IMG/VR virus record: IMGVR_UViG_3300017762_000010
Location: 1-45,877 of that record
Source of the DNA: a virus
Reading direction: 5' to 3' (one strand)
Length of the DNA stretch: 45,877 nt
The position numbers and the translations under genes were made by a program. The notes below the pieces were generated by a model, which made no database searches, was not told the origin of the DNA, and saw only the letters and a list, made by a program, of their open reading frames with translations. Below, piece after piece: positions 1 to 45,877 of this stretch; the first letter of the stretch is position 1, and the number at the start of each line of letters is the position of its first letter.

Positions 1-3000
1 AATAAAGTAAGAACAACTGAATATGCAGTATTAGAAGATACTTTAGCTCGTAGAACATTTGACGAATCAGGTGATTATACAGTAAGCAGATTTGATATCG
101 ATATTAGAGAACATTTAATATCAGGTACTAACAGAGGTATATTTACTTCAAGTAATGGTGGTTTAGAAAGTAAACTTGCCATAGGTCTTTCTCCTGGTAA
201 AGCATATGTAAAAGGTTATGAAATAGAAAAAATTGCTACAACTTTTGTAGATGTAGATAAAGCTAGAGATTTTGAAACACAACAAAACTTTGGTACTAGA
301 TTTGATATAGGTAACTTTGTAAATGTAACAAATGTATTTAATACGCCAGATATTACATTTGACGCTTCTAGTAGTACAGAGGCATTTAAAAAAGTAAGTT
401 TACACTCTAAAGCTACATCTGCTAGAGGTACTATAGGTTCAGGTTCAGGCACAGCTTCTTTAGATGAAATTGGTCGTGCAAAAACTAGAGGTTTTGAATA
501 TAGTTCAGGTATAGCATCCAACTTTACATTTTCAAGTTCATCATTAACAAGTGCTATTTACAAACATTATCTTTTTGATATTACAATGTTTACACATGTT
601 AACTCAGTTAAAGGTACAGCATTTACAACTGGAGAAACAATAACAGGTTCAACTTCAGCTGCAACTGCTACAGTAGAATCAATTTCTGCTGAAACAAGTA
701 AAACAATTTCAGCAATTTCAAATACTGATAATCCTGGTATAACATCAACAGTATCATCAACAGCACATGGTTTAGAAGAAGGTCAACAAATTACAGTAGC
801 AAGTGCTGGATGGAATGTAGACTCATCAGCTATTAATGATAATACAATATTTACAGTTAGAAATCCTAGTGCAAATGCTTTTGATTTATTTGACGCAGAC
901 GGAACATCAGCAGTAAACGTAACATCATATTCTTCAGGTGGTACAATAAAACATGCTGTAGTAGTTTTATCAAACGTAAGAGGTGAGTTTGTCGCAGGTG
1001 AAACAATCACAGGCGGTACTTCTTCAGGTACAGACGTTATTCAATCAAACGTAGTAGGATTTAAAGCAGTTAGATCCTTTGATATGTCAAACGCTAAACA
1101 AATTTCAATGGCAGGTTCTCCGACATATACTGCCGATACATCACTTGCAACAGCAACAGGTGAAGTAACAACTATAACAGGTTCTTTAGACATAGCTGCA
1201 ACTGCCAATTCACAAGTAACTGGTTCTGGTACAAGATTTACAACAGAATTAGAAATTGGTGACTCAATTACATTTACTAATAATAATGGTACATCTGAAA
1301 CTCATATTGTTGAGGCAATTGTTTCTGATACACAAATAACATTAGAAAGTACACCAGCAGCTGCTTCTACAAAAACTATTGCAACTAGAAACAGATCAAA
1401 ATTACAATCACCAGAAAAAAATATTTCTGTATTTTCATTACCATATGAAACTATCAAAACATTAAAAACTACATCAAACGGTGGTGTTACAGATACAAAT
1501 TACAAATTTTCAAAACAATTTACATCTCAGTTATCAAACGGATCGTTACAGTTAACAGCAGGTAACAACGAAGTATTTACTGCCTTGACAGAGGGAGATT
1601 ATGTAATCTCAATTAAAACTTTAGGTTCTGCTTCAACTGGTGCAGCTGGTGATGTTTTAAGTATTACAGGTAATAATGCAAATGGTTCAGCAATCTTTAG
1701 TAGATCAGGAAGTCCAACAGGTAAAATTTTAACATTAAACTTTGGTACTGCTTATGCAGACGCAACATTAAAAGTTGTTGCTACTATTAGTAAATCTATC
1801 GGAGATAGTAAATCAAAAGCTTTACAAGAAAATTCAACATTAGCAGTTGCAACTCAAGCTACTATTGAAAGTGGTACAATCAATTTAGGTAAGGCAGACA
1901 TCTTCCAATTAAAATCAATTAAGATGGCAGCTGACTTTAGCACAAATGCACAATCAAGTGACACAGACATTACAGATAGATTTGATTTAGATAATGGTCA
2001 AAGAGATAACTTCTATGATGTTGGTAGAATAAAATTAAAAACTGGTGCATTAAATCCTACAGGTAGATTATTAATTACTTTTGACTTCTTTACACACGGT
2101 GCTGGAGATTACTTTGACGTAGACTCTTATGAGGGTGTTGTAACATATGAAAATATACCAAGTTATACATCTGTTAACTCTGGCGAAAGATTTGAATTAA
2201 GAGATTCATTAGACTTTAGACCACGTGTTGCTGATGATAGTACAATTAATTCTGGTTCACAAGATAGAGATTACGATACAACTGCTGGTGCAACTGTAAC
2301 AAACGTTATTAAATTTAATACAGACGTTGCAGGTGATTTTGAATATTACTTACCAAGAATAGATAAAGTATTCTTAGATAAAAACGGTAGCTTTAAAATA
2401 TTAAAAGGTGCTTCAGCATTATCACCGCAAGTTCCAGGAACTTTAGATAATGCAATGCATTTATACACATTGTTTTTGCCAAGTTATACATTAGATACTG
2501 CTGAGATAGGTATTGAATCAGTTGATAACAAACGATATACAATGAGAGATATTGGAAGAATAGAAAAGAGAATAGAAAATACAGAATACTATACTCAACT
2601 TTCAATGTTAGAACAAAATGCTCAATCATTACAAATACAAGACGCTGATGGTTTTGATAGATTTAAAAATGGATTTATCGTAGATAACTTTACAGGTCAC
2701 GGTATCGGTGATGTAGGTAATAATGATTACAAAGCTTCAATCGATTATGCTGAAGGACAATTAAGACCATCATTCCACGAAGACGCAATACAACTTATTG
2801 AAAGAGATGATGACGGTTCAGCAATTGTAGCTGCAGATAGAACAGATTCAAACTATGCAAAAACAGGTGATTTAATTACTCTACCATTTACAGAGTCAAC
2901 TTTAATAGATCAACCTTATGCAAGTAAATCAATCAACGTAAACCCTTTTGGTGTATTTACATGGATTGGTTCAATAGATTTAACACCACCAAGTGATGAA

Positions 3001-5316
3001 TGGAAAGAAACAGAAAGAGCACCAGAATTAGTAATTAATAATCCAAACGGAAGTTGGGATAACTTAGTTAAGAATAACGGTAACTCTGGTCAATTATCTG
3101 AGTTTCCTATGTCAACTGTATGGAACGAATGGCAAGATACATGGACAGGTCGTCCAGTAGAAACCGAAAGAAGAAATTTAGGTACATACGAAAAAAGAGG
3201 TGGTCATGGTTGGAGAGTTATTGCTAGAGAAGAAGTAACAACATCACAAAGAGTTCAACAAGCACGTACAGGTATTAGAGCTGTTGCTGTTCCTGAAACA
3301 GTTAGAACATCAATGGGTGATAAAATTATTTCAGTTGCATTTGTACCTTTCATAAGATCAAAAACTTTAACATTCTCAGCAACAAGAATGAAACCAAACA
3401 CAAGAGTTTACGCTTACTTTGATAACATCTTAATAACTTCATATGTAACACCAACTGGTGGTTCTTTAGGTGGTAATTTAATTACAGATACTAACGGTGC
3501 CATATCAGGTACATTTACAATACCTGATCCTAAAAATAATGCAAATCCAAGATGGAGAACAGGTAAGAGATTATTCAGATTAACAAGTTCAGCTTCAAAT
3601 AGTCAAACTAATTCAGACGTTGATACAGCTGCTAATGCAGAATACACTGCTTCAGGTACAATTAATACAGTACAAGAAACAATAGTATCAAGTAGAGAAT
3701 TTAAAGTTGAAATGAGAAGTGTAACAGATACACAAACGATCAATAGAACATCTACAAGAACGGAAGAAAGACAAGTAGGTTACCATGACCCACTAGCACA
3801 AACTTTCTTAATAGATGACGCTGGTGGTGTATTCTTATCAAGTGTTGATTTACACTTTAGTTCAAAAGACTCTGCTATACCAGTTACAGTACAAATTAGA
3901 GATGTTGTAAATGGTTATCCTGGACAAAAGATATTACCTTTCTCAGAGGTAACTTTAAATCCAAGTTCAGTAAATACAAGTTCAGATTCTTCATCAGCAA
4001 CGACATTTAATTTCCCAAGTCCTGTTTACATACAAGAAAATGTTGAGTATTGTTTTGTAATTATGTCAAACTGTCAAAACTACAATGCTTATGTGGCAAG
4101 AATGGGTGAAACAAACTTATTATCAGATAGATCAATTTCATCACAACCATATGCAGGTGTTATGTTTAAATCACAAAACGGTACAACTTGGTCTGCTGAA
4201 CAAAACGAAGATATTAAATTTAAATTAAAAAGATGTGAGTTTGAAAATGTTACAGGTACAGTTACGTTGGTTAATGATACTCTACCAAGTAGAACACTAA
4301 AAACAAATCCATTAAGAACAACAAGTGGATCTGCTGTAATCAGAGTATTTCATCCAAATCATGGTATGCATACAACATCAAACAACGTTACTATTTCTGG
4401 AATGCCTTCAGGTACAACACACAATATACCGGCAGCTGAAATTAATAAAACTCATACATCAATTTCAAATATTACTTTAGACAGTTACGATATAACTGTA
4501 TCTACAAATGCTAATACTACTGGCGATATGGGTAGTGCAGCTATTATTGCAACACAAAACAGACATTATGATGTATTAAACTTATCAGGTGTTCAAACAA
4601 TGCAAGTGCCAGGTACAACAATTAACCATTATGTAAGACCTACAAGTAGTACGTCTGTAAGTGGTAGTGAAACATCATTTGCTTTAACTAGTGGTACAAA
4701 TAAAATTGCAGTTGTAGGTAATGATAATATTTCATTCACTTCTCCGAAGATGGTTGCTTCTGAAATAAATGAAACAAATGAAATTACAGGTTCATCAAAA
4801 TCATTCTTTACAGTTTTAGAATTAGCTACAGCAAACACAAAATTATCACCTGTAATCGATACTCAAAGAATGAGTGCTTTTGTAATATCAAACAGATTAA
4901 ATAGTCCACAAAGTGGCGATCCAGATTATGTTTCTGATATTACAAATACAGGTACATCATCAGCTGCTGTTTACTGTACAAAACCAATTATATTAGAAAA
5001 TACATCAACTGCTTTAGATGTAAGACTAACAGCTAATGTTAGAGGTTCGTCTGAAATAGAAATGTATTACAGAGTAACAGGTCCACAAGACGAGTCAAGT
5101 GTAAAAGATTTATCTTGGATACCATTTAATACAAACGGTAATTCAGATGTCGCAGTTGCACCTGCTACAAATGATAGTACTTTCAATGAATTAAGATATA
5201 CAGCAAGTAGTATAAATGAATTTACAACTTTCCAACTTAAAATAGTTATGAAAGGAACTAACTCATCATATCCACCTATTATTAGTGATATGAGAGGTAT
5301 AGCATTAGCGGTATAA
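1..5316 (+). CDS. DUF4815-type giant tail-fibre/virion protein (5' partial)
   Basis: The reading frame is open from the first base, so the start lies outside the window; 1771 residues are visible. The early part carries GLSPGKAYVKGYEIEK (about bases 184-231), a signature I associate with DUF4815 proteins of marine T4-like phages. The middle is rich in Ser/Thr/Gly/Asn beta-strand sequence typical of fibres, and the end (SDMRGIALAV) matches the usual C-terminus of this family as I recall it. It is probably a large structural protein of the baseplate or fibre network. No catalytic motif, signal peptide or membrane segment is seen. The next gene begins one base after its stop, so the two are translationally coupled. 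The DUF4815 assignment is from memory; the exact virion position is unknown. Confidence 0.65.
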   Translation, partial: NKVRTTEYAVLEDTLARRTFDESGDYTVSRFDIDIREHLISGTNRGIFTSSNGGLESKLAIGLSPGKAYVKGYEIEKIATTFVDVDKARDFETQQNFGTRFDIGNFVNVTNVFNTPDITFDASSSTEAFKKVSLHSKATSARGTIGSGSGTASLDEIGRAKTRGFEYSSGIASNFTFSSSSLTSAIYKHYLFDITMFTHVNSVKGTAFTTGETITGSTSAATATVESISAETSKTISAISNTDNPGITSTVSSTAHGLEEGQQITVASAGWNVDSSAINDNTIFTVRNPSANAFDLFDADGTSAVNVTSYSSGGTIKHAVVVLSNVRGEFVAGETITGGTSSGTDVIQSNVVGFKAVRSFDMSNAKQISMAGSPTYTADTSLATATGEVTTITGSLDIAATANSQVTGSGTRFTTELEIGDSITFTNNNGTSETHIVEAIVSDTQITLESTPAAASTKTIATRNRSKLQSPEKNISVFSLPYETIKTLKTTSNGGVTDTNYKFSKQFTSQLSNGSLQLTAGNNEVFTALTEGDYVISIKTLGSASTGAAGDVLSITGNNANGSAIFSRSGSPTGKILTLNFGTAYADATLKVVATISKSIGDSKSKALQENSTLAVATQATIESGTINLGKADIFQLKSIKMAADFSTNAQSSDTDITDRFDLDNGQRDNFYDVGRIKLKTGALNPTGRLLITFDFFTHGAGDYFDVDSYEGVVTYENIPSYTSVNSGERFELRDSLDFRPRVADDSTINSGSQDRDYDTTAGATVTNVIKFNTDVAGDFEYYLPRIDKVFLDKNGSFKILKGASALSPQVPGTLDNAMHLYTLFLPSYTLDTAEIGIESVDNKRYTMRDIGRIEKRIENTEYYTQLSMLEQNAQSLQIQDADGFDRFKNGFIVDNFTGHGIGDVGNNDYKASIDYAEGQLRPSFHEDAIQLIERDDDGSAIVAADRTDSNYAKTGDLITLPFTESTLIDQPYASKSINVNPFGVFTWIGSIDLTPPSDEWKETERAPELVINNPNGSWDNLVKNNGNSGQLSEFPMSTVWNEWQDTWTGRPVETERRNLGTYEKRGGHGWRVIAREEVTTSQRVQQARTGIRAVAVPETVRTSMGDKIISVAFVPFIRSKTLTFSATRMKPNTRVYAYFDNILITSYVTPTGGSLGGNLITDTNGAISGTFTIPDPKNNANPRWRTGKRLFRLTSSASNSQTNSDVDTAANAEYTASGTINTVQETIVSSREFKVEMRSVTDTQTINRTSTRTEERQVGYHDPLAQTFLIDDAGGVFLSSVDLHFSSKDSAIPVTVQIRDVVNGYPGQKILPFSEVTLNPSSVNTSSDSSSATTFNFPSPVYIQENVEYCFVIMSNCQNYNAYVARMGETNLLSDRSISSQPYAGVMFKSQNGTTWSAEQNEDIKFKLKRCEFENVTGTVTLVNDTLPSRTLKTNPLRTTSGSAVIRVFHPNHGMHTTSNNVTISGMPSGTTHNIPAAEINKTHTSISNITLDSYDITVSTNANTTGDMGSAAIIATQNRHYDVLNLSGVQTMQVPGTTINHYVRPTSSTSVSGSETSFALTSGTNKIAVVGNDNISFTSPKMVASEINETNEITGSSKSFFTVLELATANTKLSPVIDTQRMSAFVISNRLNSPQSGDPDYVSDITNTGTSSAAVYCTKPIILENTSTALDVRLTANVRGSSEIEMYYRVTGPQDESSVKDLSWIPFNTNGNSDVAVAPATNDSTFNELRYTASSINEFTTFQLKIVMKGTNSSYPPIISDMRGIALAV

Positions 5317-5317
5317 T

Positions 5318-5539
5318 ATGGCAAAAATAAAAGTTGAAAATTATAACAGTTTTGTAAGAGATACAAGATCAAGCGCTATTGTAAATACCAACACTATCAA
5401 TTTCAAAGAATACATGCAGAAAAGAGCTGATAGACATAAACAACAAGATGAGATTAGATCAGCGGTAAAAGAAATAAATAGTTTAAAAGCTGAACTATTA
5501 GAAATAAAAAATATGATACAAGAGGTTATTAAAAAATAA
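5318..5539 (+). CDS. Small coiled-coil protein, unknown
   Basis: 73 residues, highly charged. From about residue 40 the sequence has heptad-like Leu/Ile spacing (EIRSAVKEINSLKAELLEI), which predicts a short coiled coil. I do not recognise the family. It lies between the giant fibre gene (one base upstream) and a small fibre gene whose ATG overlaps its stop (TAATG). This suggests it is co-translated with fibre genes and could be a trimerising accessory or a fibre chaperone. That role is inferred from context only. Confidence 0.6.
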   Translation: MAKIKVENYNSFVRDTRSSAIVNTNTINFKEYMQKRADRHKQQDEIRSAVKEINSLKAELLEIKNMIQEVIKK

Positions 5540-5943
5540 TGGCAATTAGAAGTGTAGCATCCACAGATACTTTAGGTACTTTAAGAACGACATTTAACAG
5601 TTTAGGTACAGACGTAGGCGATCTAGCTAACTTAACTACCTCTGATACTTCAAATATTGTATCAGCTTTGAATGAAGTTAGATCACAAACTAGTTCAATT
5701 TTTGTTGTTGACGAATCTTCAACGACTACAGAAATCGAATCAGGCGAAAGTCTAAATATCTCTGGTGGAACAAACTTAACAACAGCTTTAACAGGAGATA
5801 AGTTGGATATTACTCTAAATACTACAATTACAGGATTGACAAGTATAACTTCAACAACAGGTGTCTTTACTAACCTAACATTAGGTGGTATTGATGTTGC
5901 AACTAAACCCTTTGCTATAGCACAATCTATAGCTCTAGGATAA
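5539..5943 (+). CDS. Short tail-fibre-like structural protein
   Basis: 134 residues. The N-terminal half has a helix-like stretch (NIVSALNEVRSQTS). Next comes one copy of the beta module VDESSTTTEIESGESLNISG, which recurs in the larger fibre genes at 9977, 12896 and 14465. The protein ends with FAIAQSIALG, which is also the exact C-terminus of the 460-residue fibre protein ending at 15847. It is therefore a member of the local modular fibre family, probably a short fibre or fibre-tip subunit. Start overlaps the previous stop. A perfect hairpin and a late promoter follow it, so it probably closes a transcription unit. Confidence 0.65.
   Translation: MAIRSVASTDTLGTLRTTFNSLGTDVGDLANLTTSDTSNIVSALNEVRSQTSSIFVVDESSTTTEIESGESLNISGGTNLTTALTGDKLDITLNTTITGLTSITSTTGVFTNLTLGGIDVATKPFAIAQSIALG
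5911..5940 (+). repeat. Shared fibre C-terminus, copy 1
   Basis: Encodes FAIAQSIALG followed directly by the stop codon. The same ten residues end the fibre gene at 14465-15847. The DNA of the two copies differs at third positions, so this is an old or selected similarity, not a recent copy. Confidence 0.7.
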
Positions 5944-5953
5944 AAATAATTTT

Positions 5954-5983
5954 TAGATTATATCATTTTTTAGATATAATCTA
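5954..5983 (+). terminator. Perfect 11-bp hairpin after the short fibre gene
   Basis: TAGATTATATC and GATATAATCTA are perfect inverted repeats around an 8-base T-rich loop (5965-5972). The stem is AT-rich and is not followed by a T-run, so it is a weak candidate for an intrinsic terminator and may instead stabilise or process mRNA. It lies immediately before a consensus late promoter octamer. Confidence 0.5.
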
Positions 5984-5984
5984 T

Positions 5985-5992
5985 TATAAATA
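5985..5992 (+). promoter_or_regulatory. T4-type late promoter (TATAAATA)
   Basis: Perfect match to the T4 late -10 octamer recognised by gp55-containing RNA polymerase. The predicted transcription start would lie six bases after it, about 14 bases before the ATG at 6012. AGAGGA at 5999-6004 then serves as the ribosome binding site. Confidence 0.75.
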
Positions 5993-6011
5993 AACATAAG
6001 AGGATAATTTA

Positions 6012-6383
6012 ATGGCTAACGATTTTAAAAGATTTGCAAAAGCAGGTGTTAGTAACAACACAGGCGCTAGTGCTGACGCTTTGTACTCTGTTCCAGCAGG
6101 ATCAGGATCAAGTGCGTTGGAATCAATCGTTATTGGTATTTCATTGGCAAATACATCTACATCAACAGATACAACCGTTTCGGTATTTTTAGATAACCAT
6201 GACGGTACTAATGATGTACATGTAGTAAAGACAGTTTCTTTACCTGCTTCAACGCAGATTGAACTAATGACCGGTAACAAACTAGTTTTACAGAACACAG
6301 GTTCAGCAGGAGACGTGTTAAGAGTATTCGCTGCTAACGCTTCAATAGTTGATTGTACTGTTTCTGTATTAGAAGACGTATAA
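6012..6383 (+). CDS. Small virion structural protein, unknown role
   Basis: 123 residues, Ser/Thr/Asn/Val-rich with alternating hydrophobic pattern consistent with a single beta-sandwich domain (for example SIVDCTVSVLEDV at the end). No catalytic motif. It follows a hairpin plus late promoter and an AGAGGA ribosome binding site, so late, abundant expression is likely. I know similar short proteins from marine myovirus fibre regions but cannot name the function. It could be a fibre-tip, decoration or chaperone-like protein. Confidence 0.65.
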   Translation: MANDFKRFAKAGVSNNTGASADALYSVPAGSGSSALESIVIGISLANTSTSTDTTVSVFLDNHDGTNDVHVVKTVSLPASTQIELMTGNKLVLQNTGSAGDVLRVFAANASIVDCTVSVLEDV

Positions 6384-6420
6384 TAGTTACTAATATTTAA
6401 GCTAAGAGAAGGAAATATAA

Positions 6421-6660
6421 ATGAGGTATCTACCAATAGAAAGACAACCAACGTCTATCGTAAGAAGAACAGCTACAGGTAACGGTTCTACAACTGGTTT
6501 TACTGTATCTAATGGTCTTACTGCTGATAAAGTAGTTGTAGATGTAAACGGTATCGTCCAAATACCTACAACAAACTATACTGTTTCAGGAACTACGTTG
6601 ACTTTTGATAGTGCTCCGGTTTCTGGACATGTAATACAAATAATCGAATTGCCTGTGTAA
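6421..6660 (+). CDS. Small beta-rich fibre-associated protein
   Basis: 79 residues. After a basic N-terminus (RQPTSIVRRTA) there is a GNGSTTGFTV segment followed by VVVDVNGIVQIPTTNYTV and a final hydrophobic strand. This is a pattern I have seen in fibre proteins of marine phages as a single jelly-like beta domain. Ribosome binding site is GAGAAGGAA just upstream. It lies in a row of fibre genes and probably forms part of the same appendage. Specific role not known. Confidence 0.6.
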   Translation: MRYLPIERQPTSIVRRTATGNGSTTGFTVSNGLTADKVVVDVNGIVQIPTTNYTVSGTTLTFDSAPVSGHVIQIIELPV

Positions 6661-6670
6661 TGAGAGAGGA

Positions 6671-6684
6671 TAAATACTAATATG
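6671..6684 (+). promoter_or_regulatory. TAAATA-N5-ATG start motif (adhesin gene)
   Basis: GGATAAATA ends five bases before the ATG at 6682. If read as a variant late promoter (GATAAATA), transcription would start exactly on the start codon. The alternative is that AGAGGA (6665-6670) is a ribosome binding site 11 bases from the ATG. Three other genes show the same spacing (29880, 32406, 33896). Confidence 0.4.
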
Positions 6685-8460
6685 CCACGAAAAATACATT
6701 CAGATAACACAGATTTTAATACCGATACAGACTCACTCGGTATACCTAAGGGTACAACTGGTCAAAGGGATGCTCCATCAAATTCTGGTGCGATCAGACA
6801 TAATACCACCGAAGGTGGAATTGAACAATGGACAGGTAGTGCATGGTCTGTAATTTATCCAGATCCAGTAATTACATCTGTTACATCCTCAACAGTTGGT
6901 CTTAACGAAGATGATGACGCTACTATAACTATAACAGGTTCATCTCTTATAAAAGTCAACAAAGTAGAATTTTTAAACAACTCAGGCGGTGCAGTATTAT
7001 CAACAGCTGCTACAGTAACAGTAGTTAGTGGTACATCCGTTACTGCTACTTATGACGCTTCAGATTTTACAGCTGGTCAAACAATTAATATTAAAGTAAC
7101 AACATCTACAAACCAAACAGCACAAGAAGATTCAGCATTTACAATATCTGCCGATCCAGTTTGGCAAACAAGTGCAGGTTCTTTAGGTACAGTTGCAGAC
7201 GGAAGTAGATCAGGTTTCTCAACAACAGTATCAGCAACAACATCTGATTCAGTTGCAGTACAATATGAAATAGCTTCTGGTTCATTACCAGCAGGTGCTT
7301 CATTAAATGTAGTTACAGGTGTTATATCTGGTAACTTAACAGTTGTAGGTTCAAATACTACATCAACATTTACTTTAACTGCTGTCGCTCAAACATCAGA
7401 TTCATCTGTAAGAAGAACAGATAGACAATTTACAATTACAGTTACACCACCAGTAGTTTCATTTACAAACTCAGGTTCATTAGGTACTTTAGCTAACTAT
7501 GCTAGAAGTTCAGATAACTTAACATCAGGAGATTGTGGTGCTACAATTACATCAGGTTCAGTAGGAAGTTTCACAGTATCATCTGGTTCACTACCAGGTG
7601 GTTTATCACTTGATTCATCAAACGGTAATATTACAGGTACTGCTAACGCTGTAGGTTCAAACACTACATCTAACTTTACTGTACAACTTACTGCTTCAGG
7701 TGATTTTACAAGTTTCACCCAAACTGAAGATTTTTCTATTGTAGTTAATGGTCCAACAGCAACTACATATTCAAATTCAACATCATTCAACGCACCAGCA
7801 GGTATGACATCACTAGACGTACTAGTAGTTGCAGGTGGCGGCGGAGGTGGTAGTGCCGGTCAAAACCTTAACTCTGAAAAAGCTGGCGGCGGTGGTGGCG
7901 GTGGTCTAATTTACCGACCAGGCTTTCCAGTTTCTCCAGGTTCTAACTACACAGTTACAGTTGGAAATGGTGGTACTAATCCAGGAATTAAAACTACAGG
8001 TAACATTGGAGGAAACTCCGTGTTTGGTACACTAACTGCTATCGGCGGTGGTAGATCAAACGGTGGTTACGCAGGTGGTAACTTGAACGGTGGTTCAGGT
8101 GGCGGTGCAAAAGGTCACGGCGGTCACGGAAACGCTGAACAACCAGGTAGACCTGGAGATTCAGGTACTTACGGTTTCGGTCATCCAGGTGGCGGTTCAT
8201 CAGGACAGCAACCAGGTGGTGGCGGAGGTGCCGGCGGTGGCGGTTCTCGTCCAAACGGTGGTTCTGGTAGAACATACTCAATCTCAGGTTCATCTATAAC
8301 TTACGCTGGAGGCGGCGGAGGATACGGCGGATCAGGATCTGGTGGCGGTGGTTCATATAATGGTGGCGGCGGAACAGGTAACCGTGGAGGTGGCGGTGGC
8401 GGTGGTCACAACACTTCAGGTGGTTCTGGCGGTAAAGGTGTAGTAGTTATTTCTTACTAA
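6682..8460 (+). CDS. Gly-rich tail-fibre adhesin with Ig-like domains
   Basis: 592 residues with clear modules. Residues 1-58 are a fibre anchor (LGIPKGTTGQRDAPSNSGAI...EQWTGSAW). About 61-152 resembles an IPT/TIG-type Ig fold (DPVITSVTSSTVGLNEDDD). Two putative-Ig (He_PIG-like) repeats follow, at about 153-255 and 258-358, marked by SGSLPAGASLNVVTGVISG and SGSLPGGLSLDSSNGNITG. The remainder from about 365 is a Gly-rich domain that begins FNAPAGMTSLDVLVVAGGGG and ends GKGVVVISY. The Gly-rich part resembles receptor-recognition tips of T4-like phages and marine Gly_rich-type domains, so this is the best candidate in the window for the host-binding adhesin. The GGN-rich 3' end is locally GC-richer than its surroundings. 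Confidence 0.8.
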   Translation: MPRKIHSDNTDFNTDTDSLGIPKGTTGQRDAPSNSGAIRHNTTEGGIEQWTGSAWSVIYPDPVITSVTSSTVGLNEDDDATITITGSSLIKVNKVEFLNNSGGAVLSTAATVTVVSGTSVTATYDASDFTAGQTINIKVTTSTNQTAQEDSAFTISADPVWQTSAGSLGTVADGSRSGFSTTVSATTSDSVAVQYEIASGSLPAGASLNVVTGVISGNLTVVGSNTTSTFTLTAVAQTSDSSVRRTDRQFTITVTPPVVSFTNSGSLGTLANYARSSDNLTSGDCGATITSGSVGSFTVSSGSLPGGLSLDSSNGNITGTANAVGSNTTSNFTVQLTASGDFTSFTQTEDFSIVVNGPTATTYSNSTSFNAPAGMTSLDVLVVAGGGGGGSAGQNLNSEKAGGGGGGGLIYRPGFPVSPGSNYTVTVGNGGTNPGIKTTGNIGGNSVFGTLTAIGGGRSNGGYAGGNLNGGSGGGAKGHGGHGNAEQPGRPGDSGTYGFGHPGGGSSGQQPGGGGGAGGGGSRPNGGSGRTYSISGSSITYAGGGGGYGGSGSGGGGSYNGGGGTGNRGGGGGGGHNTSGGSGGKGVVVISY

Positions 8461-8494
8461 CACTTTTATATTAAATTAATTAAGTGAGGATATT

Positions 8495-8869
8495 ATGATA
8501 GAACAGACGGACAACTTCGAGTCTAATTTTAACTACGACAATATAACTTTCGAACACAAAGAAGCTATCAAAGAAGTAATTACTATATTAAGGGATTCCG
8601 ATCAAAAAGGAGTTCCTTTAAATATGATTATTCCTATGCTAAGAGTAAAGTTTGGTGTTGAAGATATTCCAGAAATGTCATTAGACGAAAGTAAAATGAT
8701 AAAATTAGCAAGACAATTCCAAGAAAAAACAGGTCAATCAATCGGCGAAACTATACAAGGGTATACGCTTAAAAGCGATAATTACAAAGTACCTCATATA
8801 AGTTTTAGTTCTGATTTAGACATATTAGATGAATTTTTAAAATTTGTTAAGGAGAATAAAAATGATTAA
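8495..8869 (+). CDS. Hypothetical acidic protein
   Basis: 124 residues, mostly predicted helical and acidic, with no Ser/Thr-rich fibre character. Segments such as FEHKEAIKEVITILRDSDQK and LARQFQEKTGQSIGET suggest a small globular helical domain. Not recognised. RBS is GTGAGGA upstream of the ATG. It overlaps the start of the next gene by 8 bases. Among virion genes it could be a fibre-assembly chaperone, but this is context only. Confidence 0.6.
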   Translation: MIEQTDNFESNFNYDNITFEHKEAIKEVITILRDSDQKGVPLNMIIPMLRVKFGVEDIPEMSLDESKMIKLARQFQEKTGQSIGETIQGYTLKSDNYKVPHISFSSDLDILDEFLKFVKENKND

Positions 8870-9062
8870 CAAAATAATCGAAACTATCTTTCCTTTTTGG
8901 TTTCCTAAAACTGTAGAAATGCAACATAAAGAAGACTTAAAAGGTATAGAAAAAAAGACAAAAGCTGAATTAGAAAAATTAGGTAGAAAAATCGGTATCG
9001 AATTAGATAAAAGACTAACTAAAGATAAACTAATAAAAGCAATTAAAAAAGCAAATAAATAG
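8862..9062 (+). CDS. Small protein with SAP/Rho-N-like motif
   Basis: 66 residues starting at the ATG preceded by AAGGAG (8849-8854), which is a better start than the in-frame TTG at 8844. A short hydrophobic N-terminus (IIETIFPFWFPK) precedes a Lys-rich segment, KKTKAELEKLGRKIGIELDK, followed by RLTKDKLIKAIKK. This helix-extension-helix pattern (K-x-E-L...G-I-x-L-D-x-R...K-x-x-L-I) is seen in SAP- or Rho-N-like nucleic-acid or protein-binding motifs at the ends of phage proteins. The precise role is unknown. The N-terminus could associate with a membrane or a partner protein. Confidence 0.55.
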   Translation: MINKIIETIFPFWFPKTVEMQHKEDLKGIEKKTKAELEKLGRKIGIELDKRLTKDKLIKAIKKANK

Positions 9063-9063
9063 T

Positions 9064-9071
9064 TATAAATA
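9064..9071 (+). promoter_or_regulatory. T4-type late promoter (TATAAATA)
   Basis: Perfect octamer directly after the preceding stop codon. Predicted start about 14 bases before the ATG at 9091. AAAGGTG lies at the start of the leader. Confidence 0.7.
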
Positions 9072-9090
9072 ACTATAAAGGTGAATAATT

Positions 9091-9315
9091 ATGGCAGATG
9101 ATACAAGAACAATTACCATTGACGGTGTTGAATATAAAGAATCAGAGTTAAGTACTAGATTATTAAATATAATTTCAGTTCGTTCAGAAATTCAAGTTTC
9201 TAAAACAAGACACGAATTAGAATTAGAAAAGATTGACGTACTAACCAAATATTACAATGGGAAAATAAAAGAAGAGTTAGAACAACTAGATAAAAAAGAT
9301 GGCGGCAGTAGCTAA
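9091..9315 (+). CDS. Short conserved phage protein (DUF6447-like)
   Basis: 74 residues. It opens with TRTITIDGVEYKESELS, a pattern I associate with the short DUF6447-type family common in marine phages, and continues as a charged helix (ISVRSEIQVSKTRHELELEK...KIKEELEQLDKK) likely to form a coiled coil. No known function. Its 3' end overlaps the next gene by 17 bases, so the two are probably translated together. Family name is from memory of the ITIDG-Y-x-x-x-x-LS signature and should be treated as tentative. Confidence 0.6.
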   Translation: MADDTRTITIDGVEYKESELSTRLLNIISVRSEIQVSKTRHELELEKIDVLTKYYNGKIKEELEQLDKKDGGSS

Positions 9316-9637
9316 TTTAACAATAGACCAAGGTGCAACTTTCAGTTCGGATGTAACTGTAACTGATAGCGCCGGTGTCGCATTTAATCTTACAGATCAT
9401 ACTGTAACTGCTAAGATAGCCAAGGGTTATTCTTCAGCAAATACACGAACAGTTCTAACAACAGCTGTGTCAACACCTACAAATGGTGTTATAACACTTT
9501 CCCTTACAGCAGATCAAACAGCCGTCTTAGACGCTCCAGCAAGATATGTGTATGATGTAGAAATTCGTAGTTCAGATTCTACTGTTACCAGAGTAATCGA
9601 AGGCATAATAACTGTAAATCCTGGCGTAGTTGGTTAA
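9299..9637 (+). CDS. Beta-sandwich virion protein
   Basis: 112 residues. The sequence IDQGATFSSDVTVTDSAG, a middle KIAKGYSSANTRT, and the end YVYDVEIRSSDSTVTRVIEG match a domain I know from many fibre operons, in which an Ig- or BppU-like sandwich precedes receptor modules. Here it is a free-standing protein. It starts inside the preceding gene and is followed by tandem late promoters. Likely role: a fibre or baseplate-linked adaptor. Function is inferred. Confidence 0.6.
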   Translation: MAAVANLTIDQGATFSSDVTVTDSAGVAFNLTDHTVTAKIAKGYSSANTRTVLTTAVSTPTNGVITLSLTADQTAVLDAPARYVYDVEIRSSDSTVTRVIEGIITVNPGVVG

Positions 9638-9656
9638 TTATTTAACTCTTTTCTCT

Positions 9657-9676
9657 TATAAATATAAGTATAAATA
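9657..9676 (+). promoter_or_regulatory. Tandem late promoters, two TATAAATA boxes
   Basis: Two perfect octamers at 9657-9664 and 9669-9676, twelve bases apart. Predicted starts are about 23 and 11 bases before the ATG at 9693. CAGGAGAG provides the ribosome binding site. This is the only place in the window with two perfect copies in tandem. Confidence 0.7.
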
Positions 9677-9692
9677 TTAACAGGAGAGAACC

Positions 9693-9965
9693 ATGGTCAG
9701 AGCAGTTATTAATAATACAGGCGGAACAAAAGCCACTATTAATTCCAATAACGGTAATGCTCCACAGCAAGTATCGGTTACACTACCAAGTGGAACAGGA
9801 AGTGCTGGTTCAATCCAAAAATTAAGTTCGTTAAGTGATGTAGATGTATCAAGCGTAGCAGACGGTGCTCTACTTCAATATAACGGATCAACACAAAAAT
9901 TTACAGCAAAGAACGAGCTAGATACTACAACTGGAACATTAGTATTCAACGGCGGTTCTTTTTAG
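9693..9965 (+). CDS. Small fibre-attachment-like protein
   Basis: 90 residues. Contains SIQKLSSLSDVDVSSVADGA and LLQYNGSTQKFTAKNELDTT, a motif common in phage fibre proteins just before beta-helical shafts (LSDVD...L-Y-x-x-x-x-F-A). It ends FNGGSF, and the neighbouring 799-residue fibre protein ends LDGGSF. It is probably a fibre-region subunit or the free-standing anchor of the next fibre, which begins 11 bases downstream. Strong GGAGAG ribosome binding site. Confidence 0.6.
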   Translation: MVRAVINNTGGTKATINSNNGNAPQQVSVTLPSGTGSAGSIQKLSSLSDVDVSSVADGALLQYNGSTQKFTAKNELDTTTGTLVFNGGSF

Positions 9966-9976
9966 GAGCAAATTAA

Positions 9977-12376
9977 ATGGCAACAGTAATACAGATAAAA
10001 AGAAGTTCTAATACCTCCGCTCCTTCAACGCTTAAACTAGGAGAAATGGCCTATACATTCGGTACAGGTTCACAATCAAACCTAGGAGATAGATTATTCA
10101 TTGGTGAAGGTGGCGTAGATGGAAACGGTGACGCTAATAACGTTACAGTTATAGGCGGACAATATTTCACAGACATGTTAGATCATGTCGCAGGTACACT
10201 AACTGCTTCATCAGCAATGACAGTAGATAGTAACTCAGCAATAAGCACAATCAATATAGGTAACTCAGCCACAGTAGGTGGTACATTAAAATTTAATGAG
10301 GGTACAAACAATGGTGCTCATGCAGTATCATTAAAATCACCAAATGCATTATCTGATAACTTAGCATTAACTTTGCCAGGTGCTGACGGTTCTAACGGTA
10401 GTGTTTTAACAACAGACGGTTCGGGTAATTTATCATTTGCAGCTCCAGCAACTTCACTTACCCTTGTTGATGAAAGTTCCACATCAACTACTATAAACTT
10501 ACTTACTGAAACATTAAAAATTACAGGTGGTAACGGTATAGCTACAGCATTATCTGGTGATACTATGACAGTATCTTTTGATGATGACGCTGTGTTTAAC
10601 GGTATCGACATGAACGGTTCTGAATTATTTTTAGACGCAGATAAAGATACTTCAATTACTGCTGATACAGATGATAAGATAGATTTTAAAATTGGTGGCA
10701 ATGATATACTTACAGTAACACCAGGTGTTTTAGACCTTAAAAATGCAGGCACGGCTTCACAAATAAAATTATATTGTGAATCAAATAATGCTCATGCACA
10801 AACAGTTATAGGTGCGCCACACTCTGAGGGTGCTTCAAATACACTTACACTTCCAGGTACAGGTGGTGACGCTAGATTAGTTTCAACAGCTTCAACAGCA
10901 ACACTTACAAATAAAACATTTGATTTAGGTGGAACTGGTAACAGTTTAACTGGATCATTAGCAGAATTTAATACTGCTTTACAAGGTGATAGTTTTGTTT
11001 CATTGACAGGTTCAGAAACACTTACAAATAAAACACTTACAACACCAATCGCAAACGCTGGAATACAGTTAAAGAATGGTTCAACAAGTGCAGGTTTCTT
11101 AGAGTTCTTTGAAGATTCTGATAACGGTACAAACAAAGTCACACTAATAGGACCAGCTTCTACTGGTGATGTTACAGTAACATTACCTGCCGCTGCTGAT
11201 ACTTTAGTAGGTAAGGCAACAACTGATACATTAACAAATAAAACTATTGACGCTGCTAGTAACACATTAGCAAACATTGGTAATTCATCACTTTCAAACT
11301 CTACAATTACTTTAGGTTCAACTACTTTAACATTAGGCGCAACATCAACAGCAATTGCAGGTGTAACTGAATTAACAGTTGATAATTTAAATATAAATGC
11401 TAATACTATTGCCTCTTCTAATACAAATGGTAATATCGTTTTAGATCCAAATGGTTCTGGTACAGTTGATGTAAATTCTAGTAGAATTACAAGTGTTACA
11501 GATCCATCAAGCGCTCAGGACGCAGCTACAAAAGCATATGTCGATAGTGTTGCAAATGGTTTAGATGTAAAAGAAAGTGTAAGATTGGCAACAGCAGCTG
11601 CATTAGCAGCCGTAACTTATAATAACGGTAACGGTACTTTAACTGCTGACGCTAACGGTGCATTAACAATTGACGGTGTTGCTACTGTAGCAGATGACAG
11701 AGTTCTAATTAAGAACCAGGCAAGTGCAGTACAAAACGGTATCTATAAAGTAACAACAATCGGTTCTGGTTCAGCGGCTTTCGTATTAACAAGAAGTCCT
11801 GACGCAGACACAGCTGCTGAGTTATCTGGTGGAACATTCTTCTTTGTTGAAGAAGGTACTGCTAACGCAGATAACGGTTATGTTGCAACTCACAATGGTA
11901 CACCAACATTTGGTTCTACTAATATTACATTTCAACAGTTCTCAGGTGCAGGTCAAATTAGTGCCGGTGACGCATTAACTAAAACAGGTAACACAATTGA
12001 TGTTGCAGTTGATGATAGTTCAATCGAAGTAAGTTCAGACGCATTAAGAATTAAAGCATTAGGTATAACAAATGCTATGTTAGCAGGTTCTATTACAGCC
12101 GCTAAATTAGCAGGTTCAATACCTAATAATAAACTTTCAAATTCTACAATTGCTTTTTCTGATGACAGTTCGTCATTAGTAACTATTGATTTAGGATCAA
12201 CATTAGGTCTAACAGGTGGTGAAGGTATTAATGCAACTGTTTCAGGTGCAGGTATTGTAATCGCAGGTGAATTAGCAACAGCTTCAAACAAGGGTGTTGC
12301 TTCATTTAGTTCAGATAACTTTACAGTATCCTCAGGTGCCGTAACGGTTACTACACTAGATGGTGGTTCATTTTAA
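9977..12376 (+). CDS. Large modular tail-fibre protein
   Basis: 799 residues. The N-terminus IQIKRSSNTSAPSTLKLGEM followed by YTFGTGSQSNLGDRLFIGEG is the typical fibre anchor of marine T4-like phages. The shaft contains three TLTNKT repeats (TNKTFDLGG, TNKTLTTPI, TNKTIDAAS) known from phage fibres, plus two copies of the VDDSS beta module (LVDESSTSTTINLLTETLKI and a diverged copy near the end). Around residues 510-660 there is an AATKAYVDS...VLIKNQ...NGIYKVT block, another recognised fibre module. It ends LDGGSF. No chaperone or peptidase S74 domain is seen. Confidence 0.75.
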   Translation: MATVIQIKRSSNTSAPSTLKLGEMAYTFGTGSQSNLGDRLFIGEGGVDGNGDANNVTVIGGQYFTDMLDHVAGTLTASSAMTVDSNSAISTINIGNSATVGGTLKFNEGTNNGAHAVSLKSPNALSDNLALTLPGADGSNGSVLTTDGSGNLSFAAPATSLTLVDESSTSTTINLLTETLKITGGNGIATALSGDTMTVSFDDDAVFNGIDMNGSELFLDADKDTSITADTDDKIDFKIGGNDILTVTPGVLDLKNAGTASQIKLYCESNNAHAQTVIGAPHSEGASNTLTLPGTGGDARLVSTASTATLTNKTFDLGGTGNSLTGSLAEFNTALQGDSFVSLTGSETLTNKTLTTPIANAGIQLKNGSTSAGFLEFFEDSDNGTNKVTLIGPASTGDVTVTLPAAADTLVGKATTDTLTNKTIDAASNTLANIGNSSLSNSTITLGSTTLTLGATSTAIAGVTELTVDNLNINANTIASSNTNGNIVLDPNGSGTVDVNSSRITSVTDPSSAQDAATKAYVDSVANGLDVKESVRLATAAALAAVTYNNGNGTLTADANGALTIDGVATVADDRVLIKNQASAVQNGIYKVTTIGSGSAAFVLTRSPDADTAAELSGGTFFFVEEGTANADNGYVATHNGTPTFGSTNITFQQFSGAGQISAGDALTKTGNTIDVAVDDSSIEVSSDALRIKALGITNAMLAGSITAAKLAGSIPNNKLSNSTIAFSDDSSSLVTIDLGSTLGLTGGEGINATVSGAGIVIAGELATASNKGVASFSSDNFTVSSGAVTVTTLDGGSF

Positions 12377-12394
12377 TATTTAAAAAGAGAATAG

Positions 12395-12886
12395 ATGTCA
12401 ACTATTATAAAACTAAAAAGATCGACTTCAGCATCCAGCACTCCGTCTGTTTCTGATTTGGTCGATGGTGAAATTGCAGTAAACGTAGTTGATAAAAAAA
12501 TATTTGTTCGTAATGGCGGTAGTGTTGTTGAAGTTGCTAACAACGTAGTTAATTCAGGATCAACCGACTTATCATCCGTAGGTACTTCAATTATACCTGA
12601 TACTGATAATACTTTTGATATTGGTAGTTCAACAGCTGCTTTTAGAGATGTTTATGTAGACAGAGATATTAGAACAGGTAATTTCATTTATGGAACTGGT
12701 AGAGTAAAATGTAATGTATTTACTAATTCTGGTGGTTTAACATCATCAGCTACTGAATTTTCATTTAGACCGGCAACAAGTAATGCTGTTTTTGACGAAG
12801 TATTTACCGTTAGTTCTGGTTTAGCTTCAAAATCAATTTCATTAAGTACAATTTTTAATGATTCAAACCCAGCGTTTACATTTTAG
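12395..12886 (+). CDS. Short fibre protein with IKLKRS anchor
   Basis: 163 residues. STIIKLKRSTSASSTPSVSD followed by GEIAVNVVDKKIFVRNGGSV is the compact form of the fibre anchor also seen in the preceding gene. The centre (IIPDTDNTFDIGSSTAAFRD) matches the SLRWRDLYL-type block in the next fibre gene (LIPDTNIAYDLGTSSLRWRD). It is therefore a short member of the same family, perhaps a distal or alternative fibre. AAAGAGAA serves as ribosome binding site. Confidence 0.65.
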   Translation: MSTIIKLKRSTSASSTPSVSDLVDGEIAVNVVDKKIFVRNGGSVVEVANNVVNSGSTDLSSVGTSIIPDTDNTFDIGSSTAAFRDVYVDRDIRTGNFIYGTGRVKCNVFTNSGGLTSSATEFSFRPATSNAVFDEVFTVSSGLASKSISLSTIFNDSNPAFTF

Positions 12887-12895
12887 AGGAAAATA

Positions 12896-14425
12896 ATGGC
12901 AAACAAAACACCAATTAGACTAGTATTTGACGGATCAACACCTACTGGTATTGCAGAATATCAATCAGGTGATACAATTGCAAATGCATTTTTAACTAAT
13001 TCAAGTATTTCTATTGTTGATGATAGTTCAACATCAACTACAATCTCTTTAGGAGAAAGTTTAAAGATTGCTGGTGATACTGGTATTACAACTTCTATAT
13101 CAGGCGACACAATTTCTGTTGATTTAAATGATACAGCAGTTACGCCAGCTACTTATGGTAGTGCAACAGCTATACCAGCATTTGTTGTAGATCAACAAGG
13201 TAGAATAACAAGTGCGTCAAACGTTTCAATTGCAACTCAATTAAGTATCGTAGATGATTCTTCATCAGCATTAACAATTGATCTATTAACAGACACATTA
13301 AAAATTTCAGGCGATACAGGTATTACTACAGACGTAAGTGGCGATACAATAAAAATTGATTTAGATAATACTGCTGTAACACCAGGATCTTACGGTTCTG
13401 CTACATCAATACCAACATTCACAGTAGATCAACAAGGTAGAATGACGGCTGCAGGTGCAGCTTCAGTTGCTACTAACTTAACAATCGTTGATGATAGTTC
13501 TACAAGTGCAACTATTTCATTATTAAGTGATACTTTAAAAATTGCAGGAACATCAAACGAAATATCAACATCTATAACAGGCGATACTTTAGCGATTGCT
13601 TTACCAGATGATGTAACTATCGGTAGAGATTTAACAGTTACAAGAAATGCCGTAATTACAGGAAACTTAACTGTAAACGGTACAACAACAACTGTATCAT
13701 CTACAAATACAGTTATTGCAGATAACTTATTAGAATTAAATAATGGTGCGTCTTCAAACGCAAACGACTCTGGTCTTATTATTGAAAGAGGTAGTACAGG
13801 TGATAATGCTATTATAGCATGGGACGAATCAGCTGACAAATTTATTTTAGGTACTACAACAGCAACTGCTTCTGATACAGGAGATTTATCAATTACAGCT
13901 GCGACAGTTGTTGCCAACTTAGAAGGAAATGTTACTTCTACAACAGGTACAACAAGTTTAAATAATTTATCAGTAACAGGTAATACTACACTAGGTAATG
14001 CAACAAGTGATACAATTACAGTTACAGGTCGTTTTGCAACTGGTCTAATACCAGACACAAATATTGCATATGACTTAGGTACTTCATCATTAAGATGGAG
14101 AGATTTATACTTGTCAGGTAATACAATTGACTTGAACGGTGCAACTATTTCAGGTGACGGTTCAGGTGCAATTAGTATATCAGCTACAGGTGCTTCATTG
14201 CCCACAGGTTCAACAGTAGGTAACTTTGCGATTGCAAACTCAGATCCTAACACAGGTTTAGGTGTAAGAGAAGTTCCTTTCTTTACTGCTTCTGGTGGTT
14301 TAGGAAGTGCAGCTAAAACATTTAAGTTTGGATTAACTGCTATTGCGTCAGTATTTACAACAAATCATTCATTCACTGCCAGTAACGGTAGTAACATAAG
14401 TAATGTAAGTTTATTTGATTTTTAA
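12896..14425 (+). CDS. Modular tail-fibre protein with tandem repeats
   Basis: 509 residues. The N-terminus KTPIRLVFDGSTPTGIAEYQ is shared with the next gene. Residues 41-118 and 119-197 are tandem 78/79-residue units, each made of a VDDSS...TLKI beta module and a YGSAT-IP-F-VDQQGR segment; a third partial unit starts at 198. Residues 269-344 (NLLELNNGASSNANDSG...IIAWDESADKFILGT) are a block duplicated in the following gene. The LIPDTNIAYDLGTSSLRWRD block follows. This pattern fits a trimeric beta-structured fibre shaft. TAGAGG lies upstream of the ATG. Confidence 0.7.
   Translation: MANKTPIRLVFDGSTPTGIAEYQSGDTIANAFLTNSSISIVDDSSTSTTISLGESLKIAGDTGITTSISGDTISVDLNDTAVTPATYGSATAIPAFVVDQQGRITSASNVSIATQLSIVDDSSSALTIDLLTDTLKISGDTGITTDVSGDTIKIDLDNTAVTPGSYGSATSIPTFTVDQQGRMTAAGAASVATNLTIVDDSSTSATISLLSDTLKIAGTSNEISTSITGDTLAIALPDDVTIGRDLTVTRNAVITGNLTVNGTTTTVSSTNTVIADNLLELNNGASSNANDSGLIIERGSTGDNAIIAWDESADKFILGTTTATASDTGDLSITAATVVANLEGNVTSTTGTTSLNNLSVTGNTTLGNATSDTITVTGRFATGLIPDTNIAYDLGTSSLRWRDLYLSGNTIDLNGATISGDGSGAISISATGASLPTGSTVGNFAIANSDPNTGLGVREVPFFTASGGLGSAAKTFKFGLTAIASVFTTNHSFTASNGSNISNVSLFDF
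13016..13486 (+). repeat. Two tandem ~235-bp fibre units
   Basis: Units 13016-13249 (78 codons) and 13250-13486 (79 codons) each encode VDDSS...SGD...L followed by YGSAT-IP-x-F-VDQQGR; a third, truncated unit starts at 13487. Variation between units is mainly synonymous or conservative, consistent with duplication followed by divergence. Confidence 0.7.
13700..13927 (+). repeat. Fibre block shared by two genes, copy 1
   Basis: Encodes 76 residues (STNTVIADNLLELNNG to ANLEG) nearly identical to those encoded at 15302-15529 in the next fibre gene, same length and same frame. The block is a candidate site for recombination between the two fibre genes. Confidence 0.75.
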
Positions 14426-14436
14426 TGTTAAACTTA

Positions 14437-14444
14437 TATAAATA
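14437..14444 (+). promoter_or_regulatory. T4-type late promoter (TATAAATA)
   Basis: Perfect octamer between two fibre genes. Predicted start is about 15 bases before the ATG at 14465. AAGGAGA follows as ribosome binding site. Confidence 0.7.
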
Positions 14445-14464
14445 GATTAAGGAGATAAAAGAAT

Positions 14465-15847
14465 ATGTCAGTAAAAACGCCAATCAGAACGGTCTTTGAC
14501 GGTAGTGGAAATGCTACTGGTTTGGCTGAATACCAATCAGGTGAATTTATAGGCCTAACCCATGGTGGTATAGGTGCTTCACTATCAATCGGTTCAGCTG
14601 GACAAGTATTAAAAGTTAATAATGGCGGAAGTGCATTAGAATTTGGTAATGTTGAAGCAGTATTAAATATTGATGGAATGACAGACGGTTCTGCCGTTGC
14701 TCTAGTCGCTGGTGACAAAATACCATTCTCAGACGCTGGTGCAGAAAAGTTTACAACACCTGCTAACATTGATACTTTTATCACAACTACAACACAAACT
14801 TTACAAAACAAAACAATATCTAGTGCGAACAACACATTGACTATAAGTGGCGCTCAAGCTACTTTAACAGCAATTGGAAATAGTTCATTAACAAACTCAT
14901 CTTTTAATATTGTTGATGACAGTTCAACAACTTCTACAATTTCATTAGGTGAAAGTTTAAAAATTGCTGGTACTTCAAATGAAATAGAAACATCAATTTC
15001 AGGCGACCAAGTAACAATTGGTTTACCAAATAATGTTGTAATAGGAAATAATTTAAACGTAACTGGTACAATTACTGGTGACGTAACTGGTGATGTAACA
15101 GGAAACGCAGATACAGCTACAGTATTAGCAACTGCTAGAACTATAGCAGGTAAATCATTTAATGGATCTGGTAATATTACAATCGCTGCTACAGATTTAT
15201 CTGATACAGACCAAGCATTAGCTCAGGCTTCTAACGTAACGTTTGCTAACTTAACATTAAGTGGCAATTTAACAGTTAACGGTACTACATCAACTGTAGC
15301 TTCTACAAATACAACAATTTCAGATAACCTATTAGAGTTAAACTCTGGTGCCGGTTCAAATGCAAATGACTCTGGTATTCTAATTGAAAGAGGTTCAACC
15401 GGCGATAATGCTATTATTGCATGGGACGAAAGTGCTGATAAGTTTATAGTTGGTACTACAACTGCTACAAACACATCAACAGGAAATTTAACAATAGCAA
15501 CAGCAACACTTGTTGCCAACTTAGAGGGTGCTGTAACAGGAAACGCTTCTACAGCAACTGCTCTTGCAAATGCTAGAACAATTGCAGGACAATCATTTGA
15601 TGGTACAGGTAATATTACAATTGCTTCAACAGATTTATCTAATACAAGTGCTATCGCATTATTAACTGCTACACAAACAATGACTAACAAAACATTAACT
15701 AGTCCAAAAATTAATGAAGATGTGGCAGTAACAGCGACGGCAACTGAGTTAAATTTTGTAGATGGCGTAACATCAGCTATTCAAACACAGTTAGATACTA
15801 AAGCTGCTAAATCATTTGCTATTGCTCAGTCTATCGCTCTAGGTTAA
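14465..15847 (+). CDS. Modular tail-fibre protein, paralogue of preceding gene
   Basis: 460 residues. The N-terminus KTPIRTVFDGSGNATGLAEY is paralogous to the gene at 12896. It carries one TLQNKT and one MTNKTLTSPK repeat, one VDDSS beta module (residues 150-180), and a repeated TARTIAG-SF-G-GNITIA unit (about 223 and 370). The 76-residue LLELNSG block is at 280-355. It ends FAIAQSIALG, as does the small protein ending at 5943. It probably forms a beta-helical fibre and is the last fibre gene before the neck genes. It has its own late promoter and ribosome binding site. Confidence 0.7.
   Translation: MSVKTPIRTVFDGSGNATGLAEYQSGEFIGLTHGGIGASLSIGSAGQVLKVNNGGSALEFGNVEAVLNIDGMTDGSAVALVAGDKIPFSDAGAEKFTTPANIDTFITTTTQTLQNKTISSANNTLTISGAQATLTAIGNSSLTNSSFNIVDDSSTTSTISLGESLKIAGTSNEIETSISGDQVTIGLPNNVVIGNNLNVTGTITGDVTGDVTGNADTATVLATARTIAGKSFNGSGNITIAATDLSDTDQALAQASNVTFANLTLSGNLTVNGTTSTVASTNTTISDNLLELNSGAGSNANDSGILIERGSTGDNAIIAWDESADKFIVGTTTATNTSTGNLTIATATLVANLEGAVTGNASTATALANARTIAGQSFDGTGNITIASTDLSNTSAIALLTATQTMTNKTLTSPKINEDVAVTATATELNFVDGVTSAIQTQLDTKAAKSFAIAQSIALG
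15302..15529 (+). repeat. Fibre block shared by two genes, copy 2
   Basis: 76-codon counterpart of 13700-13927. The central IIAWDESADKF and LIERGSTGDNA segments are unchanged at protein level. Confidence 0.75.
15815..15844 (+). repeat. Shared fibre C-terminus, copy 2
   Basis: Encodes FAIAQSIALG directly before the stop, identical in protein to 5911-5940, about 10 kb upstream. Confidence 0.7.
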
Positions 15848-15860
15848 TATTTTAAACCAT

Positions 15861-15868
15861 TATAAATA
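15861..15868 (+). promoter_or_regulatory. T4-type late promoter (TATAAATA)
   Basis: Perfect octamer in the 46-base gap before the neck gene. Predicted start is about 20 bases before the ATG at 15894. It probably drives the neck-terminase run 13-14-15-16-17. Confidence 0.75.
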
Positions 15869-15893
15869 GTGGTGAAGGGAAATAATATAGAGT

Positions 15894-16700
15894 ATGGCAA
15901 ATCCATCAAGCAGAGAACAGTTAAAACAGTATGCATTAAGACAGCTAGGTAAGCCTGTTATCGAAATTAACGTAGATGACGGACAACTAGAAGATAGACT
16001 TGATGAAGCATTACAATATTATGCTCAATACCATTATGACGGTATAAAAAGAACATACTTAAAATACCAATATACTCAAGCAGACAAAGATAGAATTACA
16101 GGTAATACATCCGAATCTATTACTAAAAATTCAGTTACTACTACTTGGACAGAGGGTAATAATTTCATAGTAGTTCCTGAATCAGTAATATCTGTTATTA
16201 ATATTTTCCCATTTTCAAACAAAGGTAATTTAAACTTATTTGACGTAAGATATCAACTAAGATTAAATGATCTTTACGATTTTTCTTCAACATCAATTAT
16301 AAATTATGATGTTGTATTAAGACATTTAGATTTTTTAGATCATGTATTAGTAGGTGAAAAACCATTAAGATTTAATCAAAATGATAACAGATTACATATA
16401 GACATGGATTGGAAAAACGATATAGCAGTTGGCGAATATATTGTTATAGAGTGTTATAGAAAATTAGATCCAGAAGCCTTTACAGATGTTTATAATGACT
16501 TATATTTAAAAAGATACGTAACTGCCTTATTTAAAAAACAATGGGGTGCTAACTTATCTAAGTTTGGTGGATTACAAATGATCGGTGGTGTTTCTTTAAA
16601 TGGTCAACAAATTTATTCAGAAGCTTTACAAGACGTTGAAAAGTTAGAAACGGAAATCAGGTCAACATTCGAGTTAAACCCAGCAATGATGATTGGATAG
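15894..16700 (+). CDS. 13: Neck protein gp13
   Basis: 268 residues, somewhat shorter than T4 gp13 (309). The opening SSREQLKQYALRQLGKPVIE and VDDGQLEDRLDEALQYYAQY is the strongly conserved gp13 signature of T4-like phages. gp13 forms part of the head-tail connector that closes the filled head before tail joining. Order 13-14-15-16 matches T4. AAGGGA lies rather far (13 bases) from the ATG. The stop is followed after four bases by the gp14 ATG, so the two are coupled. Confidence 0.9.
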   Translation: MANPSSREQLKQYALRQLGKPVIEINVDDGQLEDRLDEALQYYAQYHYDGIKRTYLKYQYTQADKDRITGNTSESITKNSVTTTWTEGNNFIVVPESVISVINIFPFSNKGNLNLFDVRYQLRLNDLYDFSSTSIINYDVVLRHLDFLDHVLVGEKPLRFNQNDNRLHIDMDWKNDIAVGEYIVIECYRKLDPEAFTDVYNDLYLKRYVTALFKKQWGANLSKFGGLQMIGGVSLNGQQIYSEALQDVEKLETEIRSTFELNPAMMIG

Positions 16701-16704
16701 TGCT

Positions 16705-17487
16705 ATGGCCGTTAATCATTATTTTCAGAATGGTAAGGGTATTGGTAATGTCAATGAACAAAACTTATTACAAAATTTAATCATAGAAGGCCTAAAAATT
16801 TATGGCCATGATTACTATTATCTTCCAAGAACATTAGTTAACCAAGACTTAATATTAGGTGAAGACGTATCATCTAAATTTGATGACTCTTACTTAGTAG
16901 AAATGTATATGACAACTACTGAGGGTTTTGCAGGTCAACAAGAATTGGTTAATAAGTTTGGTTTAGAAATTAGAGAAGATACTAACTTCACACTTGCTAA
17001 GAGAAGATGGCAAGACGCTGTTGATAATAAACATACAATGATAAAAGAAGGAAGACCAAATGAAGGAGATATTATCTATTCTCCTTTAATGAACTCATTT
17101 TTTGAAATTCAATTTGTTGAAGATCAGGAACCATTCTTTCAATTAGGAAATTTACCGGTTTATCAACTAAGATGTACTCGTTGGGAATATTCTAACGAAC
17201 AACTTAATACAGGTGTCAATGCTATTGATAGTGCTGAAGAACAATATTCACTAGACGTATTAAATCATCAATTCTCACTTGAAAATGAAACAGGATCGAT
17301 TGTACTTGAAAATGATGATTTGGCAGAAAATGAATTCCTATTATTAGAAACAGTACCTAGTATACAAACACAAAGTACGTATGCAGATAATTTAGATTTA
17401 GATACAGAGGCAGGTTTTGATACAGCTTCAACAGCTGATGATATACTTGACTTTACAGAAAGAAATCCATTTGGAGAGGTTGATTAA
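16705..17487 (+). CDS. 14: Neck protein gp14
   Basis: 260 residues from the ATG at 16705; an in-frame TTG at 16693 overlaps gp13 and has no better ribosome binding site. VNHYFQNGKGIGNVNEQNLL and IYGHDYYYLPRTLVNQDLIL are characteristic of T4 gp14, the second neck protein (T4: 256 residues). It binds gp13 and completes the connector to which the tail attaches. The C-terminal ~60 residues are acidic (ENDDLAENEFLLLETV). The stop overlaps the gp15 ATG (TTAATG). Confidence 0.88.
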   Translation: MAVNHYFQNGKGIGNVNEQNLLQNLIIEGLKIYGHDYYYLPRTLVNQDLILGEDVSSKFDDSYLVEMYMTTTEGFAGQQELVNKFGLEIREDTNFTLAKRRWQDAVDNKHTMIKEGRPNEGDIIYSPLMNSFFEIQFVEDQEPFFQLGNLPVYQLRCTRWEYSNEQLNTGVNAIDSAEEQYSLDVLNHQFSLENETGSIVLENDDLAENEFLLLETVPSIQTQSTYADNLDLDTEAGFDTASTADDILDFTERNPFGEVD

Positions 17488-18293
17488 TGTTTGGACAATA
17501 TTTTTATAACGAAAGTATGAGAAAGATGACCGTTGCTTTCGGTCAACTTTTCAATAATATAGTAGTTAAGAGAAAAGATAGTAATGGTAATATTACACAA
17601 TCTATTAAAGTGCCTTTAGCATATGCACCTAAAGAAAAGTTTTTAGTTAGATTAGATCAACAACCTAGTTTAGATGATAGAGAGTTTGCAATAACTTTAC
17701 CTCGTATGGGTTTTGAAATTACTGGTATTAATTATGACTCAAGTAGAAAATTAACAAGAGTTCAAAAGTTTAAACATGTCAAATCTGGTGAAGACGGTAA
17801 AGTGTTAAATTATAACTACACACCTGTACCTTATAACTTAACATATTCTTTATATGTATTTACAGCAACTGCTGAAGCAGGTCTACAAATCGTAGAACAA
17901 ATTTTACCATTCTTTCAACCTGATTATACAGTTACAGTAAATGTAATACCAGATTTAAATATTAAAAGAGATGTACCTATTGTATTAAATAATATAACTT
18001 ATGATGATAGTTATTCTGGTGATTTTACAACAAGAAGAGCAGTTGTATATACTCTAAGTTTTACAGCTAAAACATACTTATTTGGTCCTGCTAAATCACA
18101 AAGTGTTATTAAACAAACACAATCAGATTTATATAGTGATACTGATACAGTAAATAAAGCAAGAGAAGAAAGAATAGTAATAACACCAAATCCAACTTCA
18201 GCGGATGCAAATGATGATTTTGGATTTACAACTACCATTAGTTTCTATACTGATGGTAAAAAATATGACGTGACTAAAAATGAGGATAGTTAA
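17487..18293 (+). CDS. 15: Tail sheath stabiliser gp15
   Basis: 268 residues (T4 gp15: 272). FGQYFYNESMRKMTVAFGQL and FNNIVVKRKD...KVPLAYAPKEKF are family signatures. The middle FAITLPRMGFEITGINYDSS and the late IPDLNIKRDVPIVLNNITYD are likewise conserved. gp15 caps the head-proximal end of the tail as a hexamer and joins it to the neck. It lies between gp14 and the small terminase, as in T4, and its ATG overlaps the gp14 stop. Confidence 0.92.
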   Translation: MFGQYFYNESMRKMTVAFGQLFNNIVVKRKDSNGNITQSIKVPLAYAPKEKFLVRLDQQPSLDDREFAITLPRMGFEITGINYDSSRKLTRVQKFKHVKSGEDGKVLNYNYTPVPYNLTYSLYVFTATAEAGLQIVEQILPFFQPDYTVTVNVIPDLNIKRDVPIVLNNITYDDSYSGDFTTRRAVVYTLSFTAKTYLFGPAKSQSVIKQTQSDLYSDTDTVNKAREERIVITPNPTSADANDDFGFTTTISFYTDGKKYDVTKNEDS

Positions 18294-18295
18294 TA

Positions 18296-18769
18296 ATGAC
18301 AAAGTTGGAAGAAAGAGTCAATGAGATTTTAGGTTTAGATAAACCTGAAGAACCAAAGACACCGGCAACATCAAAAGAATTTCAACCACCTGTTCCTAGA
18401 AAAGAAGACGAAGGGAAAGATGATATTGGAAATGATTACGACCATAGTAGAGAGAGTTATTACAATCTTATTGACAAAGGTAATGAAGCGATAGAAGGCA
18501 TATTGGAAATTGCAAAAGAAGGACAACATCCAAGAGCATATGAAGTTGCAGGTCAATTAATAGGTCAAGTTGCAAATACAGTTGATAAGTTACAAGACTT
18601 ACAGAAAAAATTAAAAGACCTAAAAGAAGTACCTAAAAGTGCAAATGCGAATATTAAGAATGCTCTTTTTGTAGGATCAACAGCTGAACTACAAAAAATG
18701 TTGAAAGGAAATAATGAAAGTACTAAAAGCAAAGACATCACACCCGAAAAAGACGATCTTTCAAATTAA
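18296..18769 (+). CDS. 16: Terminase small subunit gp16
   Basis: 157 residues (T4 gp16: 164). After a Pro/Lys/Glu-rich N-terminus, residues 50-110 form the conserved helical core: YYNLIDKGNEAIEGILEIAK, HPRAYEVAGQLIGQVANTVD and KLQDLQKKLKDL. gp16 makes rings that recognise DNA and stimulate the gp17 ATPase during headful packaging. The 3' end overlaps the ParB-like gene by 56 bases. In T4 gene 17 follows directly; here two genes intervene. Confidence 0.88.
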   Translation: MTKLEERVNEILGLDKPEEPKTPATSKEFQPPVPRKEDEGKDDIGNDYDHSRESYYNLIDKGNEAIEGILEIAKEGQHPRAYEVAGQLIGQVANTVDKLQDLQKKLKDLKEVPKSANANIKNALFVGSTAELQKMLKGNNESTKSKDITPEKDDLSN

Positions 18770-19004
18770 AAATTTATATTTCGTACAACATGGCATGGCT
18801 TTAAAAGAGATCATGGATGGTGAAGAGATGTTAGATCCTGTAGAGATTATAAGACATGCTATATCAGATAAACCTAGGATAGGTGCTAATGGTACGCCAT
18901 ATATAGAAAAAGAGTTTTCAGTATTAAGAGGTAGTCGTAGAATTACAGCTGCATTGAAAAGAGGTTTTACACATATTGAAGGAGTAATTGTGAATGATGT
19001 ATAA
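18714..19004 (+). CDS. Small ParB/Srx-like domain protein
   Basis: 96 residues starting at an ATG with AAAGGAA five bases upstream, inside the gp16 3' end. Residues 63-95 (YIEKEFSVLRGSRRITAALK then RGFTHIEGVIVND) follow the ParB N-terminal pattern: a substrate strand, G-x-R-R-x-x-A-A helix, then the V-P-V-type strand. ParB-fold proteins bind DNA or hydrolyse nucleotides. The canonical catalytic surroundings are not complete at this length, so activity is uncertain. Between the two terminase genes, a role in packaging or its timing is conceivable (inference). It could also simply be a cargo gene. Confidence 0.55.
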   Translation: MKVLKAKTSHPKKTIFQIKNLYFVQHGMALKEIMDGEEMLDPVEIIRHAISDKPRIGANGTPYIEKEFSVLRGSRRITAALKRGFTHIEGVIVNDV

Positions 19005-19644
19005 AGAATATGAATTAGATGAAAGTACTTTTATGGGGGCATGGTATATGCCTGAGGATATTTGTGATGATATTATAGATACTTTTAAAAAAAATAATCA
19101 TATGTGGTCTAAAGGTGCTGTATTAGAAACAGCAGAAGCAAAAGGTGTAGGTGAATCTGATACAAAAGTAAAAGACAGTTTTGATATTGGTATTCTTGCA
19201 AAAGAAAGTTGGTACCCTTTCAATGCATATAAACACCATCTAAATGAAATATTTAAATTATATGAAAACAAGTATGAACCAATAAAAGGTTTAGAAGAGT
19301 ATGGTATTATAGAAAATTATAATATACAATATTATCCACCAGGTGGTGGTTTTAAAAAGTGGCATTCTGAAAGAACAAATGCAGTATCAGTAAATAGAGA
19401 ATTTGTTTTTATGACTTACTTAAATGATGTGCCAGCTGGTGGCACAGAGTTTGCATATCAAAAACTAACAACACCTGCTGAAAAAGGATTAACATTAATA
19501 TGGCCAGCAGCTTGGACGCATACACACAAAGGCGCCTTAGTATTAAAAGAAAAATATATAATAACAGGTTGGTGTGGTTATATAGAACCAAAACTAGTAG
19601 ATTTTTATATGAACAATTACGGAAGAGGAACAAGTAGTGAGTAG
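18994..19644 (+). CDS. 2OG-Fe(II) oxygenase-like protein (HxE type)
   Basis: 216 residues. The double-stranded beta-helix signature runs YYPPGGGFKKWHSER (metal ligands would be H124 and E126), MTYLNDVPAGGTEF, and GLTLIWPAAWTHTHKG (distal H176 or H178), with a basic residue at K187 for 2-oxoglutarate. The usual motif is HxD; here it is HxE, which some active members of the superfamily use. Target unknown; prolyl-hydroxylase-like protein modification is the usual guess. GGAG lies nine bases before the ATG pair. It starts inside the ParB-like gene and overlaps the gp17 GTG start by 8 bases, so it is part of the terminase operon. Confidence 0.75.
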   Translation: MMYKEYELDESTFMGAWYMPEDICDDIIDTFKKNNHMWSKGAVLETAEAKGVGESDTKVKDSFDIGILAKESWYPFNAYKHHLNEIFKLYENKYEPIKGLEEYGIIENYNIQYYPPGGGFKKWHSERTNAVSVNREFVFMTYLNDVPAGGTEFAYQKLTTPAEKGLTLIWPAAWTHTHKGALVLKEKYIITGWCGYIEPKLVDFYMNNYGRGTSSE

Positions 19645-21271
19645 CATAGACGCATACTTAGGTAATCCAAATTTAAAAAAGGTAAACACACCTGTTGAAT
19701 TTACACAAGAACAAATTGTTGAATATCAAAAGTGTGAAAAAGACCCTTTGTATTTTATGGAAAACTATGTACAAATAGTTTCACTTGACGATGGTTTAGT
19801 ACCTTTTAAAATGTATGACTTTCAAAGAGAGATTGTAAGAACAATACATGATAACAGATTTACTATATGTAAACTACCAAGACAATCAGGTAAATCAACT
19901 ACAACTATTTCTTATCTATTACACTATGCATTATTTAATCCCAATTCTAATATTGCCATACTTGCAAACAAAAGTTCTACTGCTAGAGATATCTTAGGTA
20001 GATTACAACTTGCTTATGAAAATTTACCGAAATGGTTACAACAAGGTATCATAAACTGGAACAAAGGTAATATAGAATTAGAAAATAAATCTACCATTGT
20101 GGCAGCTGCAACATCATCAAGTGCTATTCGAGGTGGTTCATTTAATATTATATTCTTAGATGAGTTTGCTTTCGTACCTGCTAACATAGCAGAAATGTTT
20201 TTTAGTTCAGTTTATCCTACAATCTCATCTGGTAAAAATACAAAAATGATTATTGTATCTACACCACATGGAATGAATATGTACTACAAATTATGGACAG
20301 ACGCTGTTAATAAACAAAACGATTATGTACCTATTGAAGTACATTGGTCAGAGGTACCTGGTAGAGATGAAGAATGGAAAGAAAAGACAATTAGAAACAC
20401 CTCTGCTGAGCAGTTTCAACAAGAGTTTGAATGTGAGTTTTTAGGTTCAGTCGATACATTAATTTCTCCTGCAAAAATCAAAGTTACTCCATATCTAACT
20501 GCCATTGAAAGTAAAAATGGTTTGAAGATGTTTAAGAAACCTCAGAAAGATAGATTATATGTTTGTACTGTTGACGTAGCTAGAGGTACAGAAAAAGATT
20601 ATTCAGCATTTATAATATTTGATTGTACAAAAATACCATACGAAGTAGTTTGCACATATAAAAATAATGAAATAAAACCTCATGTTTTTCCTAGTATAAT
20701 AGAACAAGTTTGTAAAGGTTATAATCACGCACATGTACTTTGTGAAGTCAATGATTTAGGACAGCAAATCGCTGATACGTTACACATGGAATTAGAATAT
20801 GATAATATCTTAATGACAACACAAAGAGGAAGAGCTGGTCAAATATTAGGTGCAATGTTTAGTGGTAGAGGTACATCATTAGGTGTTCGTATGACAAAAC
20901 AGATTAAGAAAATTGGGTGTGCTAGTATTAAGACACTTGTCGAAGCAGATAAAACTATCATAAATGACTTTCAGATCATAGAAGAAATGTCAACATTTAG
21001 TAGGCGTGGAAACTCATGGAGCGCTGAGGACGGGTGTAATGATGATCTTATGATGTGTTTAGTCATATTTGCTTGGTTGACGAACCAGCAGTACTTTAAA
21101 GAGTTATCTAATAGTAATATAAGAAGTCTATTATATGAAGAACAGCAAAATTTGATAGAACAGGATATGGCTCCTTTTGGTTTTGTAGATGATGGTACAC
21201 CGGATGAAGAAAAGGAAATTATTGATGAATATGGTACAGTTTGGCATCCTGTCGTAAGAAAAGGACATTAG
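19637..21271 (+). CDS. 17: Terminase large subunit gp17
   Basis: 544 residues, shorter than T4 gp17 (610), starting with GTG after AGAGGAA. The ATPase has Walker A PRQSGKST (81-88) and Walker B IIFLDEF (D175, E176), then the coupling motif STPHGM. The RNase-H-like nuclease has acidic residues at TVDVARG (D313), CEVND (E370) and CNDDLMM (D469/D470), corresponding to T4 D401, E458 and D542. It is the packaging motor and headful nuclease. All catalytic residues are present, so it should be active. The late octamer for gp18 follows directly. Confidence 0.96.
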   Translation: MSSIDAYLGNPNLKKVNTPVEFTQEQIVEYQKCEKDPLYFMENYVQIVSLDDGLVPFKMYDFQREIVRTIHDNRFTICKLPRQSGKSTTTISYLLHYALFNPNSNIAILANKSSTARDILGRLQLAYENLPKWLQQGIINWNKGNIELENKSTIVAAATSSSAIRGGSFNIIFLDEFAFVPANIAEMFFSSVYPTISSGKNTKMIIVSTPHGMNMYYKLWTDAVNKQNDYVPIEVHWSEVPGRDEEWKEKTIRNTSAEQFQQEFECEFLGSVDTLISPAKIKVTPYLTAIESKNGLKMFKKPQKDRLYVCTVDVARGTEKDYSAFIIFDCTKIPYEVVCTYKNNEIKPHVFPSIIEQVCKGYNHAHVLCEVNDLGQQIADTLHMELEYDNILMTTQRGRAGQILGAMFSGRGTSLGVRMTKQIKKIGCASIKTLVEADKTIINDFQIIEEMSTFSRRGNSWSAEDGCNDDLMMCLVIFAWLTNQQYFKELSNSNIRSLLYEEQQNLIEQDMAPFGFVDDGTPDEEKEIIDEYGTVWHPVVRKGH

Positions 21272-21284
21272 GGTTCCAGGTTAT

Positions 21285-21292
21285 TATAAATA
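21285..21292 (+). promoter_or_regulatory. T4-type late promoter (TATAAATA)
   Basis: Perfect octamer just after gene 17. Predicted start near 21298, giving a leader of about 85 bases to the gp18 ATG, far longer than the 11-23 bases at most other late promoters here. Confidence 0.75.
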
Positions 21293-21318
21293 TCAATGAA
21301 AACAATTTTAAATATGGG

Positions 21319-21361
21319 CGTATGAATAATACGAATATTTGAGGTAGATAATTAGCTAATT
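21319..21361 (+). promoter_or_regulatory. Structured gp18 leader: hairpin and palindrome
   Basis: CGTAT-GAATA-ATACG (21319-21333) can form a five-base-pair hairpin. AATTAGCTAATT (21350-21361) is a perfect 12-base palindrome. Both lie in the untranslated leader between the late promoter and the tail sheath gene, upstream of its AGAGGAG ribosome binding site. Function is not known; mRNA stability or translation control are possibilities. Confidence 0.4.
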
Positions 21362-21382
21362 TAAAAATAGAGGAGAAAACCT

Positions 21383-23287
21383 ATGGCATTTCAAGTATCA
21401 CCAGGCGTTCTCGTACAGGAAAGAGATTTAACAAGAATCATTCCTGCAGTATCGACATCAATAGGCGCTTTCGCTGGCGAGTTCAGACAAGGTCCAGTTG
21501 ATGAGGTAATATCAATCTCTAGTGAACAAGAGTTGGTCGCTACATTCGGAAAACCAGATTCAAGTAACTTTGAAACTTTTTTTTCGGCTGCAAACTTCCT
21601 ATCATACTCTAACGCACTAAGAGTTGTACGAGCAACCCAAACAGGTTTAGTCAATGCAAGTACCGGTGGAACTGGTATTTTAATTGAGAATACCGAAGAT
21701 TATCAAAACAATTACTCAGCAGGTCAAGGTGCTGTTGGTAATTTTGCAGCTAGAACAGGCGGAGCATGGGGAAACAATTTATTAGTTTCAACTTGTCCAA
21801 GTGCTACTGCATACGAAGAAGTAAATAAGACAACTGTAAATGACGCTTCAACTGCTGTTGGCGATACAACTTTAACACTTACAAGTGGAACAGGTTTTAA
21901 CGTTGGCGACATCATTAACTTTGCTGAAGTTGGTGGTCATCAATACAGAATTACAGTTGTAGATTCAAACAACATTACGTTTGTAAGAAAAGATACCGGT
22001 TCAGGTGGTTTACATACTGCTATTGCAAACGGTTCACAAGTAAGAAGAAGATGGAAGTATTACGACTTAGTCGATGGTGCACCAGGAACTTCAACATGGG
22101 CTTCAGAGAGAAGCGGAGTAAATGATGAAATACACGTTGTAGTCGTTGACGAAGATGGTGGTATTTCAGGTACTCCTGGCGAAGTAATTGAAACTTTTTC
22201 TAAGTTATCAAAAGCTTCAGACGCAAAATCACCACAAGGCGATAACAACTATTATCCAGATGTAATTTACAATAAATCAAATTACATTTATTGGATGGAT
22301 CACAACTCAGGTGGTACAAACTGGGGTACTGCAGCTGCAGGTATAACATTTACAGCTGTTAATACACCAACAAATGAAAGTATGTCTGCCGGTGCAAACG
22401 GTACAGCCGCTACAACTGCTCAACTAAAAACTGCTTACGAGAAGTTTTCAGATACAGAAACAGTTGACGTTGGTTTAATCATTGCAGGTAAAGGCGACGC
22501 TACTCACATTGATAACCTAATCACAGTTGCTGAAGATAGAAAAGACGCTGTTGTATTTGCTTCACCAGAAAGATCAGATGTTGTGAATGTTGCAAACTCA
22601 ACAACTCAGGCATCCAATGTTAAAGCTTTCTTTAACACGATCAGATCAAGTTCATATGTTGTATTTGATTCTGGTTACAAATATATGTACGACAGATATA
22701 ATGACGTTTACAGATATGTACCATTAAATGGTGATATCGCTGGTTTAGCTGCAAGAACTGATTTAATTGCAGACAGTTGGTTCTCACCTGCTGGACTAAA
22801 CAGAGGTATTGTCAGAGGTGCTGTCAAACTTGCGTTCAATCCATCAAAAGCACAAAGAGATGAATTGTATCCTGCTAGAATAAATCCTGTAGTAACTATG
22901 CCTGGTCAAGGTACAGTACTATTTGGAGACAAAACAGGTCTTTCAGCTCCTTCAGCATTTGACAGAATAAATGTAAGAAGATTGTTTATCGTTTTAGAAA
23001 AGGCAATTGCTACTGCTTCTAAGTTTCAACTTTTTGAGTTCAATGATGAATTTACAAGAGCAAACTTTAGAAACATTGTAGAACCTTTCCTAAGAGAAGT
23101 ACAAGGTAGACGTGGTATCACAGACTTTTTAGTAGTGTGTGATGAAACTAACAACACAGGCGAAGTAATTGATAGAAATGAATTTTTAGCGGAGATTTTT
23201 GTAAAACCTGCTAGAAGTATTAACTTTATCACATTAAAATTCGTTGCAACAAGAACTGGTGTGGCTTTCGAAGAAGTCGCTGGTTAA
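21383..23287 (+). CDS. 18: Tail sheath protein gp18
   Basis: 634 residues (T4 gp18: 659). QVSPGVLVQERDLTRIIPAV and STSIGAFAGEFRQGPVDEVI are the conserved N-terminal sheath signature. The C-terminal domain (FEFNDEFTRANFRNIVEPFL, REVQGRRGITDFLVVCDETN, then NFITLKFVATRTGV) is the conserved sheath core that contracts. The middle, about residues 130-330, is the variable surface-exposed insertion domain. It is probably among the most abundant virion proteins and has a strong AGAGGAG site and its own late promoter with a long leader. Confidence 0.95.
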   Translation: MAFQVSPGVLVQERDLTRIIPAVSTSIGAFAGEFRQGPVDEVISISSEQELVATFGKPDSSNFETFFSAANFLSYSNALRVVRATQTGLVNASTGGTGILIENTEDYQNNYSAGQGAVGNFAARTGGAWGNNLLVSTCPSATAYEEVNKTTVNDASTAVGDTTLTLTSGTGFNVGDIINFAEVGGHQYRITVVDSNNITFVRKDTGSGGLHTAIANGSQVRRRWKYYDLVDGAPGTSTWASERSGVNDEIHVVVVDEDGGISGTPGEVIETFSKLSKASDAKSPQGDNNYYPDVIYNKSNYIYWMDHNSGGTNWGTAAAGITFTAVNTPTNESMSAGANGTAATTAQLKTAYEKFSDTETVDVGLIIAGKGDATHIDNLITVAEDRKDAVVFASPERSDVVNVANSTTQASNVKAFFNTIRSSSYVVFDSGYKYMYDRYNDVYRYVPLNGDIAGLAARTDLIADSWFSPAGLNRGIVRGAVKLAFNPSKAQRDELYPARINPVVTMPGQGTVLFGDKTGLSAPSAFDRINVRRLFIVLEKAIATASKFQLFEFNDEFTRANFRNIVEPFLREVQGRRGITDFLVVCDETNNTGEVIDRNEFLAEIFVKPARSINFITLKFVATRTGVAFEEVAG

Positions 23288-23306
23288 GGATTAGAGGAGA
23301 AATAAA

Positions 23307-23834
23307 ATGGCAAACATTAATGATTTCAAAGCTAAACTAGCTGGCGGTGGCGCTAGAGCCAACCAATTTAAGGTTACAATGCCTTTTCCTGGTTACGCAC
23401 AGTTAGGTGGAGAAATAGAAGAACTGGCTTTCTTAGCAAAAGCAACATCTATTCCTGCTATGAGTATTGGTACAATACCTGTAAATTTCAGAGGTAGACC
23501 AATCAAAATCGCAGGCGATAGAACTATTGCAAGTTGGTCCGTAACATGTTATAATGACACAAACTTTAGATTAAGGGATGCTTTCGAAAGATGGCAGAAC
23601 GGTATCAACAACATGACAGATAATGAGGGATTAACAAATCCAGCAGACTATCAAGTTGACGCTTTTGTGGATCATTTAGACAGAAACGGTAACACAATTA
23701 AACCATATACACTTAGAGGATTATTCCCTACGGATATAGGTGCGATTGGGTTAAGTTACGATACAACAGATGAGATAGAAACATTTGAAGTTACATTTGA
23801 ATATCAATACTTTGAAACAAGAACAACTACTTAA
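23307..23834 (+). CDS. 19: Tail tube protein gp19
   Basis: 175 residues (T4 gp19: 163). RANQFKVTMPFPGYA, then ATSIPAMSIGTIPVNFRGRP, IKIAGDRTIASWSVTCYND, and at the end RGLFPTDIGAIGLSYDTTDE before IETFEVTFEYQYFE follow T4 gp19 closely. It stacks as hexamers to form the tube inside the sheath. Twenty bases separate it from gp18, with AGAGGAGA as ribosome binding site, so the two are co-expressed. Confidence 0.95.
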   Translation: MANINDFKAKLAGGGARANQFKVTMPFPGYAQLGGEIEELAFLAKATSIPAMSIGTIPVNFRGRPIKIAGDRTIASWSVTCYNDTNFRLRDAFERWQNGINNMTDNEGLTNPADYQVDAFVDHLDRNGNTIKPYTLRGLFPTDIGAIGLSYDTTDEIETFEVTFEYQYFETRTTT

Positions 23835-23867
23835 TAGTTGGATAAGTATTAATAGGAGAAATTAGTT

Positions 23868-25385
23868 ATGGCTGAATTATTTGGATTTTCTATTACACGA
23901 TCTAAAAAAGAGATCGATCCAAAACAAAGCTTTACAACAACACAAGCGGATGACGGTACACAAACCGTCGCCGCTGGTGGTTATTTTGGTCAGTACCTTG
24001 ATATGGAGGGTACTGCTAAAAGTGAAGCGGATTTAATTAGAAGATATAGAGAAATTGCCTTACACCCCGAGTGTGATATGGCAATTGAGGACATCATCAA
24101 CGAAGCAGTAGTGTCTAACGAGTTAAAGGATGCTGTACGTGTAAACATCAGCAATCTACCTTATGGTACTGAAGTTAGACGTAGAGTTGAAGATGAGTTT
24201 AAAGAGTGTTTAAGGTTGATGAACTTTAACACAAAGGGACATGACCTTTTTAGAAGATGGTATGTTGACGGAAGAATTTACTTTCAAAAGATTATAGACA
24301 GAGATAACCCAAAAAACGGTATTACGGAATTAAAATACATTGATCCTAGAAAGATCAAAAAAATAAGAGAAGTTAGAAAAAAAAGACCTGAGGGTGCAGG
24401 TCCTAACATGTTGACAGTTGTTGATGAATTTGTTGAATATTATTTATTTAATGAAAAAGGAGTTTCAGGTACTACATCTGGAACAGGAATTAAAATTGCA
24501 CCGGACACAATTTCATTTTGTCCTTCTGGTTTAATAGACCAGAATAAAAATATTGTTTTATCGTATTTACATAAAGCAATTAAACCTACAAATCAATTGA
24601 GAATGATCGAAGACTCGGCAGTTATATACAGAATTGCTAGAGCACCTGAGAGAAGAATATTTAAGATTGATGTTGGTAATTTGCCAAAAGCAAAAGCTGA
24701 ACAATACTTACGAGATGTTATGGCAAGATATAGAAACAAACTTGTCTATGACGCTTCTACTGGTGAAATCAGAGATGACAGAAACTATATGTCAATGTTA
24801 GAAGACTTTTGGTTACCAAGTAGAGAAGGTGGTAGAGGTACAGATATTTCTACATTACCTGGTGGTCAAAACTTAGGTGAAACGGCAGATATAGAATACT
24901 TTAGAGCTAAGTTATACAGATCACTAAACGTTCCTGTAAGTAGATTAGAAGGATCACAAGGTTTTAGCCTAGGTCGTTCTACTGAAATTACAAGAGATGA
25001 ACTTAAATTTACTAAGTTTGTACAAAGACTTAGAAAGAAATTTACTGAGTTATTTAATGATATTTTAAGAACTCAGTTAGTACTAAAACAAATCATTAAT
25101 GAGCAAGATTGGCAAAGTATTAAAGAAACAATACAATATGACTTCATACAAGACGGTCATTTTGCAGAGTTAAAAGATACTGAGTTGTTAATGGAAAGAT
25201 TAAGACTTGCTGATACAATGAGAGATTATGTCGGAAAATATTTTTCAGTCGAATATATTAGAAAGAATGTTCTAAAACAAAACGAAAGAGAAATAGAAGA
25301 TATGAATAAACAAATCAAAAAAGAAATTGATGATGGTGTCATATCTGTTCCACAACAAGACATGCAAATGGAAGATAAAGAATAA
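23868..25385 (+). CDS. 20: Portal protein gp20
   Basis: 505 residues (T4 gp20: 524). Conserved segments include DLIRRYREIALHPECDMAIE, DIINEAVVSNELKD, YVDGRIYFQKIID, LKYIDPRKIKKIREV, RAPERRIFKIDVGNLPK and NVPVSRLEGSQGFSLGRSTE. The dodecameric portal is the DNA gate at one head vertex, the initiator of prohead assembly and the docking site of gp17. The C-terminus is charged (KQIKKEIDDGVISVPQQDMQ). Position between tube and prohead-core genes is as in T4. Confidence 0.96.
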   Translation: MAELFGFSITRSKKEIDPKQSFTTTQADDGTQTVAAGGYFGQYLDMEGTAKSEADLIRRYREIALHPECDMAIEDIINEAVVSNELKDAVRVNISNLPYGTEVRRRVEDEFKECLRLMNFNTKGHDLFRRWYVDGRIYFQKIIDRDNPKNGITELKYIDPRKIKKIREVRKKRPEGAGPNMLTVVDEFVEYYLFNEKGVSGTTSGTGIKIAPDTISFCPSGLIDQNKNIVLSYLHKAIKPTNQLRMIEDSAVIYRIARAPERRIFKIDVGNLPKAKAEQYLRDVMARYRNKLVYDASTGEIRDDRNYMSMLEDFWLPSREGGRGTDISTLPGGQNLGETADIEYFRAKLYRSLNVPVSRLEGSQGFSLGRSTEITRDELKFTKFVQRLRKKFTELFNDILRTQLVLKQIINEQDWQSIKETIQYDFIQDGHFAELKDTELLMERLRLADTMRDYVGKYFSVEYIRKNVLKQNEREIEDMNKQIKKEIDDGVISVPQQDMQMEDKE

Positions 25386-25396
25386 GGAATATTAAA

Positions 25397-25708
25397 ATGA
25401 GTGAACAAGTAAAAAACTTTATAGATCAAGTAGCCGACGGAAACAATGTTGACGCTGGCGAAGCTTTTAAAGACGCATTAAGAGCTAAAATCGGAGACGC
25501 TTTAGATACAAAAAGAAAAGAATTAGCGAGTTCTTTATTTAATAAAGCAAATGCAACACCTGAGGCACAATCATTTAGTGATCCAAAACCAGAGATTGCT
25601 GATCCAGGAACTTTTAATCCTGATGGTTCTGTATCAACTGAAAAAGACGGTGAAGCACAAATAAATTTAGCACAGGTACCGACAGATGGCGACGCAGAGA
25701 GTAAGTGA
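25397..25708 (+). CDS. 67: Prohead core protein, gp67-like
   Basis: 103 residues, acidic overall. The N-terminus NFIDQVADGNNVDAGEAFKD ALR followed by IGDALDTKRKELASSLF resembles the short prohead core proteins next to gene 20 in cyanophages and T4 (gp67, 80 residues). Such proteins fill the scaffold and are degraded by the gp21 protease. The Pro/Asp/Glu-rich tail fits a disordered core protein. The assignment rests on position plus the pattern A-L-D-x-K-x-x-E-L-A-x-S-L. The last 23 bases overlap the next gene. Confidence 0.7.
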   Translation: MSEQVKNFIDQVADGNNVDAGEAFKDALRAKIGDALDTKRKELASSLFNKANATPEAQSFSDPKPEIADPGTFNPDGSVSTEKDGEAQINLAQVPTDGDAESK

Positions 25709-25931
25709 TCTTTTTGAAGAAAAGAAAACAATAGATTCTAACTCTTTTACTTCACTATCACCTGTGATGAAAGAGGCAGTTGAAACTGTCTTAAAATTAT
25801 CATCACCTGACGGAGATGTAATAAAGACTTTTGACGAAGCAGTTGATAAAACTGCTACACAATATAAAGTAAACAAACAAGATATTATTGATTACTTTGA
25901 CAACGAATTAAAGGAACAATTAGGAGAATAA
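25686..25931 (+). CDS. Small acidic prohead-region protein, gp68-like by position
   Basis: 81 residues. RVSDLFEEKKTIDSNSFTSL and MKEAVETVLKLSSP, then YKVNKQDIIDYFDNELKEQL suggest three amphipathic helices. It starts inside the gp67-like gene and ends one base before the next ATG. T4 has gene 68 (prohead core) at this position, but I see no sequence I can match to gp68, so this is a positional suggestion only. It may alternatively be a small scaffold or protease-interacting factor. Confidence 0.55.
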   Translation: MATQRVSDLFEEKKTIDSNSFTSLSPVMKEAVETVLKLSSPDGDVIKTFDEAVDKTATQYKVNKQDIIDYFDNELKEQLGE

Positions 25932-25932
25932 A

Positions 25933-26181
25933 ATGGCACAAACATTTATAGTTAAGGGTAGTGTTATTGATAATCCAAGTGCTAATAATATCGGTAGAGC
26001 TAATTTCGTAAGAATGACAGCAACTGCTGATGTTACAGGTACAGTTTTGGATGCAGATGACAATACACTTGGACAATTTTATATGGAGAACGGCAATACC
26101 GTTATCATTGAAAAAAATCCTGGTGACAAAATAACATGCGCTACTTCAAAAGCTAGTGCTGTTGGATCACCGAGAAGTTAA
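25933..26181 (+). CDS. Small beta-rich head-region protein
   Basis: 82 residues: MAQTFIVKGSVIDNP, then ANFVRMTATADVTGTVLDAD and YMENGNTVIIEKNPGDKITC. The alternating strands and turn-rich spacing suggest a small barrel or sandwich. Not recognised. T4 has no counterpart between genes 68 and 21. With the following gene it forms a two-gene insert in the head cassette. A capsid decoration or head-completion role is possible from context only. GGAGAA lies just before the ATG. Confidence 0.6.
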   Translation: MAQTFIVKGSVIDNPSANNIGRANFVRMTATADVTGTVLDADDNTLGQFYMENGNTVIIEKNPGDKITCATSKASAVGSPRS

Positions 26182-26190
26182 GGATAGACA

Positions 26191-26583
26191 ATGGCAGATA
26201 CAGTTTCAGTACAGACTATAGCCGATACATCTGGTGTAAAATACGTTTGCAAATTAACAAACTTATCAGACGGTACAGGCGAATCATTAGTTAAAAAAGT
26301 AGACGCTTCAGCTCTTACTTTTATGACCGAAGATGGTAATAGAAAGATTAGTAAAGTATATTATTCAGTTAATACTAATAATAACAAATCTGCCGTTGAA
26401 GTACATTGGGACGGAGAAACTAACGCAACAGCATTATTATTAAGTGGTAATGGTTATTGGGATTTAAGACCAAGTGGTAATGAAATACCTAATAACTCAA
26501 CTACACCAACAGGTGATGTTTTATTGTCAACTAAGAACTTTGCAGATGGCGATAATTACACGATTATTATAGAGTTTAGATAA
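26191..26583 (+). CDS. Beta-rich head-region protein, marine phage type
   Basis: 130 residues. VQTIADTSGVKYVCKLTNLS, DGTGESLVKKVDASALTF, VEVHWDGETNATALLLSGNG, then YTIIIEFR at the end. I have seen this general pattern (KLTN-SDGTGE...V-KVDAS...W-G) in structural proteins of marine phages but cannot name a function. Position between prohead core and protease genes suggests a capsid-associated protein made with the head. A late promoter follows, so gp21 has its own transcription start. Confidence 0.6.
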   Translation: MADTVSVQTIADTSGVKYVCKLTNLSDGTGESLVKKVDASALTFMTEDGNRKISKVYYSVNTNNNKSAVEVHWDGETNATALLLSGNGYWDLRPSGNEIPNNSTTPTGDVLLSTKNFADGDNYTIIIEFR

Positions 26584-26590
26584 AAAACCT

Positions 26591-26598
26591 TATAAATA
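26591..26598 (+). promoter_or_regulatory. T4-type late promoter (TATAAATA)
   Basis: Perfect octamer in the 35-base gap before gene 21. Predicted start about 15 bases before the ATG at 26619. Confidence 0.75.
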
Positions 26599-26618
26599 GT
26601 AATACAAGGAATAGAGAG

Positions 26619-27263
26619 ATGAAATTAATATCCGAAGAAGTTTCAAATGCCGAGTATCTTGTAGAAGAAACTAACGGCAAGAAAAGTTATAAAATTAAAG
26701 GCGTGTTCTTACAATCAAACGTTAAGAACCGAAATGGACGAGTGTATCCAAAAGAGATTTTGGAAAACGAAGTGATGAGATATAATAGAGAATTTATCAA
26801 TAAAAAAAGAGCGTTTGGTGAGTTAGGACATCCTGATGGACCAACTGTGAATTTAGAACGTGTATCACACATGATTACTAAACTTTCACCGGACGGATCA
26901 AATTTTATTGGTGAGGCAAAAATTATGGATACTCCATACGGTAAGATTGTAAAAGGTCTTATCAACGAAGGTGCTCAACTTGGTGTTTCAAGTAGAGGTA
27001 TGGGTTCTTTAATTCAGCGAAATGGCGCAAATTATGTAAAAGATGACTTTTACCTTGCGACAGCAGCTGATATAGTCGCAGATCCGTCGGCTCCAGACGC
27101 CTTTGTTCAAGGTATCATGGAAAATAAAGAGTGGGTATGGGACAACGGTGTACTTGTTGAAAAGGATATAGACGCCTGGAAACGACAAGTGCGTGAAGCG
27201 AAACAAAGAAGTTTAGAAAATGCGAAACTAAAAGTCTTTGAATCGTTACTTAAAAAACTTTAA
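26619..27263 (+). CDS. 21: Prohead maturation protease gp21
   Basis: 214 residues (T4 gp21: 212). Signature VKNRNGRVYPKEILENEV is followed by the catalytic histidine motif FGELGHPDGPTVNL (H71) and the serine motif LGVSSRGMGS (S124/S125), matching the herpes-type serine protease fold of T4 gp21. It degrades the scaffold and trims gp23 during prohead maturation. Both catalytic motifs are intact. The C-terminus is basic and helical (KRQVREAKQRSLENAKLK). Confidence 0.95.
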   Translation: MKLISEEVSNAEYLVEETNGKKSYKIKGVFLQSNVKNRNGRVYPKEILENEVMRYNREFINKKRAFGELGHPDGPTVNLERVSHMITKLSPDGSNFIGEAKIMDTPYGKIVKGLINEGAQLGVSSRGMGSLIQRNGANYVKDDFYLATAADIVADPSAPDAFVQGIMENKEWVWDNGVLVEKDIDAWKRQVREAKQRSLENAKLKVFESLLKKL

Positions 27264-27266
27264 TTT

Positions 27267-27312
27267 TATAAATATCTAATAAGAAAAAGAAATTTATAAT
27301 CGATTATAAACA
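27267..27312 (+). promoter_or_regulatory. Late promoter TATAAATA plus variant TATAAACA
   Basis: Perfect octamer at 27267-27274, directly after the gp21 stop, and a one-mismatch copy TATAAACA at 27305-27312. Predicted starts would be about 49 and 11 bases before the gp22 ATG at 27329. The second gives the usual short leader containing AGAGGAG. Confidence 0.65.
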
Positions 27313-27328
27313 AGAGGAGATTTCTCAA

Positions 27329-28417
27329 ATGGCCGAAACAGAAAAGCAAATTGAGGCGCTGGAAAACGAAGCAGTAGTGGAAGCTAATGCAGCTAATCCA
27401 CAGGCTGATGCTCCGAAGAAGAACGCTGTGGCGGCTGAACCTACGCACCTTAAAAATGATGCGGAAGATTTAGGTCCAGCAGTTACTAAACCTACGGACA
27501 ACAATCCTGACGCAACAAGCAAAACTAAGCCAGTTTCAGGCGACGCTCAACAGAAAAATGCAGGTGCAGGTGACCCTATGCCTAAGTTAAAAGAAGAGCA
27601 AGACGAAGCTGAAGAAGGTGCCGAGAAAATCGCTGAAACTACTGATGAAGAAGTTAAAGAAGAAGCAATCGAAGAAGAAAAAATAGATGTTTCTGCTGAC
27701 GTTGACGCATTAGTAAAAGACGAAGATTTATCGGAAGACTTTAAATCAAAAGCTGCAACAATTTTCGAAGCTGCTGTTAACACAAAAGTTAAAGAAGCTA
27801 AAAAGAAAATGATGGCAGGTTATGAAGAGAAGTTAAAAGAAGAAACAGAAGCTGCTAAAGCAGAGATGGTTGAAAAAGTTGACTCATATCTATCATACGT
27901 GGTAGAAGAGTGGATGAAAGAAAACCAAATTGCTATAGAGCGTGGAATTAAGGGCGAGATCGCAGAAGACTTTATATCTGGTCTCAAAAAATTATTCGAA
28001 GATCATTACATTGATGTTCCGGATGAGAAGTATGATGTACTAGAAGATCAAGCCACTAAGATTGAAACGTTAGAAAGTAAACTTAACGAAGAAATCAACA
28101 AGAATGTAGAATTATCTAAACACAACGGTGAGTTAACAAGACAAGACATCATTGATGAAGCGTCAAAAGAACTAGCTGAAACTGATAAAGAAAAATTCAA
28201 CAAACTTGCTGAAGAAGTTGAGTTTTCAAATGCGGATGAATTTAAGAAAAAAGTAGCTACTATCGCAGAAAGCTATTTTGGACAAAAATCTGAAACATCT
28301 AGCGAGCTTGATGATGTAGCGGCAGGCGAAGATACACAAAATGTGGATCTGACCGATGCTATGGCTGCTTATACCGCCGCTATTAGTAAAACTAAAGACA
28401 TTAAGTTGTCAAAATAA
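27329..28417 (+). CDS. 22: Prohead scaffold protein gp22
   Basis: 362 residues, longer than T4 gp22 (269). Extremely Glu/Asp/Lys/Ala-rich; residues 85-130 are almost entirely acidic (DEAEEGAEKIAETTDEEVKE). The region after about 150 is coiled-coil helix (AKAEMVEKVDSYLSYVVEEW; ENQIAIERGIKGEIAEDFIS), the conserved part of the family. It polymerises inside the prohead, shapes the shell and is digested by gp21. Extra length comes from the Ala/Pro/Glu-rich N-terminus. Location between genes 21 and 23 confirms it. Confidence 0.9.
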   Translation: MAETEKQIEALENEAVVEANAANPQADAPKKNAVAAEPTHLKNDAEDLGPAVTKPTDNNPDATSKTKPVSGDAQQKNAGAGDPMPKLKEEQDEAEEGAEKIAETTDEEVKEEAIEEEKIDVSADVDALVKDEDLSEDFKSKAATIFEAAVNTKVKEAKKKMMAGYEEKLKEETEAAKAEMVEKVDSYLSYVVEEWMKENQIAIERGIKGEIAEDFISGLKKLFEDHYIDVPDEKYDVLEDQATKIETLESKLNEEINKNVELSKHNGELTRQDIIDEASKELAETDKEKFNKLAEEVEFSNADEFKKKVATIAESYFGQKSETSSELDDVAAGEDTQNVDLTDAMAAYTAAISKTKDIKLSK

Positions 28418-28440
28418 TAAGATAGAGGAGAGAATAAGAT

Positions 28441-29787
28441 ATGTACTTATCTGAAACTTACGAAAAAAAATGGCAGCCAGTCTTAGAACACGGTGATCTA
28501 CCAAAGATTACGGATTCATATAGACGTGCCGTTACAAGTGTTATCTTGGAAAACCAAGAAAGAGCACAAAAAGAAGACGCAGCTTTCATTAGTGAAGCAG
28601 CGCCTACAAACGCAACCGGTTCTGGTATTAGTAATTGGGATCCAATCCTTATTTCACTAGTAAGAAGAGCTATGCCTAATCTAATCGCTTACGACATTGC
28701 TGGCGTTCAGCCAATGACAGGTCCAACAGGACTTATCTTCGCAATGAGAAGTAGATTTACTTCACAGTCTGGTACTGAAGCTATGTTTGACGCAGCTGAT
28801 ACTGATTTCTCTGGTAGAAATGCAGCTGGTTCAAGTGTTGATGGTTTATCATCAACTGCTGACGCTGGTACTAACCCTGCTGTGCTTAACGATGGTTCTC
28901 CAGGAACATACACAAGTGGTACTGGTATGACTACAGCCGCTGCTGAAGCCCTAGGTGACGCAGCTGGTAATGCTTTTGCTGAAATGGCATTCTCAATTGA
29001 GAAGTCAACAGTAACAGCTAAGTCAAGAGCTCTTAAAGCAGAGTACACTATGGAACTTGCACAAGATTTAAAAGCAATCCATGGTTTAGACGCTGAAACT
29101 GAACTTGCAAACATTCTATCTGCTGAGATCCTTGCGGAAATCAACAGAGAAGTTGTAAGAACAATCTACATCAACGCTGAAAAAGGTGCTAGTGCAAACA
29201 CTGGTACTGTGAACACAACAACTGAAGGAATCTTTGACTTAGATACTGACTCAAACGGTAGATGGTCTGTTGAAAGATTTAAAGGTTTAATGTTCCAAGT
29301 TGAGAGAGAAGCAAATGCTATCGCACAAAGAACACGAAGAGGAAAAGGTAACATAATTATCTGTTCTTCAGACGTTGCTAGTGCATTACAAATGGCAGGT
29401 GTTTTAGATTACGCTCCAGCACTTAACAATAATCTAAACGTAGACGACACAGGTAATACTTTTGCAGGTGTTTTAAATGGTAGATTTAAAGTGTACATAG
29501 ATCCATATAGTGCAAACAACACAGCGAAGCAATACTTCGTAGTTGGTTATAAAGGTACTTCACCTTATGACGCAGGTATGTTCTATTGCCCATATGTTCC
29601 ACTACAAATGGTGAGAGCAGTTGGACAAGACACTTTCCAACCGAAAATCGGTTTCAAAACTAGATACGGCTTACAAGCAAATCCTTTTGCTGAAGCAGGT
29701 ACTGGTGACGCAGCTGTTATTAACGGTTCTGGTTCTGCTAACTCAAACAGATACTACAGAAGAGTTCAAGTTTCGAACTTAATGTAA
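28441..29787 (+). CDS. 23: Major capsid protein gp23
   Basis: 448 residues (T4 precursor: 521). Conserved: WDPILISLVRRAMPNLIAYD, IAGVQPMTGPTGLIFAMRSR, then ALKAEYTMELAQDLKAIHGL and AQRTRRGKGNIIICSSDVAS. The N-terminal ~52 residues are a likely propeptide: AAFISE|AAPTN has the I-x-E pattern of gp21 cleavage sites, so mature protein would start near A53. AGAGGAGAG ribosome binding site. A strong terminator follows, marking the end of the late structural run. Confidence 0.97.
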   Translation: MYLSETYEKKWQPVLEHGDLPKITDSYRRAVTSVILENQERAQKEDAAFISEAAPTNATGSGISNWDPILISLVRRAMPNLIAYDIAGVQPMTGPTGLIFAMRSRFTSQSGTEAMFDAADTDFSGRNAAGSSVDGLSSTADAGTNPAVLNDGSPGTYTSGTGMTTAAAEALGDAAGNAFAEMAFSIEKSTVTAKSRALKAEYTMELAQDLKAIHGLDAETELANILSAEILAEINREVVRTIYINAEKGASANTGTVNTTTEGIFDLDTDSNGRWSVERFKGLMFQVEREANAIAQRTRRGKGNIIICSSDVASALQMAGVLDYAPALNNNLNVDDTGNTFAGVLNGRFKVYIDPYSANNTAKQYFVVGYKGTSPYDAGMFYCPYVPLQMVRAVGQDTFQPKIGFKTRYGLQANPFAEAGTGDAAVINGSGSANSNRYYRRVQVSNLM

Positions 29788-29796
29788 TCCATACTG

Positions 29797-29814
29797 TTTG
29801 GTACGTTAACCAAA
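29797..29814 (+). promoter_or_regulatory. Small hairpin after gp23
   Basis: TTTGGT and ACCAAA can pair around a six-base loop. It lies just upstream of the terminator and may help protect the gp23 mRNA 3' end. No T-run of its own. Confidence 0.4.
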
Positions 29815-29816
29815 TT

Positions 29817-29852
29817 AAGAAGGGGAGGGTTGAAAAATCTTCCCCTTTTTTT
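29817..29852 (+). terminator. Intrinsic terminator downstream of gp23
   Basis: AAGGGGAGGG (29820-29829) pairs with TCTTCCCCTT (29838-29847), with two G-T pairs, and the right arm runs into seven T residues (29846-29852). This is the clearest rho-independent terminator in the window and separates the structural run from the recombination genes. Confidence 0.85.
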
Positions 29853-29868
29853 ATGCCTATTTGATGGA

Positions 29869-29882
29869 TAAATATAAGTATG
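29869..29882 (+). promoter_or_regulatory. TAAATA-N5-ATG start motif (tail-tube-like gene)
   Basis: GGATAAATA ends five bases before the ATG at 29880, 15 bases after the terminator T-run. No good ribosome binding site lies between. If GATAAATA acts as a late promoter, the transcript would begin at the start codon. Confidence 0.45.
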
Positions 29883-30503
29883 ACAACTACAAATAGTTTT
29901 TCACGCCAACCTACTAATTTGGACTATGCAAGTCCAACTCAGTTTAAATTTAACATTTTAAAACTGCCTAAAGTAGAGTTTTTTTGCACAGCTGTAAATA
30001 TACCTGGTATTACATTAGGTACTGCTGAATTTGCAACACCACTTAAAAATATACCACTTCCAGGAGATAAACTTTCATATGACCCATTAAACATGACGTT
30101 TTTGGTAGATGAAAATTTAGAGAACTGGCAAGAGATACATGGTTGGATGAGAGGATTAGGATTTTCTGATAGTTATAATGACTATAGAGGTATCTTAGCT
30201 GCAGGTAAAGATAGATTTCCTGGTTCAGATGTACCTAGTTTAGAAACTATTGGTAAAACAAAATATGGACCGTCTAAAGATGGTGGTACATATTCAGACG
30301 CAACATTAACTATTTTGTCTAGTAAAAACAATGCTCTATTGGAAGTAAGATTTTCAGACTTATATCCTGTTAGCATTACTGGATTGAATTACGATCAACA
30401 ACCTACAGACGTGGATTATTTGACGGCTAGTGTAGTATTCGGTTATAAAATTTACAACTTTGCAGATGTAAATGCCGCTTCAACTAGCTTAACTACATCA
30501 TAA
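29880..30503 (+). CDS. Tail-tube-fold structural protein (gp19/gp54-like)
   Basis: 207 residues. SPTQFKFNILKLPKVEFFCT, AVNIPGITLGTAEFATPLKN, then IPLPGDKLSYDPLNMTFLVD, ENWQEIHGWMRGLGFSD and YPVSITGLNYDQQPTDVDYL follow the tube-protein architecture also seen in gp19 here. It is probably a tail-tube or baseplate-tube junction protein. Homologues at this position in cyanophages may be annotated as gp3 or virion structural protein; I cannot decide between them. It sits outside the structural cluster, between the gp23 terminator and the uvsY promoter. Confidence 0.7.
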   Translation: MTTTNSFSRQPTNLDYASPTQFKFNILKLPKVEFFCTAVNIPGITLGTAEFATPLKNIPLPGDKLSYDPLNMTFLVDENLENWQEIHGWMRGLGFSDSYNDYRGILAAGKDRFPGSDVPSLETIGKTKYGPSKDGGTYSDATLTILSSKNNALLEVRFSDLYPVSITGLNYDQQPTDVDYLTASVVFGYKIYNFADVNAASTSLTTS

Positions 30504-30508
30504 TAACC

Positions 30509-30537
30509 TTTACATTTTAAGGGTTTTGTGATATAAT
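30509..30537 (+). promoter_or_regulatory. Sigma70-type promoter, TTTACA-17-TATAAT
   Basis: -35 TTTACA (30509-30514), 17-base spacer, perfect -10 TATAAT (30532-30537). Predicted start near 30544, only about 3 bases before the uvsY ATG; the GAGGA between -10 and ATG would then be largely outside the transcript. Confidence 0.75.
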
Positions 30538-30546
30538 GAGGATATT

Positions 30547-30975
30547 ATGGATATAGAACAATTACAAACTGAAGCTGATAAAGATTTAAAAATTAACGAT
30601 ACAGAGTTAGATTTAGAATCATTAAAGACGCCTCAATTACACAACAAATATTTAAAACACCTAAACAAGTTTAAATTACTTCTTACAAAATCTCAAGCAG
30701 ACTTAAATACTTTAAGACGTGATAAATGGGAATATTATACAGGTAAAGCTGACGCTTCTGTATATGCACAAAAACCATTTGATCTAAAAATATTAAAAAC
30801 AGATATAGATAAGTACCTGAATGCTGATGAAGATTTACAAAGATTATCACAAAAAGTAGAATACTTAACAACAGTAATAGATTTCTTAGATAGAACTTTA
30901 CGTCAAATTACTAATAGAACATTTACTATAAAAAATGCAATCGATTGGCGAAAGTTTACTAGTGGTGCGATCTAA
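30547..30975 (+). CDS. uvsY: Recombination mediator UvsY
   Basis: 142 residues (T4 UvsY: 137). The pattern DLKINDTELDLESLKTPQLH, DKWEYYTGKADASVYA, the acidic helix DEDLQRLSQKVEYLTTVIDF and the end NRTFTIKNAIDWRKFTSGAI match UvsY. It loads the UvsX recombinase on gp32-covered single-stranded DNA. uvsX itself is not in the window. It has its own early-type promoter, and its stop overlaps the next start (TAATG), so the following oxygenase is coupled. Confidence 0.85.
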   Translation: MDIEQLQTEADKDLKINDTELDLESLKTPQLHNKYLKHLNKFKLLLTKSQADLNTLRRDKWEYYTGKADASVYAQKPFDLKILKTDIDKYLNADEDLQRLSQKVEYLTTVIDFLDRTLRQITNRTFTIKNAIDWRKFTSGAI

Positions 30976-31754
30976 TGTATACCAAGTACGATTACTGGAT
31001 ATTTCGTGGCTCTATTGATAAAGAAGTCTGTTCAAATATTATTGAAATAGGCAAATCACAAATAGAACAAGATAAAGAAAAAGGTATAGACGTAACAGGT
31101 CTTACTGGTGGTAATTCAGAAAAAACAGATGATGATGTTAGATTAGCGTTAGGTGAAAGAACTTTACAACAAGCTAAAAAAGAGTTTGGTCTAAACGATC
31201 AAAACATTTACGATAAAACTTATATTAGAGATAGTGAAATTACTTGGTTGAATAGAAACAAATATGATTGGATTTATTCTACAGTTGTTGAATATGTAAA
31301 CCAGGCAAACTTTGACGCAGGTTGGAGATATGATATAGATAGTTTTGATGATATACAATTTACAACTTATAGACCTGGTGGATTTTATGGTTGGCATCCA
31401 GATGGTGGTTCAGATCACTTTGCTAAATTAAAAAGAGATATTCCTGGTGTAACTACAAAAGAAGAAAAAGGTAGATTTACACATACACAATCAGCTGATA
31501 GAGTAGGTAAGATAAGAAAATTATCTGTAACTGTAAACTTAAATAGTGGTGATGATTATATGGGTGGTGATCTTAAATTTTCTTTAGATGAACACCAAAC
31601 AAAATATGATAGTAAAGAATTAATAATAGATGAGGCAAAACAACCCGGTACAGTTATTGTTTTTCCAAGTTATAAGTATCATTGTGTAACACCTATTACA
31701 CATGGTGTTAGATATTCACTTGTTTTGTGGATGTATGGAAGGCCGTTTAAATAA
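30975..31754 (+). CDS. 2OG-Fe(II) oxygenase, PKHD/YbiX-like
   Basis: 259 residues. Metal triad H141-x-D143 in YGWHPDGG and H236 in FPSYKYHCVTP, with R246 (THGVRYSLVLW) for 2-oxoglutarate. Between them RKLSVTVNLNSGDDYMGGDL is the PKHD-type hydroxylase pattern (PiuC/YbiX/prolyl hydroxylase). All catalytic residues are present. Substrate unknown. A long N-terminal region with EIGKSQIEQDKEKGID before the core. It is the first gene downstream of uvsY, coupled to it and to the following oxygenase gene, whose ATG overlaps its stop. Confidence 0.85.
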   Translation: MYTKYDYWIFRGSIDKEVCSNIIEIGKSQIEQDKEKGIDVTGLTGGNSEKTDDDVRLALGERTLQQAKKEFGLNDQNIYDKTYIRDSEITWLNRNKYDWIYSTVVEYVNQANFDAGWRYDIDSFDDIQFTTYRPGGFYGWHPDGGSDHFAKLKRDIPGVTTKEEKGRFTHTQSADRVGKIRKLSVTVNLNSGDDYMGGDLKFSLDEHQTKYDSKELIIDEAKQPGTVIVFPSYKYHCVTPITHGVRYSLVLWMYGRPFK

Positions 31755-32401
31755 TGAAGTCAACAGAATTTTTTGAAGCATATAGTTATCTACCTATAGA
31801 GGGTATCATTTCGCCAAATATGGCACACTTTCTATATAACTATGTTAAACAAAATGCATATAGATTATCTGTATTAGAAAATATGGATAAAGACATGCAA
31901 GATATAACACTAAGAGAATATCATGGAGTATTTGATGATACACAAGCTTTTGGTGATTTTAGTAAATATGGTGATCCTACATTTGATACTTTAATGTGTT
32001 ATATAAAACCTCAATTAGAAATATTAACAGATTTAAAACTAACTGAAACTTATTCTTATCATAGATTATATACTGAGGGTACAGAATTAGCTAGACATAA
32101 AGATAGACCAAGTTGTGAAATAAGTATGACATTATGTCTAGGATATGATATAATGAATTTGCCTAAAGATCAACAAGATTGGAACTGGCCTATGTGGGTA
32201 AATACACATGATGAAGATAGAGAAGTTTTTATGAAACCTGGAGACGGTATCATTTATAGAGGTTGTGATATTGAACATTGGCGTTTACCATTTACAGGTA
32301 AAAATCATGCACAAGTATTTTTACATTATAATAGTGAATTAAAAAACAAATTTGATAATAGACCATACGTAGGAATGCCTGGTTCCTATCGTTCTAAATA
32401 G
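31754..32401 (+). CDS. 2OG-Fe(II) oxygenase-like protein
   Basis: 215 residues. LARHKDRPSCEISMTLCLGY supplies H115-x-D117, and GDGIIYRGCDIEHWRLPFTG supplies the distal H175. The 2-oxoglutarate-binding basic residue is less clear (KNHAQVFLHY); Q187 lies where R or K is usual, so the co-substrate pocket may differ. This is a different subfamily from its neighbours. It overlaps the preceding oxygenase by one base and is followed by uvsW. The combination of adjacent but dissimilar oxygenases suggests separate targets. Confidence 0.7.
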   Translation: MKSTEFFEAYSYLPIEGIISPNMAHFLYNYVKQNAYRLSVLENMDKDMQDITLREYHGVFDDTQAFGDFSKYGDPTFDTLMCYIKPQLEILTDLKLTETYSYHRLYTEGTELARHKDRPSCEISMTLCLGYDIMNLPKDQQDWNWPMWVNTHDEDREVFMKPGDGIIYRGCDIEHWRLPFTGKNHAQVFLHYNSELKNKFDNRPYVGMPGSYRSK

Positions 32402-32408
32402 TTTTATG
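32395..32408 (+). promoter_or_regulatory. TAAATA-N5-ATG start motif (uvsW)
   Basis: TCTAAATA ends five bases before the uvsW ATG, one mismatch from the late octamer. There is no ribosome binding site in the intervening GTTTT. In T4, uvsW is a late gene, which fits a late promoter here. Confidence 0.4.
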
Positions 32409-33887
32409 ACGACAACAAGATATTTGATTATAGATAAAAAAGATGAAGTATATCTTAAAATAGAAGCTGACGCCGATATTAGAAGAGAACTTGGACAGTA
32501 TTTTACATTTGAAGTACCTGGTTTTAAATTTATGCCACAATATCGTAATAAGGTATGGGACGGCAAGATTAGATTATTTTCTTATGCAACTGGTCAAATT
32601 TATGTAGGTCTATATCCTTATATTGTTAATTGGTGTAACGAAAACAAAGTACAGATTGTTGATGGTACTAAGATAAAAGATAATGAAATAGATGAAAAGT
32701 ATATTGACAATTTTCTTAAAGCATTAAAAATACCAAAGATACAAATAAGAGATTATCAGAGAGAGGCATTTATACATGCTGTTAAAAAAGATAGAACTTT
32801 GTTGTTATCACCTACAGCTTCTGGTAAATCACTTATCGTTTATCTAATATTAATCTATAATCTACTAAGATTAAAAGATAAGAAGAATAATAAAGTATTA
32901 ATTATTGTACCTACAACATCTTTAGTAGAACAGTTATTTAAAGATTTCAAAGACTATGGTTATAATAGTGAAAGAAATGTACATAAAATATATCAAGGAC
33001 ATGGTAAAGATACAAACAAAAGAGTTGTTATATCTACATGGCAATCTATTTACAATCAACCTAAAAAATGGTTTGAACAATATGGTATGTTAATAGGTGA
33101 TGAGGCACACTTATTTAAAGCTATATCATTAACGAAGATACTAACAAAATTAGATAAATGTAAATATAAAATAGGTCTTACAGGTACTTTAGATGGTACA
33201 AAAACTCACAAATTAGTATTAGAAGGACTATTTGGTTCTGTAAATAAAGTTGTATCTACAAGTAAACTACAAGAAAATAAACAACTTGCAGATTTAAAAA
33301 TATTGTGTCTGATATTAGAATATGACGATATGGCTAGAAGTTTTTTAAAAGATAAAAACTACCAAGAAGAAATGGATTTTTTGGTATCTAATGAAAAGAG
33401 AAATAAATTTATTCGTAACTTGGCATCCAATTTGCAAGGTAACACATTGTGTTTATTTCAGTATGTTGAAAAACATGGTAAAGACTTATACGAATCAATA
33501 AAAGAAAAAGCAACAGATAAAAAAGTGTTTTACGTACACGGAGGAGTTGACGCAGATGAAAGAGAAAAGATTAGAGAAATTACGGAGAAAAGTGATAACG
33601 CCATTATTGTGGCTTCTTACGGCACTTTCTCAACCGGAATTAATATACGGAACTTGCATAACATTATTTTTGCTAGTCCTTCTAAATCTCGCATAAGAAA
33701 TTTACAATCTATTGGTCGTGGTTTAAGACTAAAGGATAACGATGGTACAGCTACATTATATGATATAGCTGACGATTTAACGTATAAAGAAAAAGAAAAT
33801 TATACGTTGGCACATTTTAGAGAAAGGATTAAGATATACGGTGGGGAAGAGTTTAATTACGAAATCCACAGCGTTGAACTTAAATAA
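32406..33887 (+). CDS. uvsW: DNA/RNA helicase UvsW
   Basis: 493 residues (T4 UvsW about 503). N-terminal domain: EVPGFKFMPQYRNKVWDGKI. Helicase motifs: Q-like IRDYQREAF, Walker A LLSPTASGKS (K141), Ia IIVPTTSLVEQ, II GDEAHLF (232-235), III LTGTLDG, V-VI YGTFSTGINIRN and QSIGRGLRL. It unwinds branched recombination intermediates and R-loops, shifting T4 replication from origin to recombination dependence. It sits downstream of uvsY, as in related phages. Confidence 0.95.
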   Translation: MTTTRYLIIDKKDEVYLKIEADADIRRELGQYFTFEVPGFKFMPQYRNKVWDGKIRLFSYATGQIYVGLYPYIVNWCNENKVQIVDGTKIKDNEIDEKYIDNFLKALKIPKIQIRDYQREAFIHAVKKDRTLLLSPTASGKSLIVYLILIYNLLRLKDKKNNKVLIIVPTTSLVEQLFKDFKDYGYNSERNVHKIYQGHGKDTNKRVVISTWQSIYNQPKKWFEQYGMLIGDEAHLFKAISLTKILTKLDKCKYKIGLTGTLDGTKTHKLVLEGLFGSVNKVVSTSKLQENKQLADLKILCLILEYDDMARSFLKDKNYQEEMDFLVSNEKRNKFIRNLASNLQGNTLCLFQYVEKHGKDLYESIKEKATDKKVFYVHGGVDADEREKIREITEKSDNAIIVASYGTFSTGINIRNLHNIIFASPSKSRIRNLQSIGRGLRLKDNDGTATLYDIADDLTYKEKENYTLAHFRERIKIYGGEEFNYEIHSVELK

Positions 33888-33898
33888 ATAGTAATATG
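33885..33898 (+). promoter_or_regulatory. TAAATA-N5-ATG start motif (Sm-like gene)
   Basis: AATAAATA ends five bases before the ATG at 33896; the TAA is also the uvsW stop. No ribosome binding site is seen in GTAAT. Same spacing as at 6682, 29880 and 32406. Confidence 0.35.
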
Positions 33899-34327
33899 GA
33901 CAAAAACACAATATCAAAGGGTGTAAAGATTGTTAAGTTAATGAATGGTGACGATATAGTTACTGTTCTACCTAAAGAACAATTAGACGATAAATCGCCG
34001 TTCCTGAGATTAAGCAAACCATTACAAATTAAGTATGTACCTCAATTTACTGATAGTGGTTTTAAAGATTATGTAGCTTTAATTCGGTGGACAAACTATA
34101 CACATGATGAAATCGTTTCTATCCCTAAAGATAAAATATTAACTATCACAAACGCTTCTAATGAAATGACTAAATCGTATAATGTTATAAGTACGAGTTA
34201 CGGTCAACTGGAAGAGAAACAAAAGAATGATAAGATATACTCACAAGAAAGAATGACAGATGAGAAAAATGAAGAGTATAACGAGATATTTGATGAGTTT
34301 AGAGATATTAAGAAGACTGTACACTAG
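33896..34327 (+). CDS. Small Hfq/Sm-like protein, unknown
   Basis: 143 residues. VKIVKLMNGDDIVTVLPKEQ followed by a basic middle resembles the short Sm-like (L-x-N-G-x-x-I) beta barrel of a conserved marine-phage protein. The remainder is charged and helical, ending IFDEFRDIKKTVH. No catalytic motif. Between uvsW and the late sigma factor, it could be an RNA-binding or transcription-associated protein; this is an inference. It has no ribosome binding site, and the AATAAATA box directly precedes it. Confidence 0.5.
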   Translation: MDKNTISKGVKIVKLMNGDDIVTVLPKEQLDDKSPFLRLSKPLQIKYVPQFTDSGFKDYVALIRWTNYTHDEIVSIPKDKILTITNASNEMTKSYNVISTSYGQLEEKQKNDKIYSQERMTDEKNEEYNEIFDEFRDIKKTVH

Positions 34328-34496
34328 TAGCTGGTGGTTCTCTCATTAACCGGGGACACCCCCTATTATAGGTATTTTGGCAACATTGTCAATAGTGGAA
34401 CGAACCGAAACCGAAAAATTTTAGTGTAATAAAAATGATGAATTATATAATACTGGCATTGACAATTTAGACAACTTATAGTATATTGGAGATATT
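34328..34496 (+). other. Intergenic regulatory region before gp55
   Basis: The largest gap in the window (169 bases). It holds a GGGG-ACA-CCCC hairpin (34352-34362) without a T-run, and a direct-repeat-like stretch (CCGAAA twice, 34405-34416 region). A 9-base inverted repeat, ATTGTCAAT/ATTGACAAT (34385-34393 and 34458-34466), has a right arm that overlaps the -35 box of the gp55 promoter. No tRNA or protein-coding signal was found. Confidence 0.5.
34459..34487 (+). promoter_or_regulatory. Sigma70-type promoter, TTGACA-17-TATATT
   Basis: -35 TTGACA (34459-34464) and -10 TATATT (34482-34487) with 17-base spacing. Predicted start is about 3 bases before the gp55 ATG. GGAG (34488-34491) lies in the same place as the GAGGA of the uvsY promoter. 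It is inside one arm of an inverted repeat. Confidence 0.7.
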
Positions 34497-35039
34497 ATGG
34501 CACAAACAAAAAAGAAACCGGAACATTACGTAGATAATAAACAATTTCTACAAGCAATGATTCTTTATCGTAAATCTGTAAACAAGGCAAAAAGAGCTAA
34601 AGTTGAAAAGCCACCAGTTACAGATTATATCGGTGAATGTTTTTTAAAAATTGCAAACCACCTATCATATAGACCTAACTTTATAAACTATACATTTAGA
34701 GATGATATGATTAGTGATGGTATAGAAAACTGTTTACAATACTTAGATAATTTTAACCCAACAAAATCAAATAATCCATTTGCTTATTTTACACAAATCA
34801 TTTATTTTGCATTTATTAGAAGAATACAGAAAGAAAAGAAACAAGTAACAATCAAACAAAAACTAATAACAGAAGCAAACTATGATGATATGACATTGCA
34901 ACCTGGAGAAGATAGAGAATTTAAAAATCAATTTACAGAGTTTTTACAAAAGAATACAGTTGTAGATGAACCTGTTAAAAAAGAAAAGAAAAAACGAAAA
35001 GCAAGGAAAACAAAAAGTACTTTAGAATATTTTATGTGA
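34497..35039 (+). CDS. 55: Late transcription sigma factor gp55
   Basis: 180 residues (T4 gp55: 185). The core YIGECFLKIANHLSYRPNFI, RDDMISDGIENCLQYLDNFN and KSNNPFAYFTQIIYFAFIRR IQKEKK is the reduced sigma-2 region of T4-type gp55, which recognises TATAAATA. The C-terminus is Lys-rich (KKEKKKRKARKTKST) as in T4, where it contacts the polymerase and clamp. With the many late octamers in the window it supplies the matching factor. Own early-type promoter; the stop overlaps the next ATG. Confidence 0.93.
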   Translation: MAQTKKKPEHYVDNKQFLQAMILYRKSVNKAKRAKVEKPPVTDYIGECFLKIANHLSYRPNFINYTFRDDMISDGIENCLQYLDNFNPTKSNNPFAYFTQIIYFAFIRRIQKEKKQVTIKQKLITEANYDDMTLQPGEDREFKNQFTEFLQKNTVVDEPVKKEKKKRKARKTKSTLEYFM

Positions 35040-35620
35040 TGAAAACATTTATATTTCCAAGTGAAATATATGAGTTCAAGTTGAATGTGAATAATGAAGA
35101 ACTTGCACAACATATTTTACTATTAGAAAAAGAAACAGATACAATCAACCTATCAAATGTAGGTGGTTGGCAAAGTGATGATGAGTTTATACAATCTCAA
35201 CAAGCTGAAGAGGTAAAAGAAGAAATTGCCAATGCTGTTGTAGGTGTTTGTAATTCATTACCTTATAAAAAATCTGTTAAAGTAATTATGGATAATGGTT
35301 GGGCAAATGTCAACCGTTACAAAGATTATAATAATACACATGAACACCCACATTGTATTTGGTCGTGTGTTTATTATGTACAAGCTAATGATGATACAGG
35401 CAATCTAACATTTTTAGATCCTAAGGTGAAAAGAACTATGTATAATGATGAGATTTATTTAGAACAACTATCAAATCCAGCAAGTGCATTTACCTATCAA
35501 TGTATACCTCAAACAGGTAAACTAATTGTATTTCCTTCTTACTTATCACATAGAGTAGAACCTAACCCCACAGCTCATCCTAGAATTAGTATTAGTTGTA
35601 ACTTTTATTTAGAATTATGA
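35039..35620 (+). CDS. 2OG-Fe(II) oxygenase, TIGR02466-like (1)
   Basis: 193 residues from the ATG that overlaps the gp55 stop (GTG at 35036 is also in frame but ahead of the overlap). NNTHEHPHCIWSCVYYV supplies H101 and H103 (HP), and GKLIVFPSYLSHRVEPNPTA supplies H171, with R182 (PRISISCNFYL). This is the small TIGR02466/2OG-FeII_Oxy_5 family of phages and marine bacteria. Substrate unknown. It sits between the late sigma factor and gp47. Three other genes of the same family lie within the next 6 kb. Confidence 0.8.
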   Translation: MKTFIFPSEIYEFKLNVNNEELAQHILLLEKETDTINLSNVGGWQSDDEFIQSQQAEEVKEEIANAVVGVCNSLPYKKSVKVIMDNGWANVNRYKDYNNTHEHPHCIWSCVYYVQANDDTGNLTFLDPKVKRTMYNDEIYLEQLSNPASAFTYQCIPQTGKLIVFPSYLSHRVEPNPTAHPRISISCNFYLEL

Positions 35621-36663
35621 AAATAGCTTTATTAAACGATACCCATTTCGGTTGCAGAAACGATAGTCCTGCCTTTATAGAATATCAAAACAAATTTTAT
35701 AATGACACCTTTTTTCCTTATTTAATAGAAAATAATATTGACACCTTAGTACACTTAGGTGATGTTGTTGATAGAAGAAAGTTTATTAACCACAACACAG
35801 CACACAATTTTAAGAAAGTATTTTGGGATAGATTAGAAGAGTTAGGTATTGATACACATATTATTATAGGTAACCACGACACCTATTACAAAAATACAAA
35901 TGAAGTAAACGCATTACAGAATTTAAATATTAATAAGAACGCTAAGATTTATACAGCTGCGACAGATGTAAACATTGGTGGTTTAGATATACTATTTTTA
36001 CCATGGATTTGTGATGATAATTTAGAAGATAGTTTGTTATCTATTGACAATACATCAGCTGAGATAGTTATGGGACATTTAGAAGTAAAAGGTTTTGAAA
36101 TGCATAAAGGTGTATTCAATGACCATGGTTTAGAGAAAGATCAATTTACAAAGTTTGAAAAGGTTATGTCTGGTCACTTTCATAAGAAGTCAGATGATGG
36201 TCGTATTCATTATTTGGGAACACAATATGAAATTACATGGTCAGATTATAAATGCCCAAAAGGCTTTCACATTTTTGACACAGGTACAAGAGAGCTAGAA
36301 AGAGTATCAAACCCTTTAAGAATGTTTAAAAAGTTTTACTATGATGATGTAGGTAAAGATTATACAAATATAGACCTATCTGAATATGATAATTGTTTTG
36401 TTAAGATATTTGTACAAAATAAAAATGATGATGATATGTATAACAACTTATTAGAAAAATTTTATAACACTATTAACGTACATGAATTACAAATTGTAGA
36501 TACACCAAGTGATTTGACCACAAGTGTGAGAGAAGATATATTGGATCACGGTGAAGATACTTTAACCTTTTTAGGTAATTATATCGACCAAATACAAACA
36601 GATGTAAATAAAGACAAACTAAAGAAGTTTGCAAAAGAGTTATATACGGAGGCAAGTGAATAA
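35617..36663 (+). CDS. 47: Recombination endonuclease subunit gp47
   Basis: 348 residues (T4 gp47: 339). Mre11/SbcD-type metallophosphoesterase motifs: LNDTHFG (D8, H10), LVHLGDVVDRR (D49), IIIGNHDTYY (N86, H87), VMGHLE and MSGHFHKKS. With gp46 it processes double-strand ends for recombination-dependent replication. The TGAAA overlap couples it to the preceding oxygenase. An oxygenase gene is inserted between gp47 and gp46. Confidence 0.95.
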   Translation: MKIALLNDTHFGCRNDSPAFIEYQNKFYNDTFFPYLIENNIDTLVHLGDVVDRRKFINHNTAHNFKKVFWDRLEELGIDTHIIIGNHDTYYKNTNEVNALQNLNINKNAKIYTAATDVNIGGLDILFLPWICDDNLEDSLLSIDNTSAEIVMGHLEVKGFEMHKGVFNDHGLEKDQFTKFEKVMSGHFHKKSDDGRIHYLGTQYEITWSDYKCPKGFHIFDTGTRELERVSNPLRMFKKFYYDDVGKDYTNIDLSEYDNCFVKIFVQNKNDDDMYNNLLEKFYNTINVHELQIVDTPSDLTTSVREDILDHGEDTLTFLGNYIDQIQTDVNKDKLKKFAKELYTEASE

Positions 36664-37259
36664 TGGAATACTTTAATTGGGGACCTTTAGTTGGTATCTT
36701 TAACGTAGAACAAAGTTTTTGTGATGAAATGTTACGTAGAGGTTACCTTACAAAAGAACCAGCACATCAACAACTAGCTGGTCATTTTAAAACAGAATAT
36801 CTTTTTAATAAAGAAGATATGGGTTATTTCGTAGAACAAACACAAGAGTATTTCAATGAATATATGGATAGTTCTAGTAATCATTTTAATTCATATAAGC
36901 CAAAGAATTTGCATTTAGAAAGTTTATGGATTAATTATATGGGACCTAATAATTTTAATCCAGTACATACACATACGGAAGATTTATCTTTTGTACTATA
37001 CTTAGATGTACCAAAAGAATTAGAAGAAGAAAATAAAAATGAAAGAAATAACGATCAATACGGTGGTCCAGGTGCTATCACATTTATGTGGGGAGAAGGC
37101 AGTACTAATGATGTCATTGTAGCCAACAATAGATTACCTAAAACAGGAGAGTTTTATATCTTTCCTACACATTTAAGACATATGGTTTATCCTTTTAAAT
37201 CAGATGTAACAAGAATATCTGTGTCAGGCAACTTAGGGTATGTAAATGATAGCATTTAA
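36663..37259 (+). CDS. 2OG-Fe(II) oxygenase, TIGR02466-like (2)
   Basis: 198 residues. PVHTHTEDLSFVLYLDVP supplies H102 and H104; GEFYIFPTHLRHMVYPFKSD supplies the distal H170 or H173; R184 is in VTRISVSGNL. A 25-residue charged insert (KELEEENKNERNNDQYGG) separates the strands. Its start overlaps the gp47 stop (TAATG), and its 3' end overlaps the gp46 start by 14 bases, so it is embedded in the 47-46 operon. Target unknown. Confidence 0.8.
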   Translation: MEYFNWGPLVGIFNVEQSFCDEMLRRGYLTKEPAHQQLAGHFKTEYLFNKEDMGYFVEQTQEYFNEYMDSSSNHFNSYKPKNLHLESLWINYMGPNNFNPVHTHTEDLSFVLYLDVPKELEEENKNERNNDQYGGPGAITFMWGEGSTNDVIVANNRLPKTGEFYIFPTHLRHMVYPFKSDVTRISVSGNLGYVNDSI

Positions 37260-38961
37260 AAAAATAAGATATAAAAACTTTTTATCAACAGGTAATACAC
37301 CTATTGAAATAAACTTTGATGAAGCTCAAACAACTTTAATTGTAGGTAATAATGGTAGTGGTAAGTCAACACTATTAGACGCATTATGTTTTGTATTATT
37401 TAACAAACCATTTAGAATTATTAAGAAAGAACAAATGGTAAACACTATTAATAGTAGTGACGCCATGGTCGAAGTATTTTTTGATGTAGGTACTAAACAG
37501 TATCAAATACGAAGAGGTATCAAACCAAACATATTTGAAATCTTTTGTAATGGTGAACTTATCAACCAAGAAGCTAATAATATAGATTATCAAAAATACT
37601 TAGAACAAAATATAATGAAACTAAATTATAGATCATTTATTCAGGTGGTAATACTAGGTTCATCATCATACGAACCATTTATGAAGATGAAACCACGTTA
37701 TAGACGTGAAGTTGTTGAAGAGATACTTGATATTAGAGTTTTTGGTCTTATGGACTTAATATTACGATCTCAACAGAGTGATCTACAGAAAAAGTTAACG
37801 GAGGTGCGTCACCAATGCGATTTGATACGTACCAAATACGAAACAGAAGCAAAGTATCTAAAGTCATTGGAAGCACAAGGAAATGACAACCAGGCGGTTA
37901 AACAAAATAAACTAGAGGATAACACTAGAAAAAGTGCAGAATTTGAAACAAAACTACAAAACATCAATGAAGAGATTGCCGTAGCTACAAATCAACTAGT
38001 AGATGAACCTAAAACAAAAACCAATCTATCTAAATTAGAAAAGTTAGAAGCAAAGATAGATAATAATATTATATCACATAAAAAGACATTGGCATTTTTC
38101 AAAGACAATGATACTTGTCCTGTATGTACACAACATATTGATGAAGAGTTTAAAGAAAATAAATGTTCACATACTGAAACAAAGGTAAATGAACTACAAG
38201 GTGGTTATGAAAAGTTATTAGAAGAAATATCTAAACATGAAACTAAACTATCTGAGTTTGGTGTTATATCAAAAAAGATACAAGACATGAATATGGATGT
38301 TGCCAGAATTAAAACATCATTGGAAGGTATTAAATCTCAGAGTGACCATATACAAGAAGAACTAAAACTAGTAAATAGAAGTAAAGTAGATACTGATAGT
38401 ATTCACAAAGAACTAGAACAAATGATGTTATCACTAAAAGAAGAAGAACAAAATTTAGATAAAGTAAAAGAAGAAAAAGGTTATGTAGATGTATTAAGAG
38501 AGATACTAAATGACAAAGGTGCTAAATCTAAGATTATAAAGAAGTATGTACCTATAATGAATAACTTAATTAACAAGTATCTACAAGCTATGGATTTCTT
38601 TATATCATTTAATTTAGATGAAGAGTTTAACGAAACAGTAAAAAGTAGATTTAGAGATACCTTTAATTACAATAACTTTAGTGAGGGTGAAAAGATGAGA
38701 ATAGACCTTGCATTATTATTTACTTGGAGAGATATTGCAAGATTAAAGAATAGTACAAACACCAACTTATTAATACTTGATGAAATATTTGATAGTAGTT
38801 TAGATGGTCAAGGAACAGATGATTTTTTTAAGATTATAAATTCTTTAGAAAAAGAAAATATCTTTATTATATCACACAAAGGAGATATACTGTTTGATAA
38901 ATTTAAGAATGTAGTTAAGTTTGAAAAATACAAAAACTTTACAAGGTTACAAAATGCATAA
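37246..38961 (+). CDS. 46: Recombination endonuclease subunit gp46
   Basis: 571 residues (T4 gp46: 560). Rad50/SbcC-type ATPase: Walker A IVGNNGSGKST (34-42), coiled coil about 180-450 with zinc hook CPVC (C291, C294), ABC signature NFSEGEKMRIDLALL, and Walker B LLILDEIFDSSLDG. Partner of gp47. All catalytic elements are present, so it should be functional. It starts inside the preceding oxygenase gene and its end overlaps the next oxygenase by eight bases. Confidence 0.95.
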   Translation: MIAFKKIRYKNFLSTGNTPIEINFDEAQTTLIVGNNGSGKSTLLDALCFVLFNKPFRIIKKEQMVNTINSSDAMVEVFFDVGTKQYQIRRGIKPNIFEIFCNGELINQEANNIDYQKYLEQNIMKLNYRSFIQVVILGSSSYEPFMKMKPRYRREVVEEILDIRVFGLMDLILRSQQSDLQKKLTEVRHQCDLIRTKYETEAKYLKSLEAQGNDNQAVKQNKLEDNTRKSAEFETKLQNINEEIAVATNQLVDEPKTKTNLSKLEKLEAKIDNNIISHKKTLAFFKDNDTCPVCTQHIDEEFKENKCSHTETKVNELQGGYEKLLEEISKHETKLSEFGVISKKIQDMNMDVARIKTSLEGIKSQSDHIQEELKLVNRSKVDTDSIHKELEQMMLSLKEEEQNLDKVKEEKGYVDVLREILNDKGAKSKIIKKYVPIMNNLINKYLQAMDFFISFNLDEEFNETVKSRFRDTFNYNNFSEGEKMRIDLALLFTWRDIARLKNSTNTNLLILDEIFDSSLDGQGTDDFFKIINSLEKENIFIISHKGDILFDKFKNVVKFEKYKNFTRLQNA

Positions 38962-39553
38962 CGAAATACATTTACTATTTGGTACACCTGTTTATATAAG
39001 TGGTGATTCGTATAATCTACCTGAGGAAGACTTGTTTCATGTTAATACACAAGAAACTTATCCAAATGAGGGTGGTAATGCAACATCAAAAAATACTTAT
39101 ATACTAGAACAGTTTCCAGATTTAAAAGAATGGATACTAGATCAAGTAGAACTTTATAAAACAGAGGTTTTAAAAATACAAGATGAAGTGTTTTTTGGCA
39201 TAACTCAAAGCTGGTTAAATTACAATAATAAAAAATCATCTCACCATACACACAATCATAGAAATAGTGCTATATCTGGTGTATTCTATATTGAGGGTAC
39301 AACACCAATAAGATTTGAAAGAAAAGAACATTACTTTCCACAATTTGATTTTAATTATAGTGAATATACTCCTTATAATTCTAGTCAGTATGATATACAG
39401 GTAAGTCCTGGTAAGTTATTTTTATTTCCCTCTACATTAAATCATAGTGTATTGAGTAATGAAGATGATAAAGTAAGAATTAGTTTGGCGTTTAATACGT
39501 GGATGAAAGGAACAATAGGTGATACAGAGTGCAATACCAAATTGAAGTTATAG
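38954..39553 (+). CDS. 2OG-Fe(II) oxygenase, TIGR02466-like (3)
   Basis: 199 residues. The start is the ATG at 38954 with AAGG seven bases upstream; an upstream in-frame TTG at 38921 would lie deep in gp46. SSHHTHNHRNSAISGVFYI contains H98, H100, H102; SPGKLFLFPSTLNHSVLSNE the distal H164; KVRISLAFNTW the R175. This is the TIGR02466 pattern and closely parallels the protein at 40567 (both end RxSLAFN-W-G). The two may have arisen by duplication. It overlaps the next gene by 25 bases. Confidence 0.8.
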   Translation: MHNEIHLLFGTPVYISGDSYNLPEEDLFHVNTQETYPNEGGNATSKNTYILEQFPDLKEWILDQVELYKTEVLKIQDEVFFGITQSWLNYNNKKSSHHTHNHRNSAISGVFYIEGTTPIRFERKEHYFPQFDFNYSEYTPYNSSQYDIQVSPGKLFLFPSTLNHSVLSNEDDKVRISLAFNTWMKGTIGDTECNTKLKL

Positions 39554-40035
39554 ATAATTTTTTAGAAGAGAACTTAGCTCAGTACGTAGAGAGAAAAGTA
39601 GATAATTCACATTTTCCTTGGTACTTAATAAAGAATGTAAACAAAGAATCAACACCAAATGATTATCAGTTTATGCATACTATAGTTGATTATGGTAATG
39701 AAAATAGTCATTATTTTAAGATAATAGAACCACTATTGACAAATTTAAAGAAACCAGTTAAAATAGTAAGAGCAAGAGTTAATTTATTTTGTAAGGCAGA
39801 TACAAGTAAAGGTTTAGGGTTTCATCAGGATATTATGGATGATGAAGACCACAAAACTTTATTATATTACATAGAAGATAGTAATGGTTATACAGAGTTT
39901 AATGACGGACAAAAAGTAGAAAGTAAAAGAAACAGAGCAGTAATATTTGACGCACACCTTATACATCAAACAGTTACACAAACAGACAAACTTTTTAGAA
40001 CAAATATAAATATTAATTATACAGAGGAAGTATGA
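39529..40035 (+). CDS. 2OG-Fe(II) oxygenase-like protein (compact)
   Basis: 168 residues with GTG start preceded by AGGTGA at six bases' distance. GLGFHQDIMDDEDHKTLLYY supplies H99-x-D101, NRAVIFDAHLIHQTVTQTDK supplies H146, and LFRTNININ supplies R157. All four active-site positions are present in a short protein, and the fold is of the JBP/AlkB-like or prolyl-hydroxylase type by pattern only. Start lies in the end of the preceding oxygenase. Substrate unknown. Confidence 0.7.
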   Translation: MQYQIEVIDNFLEENLAQYVERKVDNSHFPWYLIKNVNKESTPNDYQFMHTIVDYGNENSHYFKIIEPLLTNLKKPVKIVRARVNLFCKADTSKGLGFHQDIMDDEDHKTLLYYIEDSNGYTEFNDGQKVESKRNRAVIFDAHLIHQTVTQTDKLFRTNININYTEEV

Positions 40036-40589
40036 AAGAACTAAAACTAATACCACCAACAGACGCAAGAGTCAAAAACGCAATCGCACCTTTCACAGAC
40101 GAAATGTTAAAAGATGAAGGATTTGAAAATAGAAAAGAATTAGCTGACGCTATGTTTGACACTATGCAAAAAAGTGGTGGCATAGGTCTAACTTGTAATC
40201 AAGTTGGTTTACCTTTTAACTTCTTTGTCTTAGGTGGACATCCTGAGATAGAAAAGGGCATGAGATTAGATTGTTTTAATCCTATGATTATTTCATCTGG
40301 CGAGGATAAAGTTATGATGAAAGAGGGTTGTCTAACTTATCCATTTGTTTTCTTAAACGTTAAACGACCACGTAAGGTAGTTGTTAAATATGAAGACGTT
40401 GATGGCAATTTACAAGAAGGCCATTTAGACGGACTAATGAGTAGAATATTCCAACATGAATATGACCATATATTAGGAAGAACTTTTTTAGAACATGCAA
40501 GTAAATTAAAAGTAGATAGAGCATTTGCAAAAGCTAAGAAAGAGTTTGAAAGATGGACTAAAAACAATGCCTCAGTACAAAATACATAA
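40032..40589 (+). CDS. def: Peptide deformylase
   Basis: 185 residues. Motif I GGIGLTCNQVG (50-59), motif II EGCLTYP (98-104), motif III QHEYDH (141-146) supply the metal ligands Cys100, H142 and H146 and catalytic E143. Compared with bacterial enzymes the motif I A-A is replaced by T-C, and motif II ends in T instead of S. It removes the N-formyl group from new proteins. Phage-encoded deformylases are known from cyanophages. It overlaps the preceding oxygenase (ATGA) and the next oxygenase by 23 bases. Confidence 0.95.
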   Translation: MKELKLIPPTDARVKNAIAPFTDEMLKDEGFENRKELADAMFDTMQKSGGIGLTCNQVGLPFNFFVLGGHPEIEKGMRLDCFNPMIISSGEDKVMMKEGCLTYPFVFLNVKRPRKVVVKYEDVDGNLQEGHLDGLMSRIFQHEYDHILGRTFLEHASKLKVDRAFAKAKKEFERWTKNNASVQNT

Positions 40590-41187
40590 TTTATTTCCTA
40601 CAGTATTATATGAAGACCATATAGACCCACATCCAGATTGGATAGAAACAGCTAAAGGCTTAGATTATGAACGTATGGACTCAGATAATGGTTTCTATAC
40701 AAAAGATAAGTATATTTTAAATAATCAAAATTTTACAGATTTAAGAACTTCTATAGTAGAAAATGTTGAAAGATATTGTTACGATTATTTCAAAGTAAAA
40801 AGAAATGCTAAAATTGATGTAACAAATTCTTGGATAAACATACATAAACCAAAAGATTGGGGTCAAAGTCATATACATGGCAACTCAATATTAAGTGGTG
40901 TTTATTATTTAAATACGCCATCCGAATCAGGTGATATTAGTTTTAATAGACCAATGACATCTTCTATGCCTTTTAATTCTATGTTTCATATGGATTGGTC
41001 AGAGGTTAACATGCAAAATTGTGATAATTATAAACTAACACCTAGTCAAGGAATGATAGTGATATTTCCTAGTTGGTTACAACATGCAATAACACGTAAT
41101 AATACACAAGAAGATAGATATTCTCTAGCTTTTAATGTATGGTTTAGAGGTAATATAGGTGAAGACGAACACGAAGTATCCTTATAA
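40567..41187 (+). CDS. 2OG-Fe(II) oxygenase, TIGR02466-like (4)
   Basis: 206 residues from the ATG at 40567; upstream in-frame TTG (40525) lies inside def. LFPTVLYEDHI is a typical family start. GQSHIHGNSILSGVYYL gives H102 and H104; GMIVIFPSWLQHAITRNNTQ gives H173; DRYSLAFNVWFRG gives R184. It closely resembles the protein at 38954. A promoter for the next gene follows. It closes the run of oxygenase genes. Confidence 0.82.
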   Translation: MPQYKIHNLFPTVLYEDHIDPHPDWIETAKGLDYERMDSDNGFYTKDKYILNNQNFTDLRTSIVENVERYCYDYFKVKRNAKIDVTNSWINIHKPKDWGQSHIHGNSILSGVYYLNTPSESGDISFNRPMTSSMPFNSMFHMDWSEVNMQNCDNYKLTPSQGMIVIFPSWLQHAITRNNTQEDRYSLAFNVWFRGNIGEDEHEVSL

Positions 41188-41189
41188 CC

Positions 41190-41218
41190 TTGACATTTTT
41201 TAACTTTTAGTATATTAT
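41190..41218 (+). promoter_or_regulatory. Sigma70-type promoter, TTGACA-17-TATTAT
   Basis: -35 TTGACA (41190-41195), 17-base spacer, -10 TATTAT (41213-41218). Predicted start at or next to the ATG at 41225, so the transcript would be leaderless; no ribosome binding site is visible between them. Confidence 0.7.
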
Positions 41219-41224
41219 GTAATT

Positions 41225-42523
41225 ATGGGATATTCGTGGAATAAAGAAATGACAATAGATGACCAATGGCAAAGTTGGCAAGATAATACCGATTTGTCTA
41301 AGGTTCCTAATATTGACACCGAAAAACTAAAAGAAACAATCATTAAAGATTTACAGTTTGTATCAGCTATGACGGTACAAGAATATACACTTTATCAAAA
41401 ATATCAGGAAGTAAAATTTAGATACCCTACATTAGAAACAAATAGTTTCTTTGATGATAAACCTGCAATGGCAAGACCAGAACAGGCAACAGTTATACAA
41501 GAAGTAAAGAATAACTTTTGGTTACCTGAAGACCCCGAAGAATATCAAAACTTACAACCAGAATTAATTTGGACAGATGGTGCTGAGGTACAATCACATA
41601 CAAATGCCAAAGGTTCAGAAATCTGGAATGCATTAAGAACATTTTTATCTACTATGAAAAACAATAGTAATATTGGTAGAAATCTAAACTTTTTAGTCAG
41701 AGATAAAGTAACACAAAAATACTTAGGTGTTATTTGTATGAGTAGTGATTTCTTAGACCTTACACCACGTGATGAATATATTGGTTGGGAACGAGAAGCT
41801 AAAACTCAGAGAATGATTAATCATACTTGTATTGGTAGTACGATTGTTCCTATACAACCACTTGGTTATAATTTAGTAGGTGGTAAATTACTTGCGTTAT
41901 TATGTTTATCAGATACAGTAGAAAAAACATGGGAACATCAATACAAAGATAAGTTAGTTGGTGTTACAACTACAAGTTTATATGGTAAAACTAAAGTAAT
42001 ACCATTATCACAATATGATAGATTAAAGAACTGGAAGAAAATGGGTTGGACAGCTGGTTCAGTTTCATACGAACCAGAGAAAACAACTAATACTATGATA
42101 CAACAATGGTTGATGAAAAATCATACATACAAATACTTTGAATGGTATGTTGCAAAGAAACCTAGTGGACAACCACATAAGAGAGATCATAGAAATAGAA
42201 GTAGAGCATTTACATATAGTAAATTAGGTGTTGATAAAAAGCTACAAAAGTCTGAACATGCTAGAGGTATATACTTTGGTGAATTATATGAAAATACGAA
42301 TCAGTTTTTAAGAGAAGAAATAAAAGAAGATAAACTAGTAAGAAAATTTGATAATTCAGTAGAAGCATTAACTGATTTATGGAAGAATAAGTATGCTAGA
42401 AAAAGACTAGCCAGTTTAAAAAAACAAGATAGAGTATCAAAAGAAACACATTTTTATGATGATATTATATATTTAAATTGGGAAGAATGTAAGAATAAGT
42501 ACTTGCAGGACGTTGGAAGATAG
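41225..42523 (+). CDS. DruA/DUF4338-like protein
   Basis: 432 residues. Residues 155-280 follow the DUF4338 pattern known from the Druantia defence protein DruA: YLGVICMSSDFLDLTPRDEY then IGW (182-188), INHTCIGSTIVPIQPLGYNL, VGGKLLALLCLSDTVEKTWE, and TSLYGK...YDRLKNWKKMGWTAG. N- and C-terminal extensions are charged and not recognised. The assignment is by eye, from the order RD-x-IGW, the N-x-T-x-I-x-P segment, W-x-x-Y and NWK-x-G-x-T-x-G. It is monocistronic, with its own early-type promoter and a hairpin after it. Whether it acts on DNA, the host or rival phages is unknown. Confidence 0.6.
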   Translation: MGYSWNKEMTIDDQWQSWQDNTDLSKVPNIDTEKLKETIIKDLQFVSAMTVQEYTLYQKYQEVKFRYPTLETNSFFDDKPAMARPEQATVIQEVKNNFWLPEDPEEYQNLQPELIWTDGAEVQSHTNAKGSEIWNALRTFLSTMKNNSNIGRNLNFLVRDKVTQKYLGVICMSSDFLDLTPRDEYIGWEREAKTQRMINHTCIGSTIVPIQPLGYNLVGGKLLALLCLSDTVEKTWEHQYKDKLVGVTTTSLYGKTKVIPLSQYDRLKNWKKMGWTAGSVSYEPEKTTNTMIQQWLMKNHTYKYFEWYVAKKPSGQPHKRDHRNRSRAFTYSKLGVDKKLQKSEHARGIYFGELYENTNQFLREEIKEDKLVRKFDNSVEALTDLWKNKYARKRLASLKKQDRVSKETHFYDDIIYLNWEECKNKYLQDVGR

Positions 42524-42526
42524 TTA

Positions 42527-42542
42527 CGATTCGTTAGAATCG
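42527..42542 (+). terminator. Small perfect hairpin after the DruA-like gene
   Basis: CGATTC-GTTA-GAATCG, six perfect pairs, four bases after the stop. No T-run, so terminator strength is doubtful; it may be a processing or stability signal. Confidence 0.4.
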
Positions 42543-42574
42543 AACAAAACCAGAACAAATATAGTCAAAAAACC

Positions 42575-42596
42575 TTTATTTTCCAACGAAAATAAA
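42575..42596 (+). repeat. Nine-bp inverted repeat in the cassette upstream of the CobT-like gene
   Basis: TTTATTTTC and GAAAATAAA, perfect, loop CAAC. It lies just upstream of the TTGACA box. The right arm belongs to the duplicated cassette, but the left arm is absent upstream of the CobS-like gene, so this inverted repeat is unique to this copy. Confidence 0.45.
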
Positions 42597-42657
42597 ACGC
42601 TTGACATTTACGATCTTTTCCTTTAGGATGGATTTATAAATGAAAAAGGACACTATG
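42585..42657 (+). repeat. Duplicated promoter cassette, copy 1
   Basis: The same ~75-base cassette occurs at 44966-45047. It has 25 identical bases ending in TTGACATTT (42585-42609), then six variable bases, then TTTTCCTTTAGGATGG (42616-42631) and TTATAAATGAAAAAG (42634-42648), and ends with a CACTATG start. The conservation spans promoter, start codon and first codons. Confidence 0.85.
42601..42629 (+). promoter_or_regulatory. Sigma70-type promoter, TTGACA-17-TAGGAT
   Basis: -35 TTGACA (42601-42606), 17-base spacer, -10 TAGGAT (42624-42629). Overlaps TATAAATG (42635-42642), a one-mismatch late octamer, so the gene may be expressed both early and late. Confidence 0.7.
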
Positions 42658-44940
42658 AAAAACACTAACACACAAAACATTGATATCAATGTAAAGAATC
42701 AATTAGCTAAGTTGATTGCGTCTGAAAACATTATAGTTAGACACAATAATGTTAAGACAGCTTCTTTTGATACTAAACAAAGAATATTAACTCTCCCTAT
42801 TTTTAAACAACATGACGGTGATGTAACAGATATGTTAATAGCACATGAATGTGCCCACGCCTTATGGACTCCAAGTGAATCATTTATTGGTATTGATAGT
42901 AATGAATTAAGATCATATGTTAATGTTTTAGAAGATACTAGAATTGACAAGTTAATTCAAAAGAAATATCCTGGTTGTGTTAGAAATTATCAAAACGGTT
43001 ACAGAATTTTAGATAAAAGAAATTTCTTTGGTATTATCGGTAAAGATGTTAACAAAGATTTAATGATTATTGATAAAATTAATCTTAGAAGTAAATCACA
43101 AAATACTATTGGTTTTAATTTCAACAAAGAAGAAGCTGATTGGGTTTCTAAAGTTGATGGTCTTAAAACTTTCAAAGATGTTATTGCTCTTGCAAAAGAA
43201 ATGTTAGATTGGCAAAAAGATCAAGTAGAACAAATGCAAAAACTACCTGATTTTGACCAATTAGAACTTGCTAAGAACTATGATTTAGATGATGATATGG
43301 ATTATGATGATGACAATTCAGATGACAATTCAGATCAACAAGATGATTTTTCAGATAATTCAGACTCAGATCAAATGAAATCAGAGGAGAAAAAAGATGA
43401 AAACCAAGATGGTGAAGAGCAAGATACAAACTCAGATAACGGTAAAGAAGGCAAAGAAGAAGAAGAAGAAAAAGCTGATGACAAAGATTCAACTAAAGCT
43501 TCAGACGGTGCCGGTGGCGGTAAGTTAGTATCTATTACTGATAAGACATATCAGGACAAGACACAACAAGAACTAGTAAAAAATGATAGTCACGGTTTTG
43601 TTTACTCTAACTTTCCAGAATCAAATTTACAAAATACTCTACATACTTACAAAGACTATCTAAAAAATATGAGAGGATATTATGCTAAGTACAATAGTAG
43701 TACTGATATTAAATTTAAAGAATGGTTGAAATCAGATTGGAAAAAGTGGAAATTAGATAACAAAAAAACTGTTAACTATCTAGTAAAAGAATTTGAAATG
43801 AAAAAATCAGCTACTGCTTATAAAAGAGCAACAACTGATAAAACTGGTATCTTAGATCCAATAAAACTTAAAAACTACAGATTTTCAGATGATATCTTTA
43901 AAAGAGTTACTATGTTACCTGATGGTAAAAACCACGGTATGATGATGTTATTAGATTGGTCTGGTTCAATGTCAGATTGTATTGACAAGTCAGTTAATCA
44001 GATTATCAACTTAGTAGAATTTTGTAAAAAAGTAAATATACCTTTTGAATGTTATTTCTTTGGTAGTAGAAATTCTTACCAAGAAAATCCAAGACAATCA
44101 TTTAATACAAAAACTGGTGACTTTGGATTAGAAAACTATAATCTAGTAAACATTGCTTCTCACAGAATGAAAAAAACTGAATTAGATGAGGCTCTTATGT
44201 ATCTTTATTCTATGGGTCAATATTATCATTACAACTATAACAGAGGTTGGAGAAGAAGTATGACTTATGATGACAGATATAATAATCCTGCTTACGATAA
44301 TATCGGTATGCCTTATGATTATCATTTAGGTAACACACCTTTAAACGAAGCATTAGTTACTATGAATACTTTAATACCTATGTTTCAAAAGAAATATAAA
44401 GTTGAGAAGCTATCTTTTATTACAATTACAGATGGTTCTTCAAACGGTATGAGAAAAAGACATATCTATTCAAATGAAAACATGGAACCTAATAATGAAT
44501 ATGATAAGAATTTAATCTTAGTTAACAAGAAAAAAATGTATGATTGTGGCAGAGGTTATGGCCATGATGTTACTGCTAAGTTATTAGAAAATCTTAAACA
44601 AAGTTATAATGTTAATGTGATTGGTTTCTTCCTTGTTAAAAGAATGAGACCACATCTTTTAGAATCTTACGTAGAAGGCGATTGGTCTGAGAGAAGAATT
44701 AAATCAGAAAAATTAAAAGCTGATATGAGAAAACATAAATGTTGTGAGGTACCACAAAGTGGTTACAACAAATATTTCTTAATCAATGGTAAAGATATGG
44801 ATATTGAAAATTTTGATATCTCTGAGGTTGAGATTAAGAAAGGAACTGCTTCTGAATTTAAACGAATCTTTGGTAAATCAATGAAGAATCGTGTTGTTTC
44901 CAGAATGGTTTTAAACAAATTTATCGAGGAGGTTGCATAA
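42640..44940 (+). CDS. cobT: CobT-like VWA protein with HExxH motif
   Basis: 766 residues from the first ATG; an in-frame ATG at 42655 with AAGGA close upstream is an equally good start, and would give 761. The N-terminal part has LIAHECAHALW (H69, E70, H73) and VLEDTRID (E98), a zinc-peptidase-like HExxH...E pattern. Residues about 214-286 are an acidic linker (DDDMDYDDDNSDDNSDQQ). The C-terminal VWA domain has MIDAS DWSGS (D439, S441, S443), T566 and D598. It resembles CobT of the CobST cobaltochelatase pair, and the partner ATPase follows. No large CobN-type subunit is in view, so cobalt insertion is unproven; remodelling of another target is possible. Confidence 0.75.
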   Translation: MKKDTMKNTNTQNIDINVKNQLAKLIASENIIVRHNNVKTASFDTKQRILTLPIFKQHDGDVTDMLIAHECAHALWTPSESFIGIDSNELRSYVNVLEDTRIDKLIQKKYPGCVRNYQNGYRILDKRNFFGIIGKDVNKDLMIIDKINLRSKSQNTIGFNFNKEEADWVSKVDGLKTFKDVIALAKEMLDWQKDQVEQMQKLPDFDQLELAKNYDLDDDMDYDDDNSDDNSDQQDDFSDNSDSDQMKSEEKKDENQDGEEQDTNSDNGKEGKEEEEEKADDKDSTKASDGAGGGKLVSITDKTYQDKTQQELVKNDSHGFVYSNFPESNLQNTLHTYKDYLKNMRGYYAKYNSSTDIKFKEWLKSDWKKWKLDNKKTVNYLVKEFEMKKSATAYKRATTDKTGILDPIKLKNYRFSDDIFKRVTMLPDGKNHGMMMLLDWSGSMSDCIDKSVNQIINLVEFCKKVNIPFECYFFGSRNSYQENPRQSFNTKTGDFGLENYNLVNIASHRMKKTELDEALMYLYSMGQYYHYNYNRGWRRSMTYDDRYNNPAYDNIGMPYDYHLGNTPLNEALVTMNTLIPMFQKKYKVEKLSFITITDGSSNGMRKRHIYSNENMEPNNEYDKNLILVNKKKMYDCGRGYGHDVTAKLLENLKQSYNVNVIGFFLVKRMRPHLLESYVEGDWSERRIKSEKLKADMRKHKCCEVPQSGYNKYFLINGKDMDIENFDISEVEIKKGTASEFKRIFGKSMKNRVVSRMVLNKFIEEVA

Positions 44941-44954
44941 TGATAGGCGGAAAT

Positions 44955-44969
44955 CGTTACCTGGTAACG
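44955..44969 (+). repeat. Inverted repeat before the CobS-like gene
   Basis: CGTTACC-T-GGTAACG, perfect seven-base arms around one T. It sits 15 bases after the cobT-like stop, at the left edge of the second cassette copy. Could be an operator or a small hairpin at the end of the previous message. Confidence 0.5.
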
Positions 44970-45047
44970 AAAATAAAACGCTTGACATTTGCGCCGTTTT
45001 CCTTTAGGATGGTATTATAAATGAAAAAGAAAGGACATTACACTATG
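44966..45047 (+). repeat. Duplicated promoter cassette, copy 2
   Basis: Counterpart of 42585-42657. It begins with the same 25 bases ending in TTGACATTT (44966-44990), with TTTTCCTTTAGGATGG (44997-45012) and TTATAAATGAAAAAG (45015-45029) in the same order. The segment after it is a few bases longer before CACTATG. Confidence 0.85.
44982..45010 (+). promoter_or_regulatory. Sigma70-type promoter, TTGACA-17-TAGGAT
   Basis: -35 TTGACA (44982-44987), 17-base spacer, -10 TAGGAT (45005-45010). Followed by TATAAATG (45016-45023), a one-mismatch late octamer, as in the other copy. Confidence 0.7.
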
Positions 45048-45877
45048 TTAAACACTAAACAAATAGAGTTTGTTTCTCACGCTGTTAAGATGTTTGGTTC
45101 TAACGAACTTAACGCTAATCAGTTAAAAGAAGCAAATGCTCACTTTGGGGCTAAATATGCACCTCAATGGTTAATAAAAAATGATGACTACAAAATAGGT
45201 AAGATCGAAGGCAAAATGATCTTCAAATTACCTAAAGAAGACGGCGAAGCCGTTGCTTCTGTAGCTTCTACAACTCAATCAACAGTTTCAGAACCAGTTG
45301 CCGAGAAAGTTTTATCTAAGGCGTCTGAGTCAGAAACCAAACACGAAGCTGCTTACATTGTTTCATCACTAACAGGAAATATTGTTCCAAAAAAAGATCC
45401 TGTTTTTGTAAGTTTCGGTAACTATCCAGATATTAAATCGATTGTTAAGTCTGGTATGTTTTATCCAGTTTTCATTACTGGTCTTTCTGGTAACGGTAAG
45501 ACTATGGGTGTAACCCAAGCGTGTGCTGAAAACAAAAAAGAATTAATCAGAGTCAATATTACAATTGAAACTGATGAAGACGACCTATTAGGTGGTTATA
45601 GATTAAAAGACGGTCAAACTGTATGGCAGAATGGTCCTGTAATCGAAGCCATGGAACGAGGCGCTGTTCTTCTCTTAGATGAGATCGACCTTGCTTCTAA
45701 TAAGATTATGTGTTTACAACCGATCTTAGAAGGTTCTGGCGTCTTTGTTAAAAAGATAAACAAGTTTGTAAAACCTGCTCAAGGTTTCAACGTGATTGCT
45801 ACTGCCAATACAAAAGGTCAAGGTAGTGATGACGGTAAGTTTATCGGTACTAATGTACTTAACGAAGCTTTCTTAGA
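45021..45877 (+). CDS. cobS: CobS-like AAA+ ATPase (3' partial)
   Basis: Open to the end of the window, 285 codons visible from the first ATG. A second in-frame ATG at 45045 follows AAGGA with nine bases between and may be the true start. MoxR/CobS-type AAA+: Walker A FITGLSGNGKTM (about 152-162), Walker B AVLLLDEIDLAS (about 215-226) and sensor-1 NVIATANTKGQG. A helical N-terminal region (QIEFVSHAVKMFGSNEL) and a Ser/Glu linker precede it. It probably forms a ring with the VWA partner encoded just upstream, like CobS with CobT. The C-terminal half is outside the window. Confidence 0.9.
   Translation, partial: MKKKGHYTMLNTKQIEFVSHAVKMFGSNELNANQLKEANAHFGAKYAPQWLIKNDDYKIGKIEGKMIFKLPKEDGEAVASVASTTQSTVSEPVAEKVLSKASESETKHEAAYIVSSLTGNIVPKKDPVFVSFGNYPDIKSIVKSGMFYPVFITGLSGNGKTMGVTQACAENKKELIRVNITIETDEDDLLGGYRLKDGQTVWQNGPVIEAMERGAVLLLDEIDLASNKIMCLQPILEGSGVFVKKINKFVKPAQGFNVIATANTKGQGSDDGKFIGTNVLNEAFL

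What the first reader, a model, noticed from the sequence alone, without database searches (positions are those of the whole stretch)
18994..41187. Eight 2OG-Fe(II) oxygenase-like genes in one phage window
Genes at 18994, 30975, 31754, 35039, 36663, 38954, 39529 and 40567 all show a proximal H-containing metal motif and a distal FPS-x-x-x-H or equivalent, and most also have a C-terminal basic residue. They belong to at least four subfamilies, so this is not simple tandem duplication. Single oxygenases in cyanophages are well known. Eight in about 22 kb, seven of them interleaved with recombination, late-sigma and deformylase genes, suggests a modification programme (of virion, ribosome or polymerase proteins, or of DNA) that has not been described as a unit.
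Basis: partly seen in the sequence, partly recalled or inferred. Interest (0 to 1): 0.75.

Follow-up and report, generated by a model that had tools for sequence, protein, structure and literature searches.

The report
Eight oxygenase genes: ordinary in these phages
A virus of ocean bacteria carries eight real oxygenase-type genes fitted tightly between its core genes, but other marine viruses of this group carry as many, so the crowd is ordinary; one of the eight shows that a phage gene often labelled "ferrochelatase" is really an oxygenase.

Summary
All eight genes are there and each matches an oxygenase profile family, in four lineages: PF13640/phrog_61 (P1, P2), phrog_2954 (P3), PF13759/phrog_81 (P4, P5, P6, P8) and phrog_274 (P7). 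The two doubtful ones, P3 and P7, fold confidently as 2OG-oxygenase double-stranded beta-helices. P4, P5, P6 and P8 carry HxH...H in place of the canonical HxD/E...H, so their 2OG dependence is less sure.

The window is a fragment of a T4-like pelagimyophage near Pelagibacter phage Mosig. Seven or eight such genes within 22 kb occur in eight of the marine T4-like genomes I counted, and published genomes hold up to 24 (PMC9602691). There is no fixed programme: the genes fill variable slots between conserved backbone genes, full in some relatives and empty in others, and orthologues of several sit elsewhere in Mosig and HTVC008M.

Useful and apparently new: P3 belongs to the family deposited as phage "ferrochelatase", and P7 to that deposited as "DNA endonuclease V". 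Neither name survives testing. Two papers build host-metabolism claims on "ferrochelatase" genes.

The parts
18994..19644 (+). P1: P4H-like 2OG oxygenase, slot between the 96-aa gene after TerS and TerL
   Evidence: PF13640 2.7e-6, phrog_61 7.6e-34; HSE...H...K; overlaps both neighbours
30975..31754 (+). P2: PKHD/YbiX-like 2OG oxygenase, uvsY-uvsW slot
   Evidence: PF13640 4.9e-11, partial YbiX-type hits far below cut-off; HPD...H...R invariant in 140 relatives
31754..32401 (+). P3: family named 'ferrochelatase' (phrog_2954); here a 2OG oxygenase-fold protein, uvsY-uvsW slot
   Evidence: phrog_2954 7.5e-43; AF2 pLDDT 92.9, Foldseek P4H/PHD; H115, D117, H175 invariant
35039..35620 (+). P4: PF13759 oxygenase-type gene, gp55-gp47 slot
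   Evidence: PF13759 9.4e-23, TIGR02466 1.1e-30; HEH...H
36663..37259 (+). P5: PF13759 oxygenase-type gene, gp47-gp46 slot; slot-specific lineage
   Evidence: PF13759 3e-14; 15 gp47-gp46 occupants form one clade, support 100/98
38954..39553 (+). P6: PF13759 oxygenase-type gene, gp46-PDF slot
   Evidence: PF13759 3.1e-19; also a sub-threshold cupin match 8e-4
39529..40035 (+). P7: family named 'DNA endonuclease V' (phrog_274); here a 2OG oxygenase-fold protein, gp46-PDF slot
   Evidence: phrog_274 6e-44; AF2 pLDDT 92.6, Foldseek AsqJ/PHD2; HQD...H...R
40567..41187 (+). P8: PF13759 oxygenase-type gene, PDF-DUF4338 slot
   Evidence: PF13759 2.8e-24; solved relatives 3bvc and 2rg4
30547..30975 (+). 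uvsY (backbone)
   Evidence: matches the gene annotated UvsY in Mosig and HTVC008M
32406..33887 (+). uvsW helicase (backbone)
34497..35039 (+). gp55 late sigma factor (backbone)
35617..36663 (+). gp47 recombination nuclease (backbone, anchor of the survey)
37246..38961 (+). gp46 recombination nuclease (backbone)
40032..40589 (+). peptide deformylase (backbone)
   Evidence: PF01327 1.9e-34
19637..21271 (+). terminase large subunit (backbone)

Best explanation
These are eight separate accessory ('moron' or auxiliary) genes of the 2OG-Fe(II) oxygenase fold, of at least four lineages. A T4-like pelagimyophage carries them in cassette slots between its core late and recombination genes. Shown: fold (P3, P7) or family match (the rest), motifs, lineages, selection, slots that are full or empty in different relatives, and a fit so close that 12 of 14 borders overlap the neighbouring gene. 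Inferred: overlap couples their translation to the core genes, so they are made with recombination and late-transcription proteins. Each enzyme then uses Fe(II), O2 and (at least the HxD/E members) 2-oxoglutarate to hydroxylate its own substrate. My best guess for substrates is amino-acid side chains in proteins or peptides, or small molecules derived from amino acids, rather than DNA. For P3 this rests on its nearest solved folds (EF-Tu prolyl hydroxylase, PHD) and on cellular relatives inside peptide-synthetase clusters. The eight do not form one fixed programme.
For: Profiles. AF2 and Foldseek for P3 and P7. Triads. Slots: uvsY-uvsW filled by oxygenases in 39 of 51 loci, gp55-gp47 12 of 85, gp47-gp46 26 of 76, gp46-PDF 16 of 49, PDF-DUF4338 7 of 39; Melnitz, L018 and L078 have none in the stretch examined. 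After grouping gp47 at 90% identity (27 clusters), inserts of 100 aa or more in those five junctions are 50 oxygenase against 11 other, while two outer junctions (gp23-gp3, DUF4338-peptidase) hold 0 against 26. Slot state changes on the gp47 tree: at least 8 for gp47-gp46, 12 for uvsY-uvsW. Orthologues relocated in Mosig and HTVC008M. Border overlap 12/14 against 7/34 for other borders. dN/dS 0.11-0.40. P3 relatives between NRPS/PKS modules in Brasilonema and beside NRPS genes in Rhizonema.
Against: No substrate is shown. Slot conservation of P5 across distant pelagimyophages (one clade) could mean a real tie to gp46/gp47. PF13759 proteins have His where the canonical triad has Asp/Glu, so they may not be ordinary 2OG oxygenases. 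The cellular P3 relatives are few (19 loci, many of them from marine MAGs and possibly phage DNA). Loci were the 80 best by gp47 similarity, so they sample near kin. The slot census used ORF calls and home-made profiles.
Confidence: 0.72

Rival explanations
1. DNA repair or DNA modification set: the oxygenases act on phage or host DNA (AlkB-like or TET/JBP-like), which is why they sit next to uvsY, uvsW, gp46 and gp47.
For: Position beside recombination genes; proposed before for cyanophages because the genes lie next to uvsX, uvsY and uvsW (PMC9146016; PMC3037559).
Against: No AlkB or TET/JBP model appears among the Pfam hits at E up to 1 for any of the eight. The same lineages sit in other places in other phages. 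The recombination genes are complete without them in Melnitz. Nearest folds of P3 and P7 include peptide and small-molecule hydroxylases.
Confidence: 0.1
2. 2-oxoglutarate metabolic lever: the many oxygenases jointly consume 2OG and shift host nitrogen or energy metabolism (2OG to succinate).
For: Proposed for cyanophages (PMC3037559).
Against: Diverse conserved family-specific residues, such as the 36 invariant positions of the P3 family, imply specific substrates rather than uncoupled 2OG turnover. PF13759 members may not use 2OG canonically.
Confidence: 0.06
3. One co-ordinated modification programme of virion, ribosome or polymerase proteins.
For: Shared operon, tight overlaps with late and recombination genes, deformylase nearby; EF-Tu prolyl hydroxylase is the top fold match of P3.
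Against: Slots fill and empty separately. Relatives with the same backbone lack all of them (L018, L078, Melnitz).
Confidence: 0.1
4. P3 is a genuine ferrochelatase and P7 a genuine T4-type endonuclease V (DenV), as deposited.
For: Record annotations and PHROG names.
Against: No ferrochelatase or DenV family match at E up to 1 in Pfam for P3 and P7 or for the deposited 'ferrochelatases' of Mosig and HTVC008M and the P-RSM4 'denV'; none in NCBIfam. HTVC023P's 'ferrochelatase' has no Pfam hit at 0.01 and no NCBIfam hit. Foldseek gives 2OG oxygenases only in the 50 listed. phrog_274 finds nothing in T4, which by established knowledge encodes the real DenV.
Confidence: 0.02

Closest known systems
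Synechococcus phage S-SCSM1, 24 2OG-Fe(II) oxygenase genes (PMC9602691)
   Same: Same superfamily set (PF13640, PF13759 among four subfamilies) in a T4-like marine phage; 22 found with my method
   Different: Cyanobacterial host; its uvsY-to-gp46 stretch has no oxygenase slot filled
Pelagibacter phages Mosig and HTVC008M
   Same: Same backbone and same oxygenase lineages, 12 and 20 genes; P5 orthologue in the same gp47-gp46 slot
   Different: P2-P3 and the P4 and P8 relatives lie elsewhere; uvsY-uvsW holds a PF13759 gene (Mosig) or a non-oxygenase (HTVC008M)
HTVC023P-type pelagiphages: eight distinct 2OG genes with 'ferrochelatase' partner (PMC9599517)
   Same: Several oxygenases beside a P3-family gene
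   Different: Podovirus genomes; the partner was read as a ferrochelatase, which the tests here do not support
Pseudomonas putida P4H (EF-Tu prolyl hydroxylase, 4j25/4iw3) and PHD2
   Same: Nearest solved folds of P3 (TM 0.62 by query); HxD...H triad as in the superfamily
   Different: About 14% identity; substrate unknown for P3
PF13759/TIGR02466 proteins 3bvc and 2rg4
   Same: Sequence relatives of P8 with solved structures, same HxH...H pattern in the aligned stretch
   Different: Uncharacterised, function unknown

Membership tests
2OG-Fe(II) oxygenase superfamily (P1, P2, P3, P7) | Double-stranded beta-helix fold | tested here: met
   AF2 and Foldseek for P3 and P7; PF13640 above cut-off for P1 and P2. 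P1 and P2 were not folded
2OG-Fe(II) oxygenase superfamily (P1, P2, P3, P7) | HxD/E...H metal triad | tested here: met
   HSE, HPD, HKD, HQD plus distal His; both His conserved 99-100% in all four groups and the Asp 100% in P2, P3, P7; the Glu of P1 82% in 22 rows
2OG-Fe(II) oxygenase superfamily (P1, P2, P3, P7) | Basic residue for 2OG after the distal His | tested here: inconclusive
   P1 K187 82%, P2 R246 100%, P7 R157 98%; in P3 the equivalent residue is unclear (R177 or H191)
PF13759 family (P4, P5, P6, P8) | Family match above curated cut-off | tested here: met
   All four above Pfam cut-off
2OG-Fe(II) oxygenase superfamily (P4, P5, P6, P8) | Canonical carboxylate (D/E) in the HxD/E...H triad | tested here: not met
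   HxH...H; second His in 175 of 177 sequences. They are filed as PF13759 family members, not as proven 2OG enzymes
2OG-Fe(II) oxygenase superfamily (all eight) | 2OG- and O2-dependent oxidation | not testable with these tools
   Needs enzymology
Ferrochelatase (for P3) | Ferrochelatase profile or chelatase fold | tested here: not met
   No such hit in Pfam or NCBIfam; fold matches are 2OG oxygenases
T4 DenV / endonuclease V (for P7) | Homology to the T4 enzyme | tested here: not met
   phrog_274 finds nothing in T4; no pyrimidine-dimer glycosylase Pfam hit; fold is 2OG oxygenase
AlkB or TET/JBP DNA oxygenases | Match to those Pfam families | tested here: not met
   None among hits at E up to 1 for the eight

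The most novel reading that the evidence does not exclude
The junctions of the uvsY-uvsW-gp55-gp47-gp46-deformylase stretch are dedicated oxygenase slots: selection keeps refilling them with this enzyme class (and with a tryptophan halogenase at gp55-gp47) because the products act on the recombination or late-transcription machinery made from the same message, for example P5 on gp46/gp47. PF13759 would be a three-histidine oxygenase class of its own.
Probability: 0.1. Interest if true: 0.7.

Novelty: new member of a known kind. Interest (0 to 1): 0.33.

Why it matters
The count itself is not news. Two by-products matter. First, the phage 'ferrochelatase' family (phrog_2954, T4-GC 615) is an oxygenase-fold family. 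PMC9599517 reads such genes as iron/heme partners of the oxygenases, and PMC11561400 reports seasonal enrichment of phrog2954 as ferrochelatases; under the new reading these are oxygenases next to oxygenases. Second, the slots give a clean natural comparison (same backbone, slot full or empty) for finding out what phage oxygenases do.

Tried and rejected
Chance motif matches: rejected, since all eight hit family profiles and P3 and P7 fold as the superfamily. Tandem duplication: rejected, four lineages and low identity. A ninth gene in the window: not found with the four profiles used. Foreign base composition of the oxygenases: GC and GC3 are like the neighbours. One literature search failed on term syntax and one on term length; one returned nothing. 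A literature search for PF13759 gave two papers, neither on phages judging by title and abstract.
Full report
WHAT THE WINDOW IS. The 45,877-base contig is a virus record. Its terminase-to-protease stretch is 75.6% identical over 91% to Pelagibacter phage Mosig EXVC030M, with HTVC008M next. It is therefore a fragment of a T4-like pelagimyophage; the two relatives are 141 and 147 kb long, so most of the genome is not seen.

THE EIGHT GENES ARE REAL. All eight ORFs exist at the stated places. Profile searches put them in four lineages: P1 (18994) and P2 (30975) in PF13640/phrog_61; P3 (31754) in phrog_2954; P4 (35039), P5 (36663), P6 (38954) and P8 (40567) in PF13759/phrog_81/TIGR02466; P7 (39529) in phrog_274. 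P3 and P7 had no convincing Pfam hit, so the two structure jobs went to them. Both models are confident (pLDDT 92.9 and 92.6). Foldseek against the PDB returned only 2OG-oxygenase-fold entries in the 50 listed: Pseudomonas putida prolyl hydroxylase first for P3 (E 4.6e-10), AsqJ, EasH and PHD2 for P7.

METAL MOTIFS. P1, P2, P3 and P7 have HxD/E plus a distal His. These residues are invariant or nearly so in alignments of 132, 140 and 111 sequences for P7, P2 and P3; P1 has only 22 rows and its Glu is at 82%. P4, P5, P6 and P8 differ: HxH...H, with each His at about 98-99% in 177 sequences. The position that is Asp/Glu in the canonical triad is thus His, and P6 also has a sub-threshold cupin match (E 8e-4). 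I file these four as PF13759 proteins and leave open whether they use 2-oxoglutarate in the normal way. Solved relatives 3bvc and 2rg4 exist but are uncharacterised.

SUCH NUMBERS ARE ROUTINE. Merged profile hits in 14 phage genomes: HTVC008M 20, Mosig 12, S-SCSM1 22, P-SSM2 23, S-SSM7 20, Syn9 12, P-RSM4 11, S-TIM4 11, S-PM2 8, P-HM2 7, AG-345-L05 4, Melnitz 2, KVP40 2, T4 0. The densest 22.2 kb holds 7 or 8 in eight of them. S-SCSM1 was published with 24 in four Pfam groups (PMC9602691), close to my 22. Others report nine in S-SZBM1 (PMC9146016), eight non-orthologous in HTVC023P-type pelagiphages (PMC9599517), and numerous in 14 of 16 cyanophages (PMC3037559).

SLOTS, NOT A FIXED UNIT. Around gp47 in 80 IMG/VR relatives plus reference phages the backbone uvsY-uvsW-(mau)-gp55-gp47-gp46-PDF-DUF4338 is largely constant, and each junction is mostly either closed or holds one or two oxygenases. 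Oxygenase filling: uvsY-uvsW 39 of 51, gp55-gp47 12 of 85, gp47-gp46 26 of 76, gp46-PDF 16 of 49, PDF-DUF4338 7 of 39. Methylophilales phage Melnitz and contigs L018 and L078 have none in the stretch examined; L013, L014 and L015, near kin of the window, have eight, including one more between mau and gp55. Grouping gp47 at 90% identity leaves 27 clusters. Inserts of at least 100 aa in the five junctions are then 50 oxygenase to 11 other, of which four are about 510 aa; two such proteins tested are tryptophan halogenases. Two outer junctions, gp23-gp3 and DUF4338-peptidase, hold 0 oxygenase to 26 other. On the gp47 tree the gp47-gp46 slot changes state at least 8 times by strongly supported branches, and the uvsY-uvsW slot 12 times.

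RESIDENTS AND MOVERS. In the PF13759 tree 15 of 16 gp47-gp46 occupants form one clade (100/98), including window P5, Mosig and HTVC008M, so P5 is a resident of its slot. P7-type genes also recur at gp46-PDF. P4 and P8, in contrast, have their nearest named relatives at other addresses in Mosig and HTVC008M, and the P2-P3 pair lies next to the tail-fibre genes in Mosig.

FIT AND SELECTION. Twelve of 14 oxygenase gene borders overlap their neighbour by 1-25 bases against 7 of 34 other borders (Fisher p 4e-5). One window was counted and the borders are not independent draws. Composition matches the neighbours. dN/dS against near relatives is 0.11-0.40 for P2-P8 (0.03-0.12 for most backbone genes, 0.21 for DUF4338): the genes are under constraint but evolve faster.

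THE 'FERROCHELATASE' AND 'ENDONUCLEASE V' NAMES. P3 relatives occur in 156 phage records and are mostly named ferrochelatase in the rows listed, including HTVC023P gp67, P-RSM4 and S-PM2 (T4-GC 615). None of those tested hits a ferrochelatase model. All those aligned keep H115, D117 and H175, and the fold is a 2OG oxygenase. P7 relatives are often named DenV or DNA endonuclease V, yet phrog_274 finds nothing in T4 itself. Searches found no paper in the held library that corrects these names, though most subscription papers are not held. PMC9599517 infers an iron/heme partnership from 'ferrochelatases' always adjacent to oxygenases, and PMC11561400 reports phrog2954 as a seasonally enriched ferrochelatase; both readings need revision if this is right.

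WHAT THEY MAY DO. A genome search with the P3 family found 19 cellular or MAG loci. In Brasilonema the gene lies between NRPS and PKS modules and in Rhizonema beside NRPS genes; in a Mucilaginibacter MAG it lies near an ABC transporter, a second oxygenase, a weak HPr-kinase-like match and a sulfotransferase. With the P4H/PHD fold matches this points to hydroxylation of amino-acid or peptidyl substrates. That is inference; no substrate is shown.

VERDICT. Observation confirmed. As a headline it is ordinary for marine T4-like phages. The corrected gene names and the slot architecture are the useful results.

Noticed in passing
window 41225-42523: The gene called DUF4338 matches DruA of the Druantia anti-phage system (Pfam PF14236 4.4e-24; PADLOC DruA 2.7e-20). 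Its profile matches 43 ORFs in the fetched loci, usually next to the deformylase. A defence-protein homologue as a conserved phage gene is odd.
   Followed up: partly
L026:1628-3166, L052:951-2492, L053:2514-4031, L055:1957-3522, L056, L057, L059 (gp55-gp47 junction): The other occupant of the gp55-gp47 slot is a protein of about 510 aa; the two tested (L026, L055) are tryptophan halogenases (PF04820, E about 1e-101 or better).
   Followed up: partly
window 35039-35620, 36663-37259, 38954-39553, 40567-41187: PF13759 proteins have an HxH...H triad instead of HxD/E...H in about 98% of 177 sequences; whether they use 2OG at all is open.
   Followed up: partly
L251:39632-40230 (HTVC008M 139632-140230): A PF13759-type gene is split into two ORFs, which looks like a broken oxygenase.
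   Followed up: no
L055:7482-8111, L087:8630-9169 (gp46-PDF junction): DUF6445 (PF20043) proteins occupy the same slot as P7-type genes and are weakly related to them, suggesting that DUF6445 is an oxygenase-fold family.
   Followed up: no
L279:3809-4477, L277:3761-4480, L282:3929-4486: Cellular relatives of P3 lie next to NRPS or peptide-tailoring-like genes in cyanobacteria and a Mucilaginibacter MAG.
   Followed up: partly
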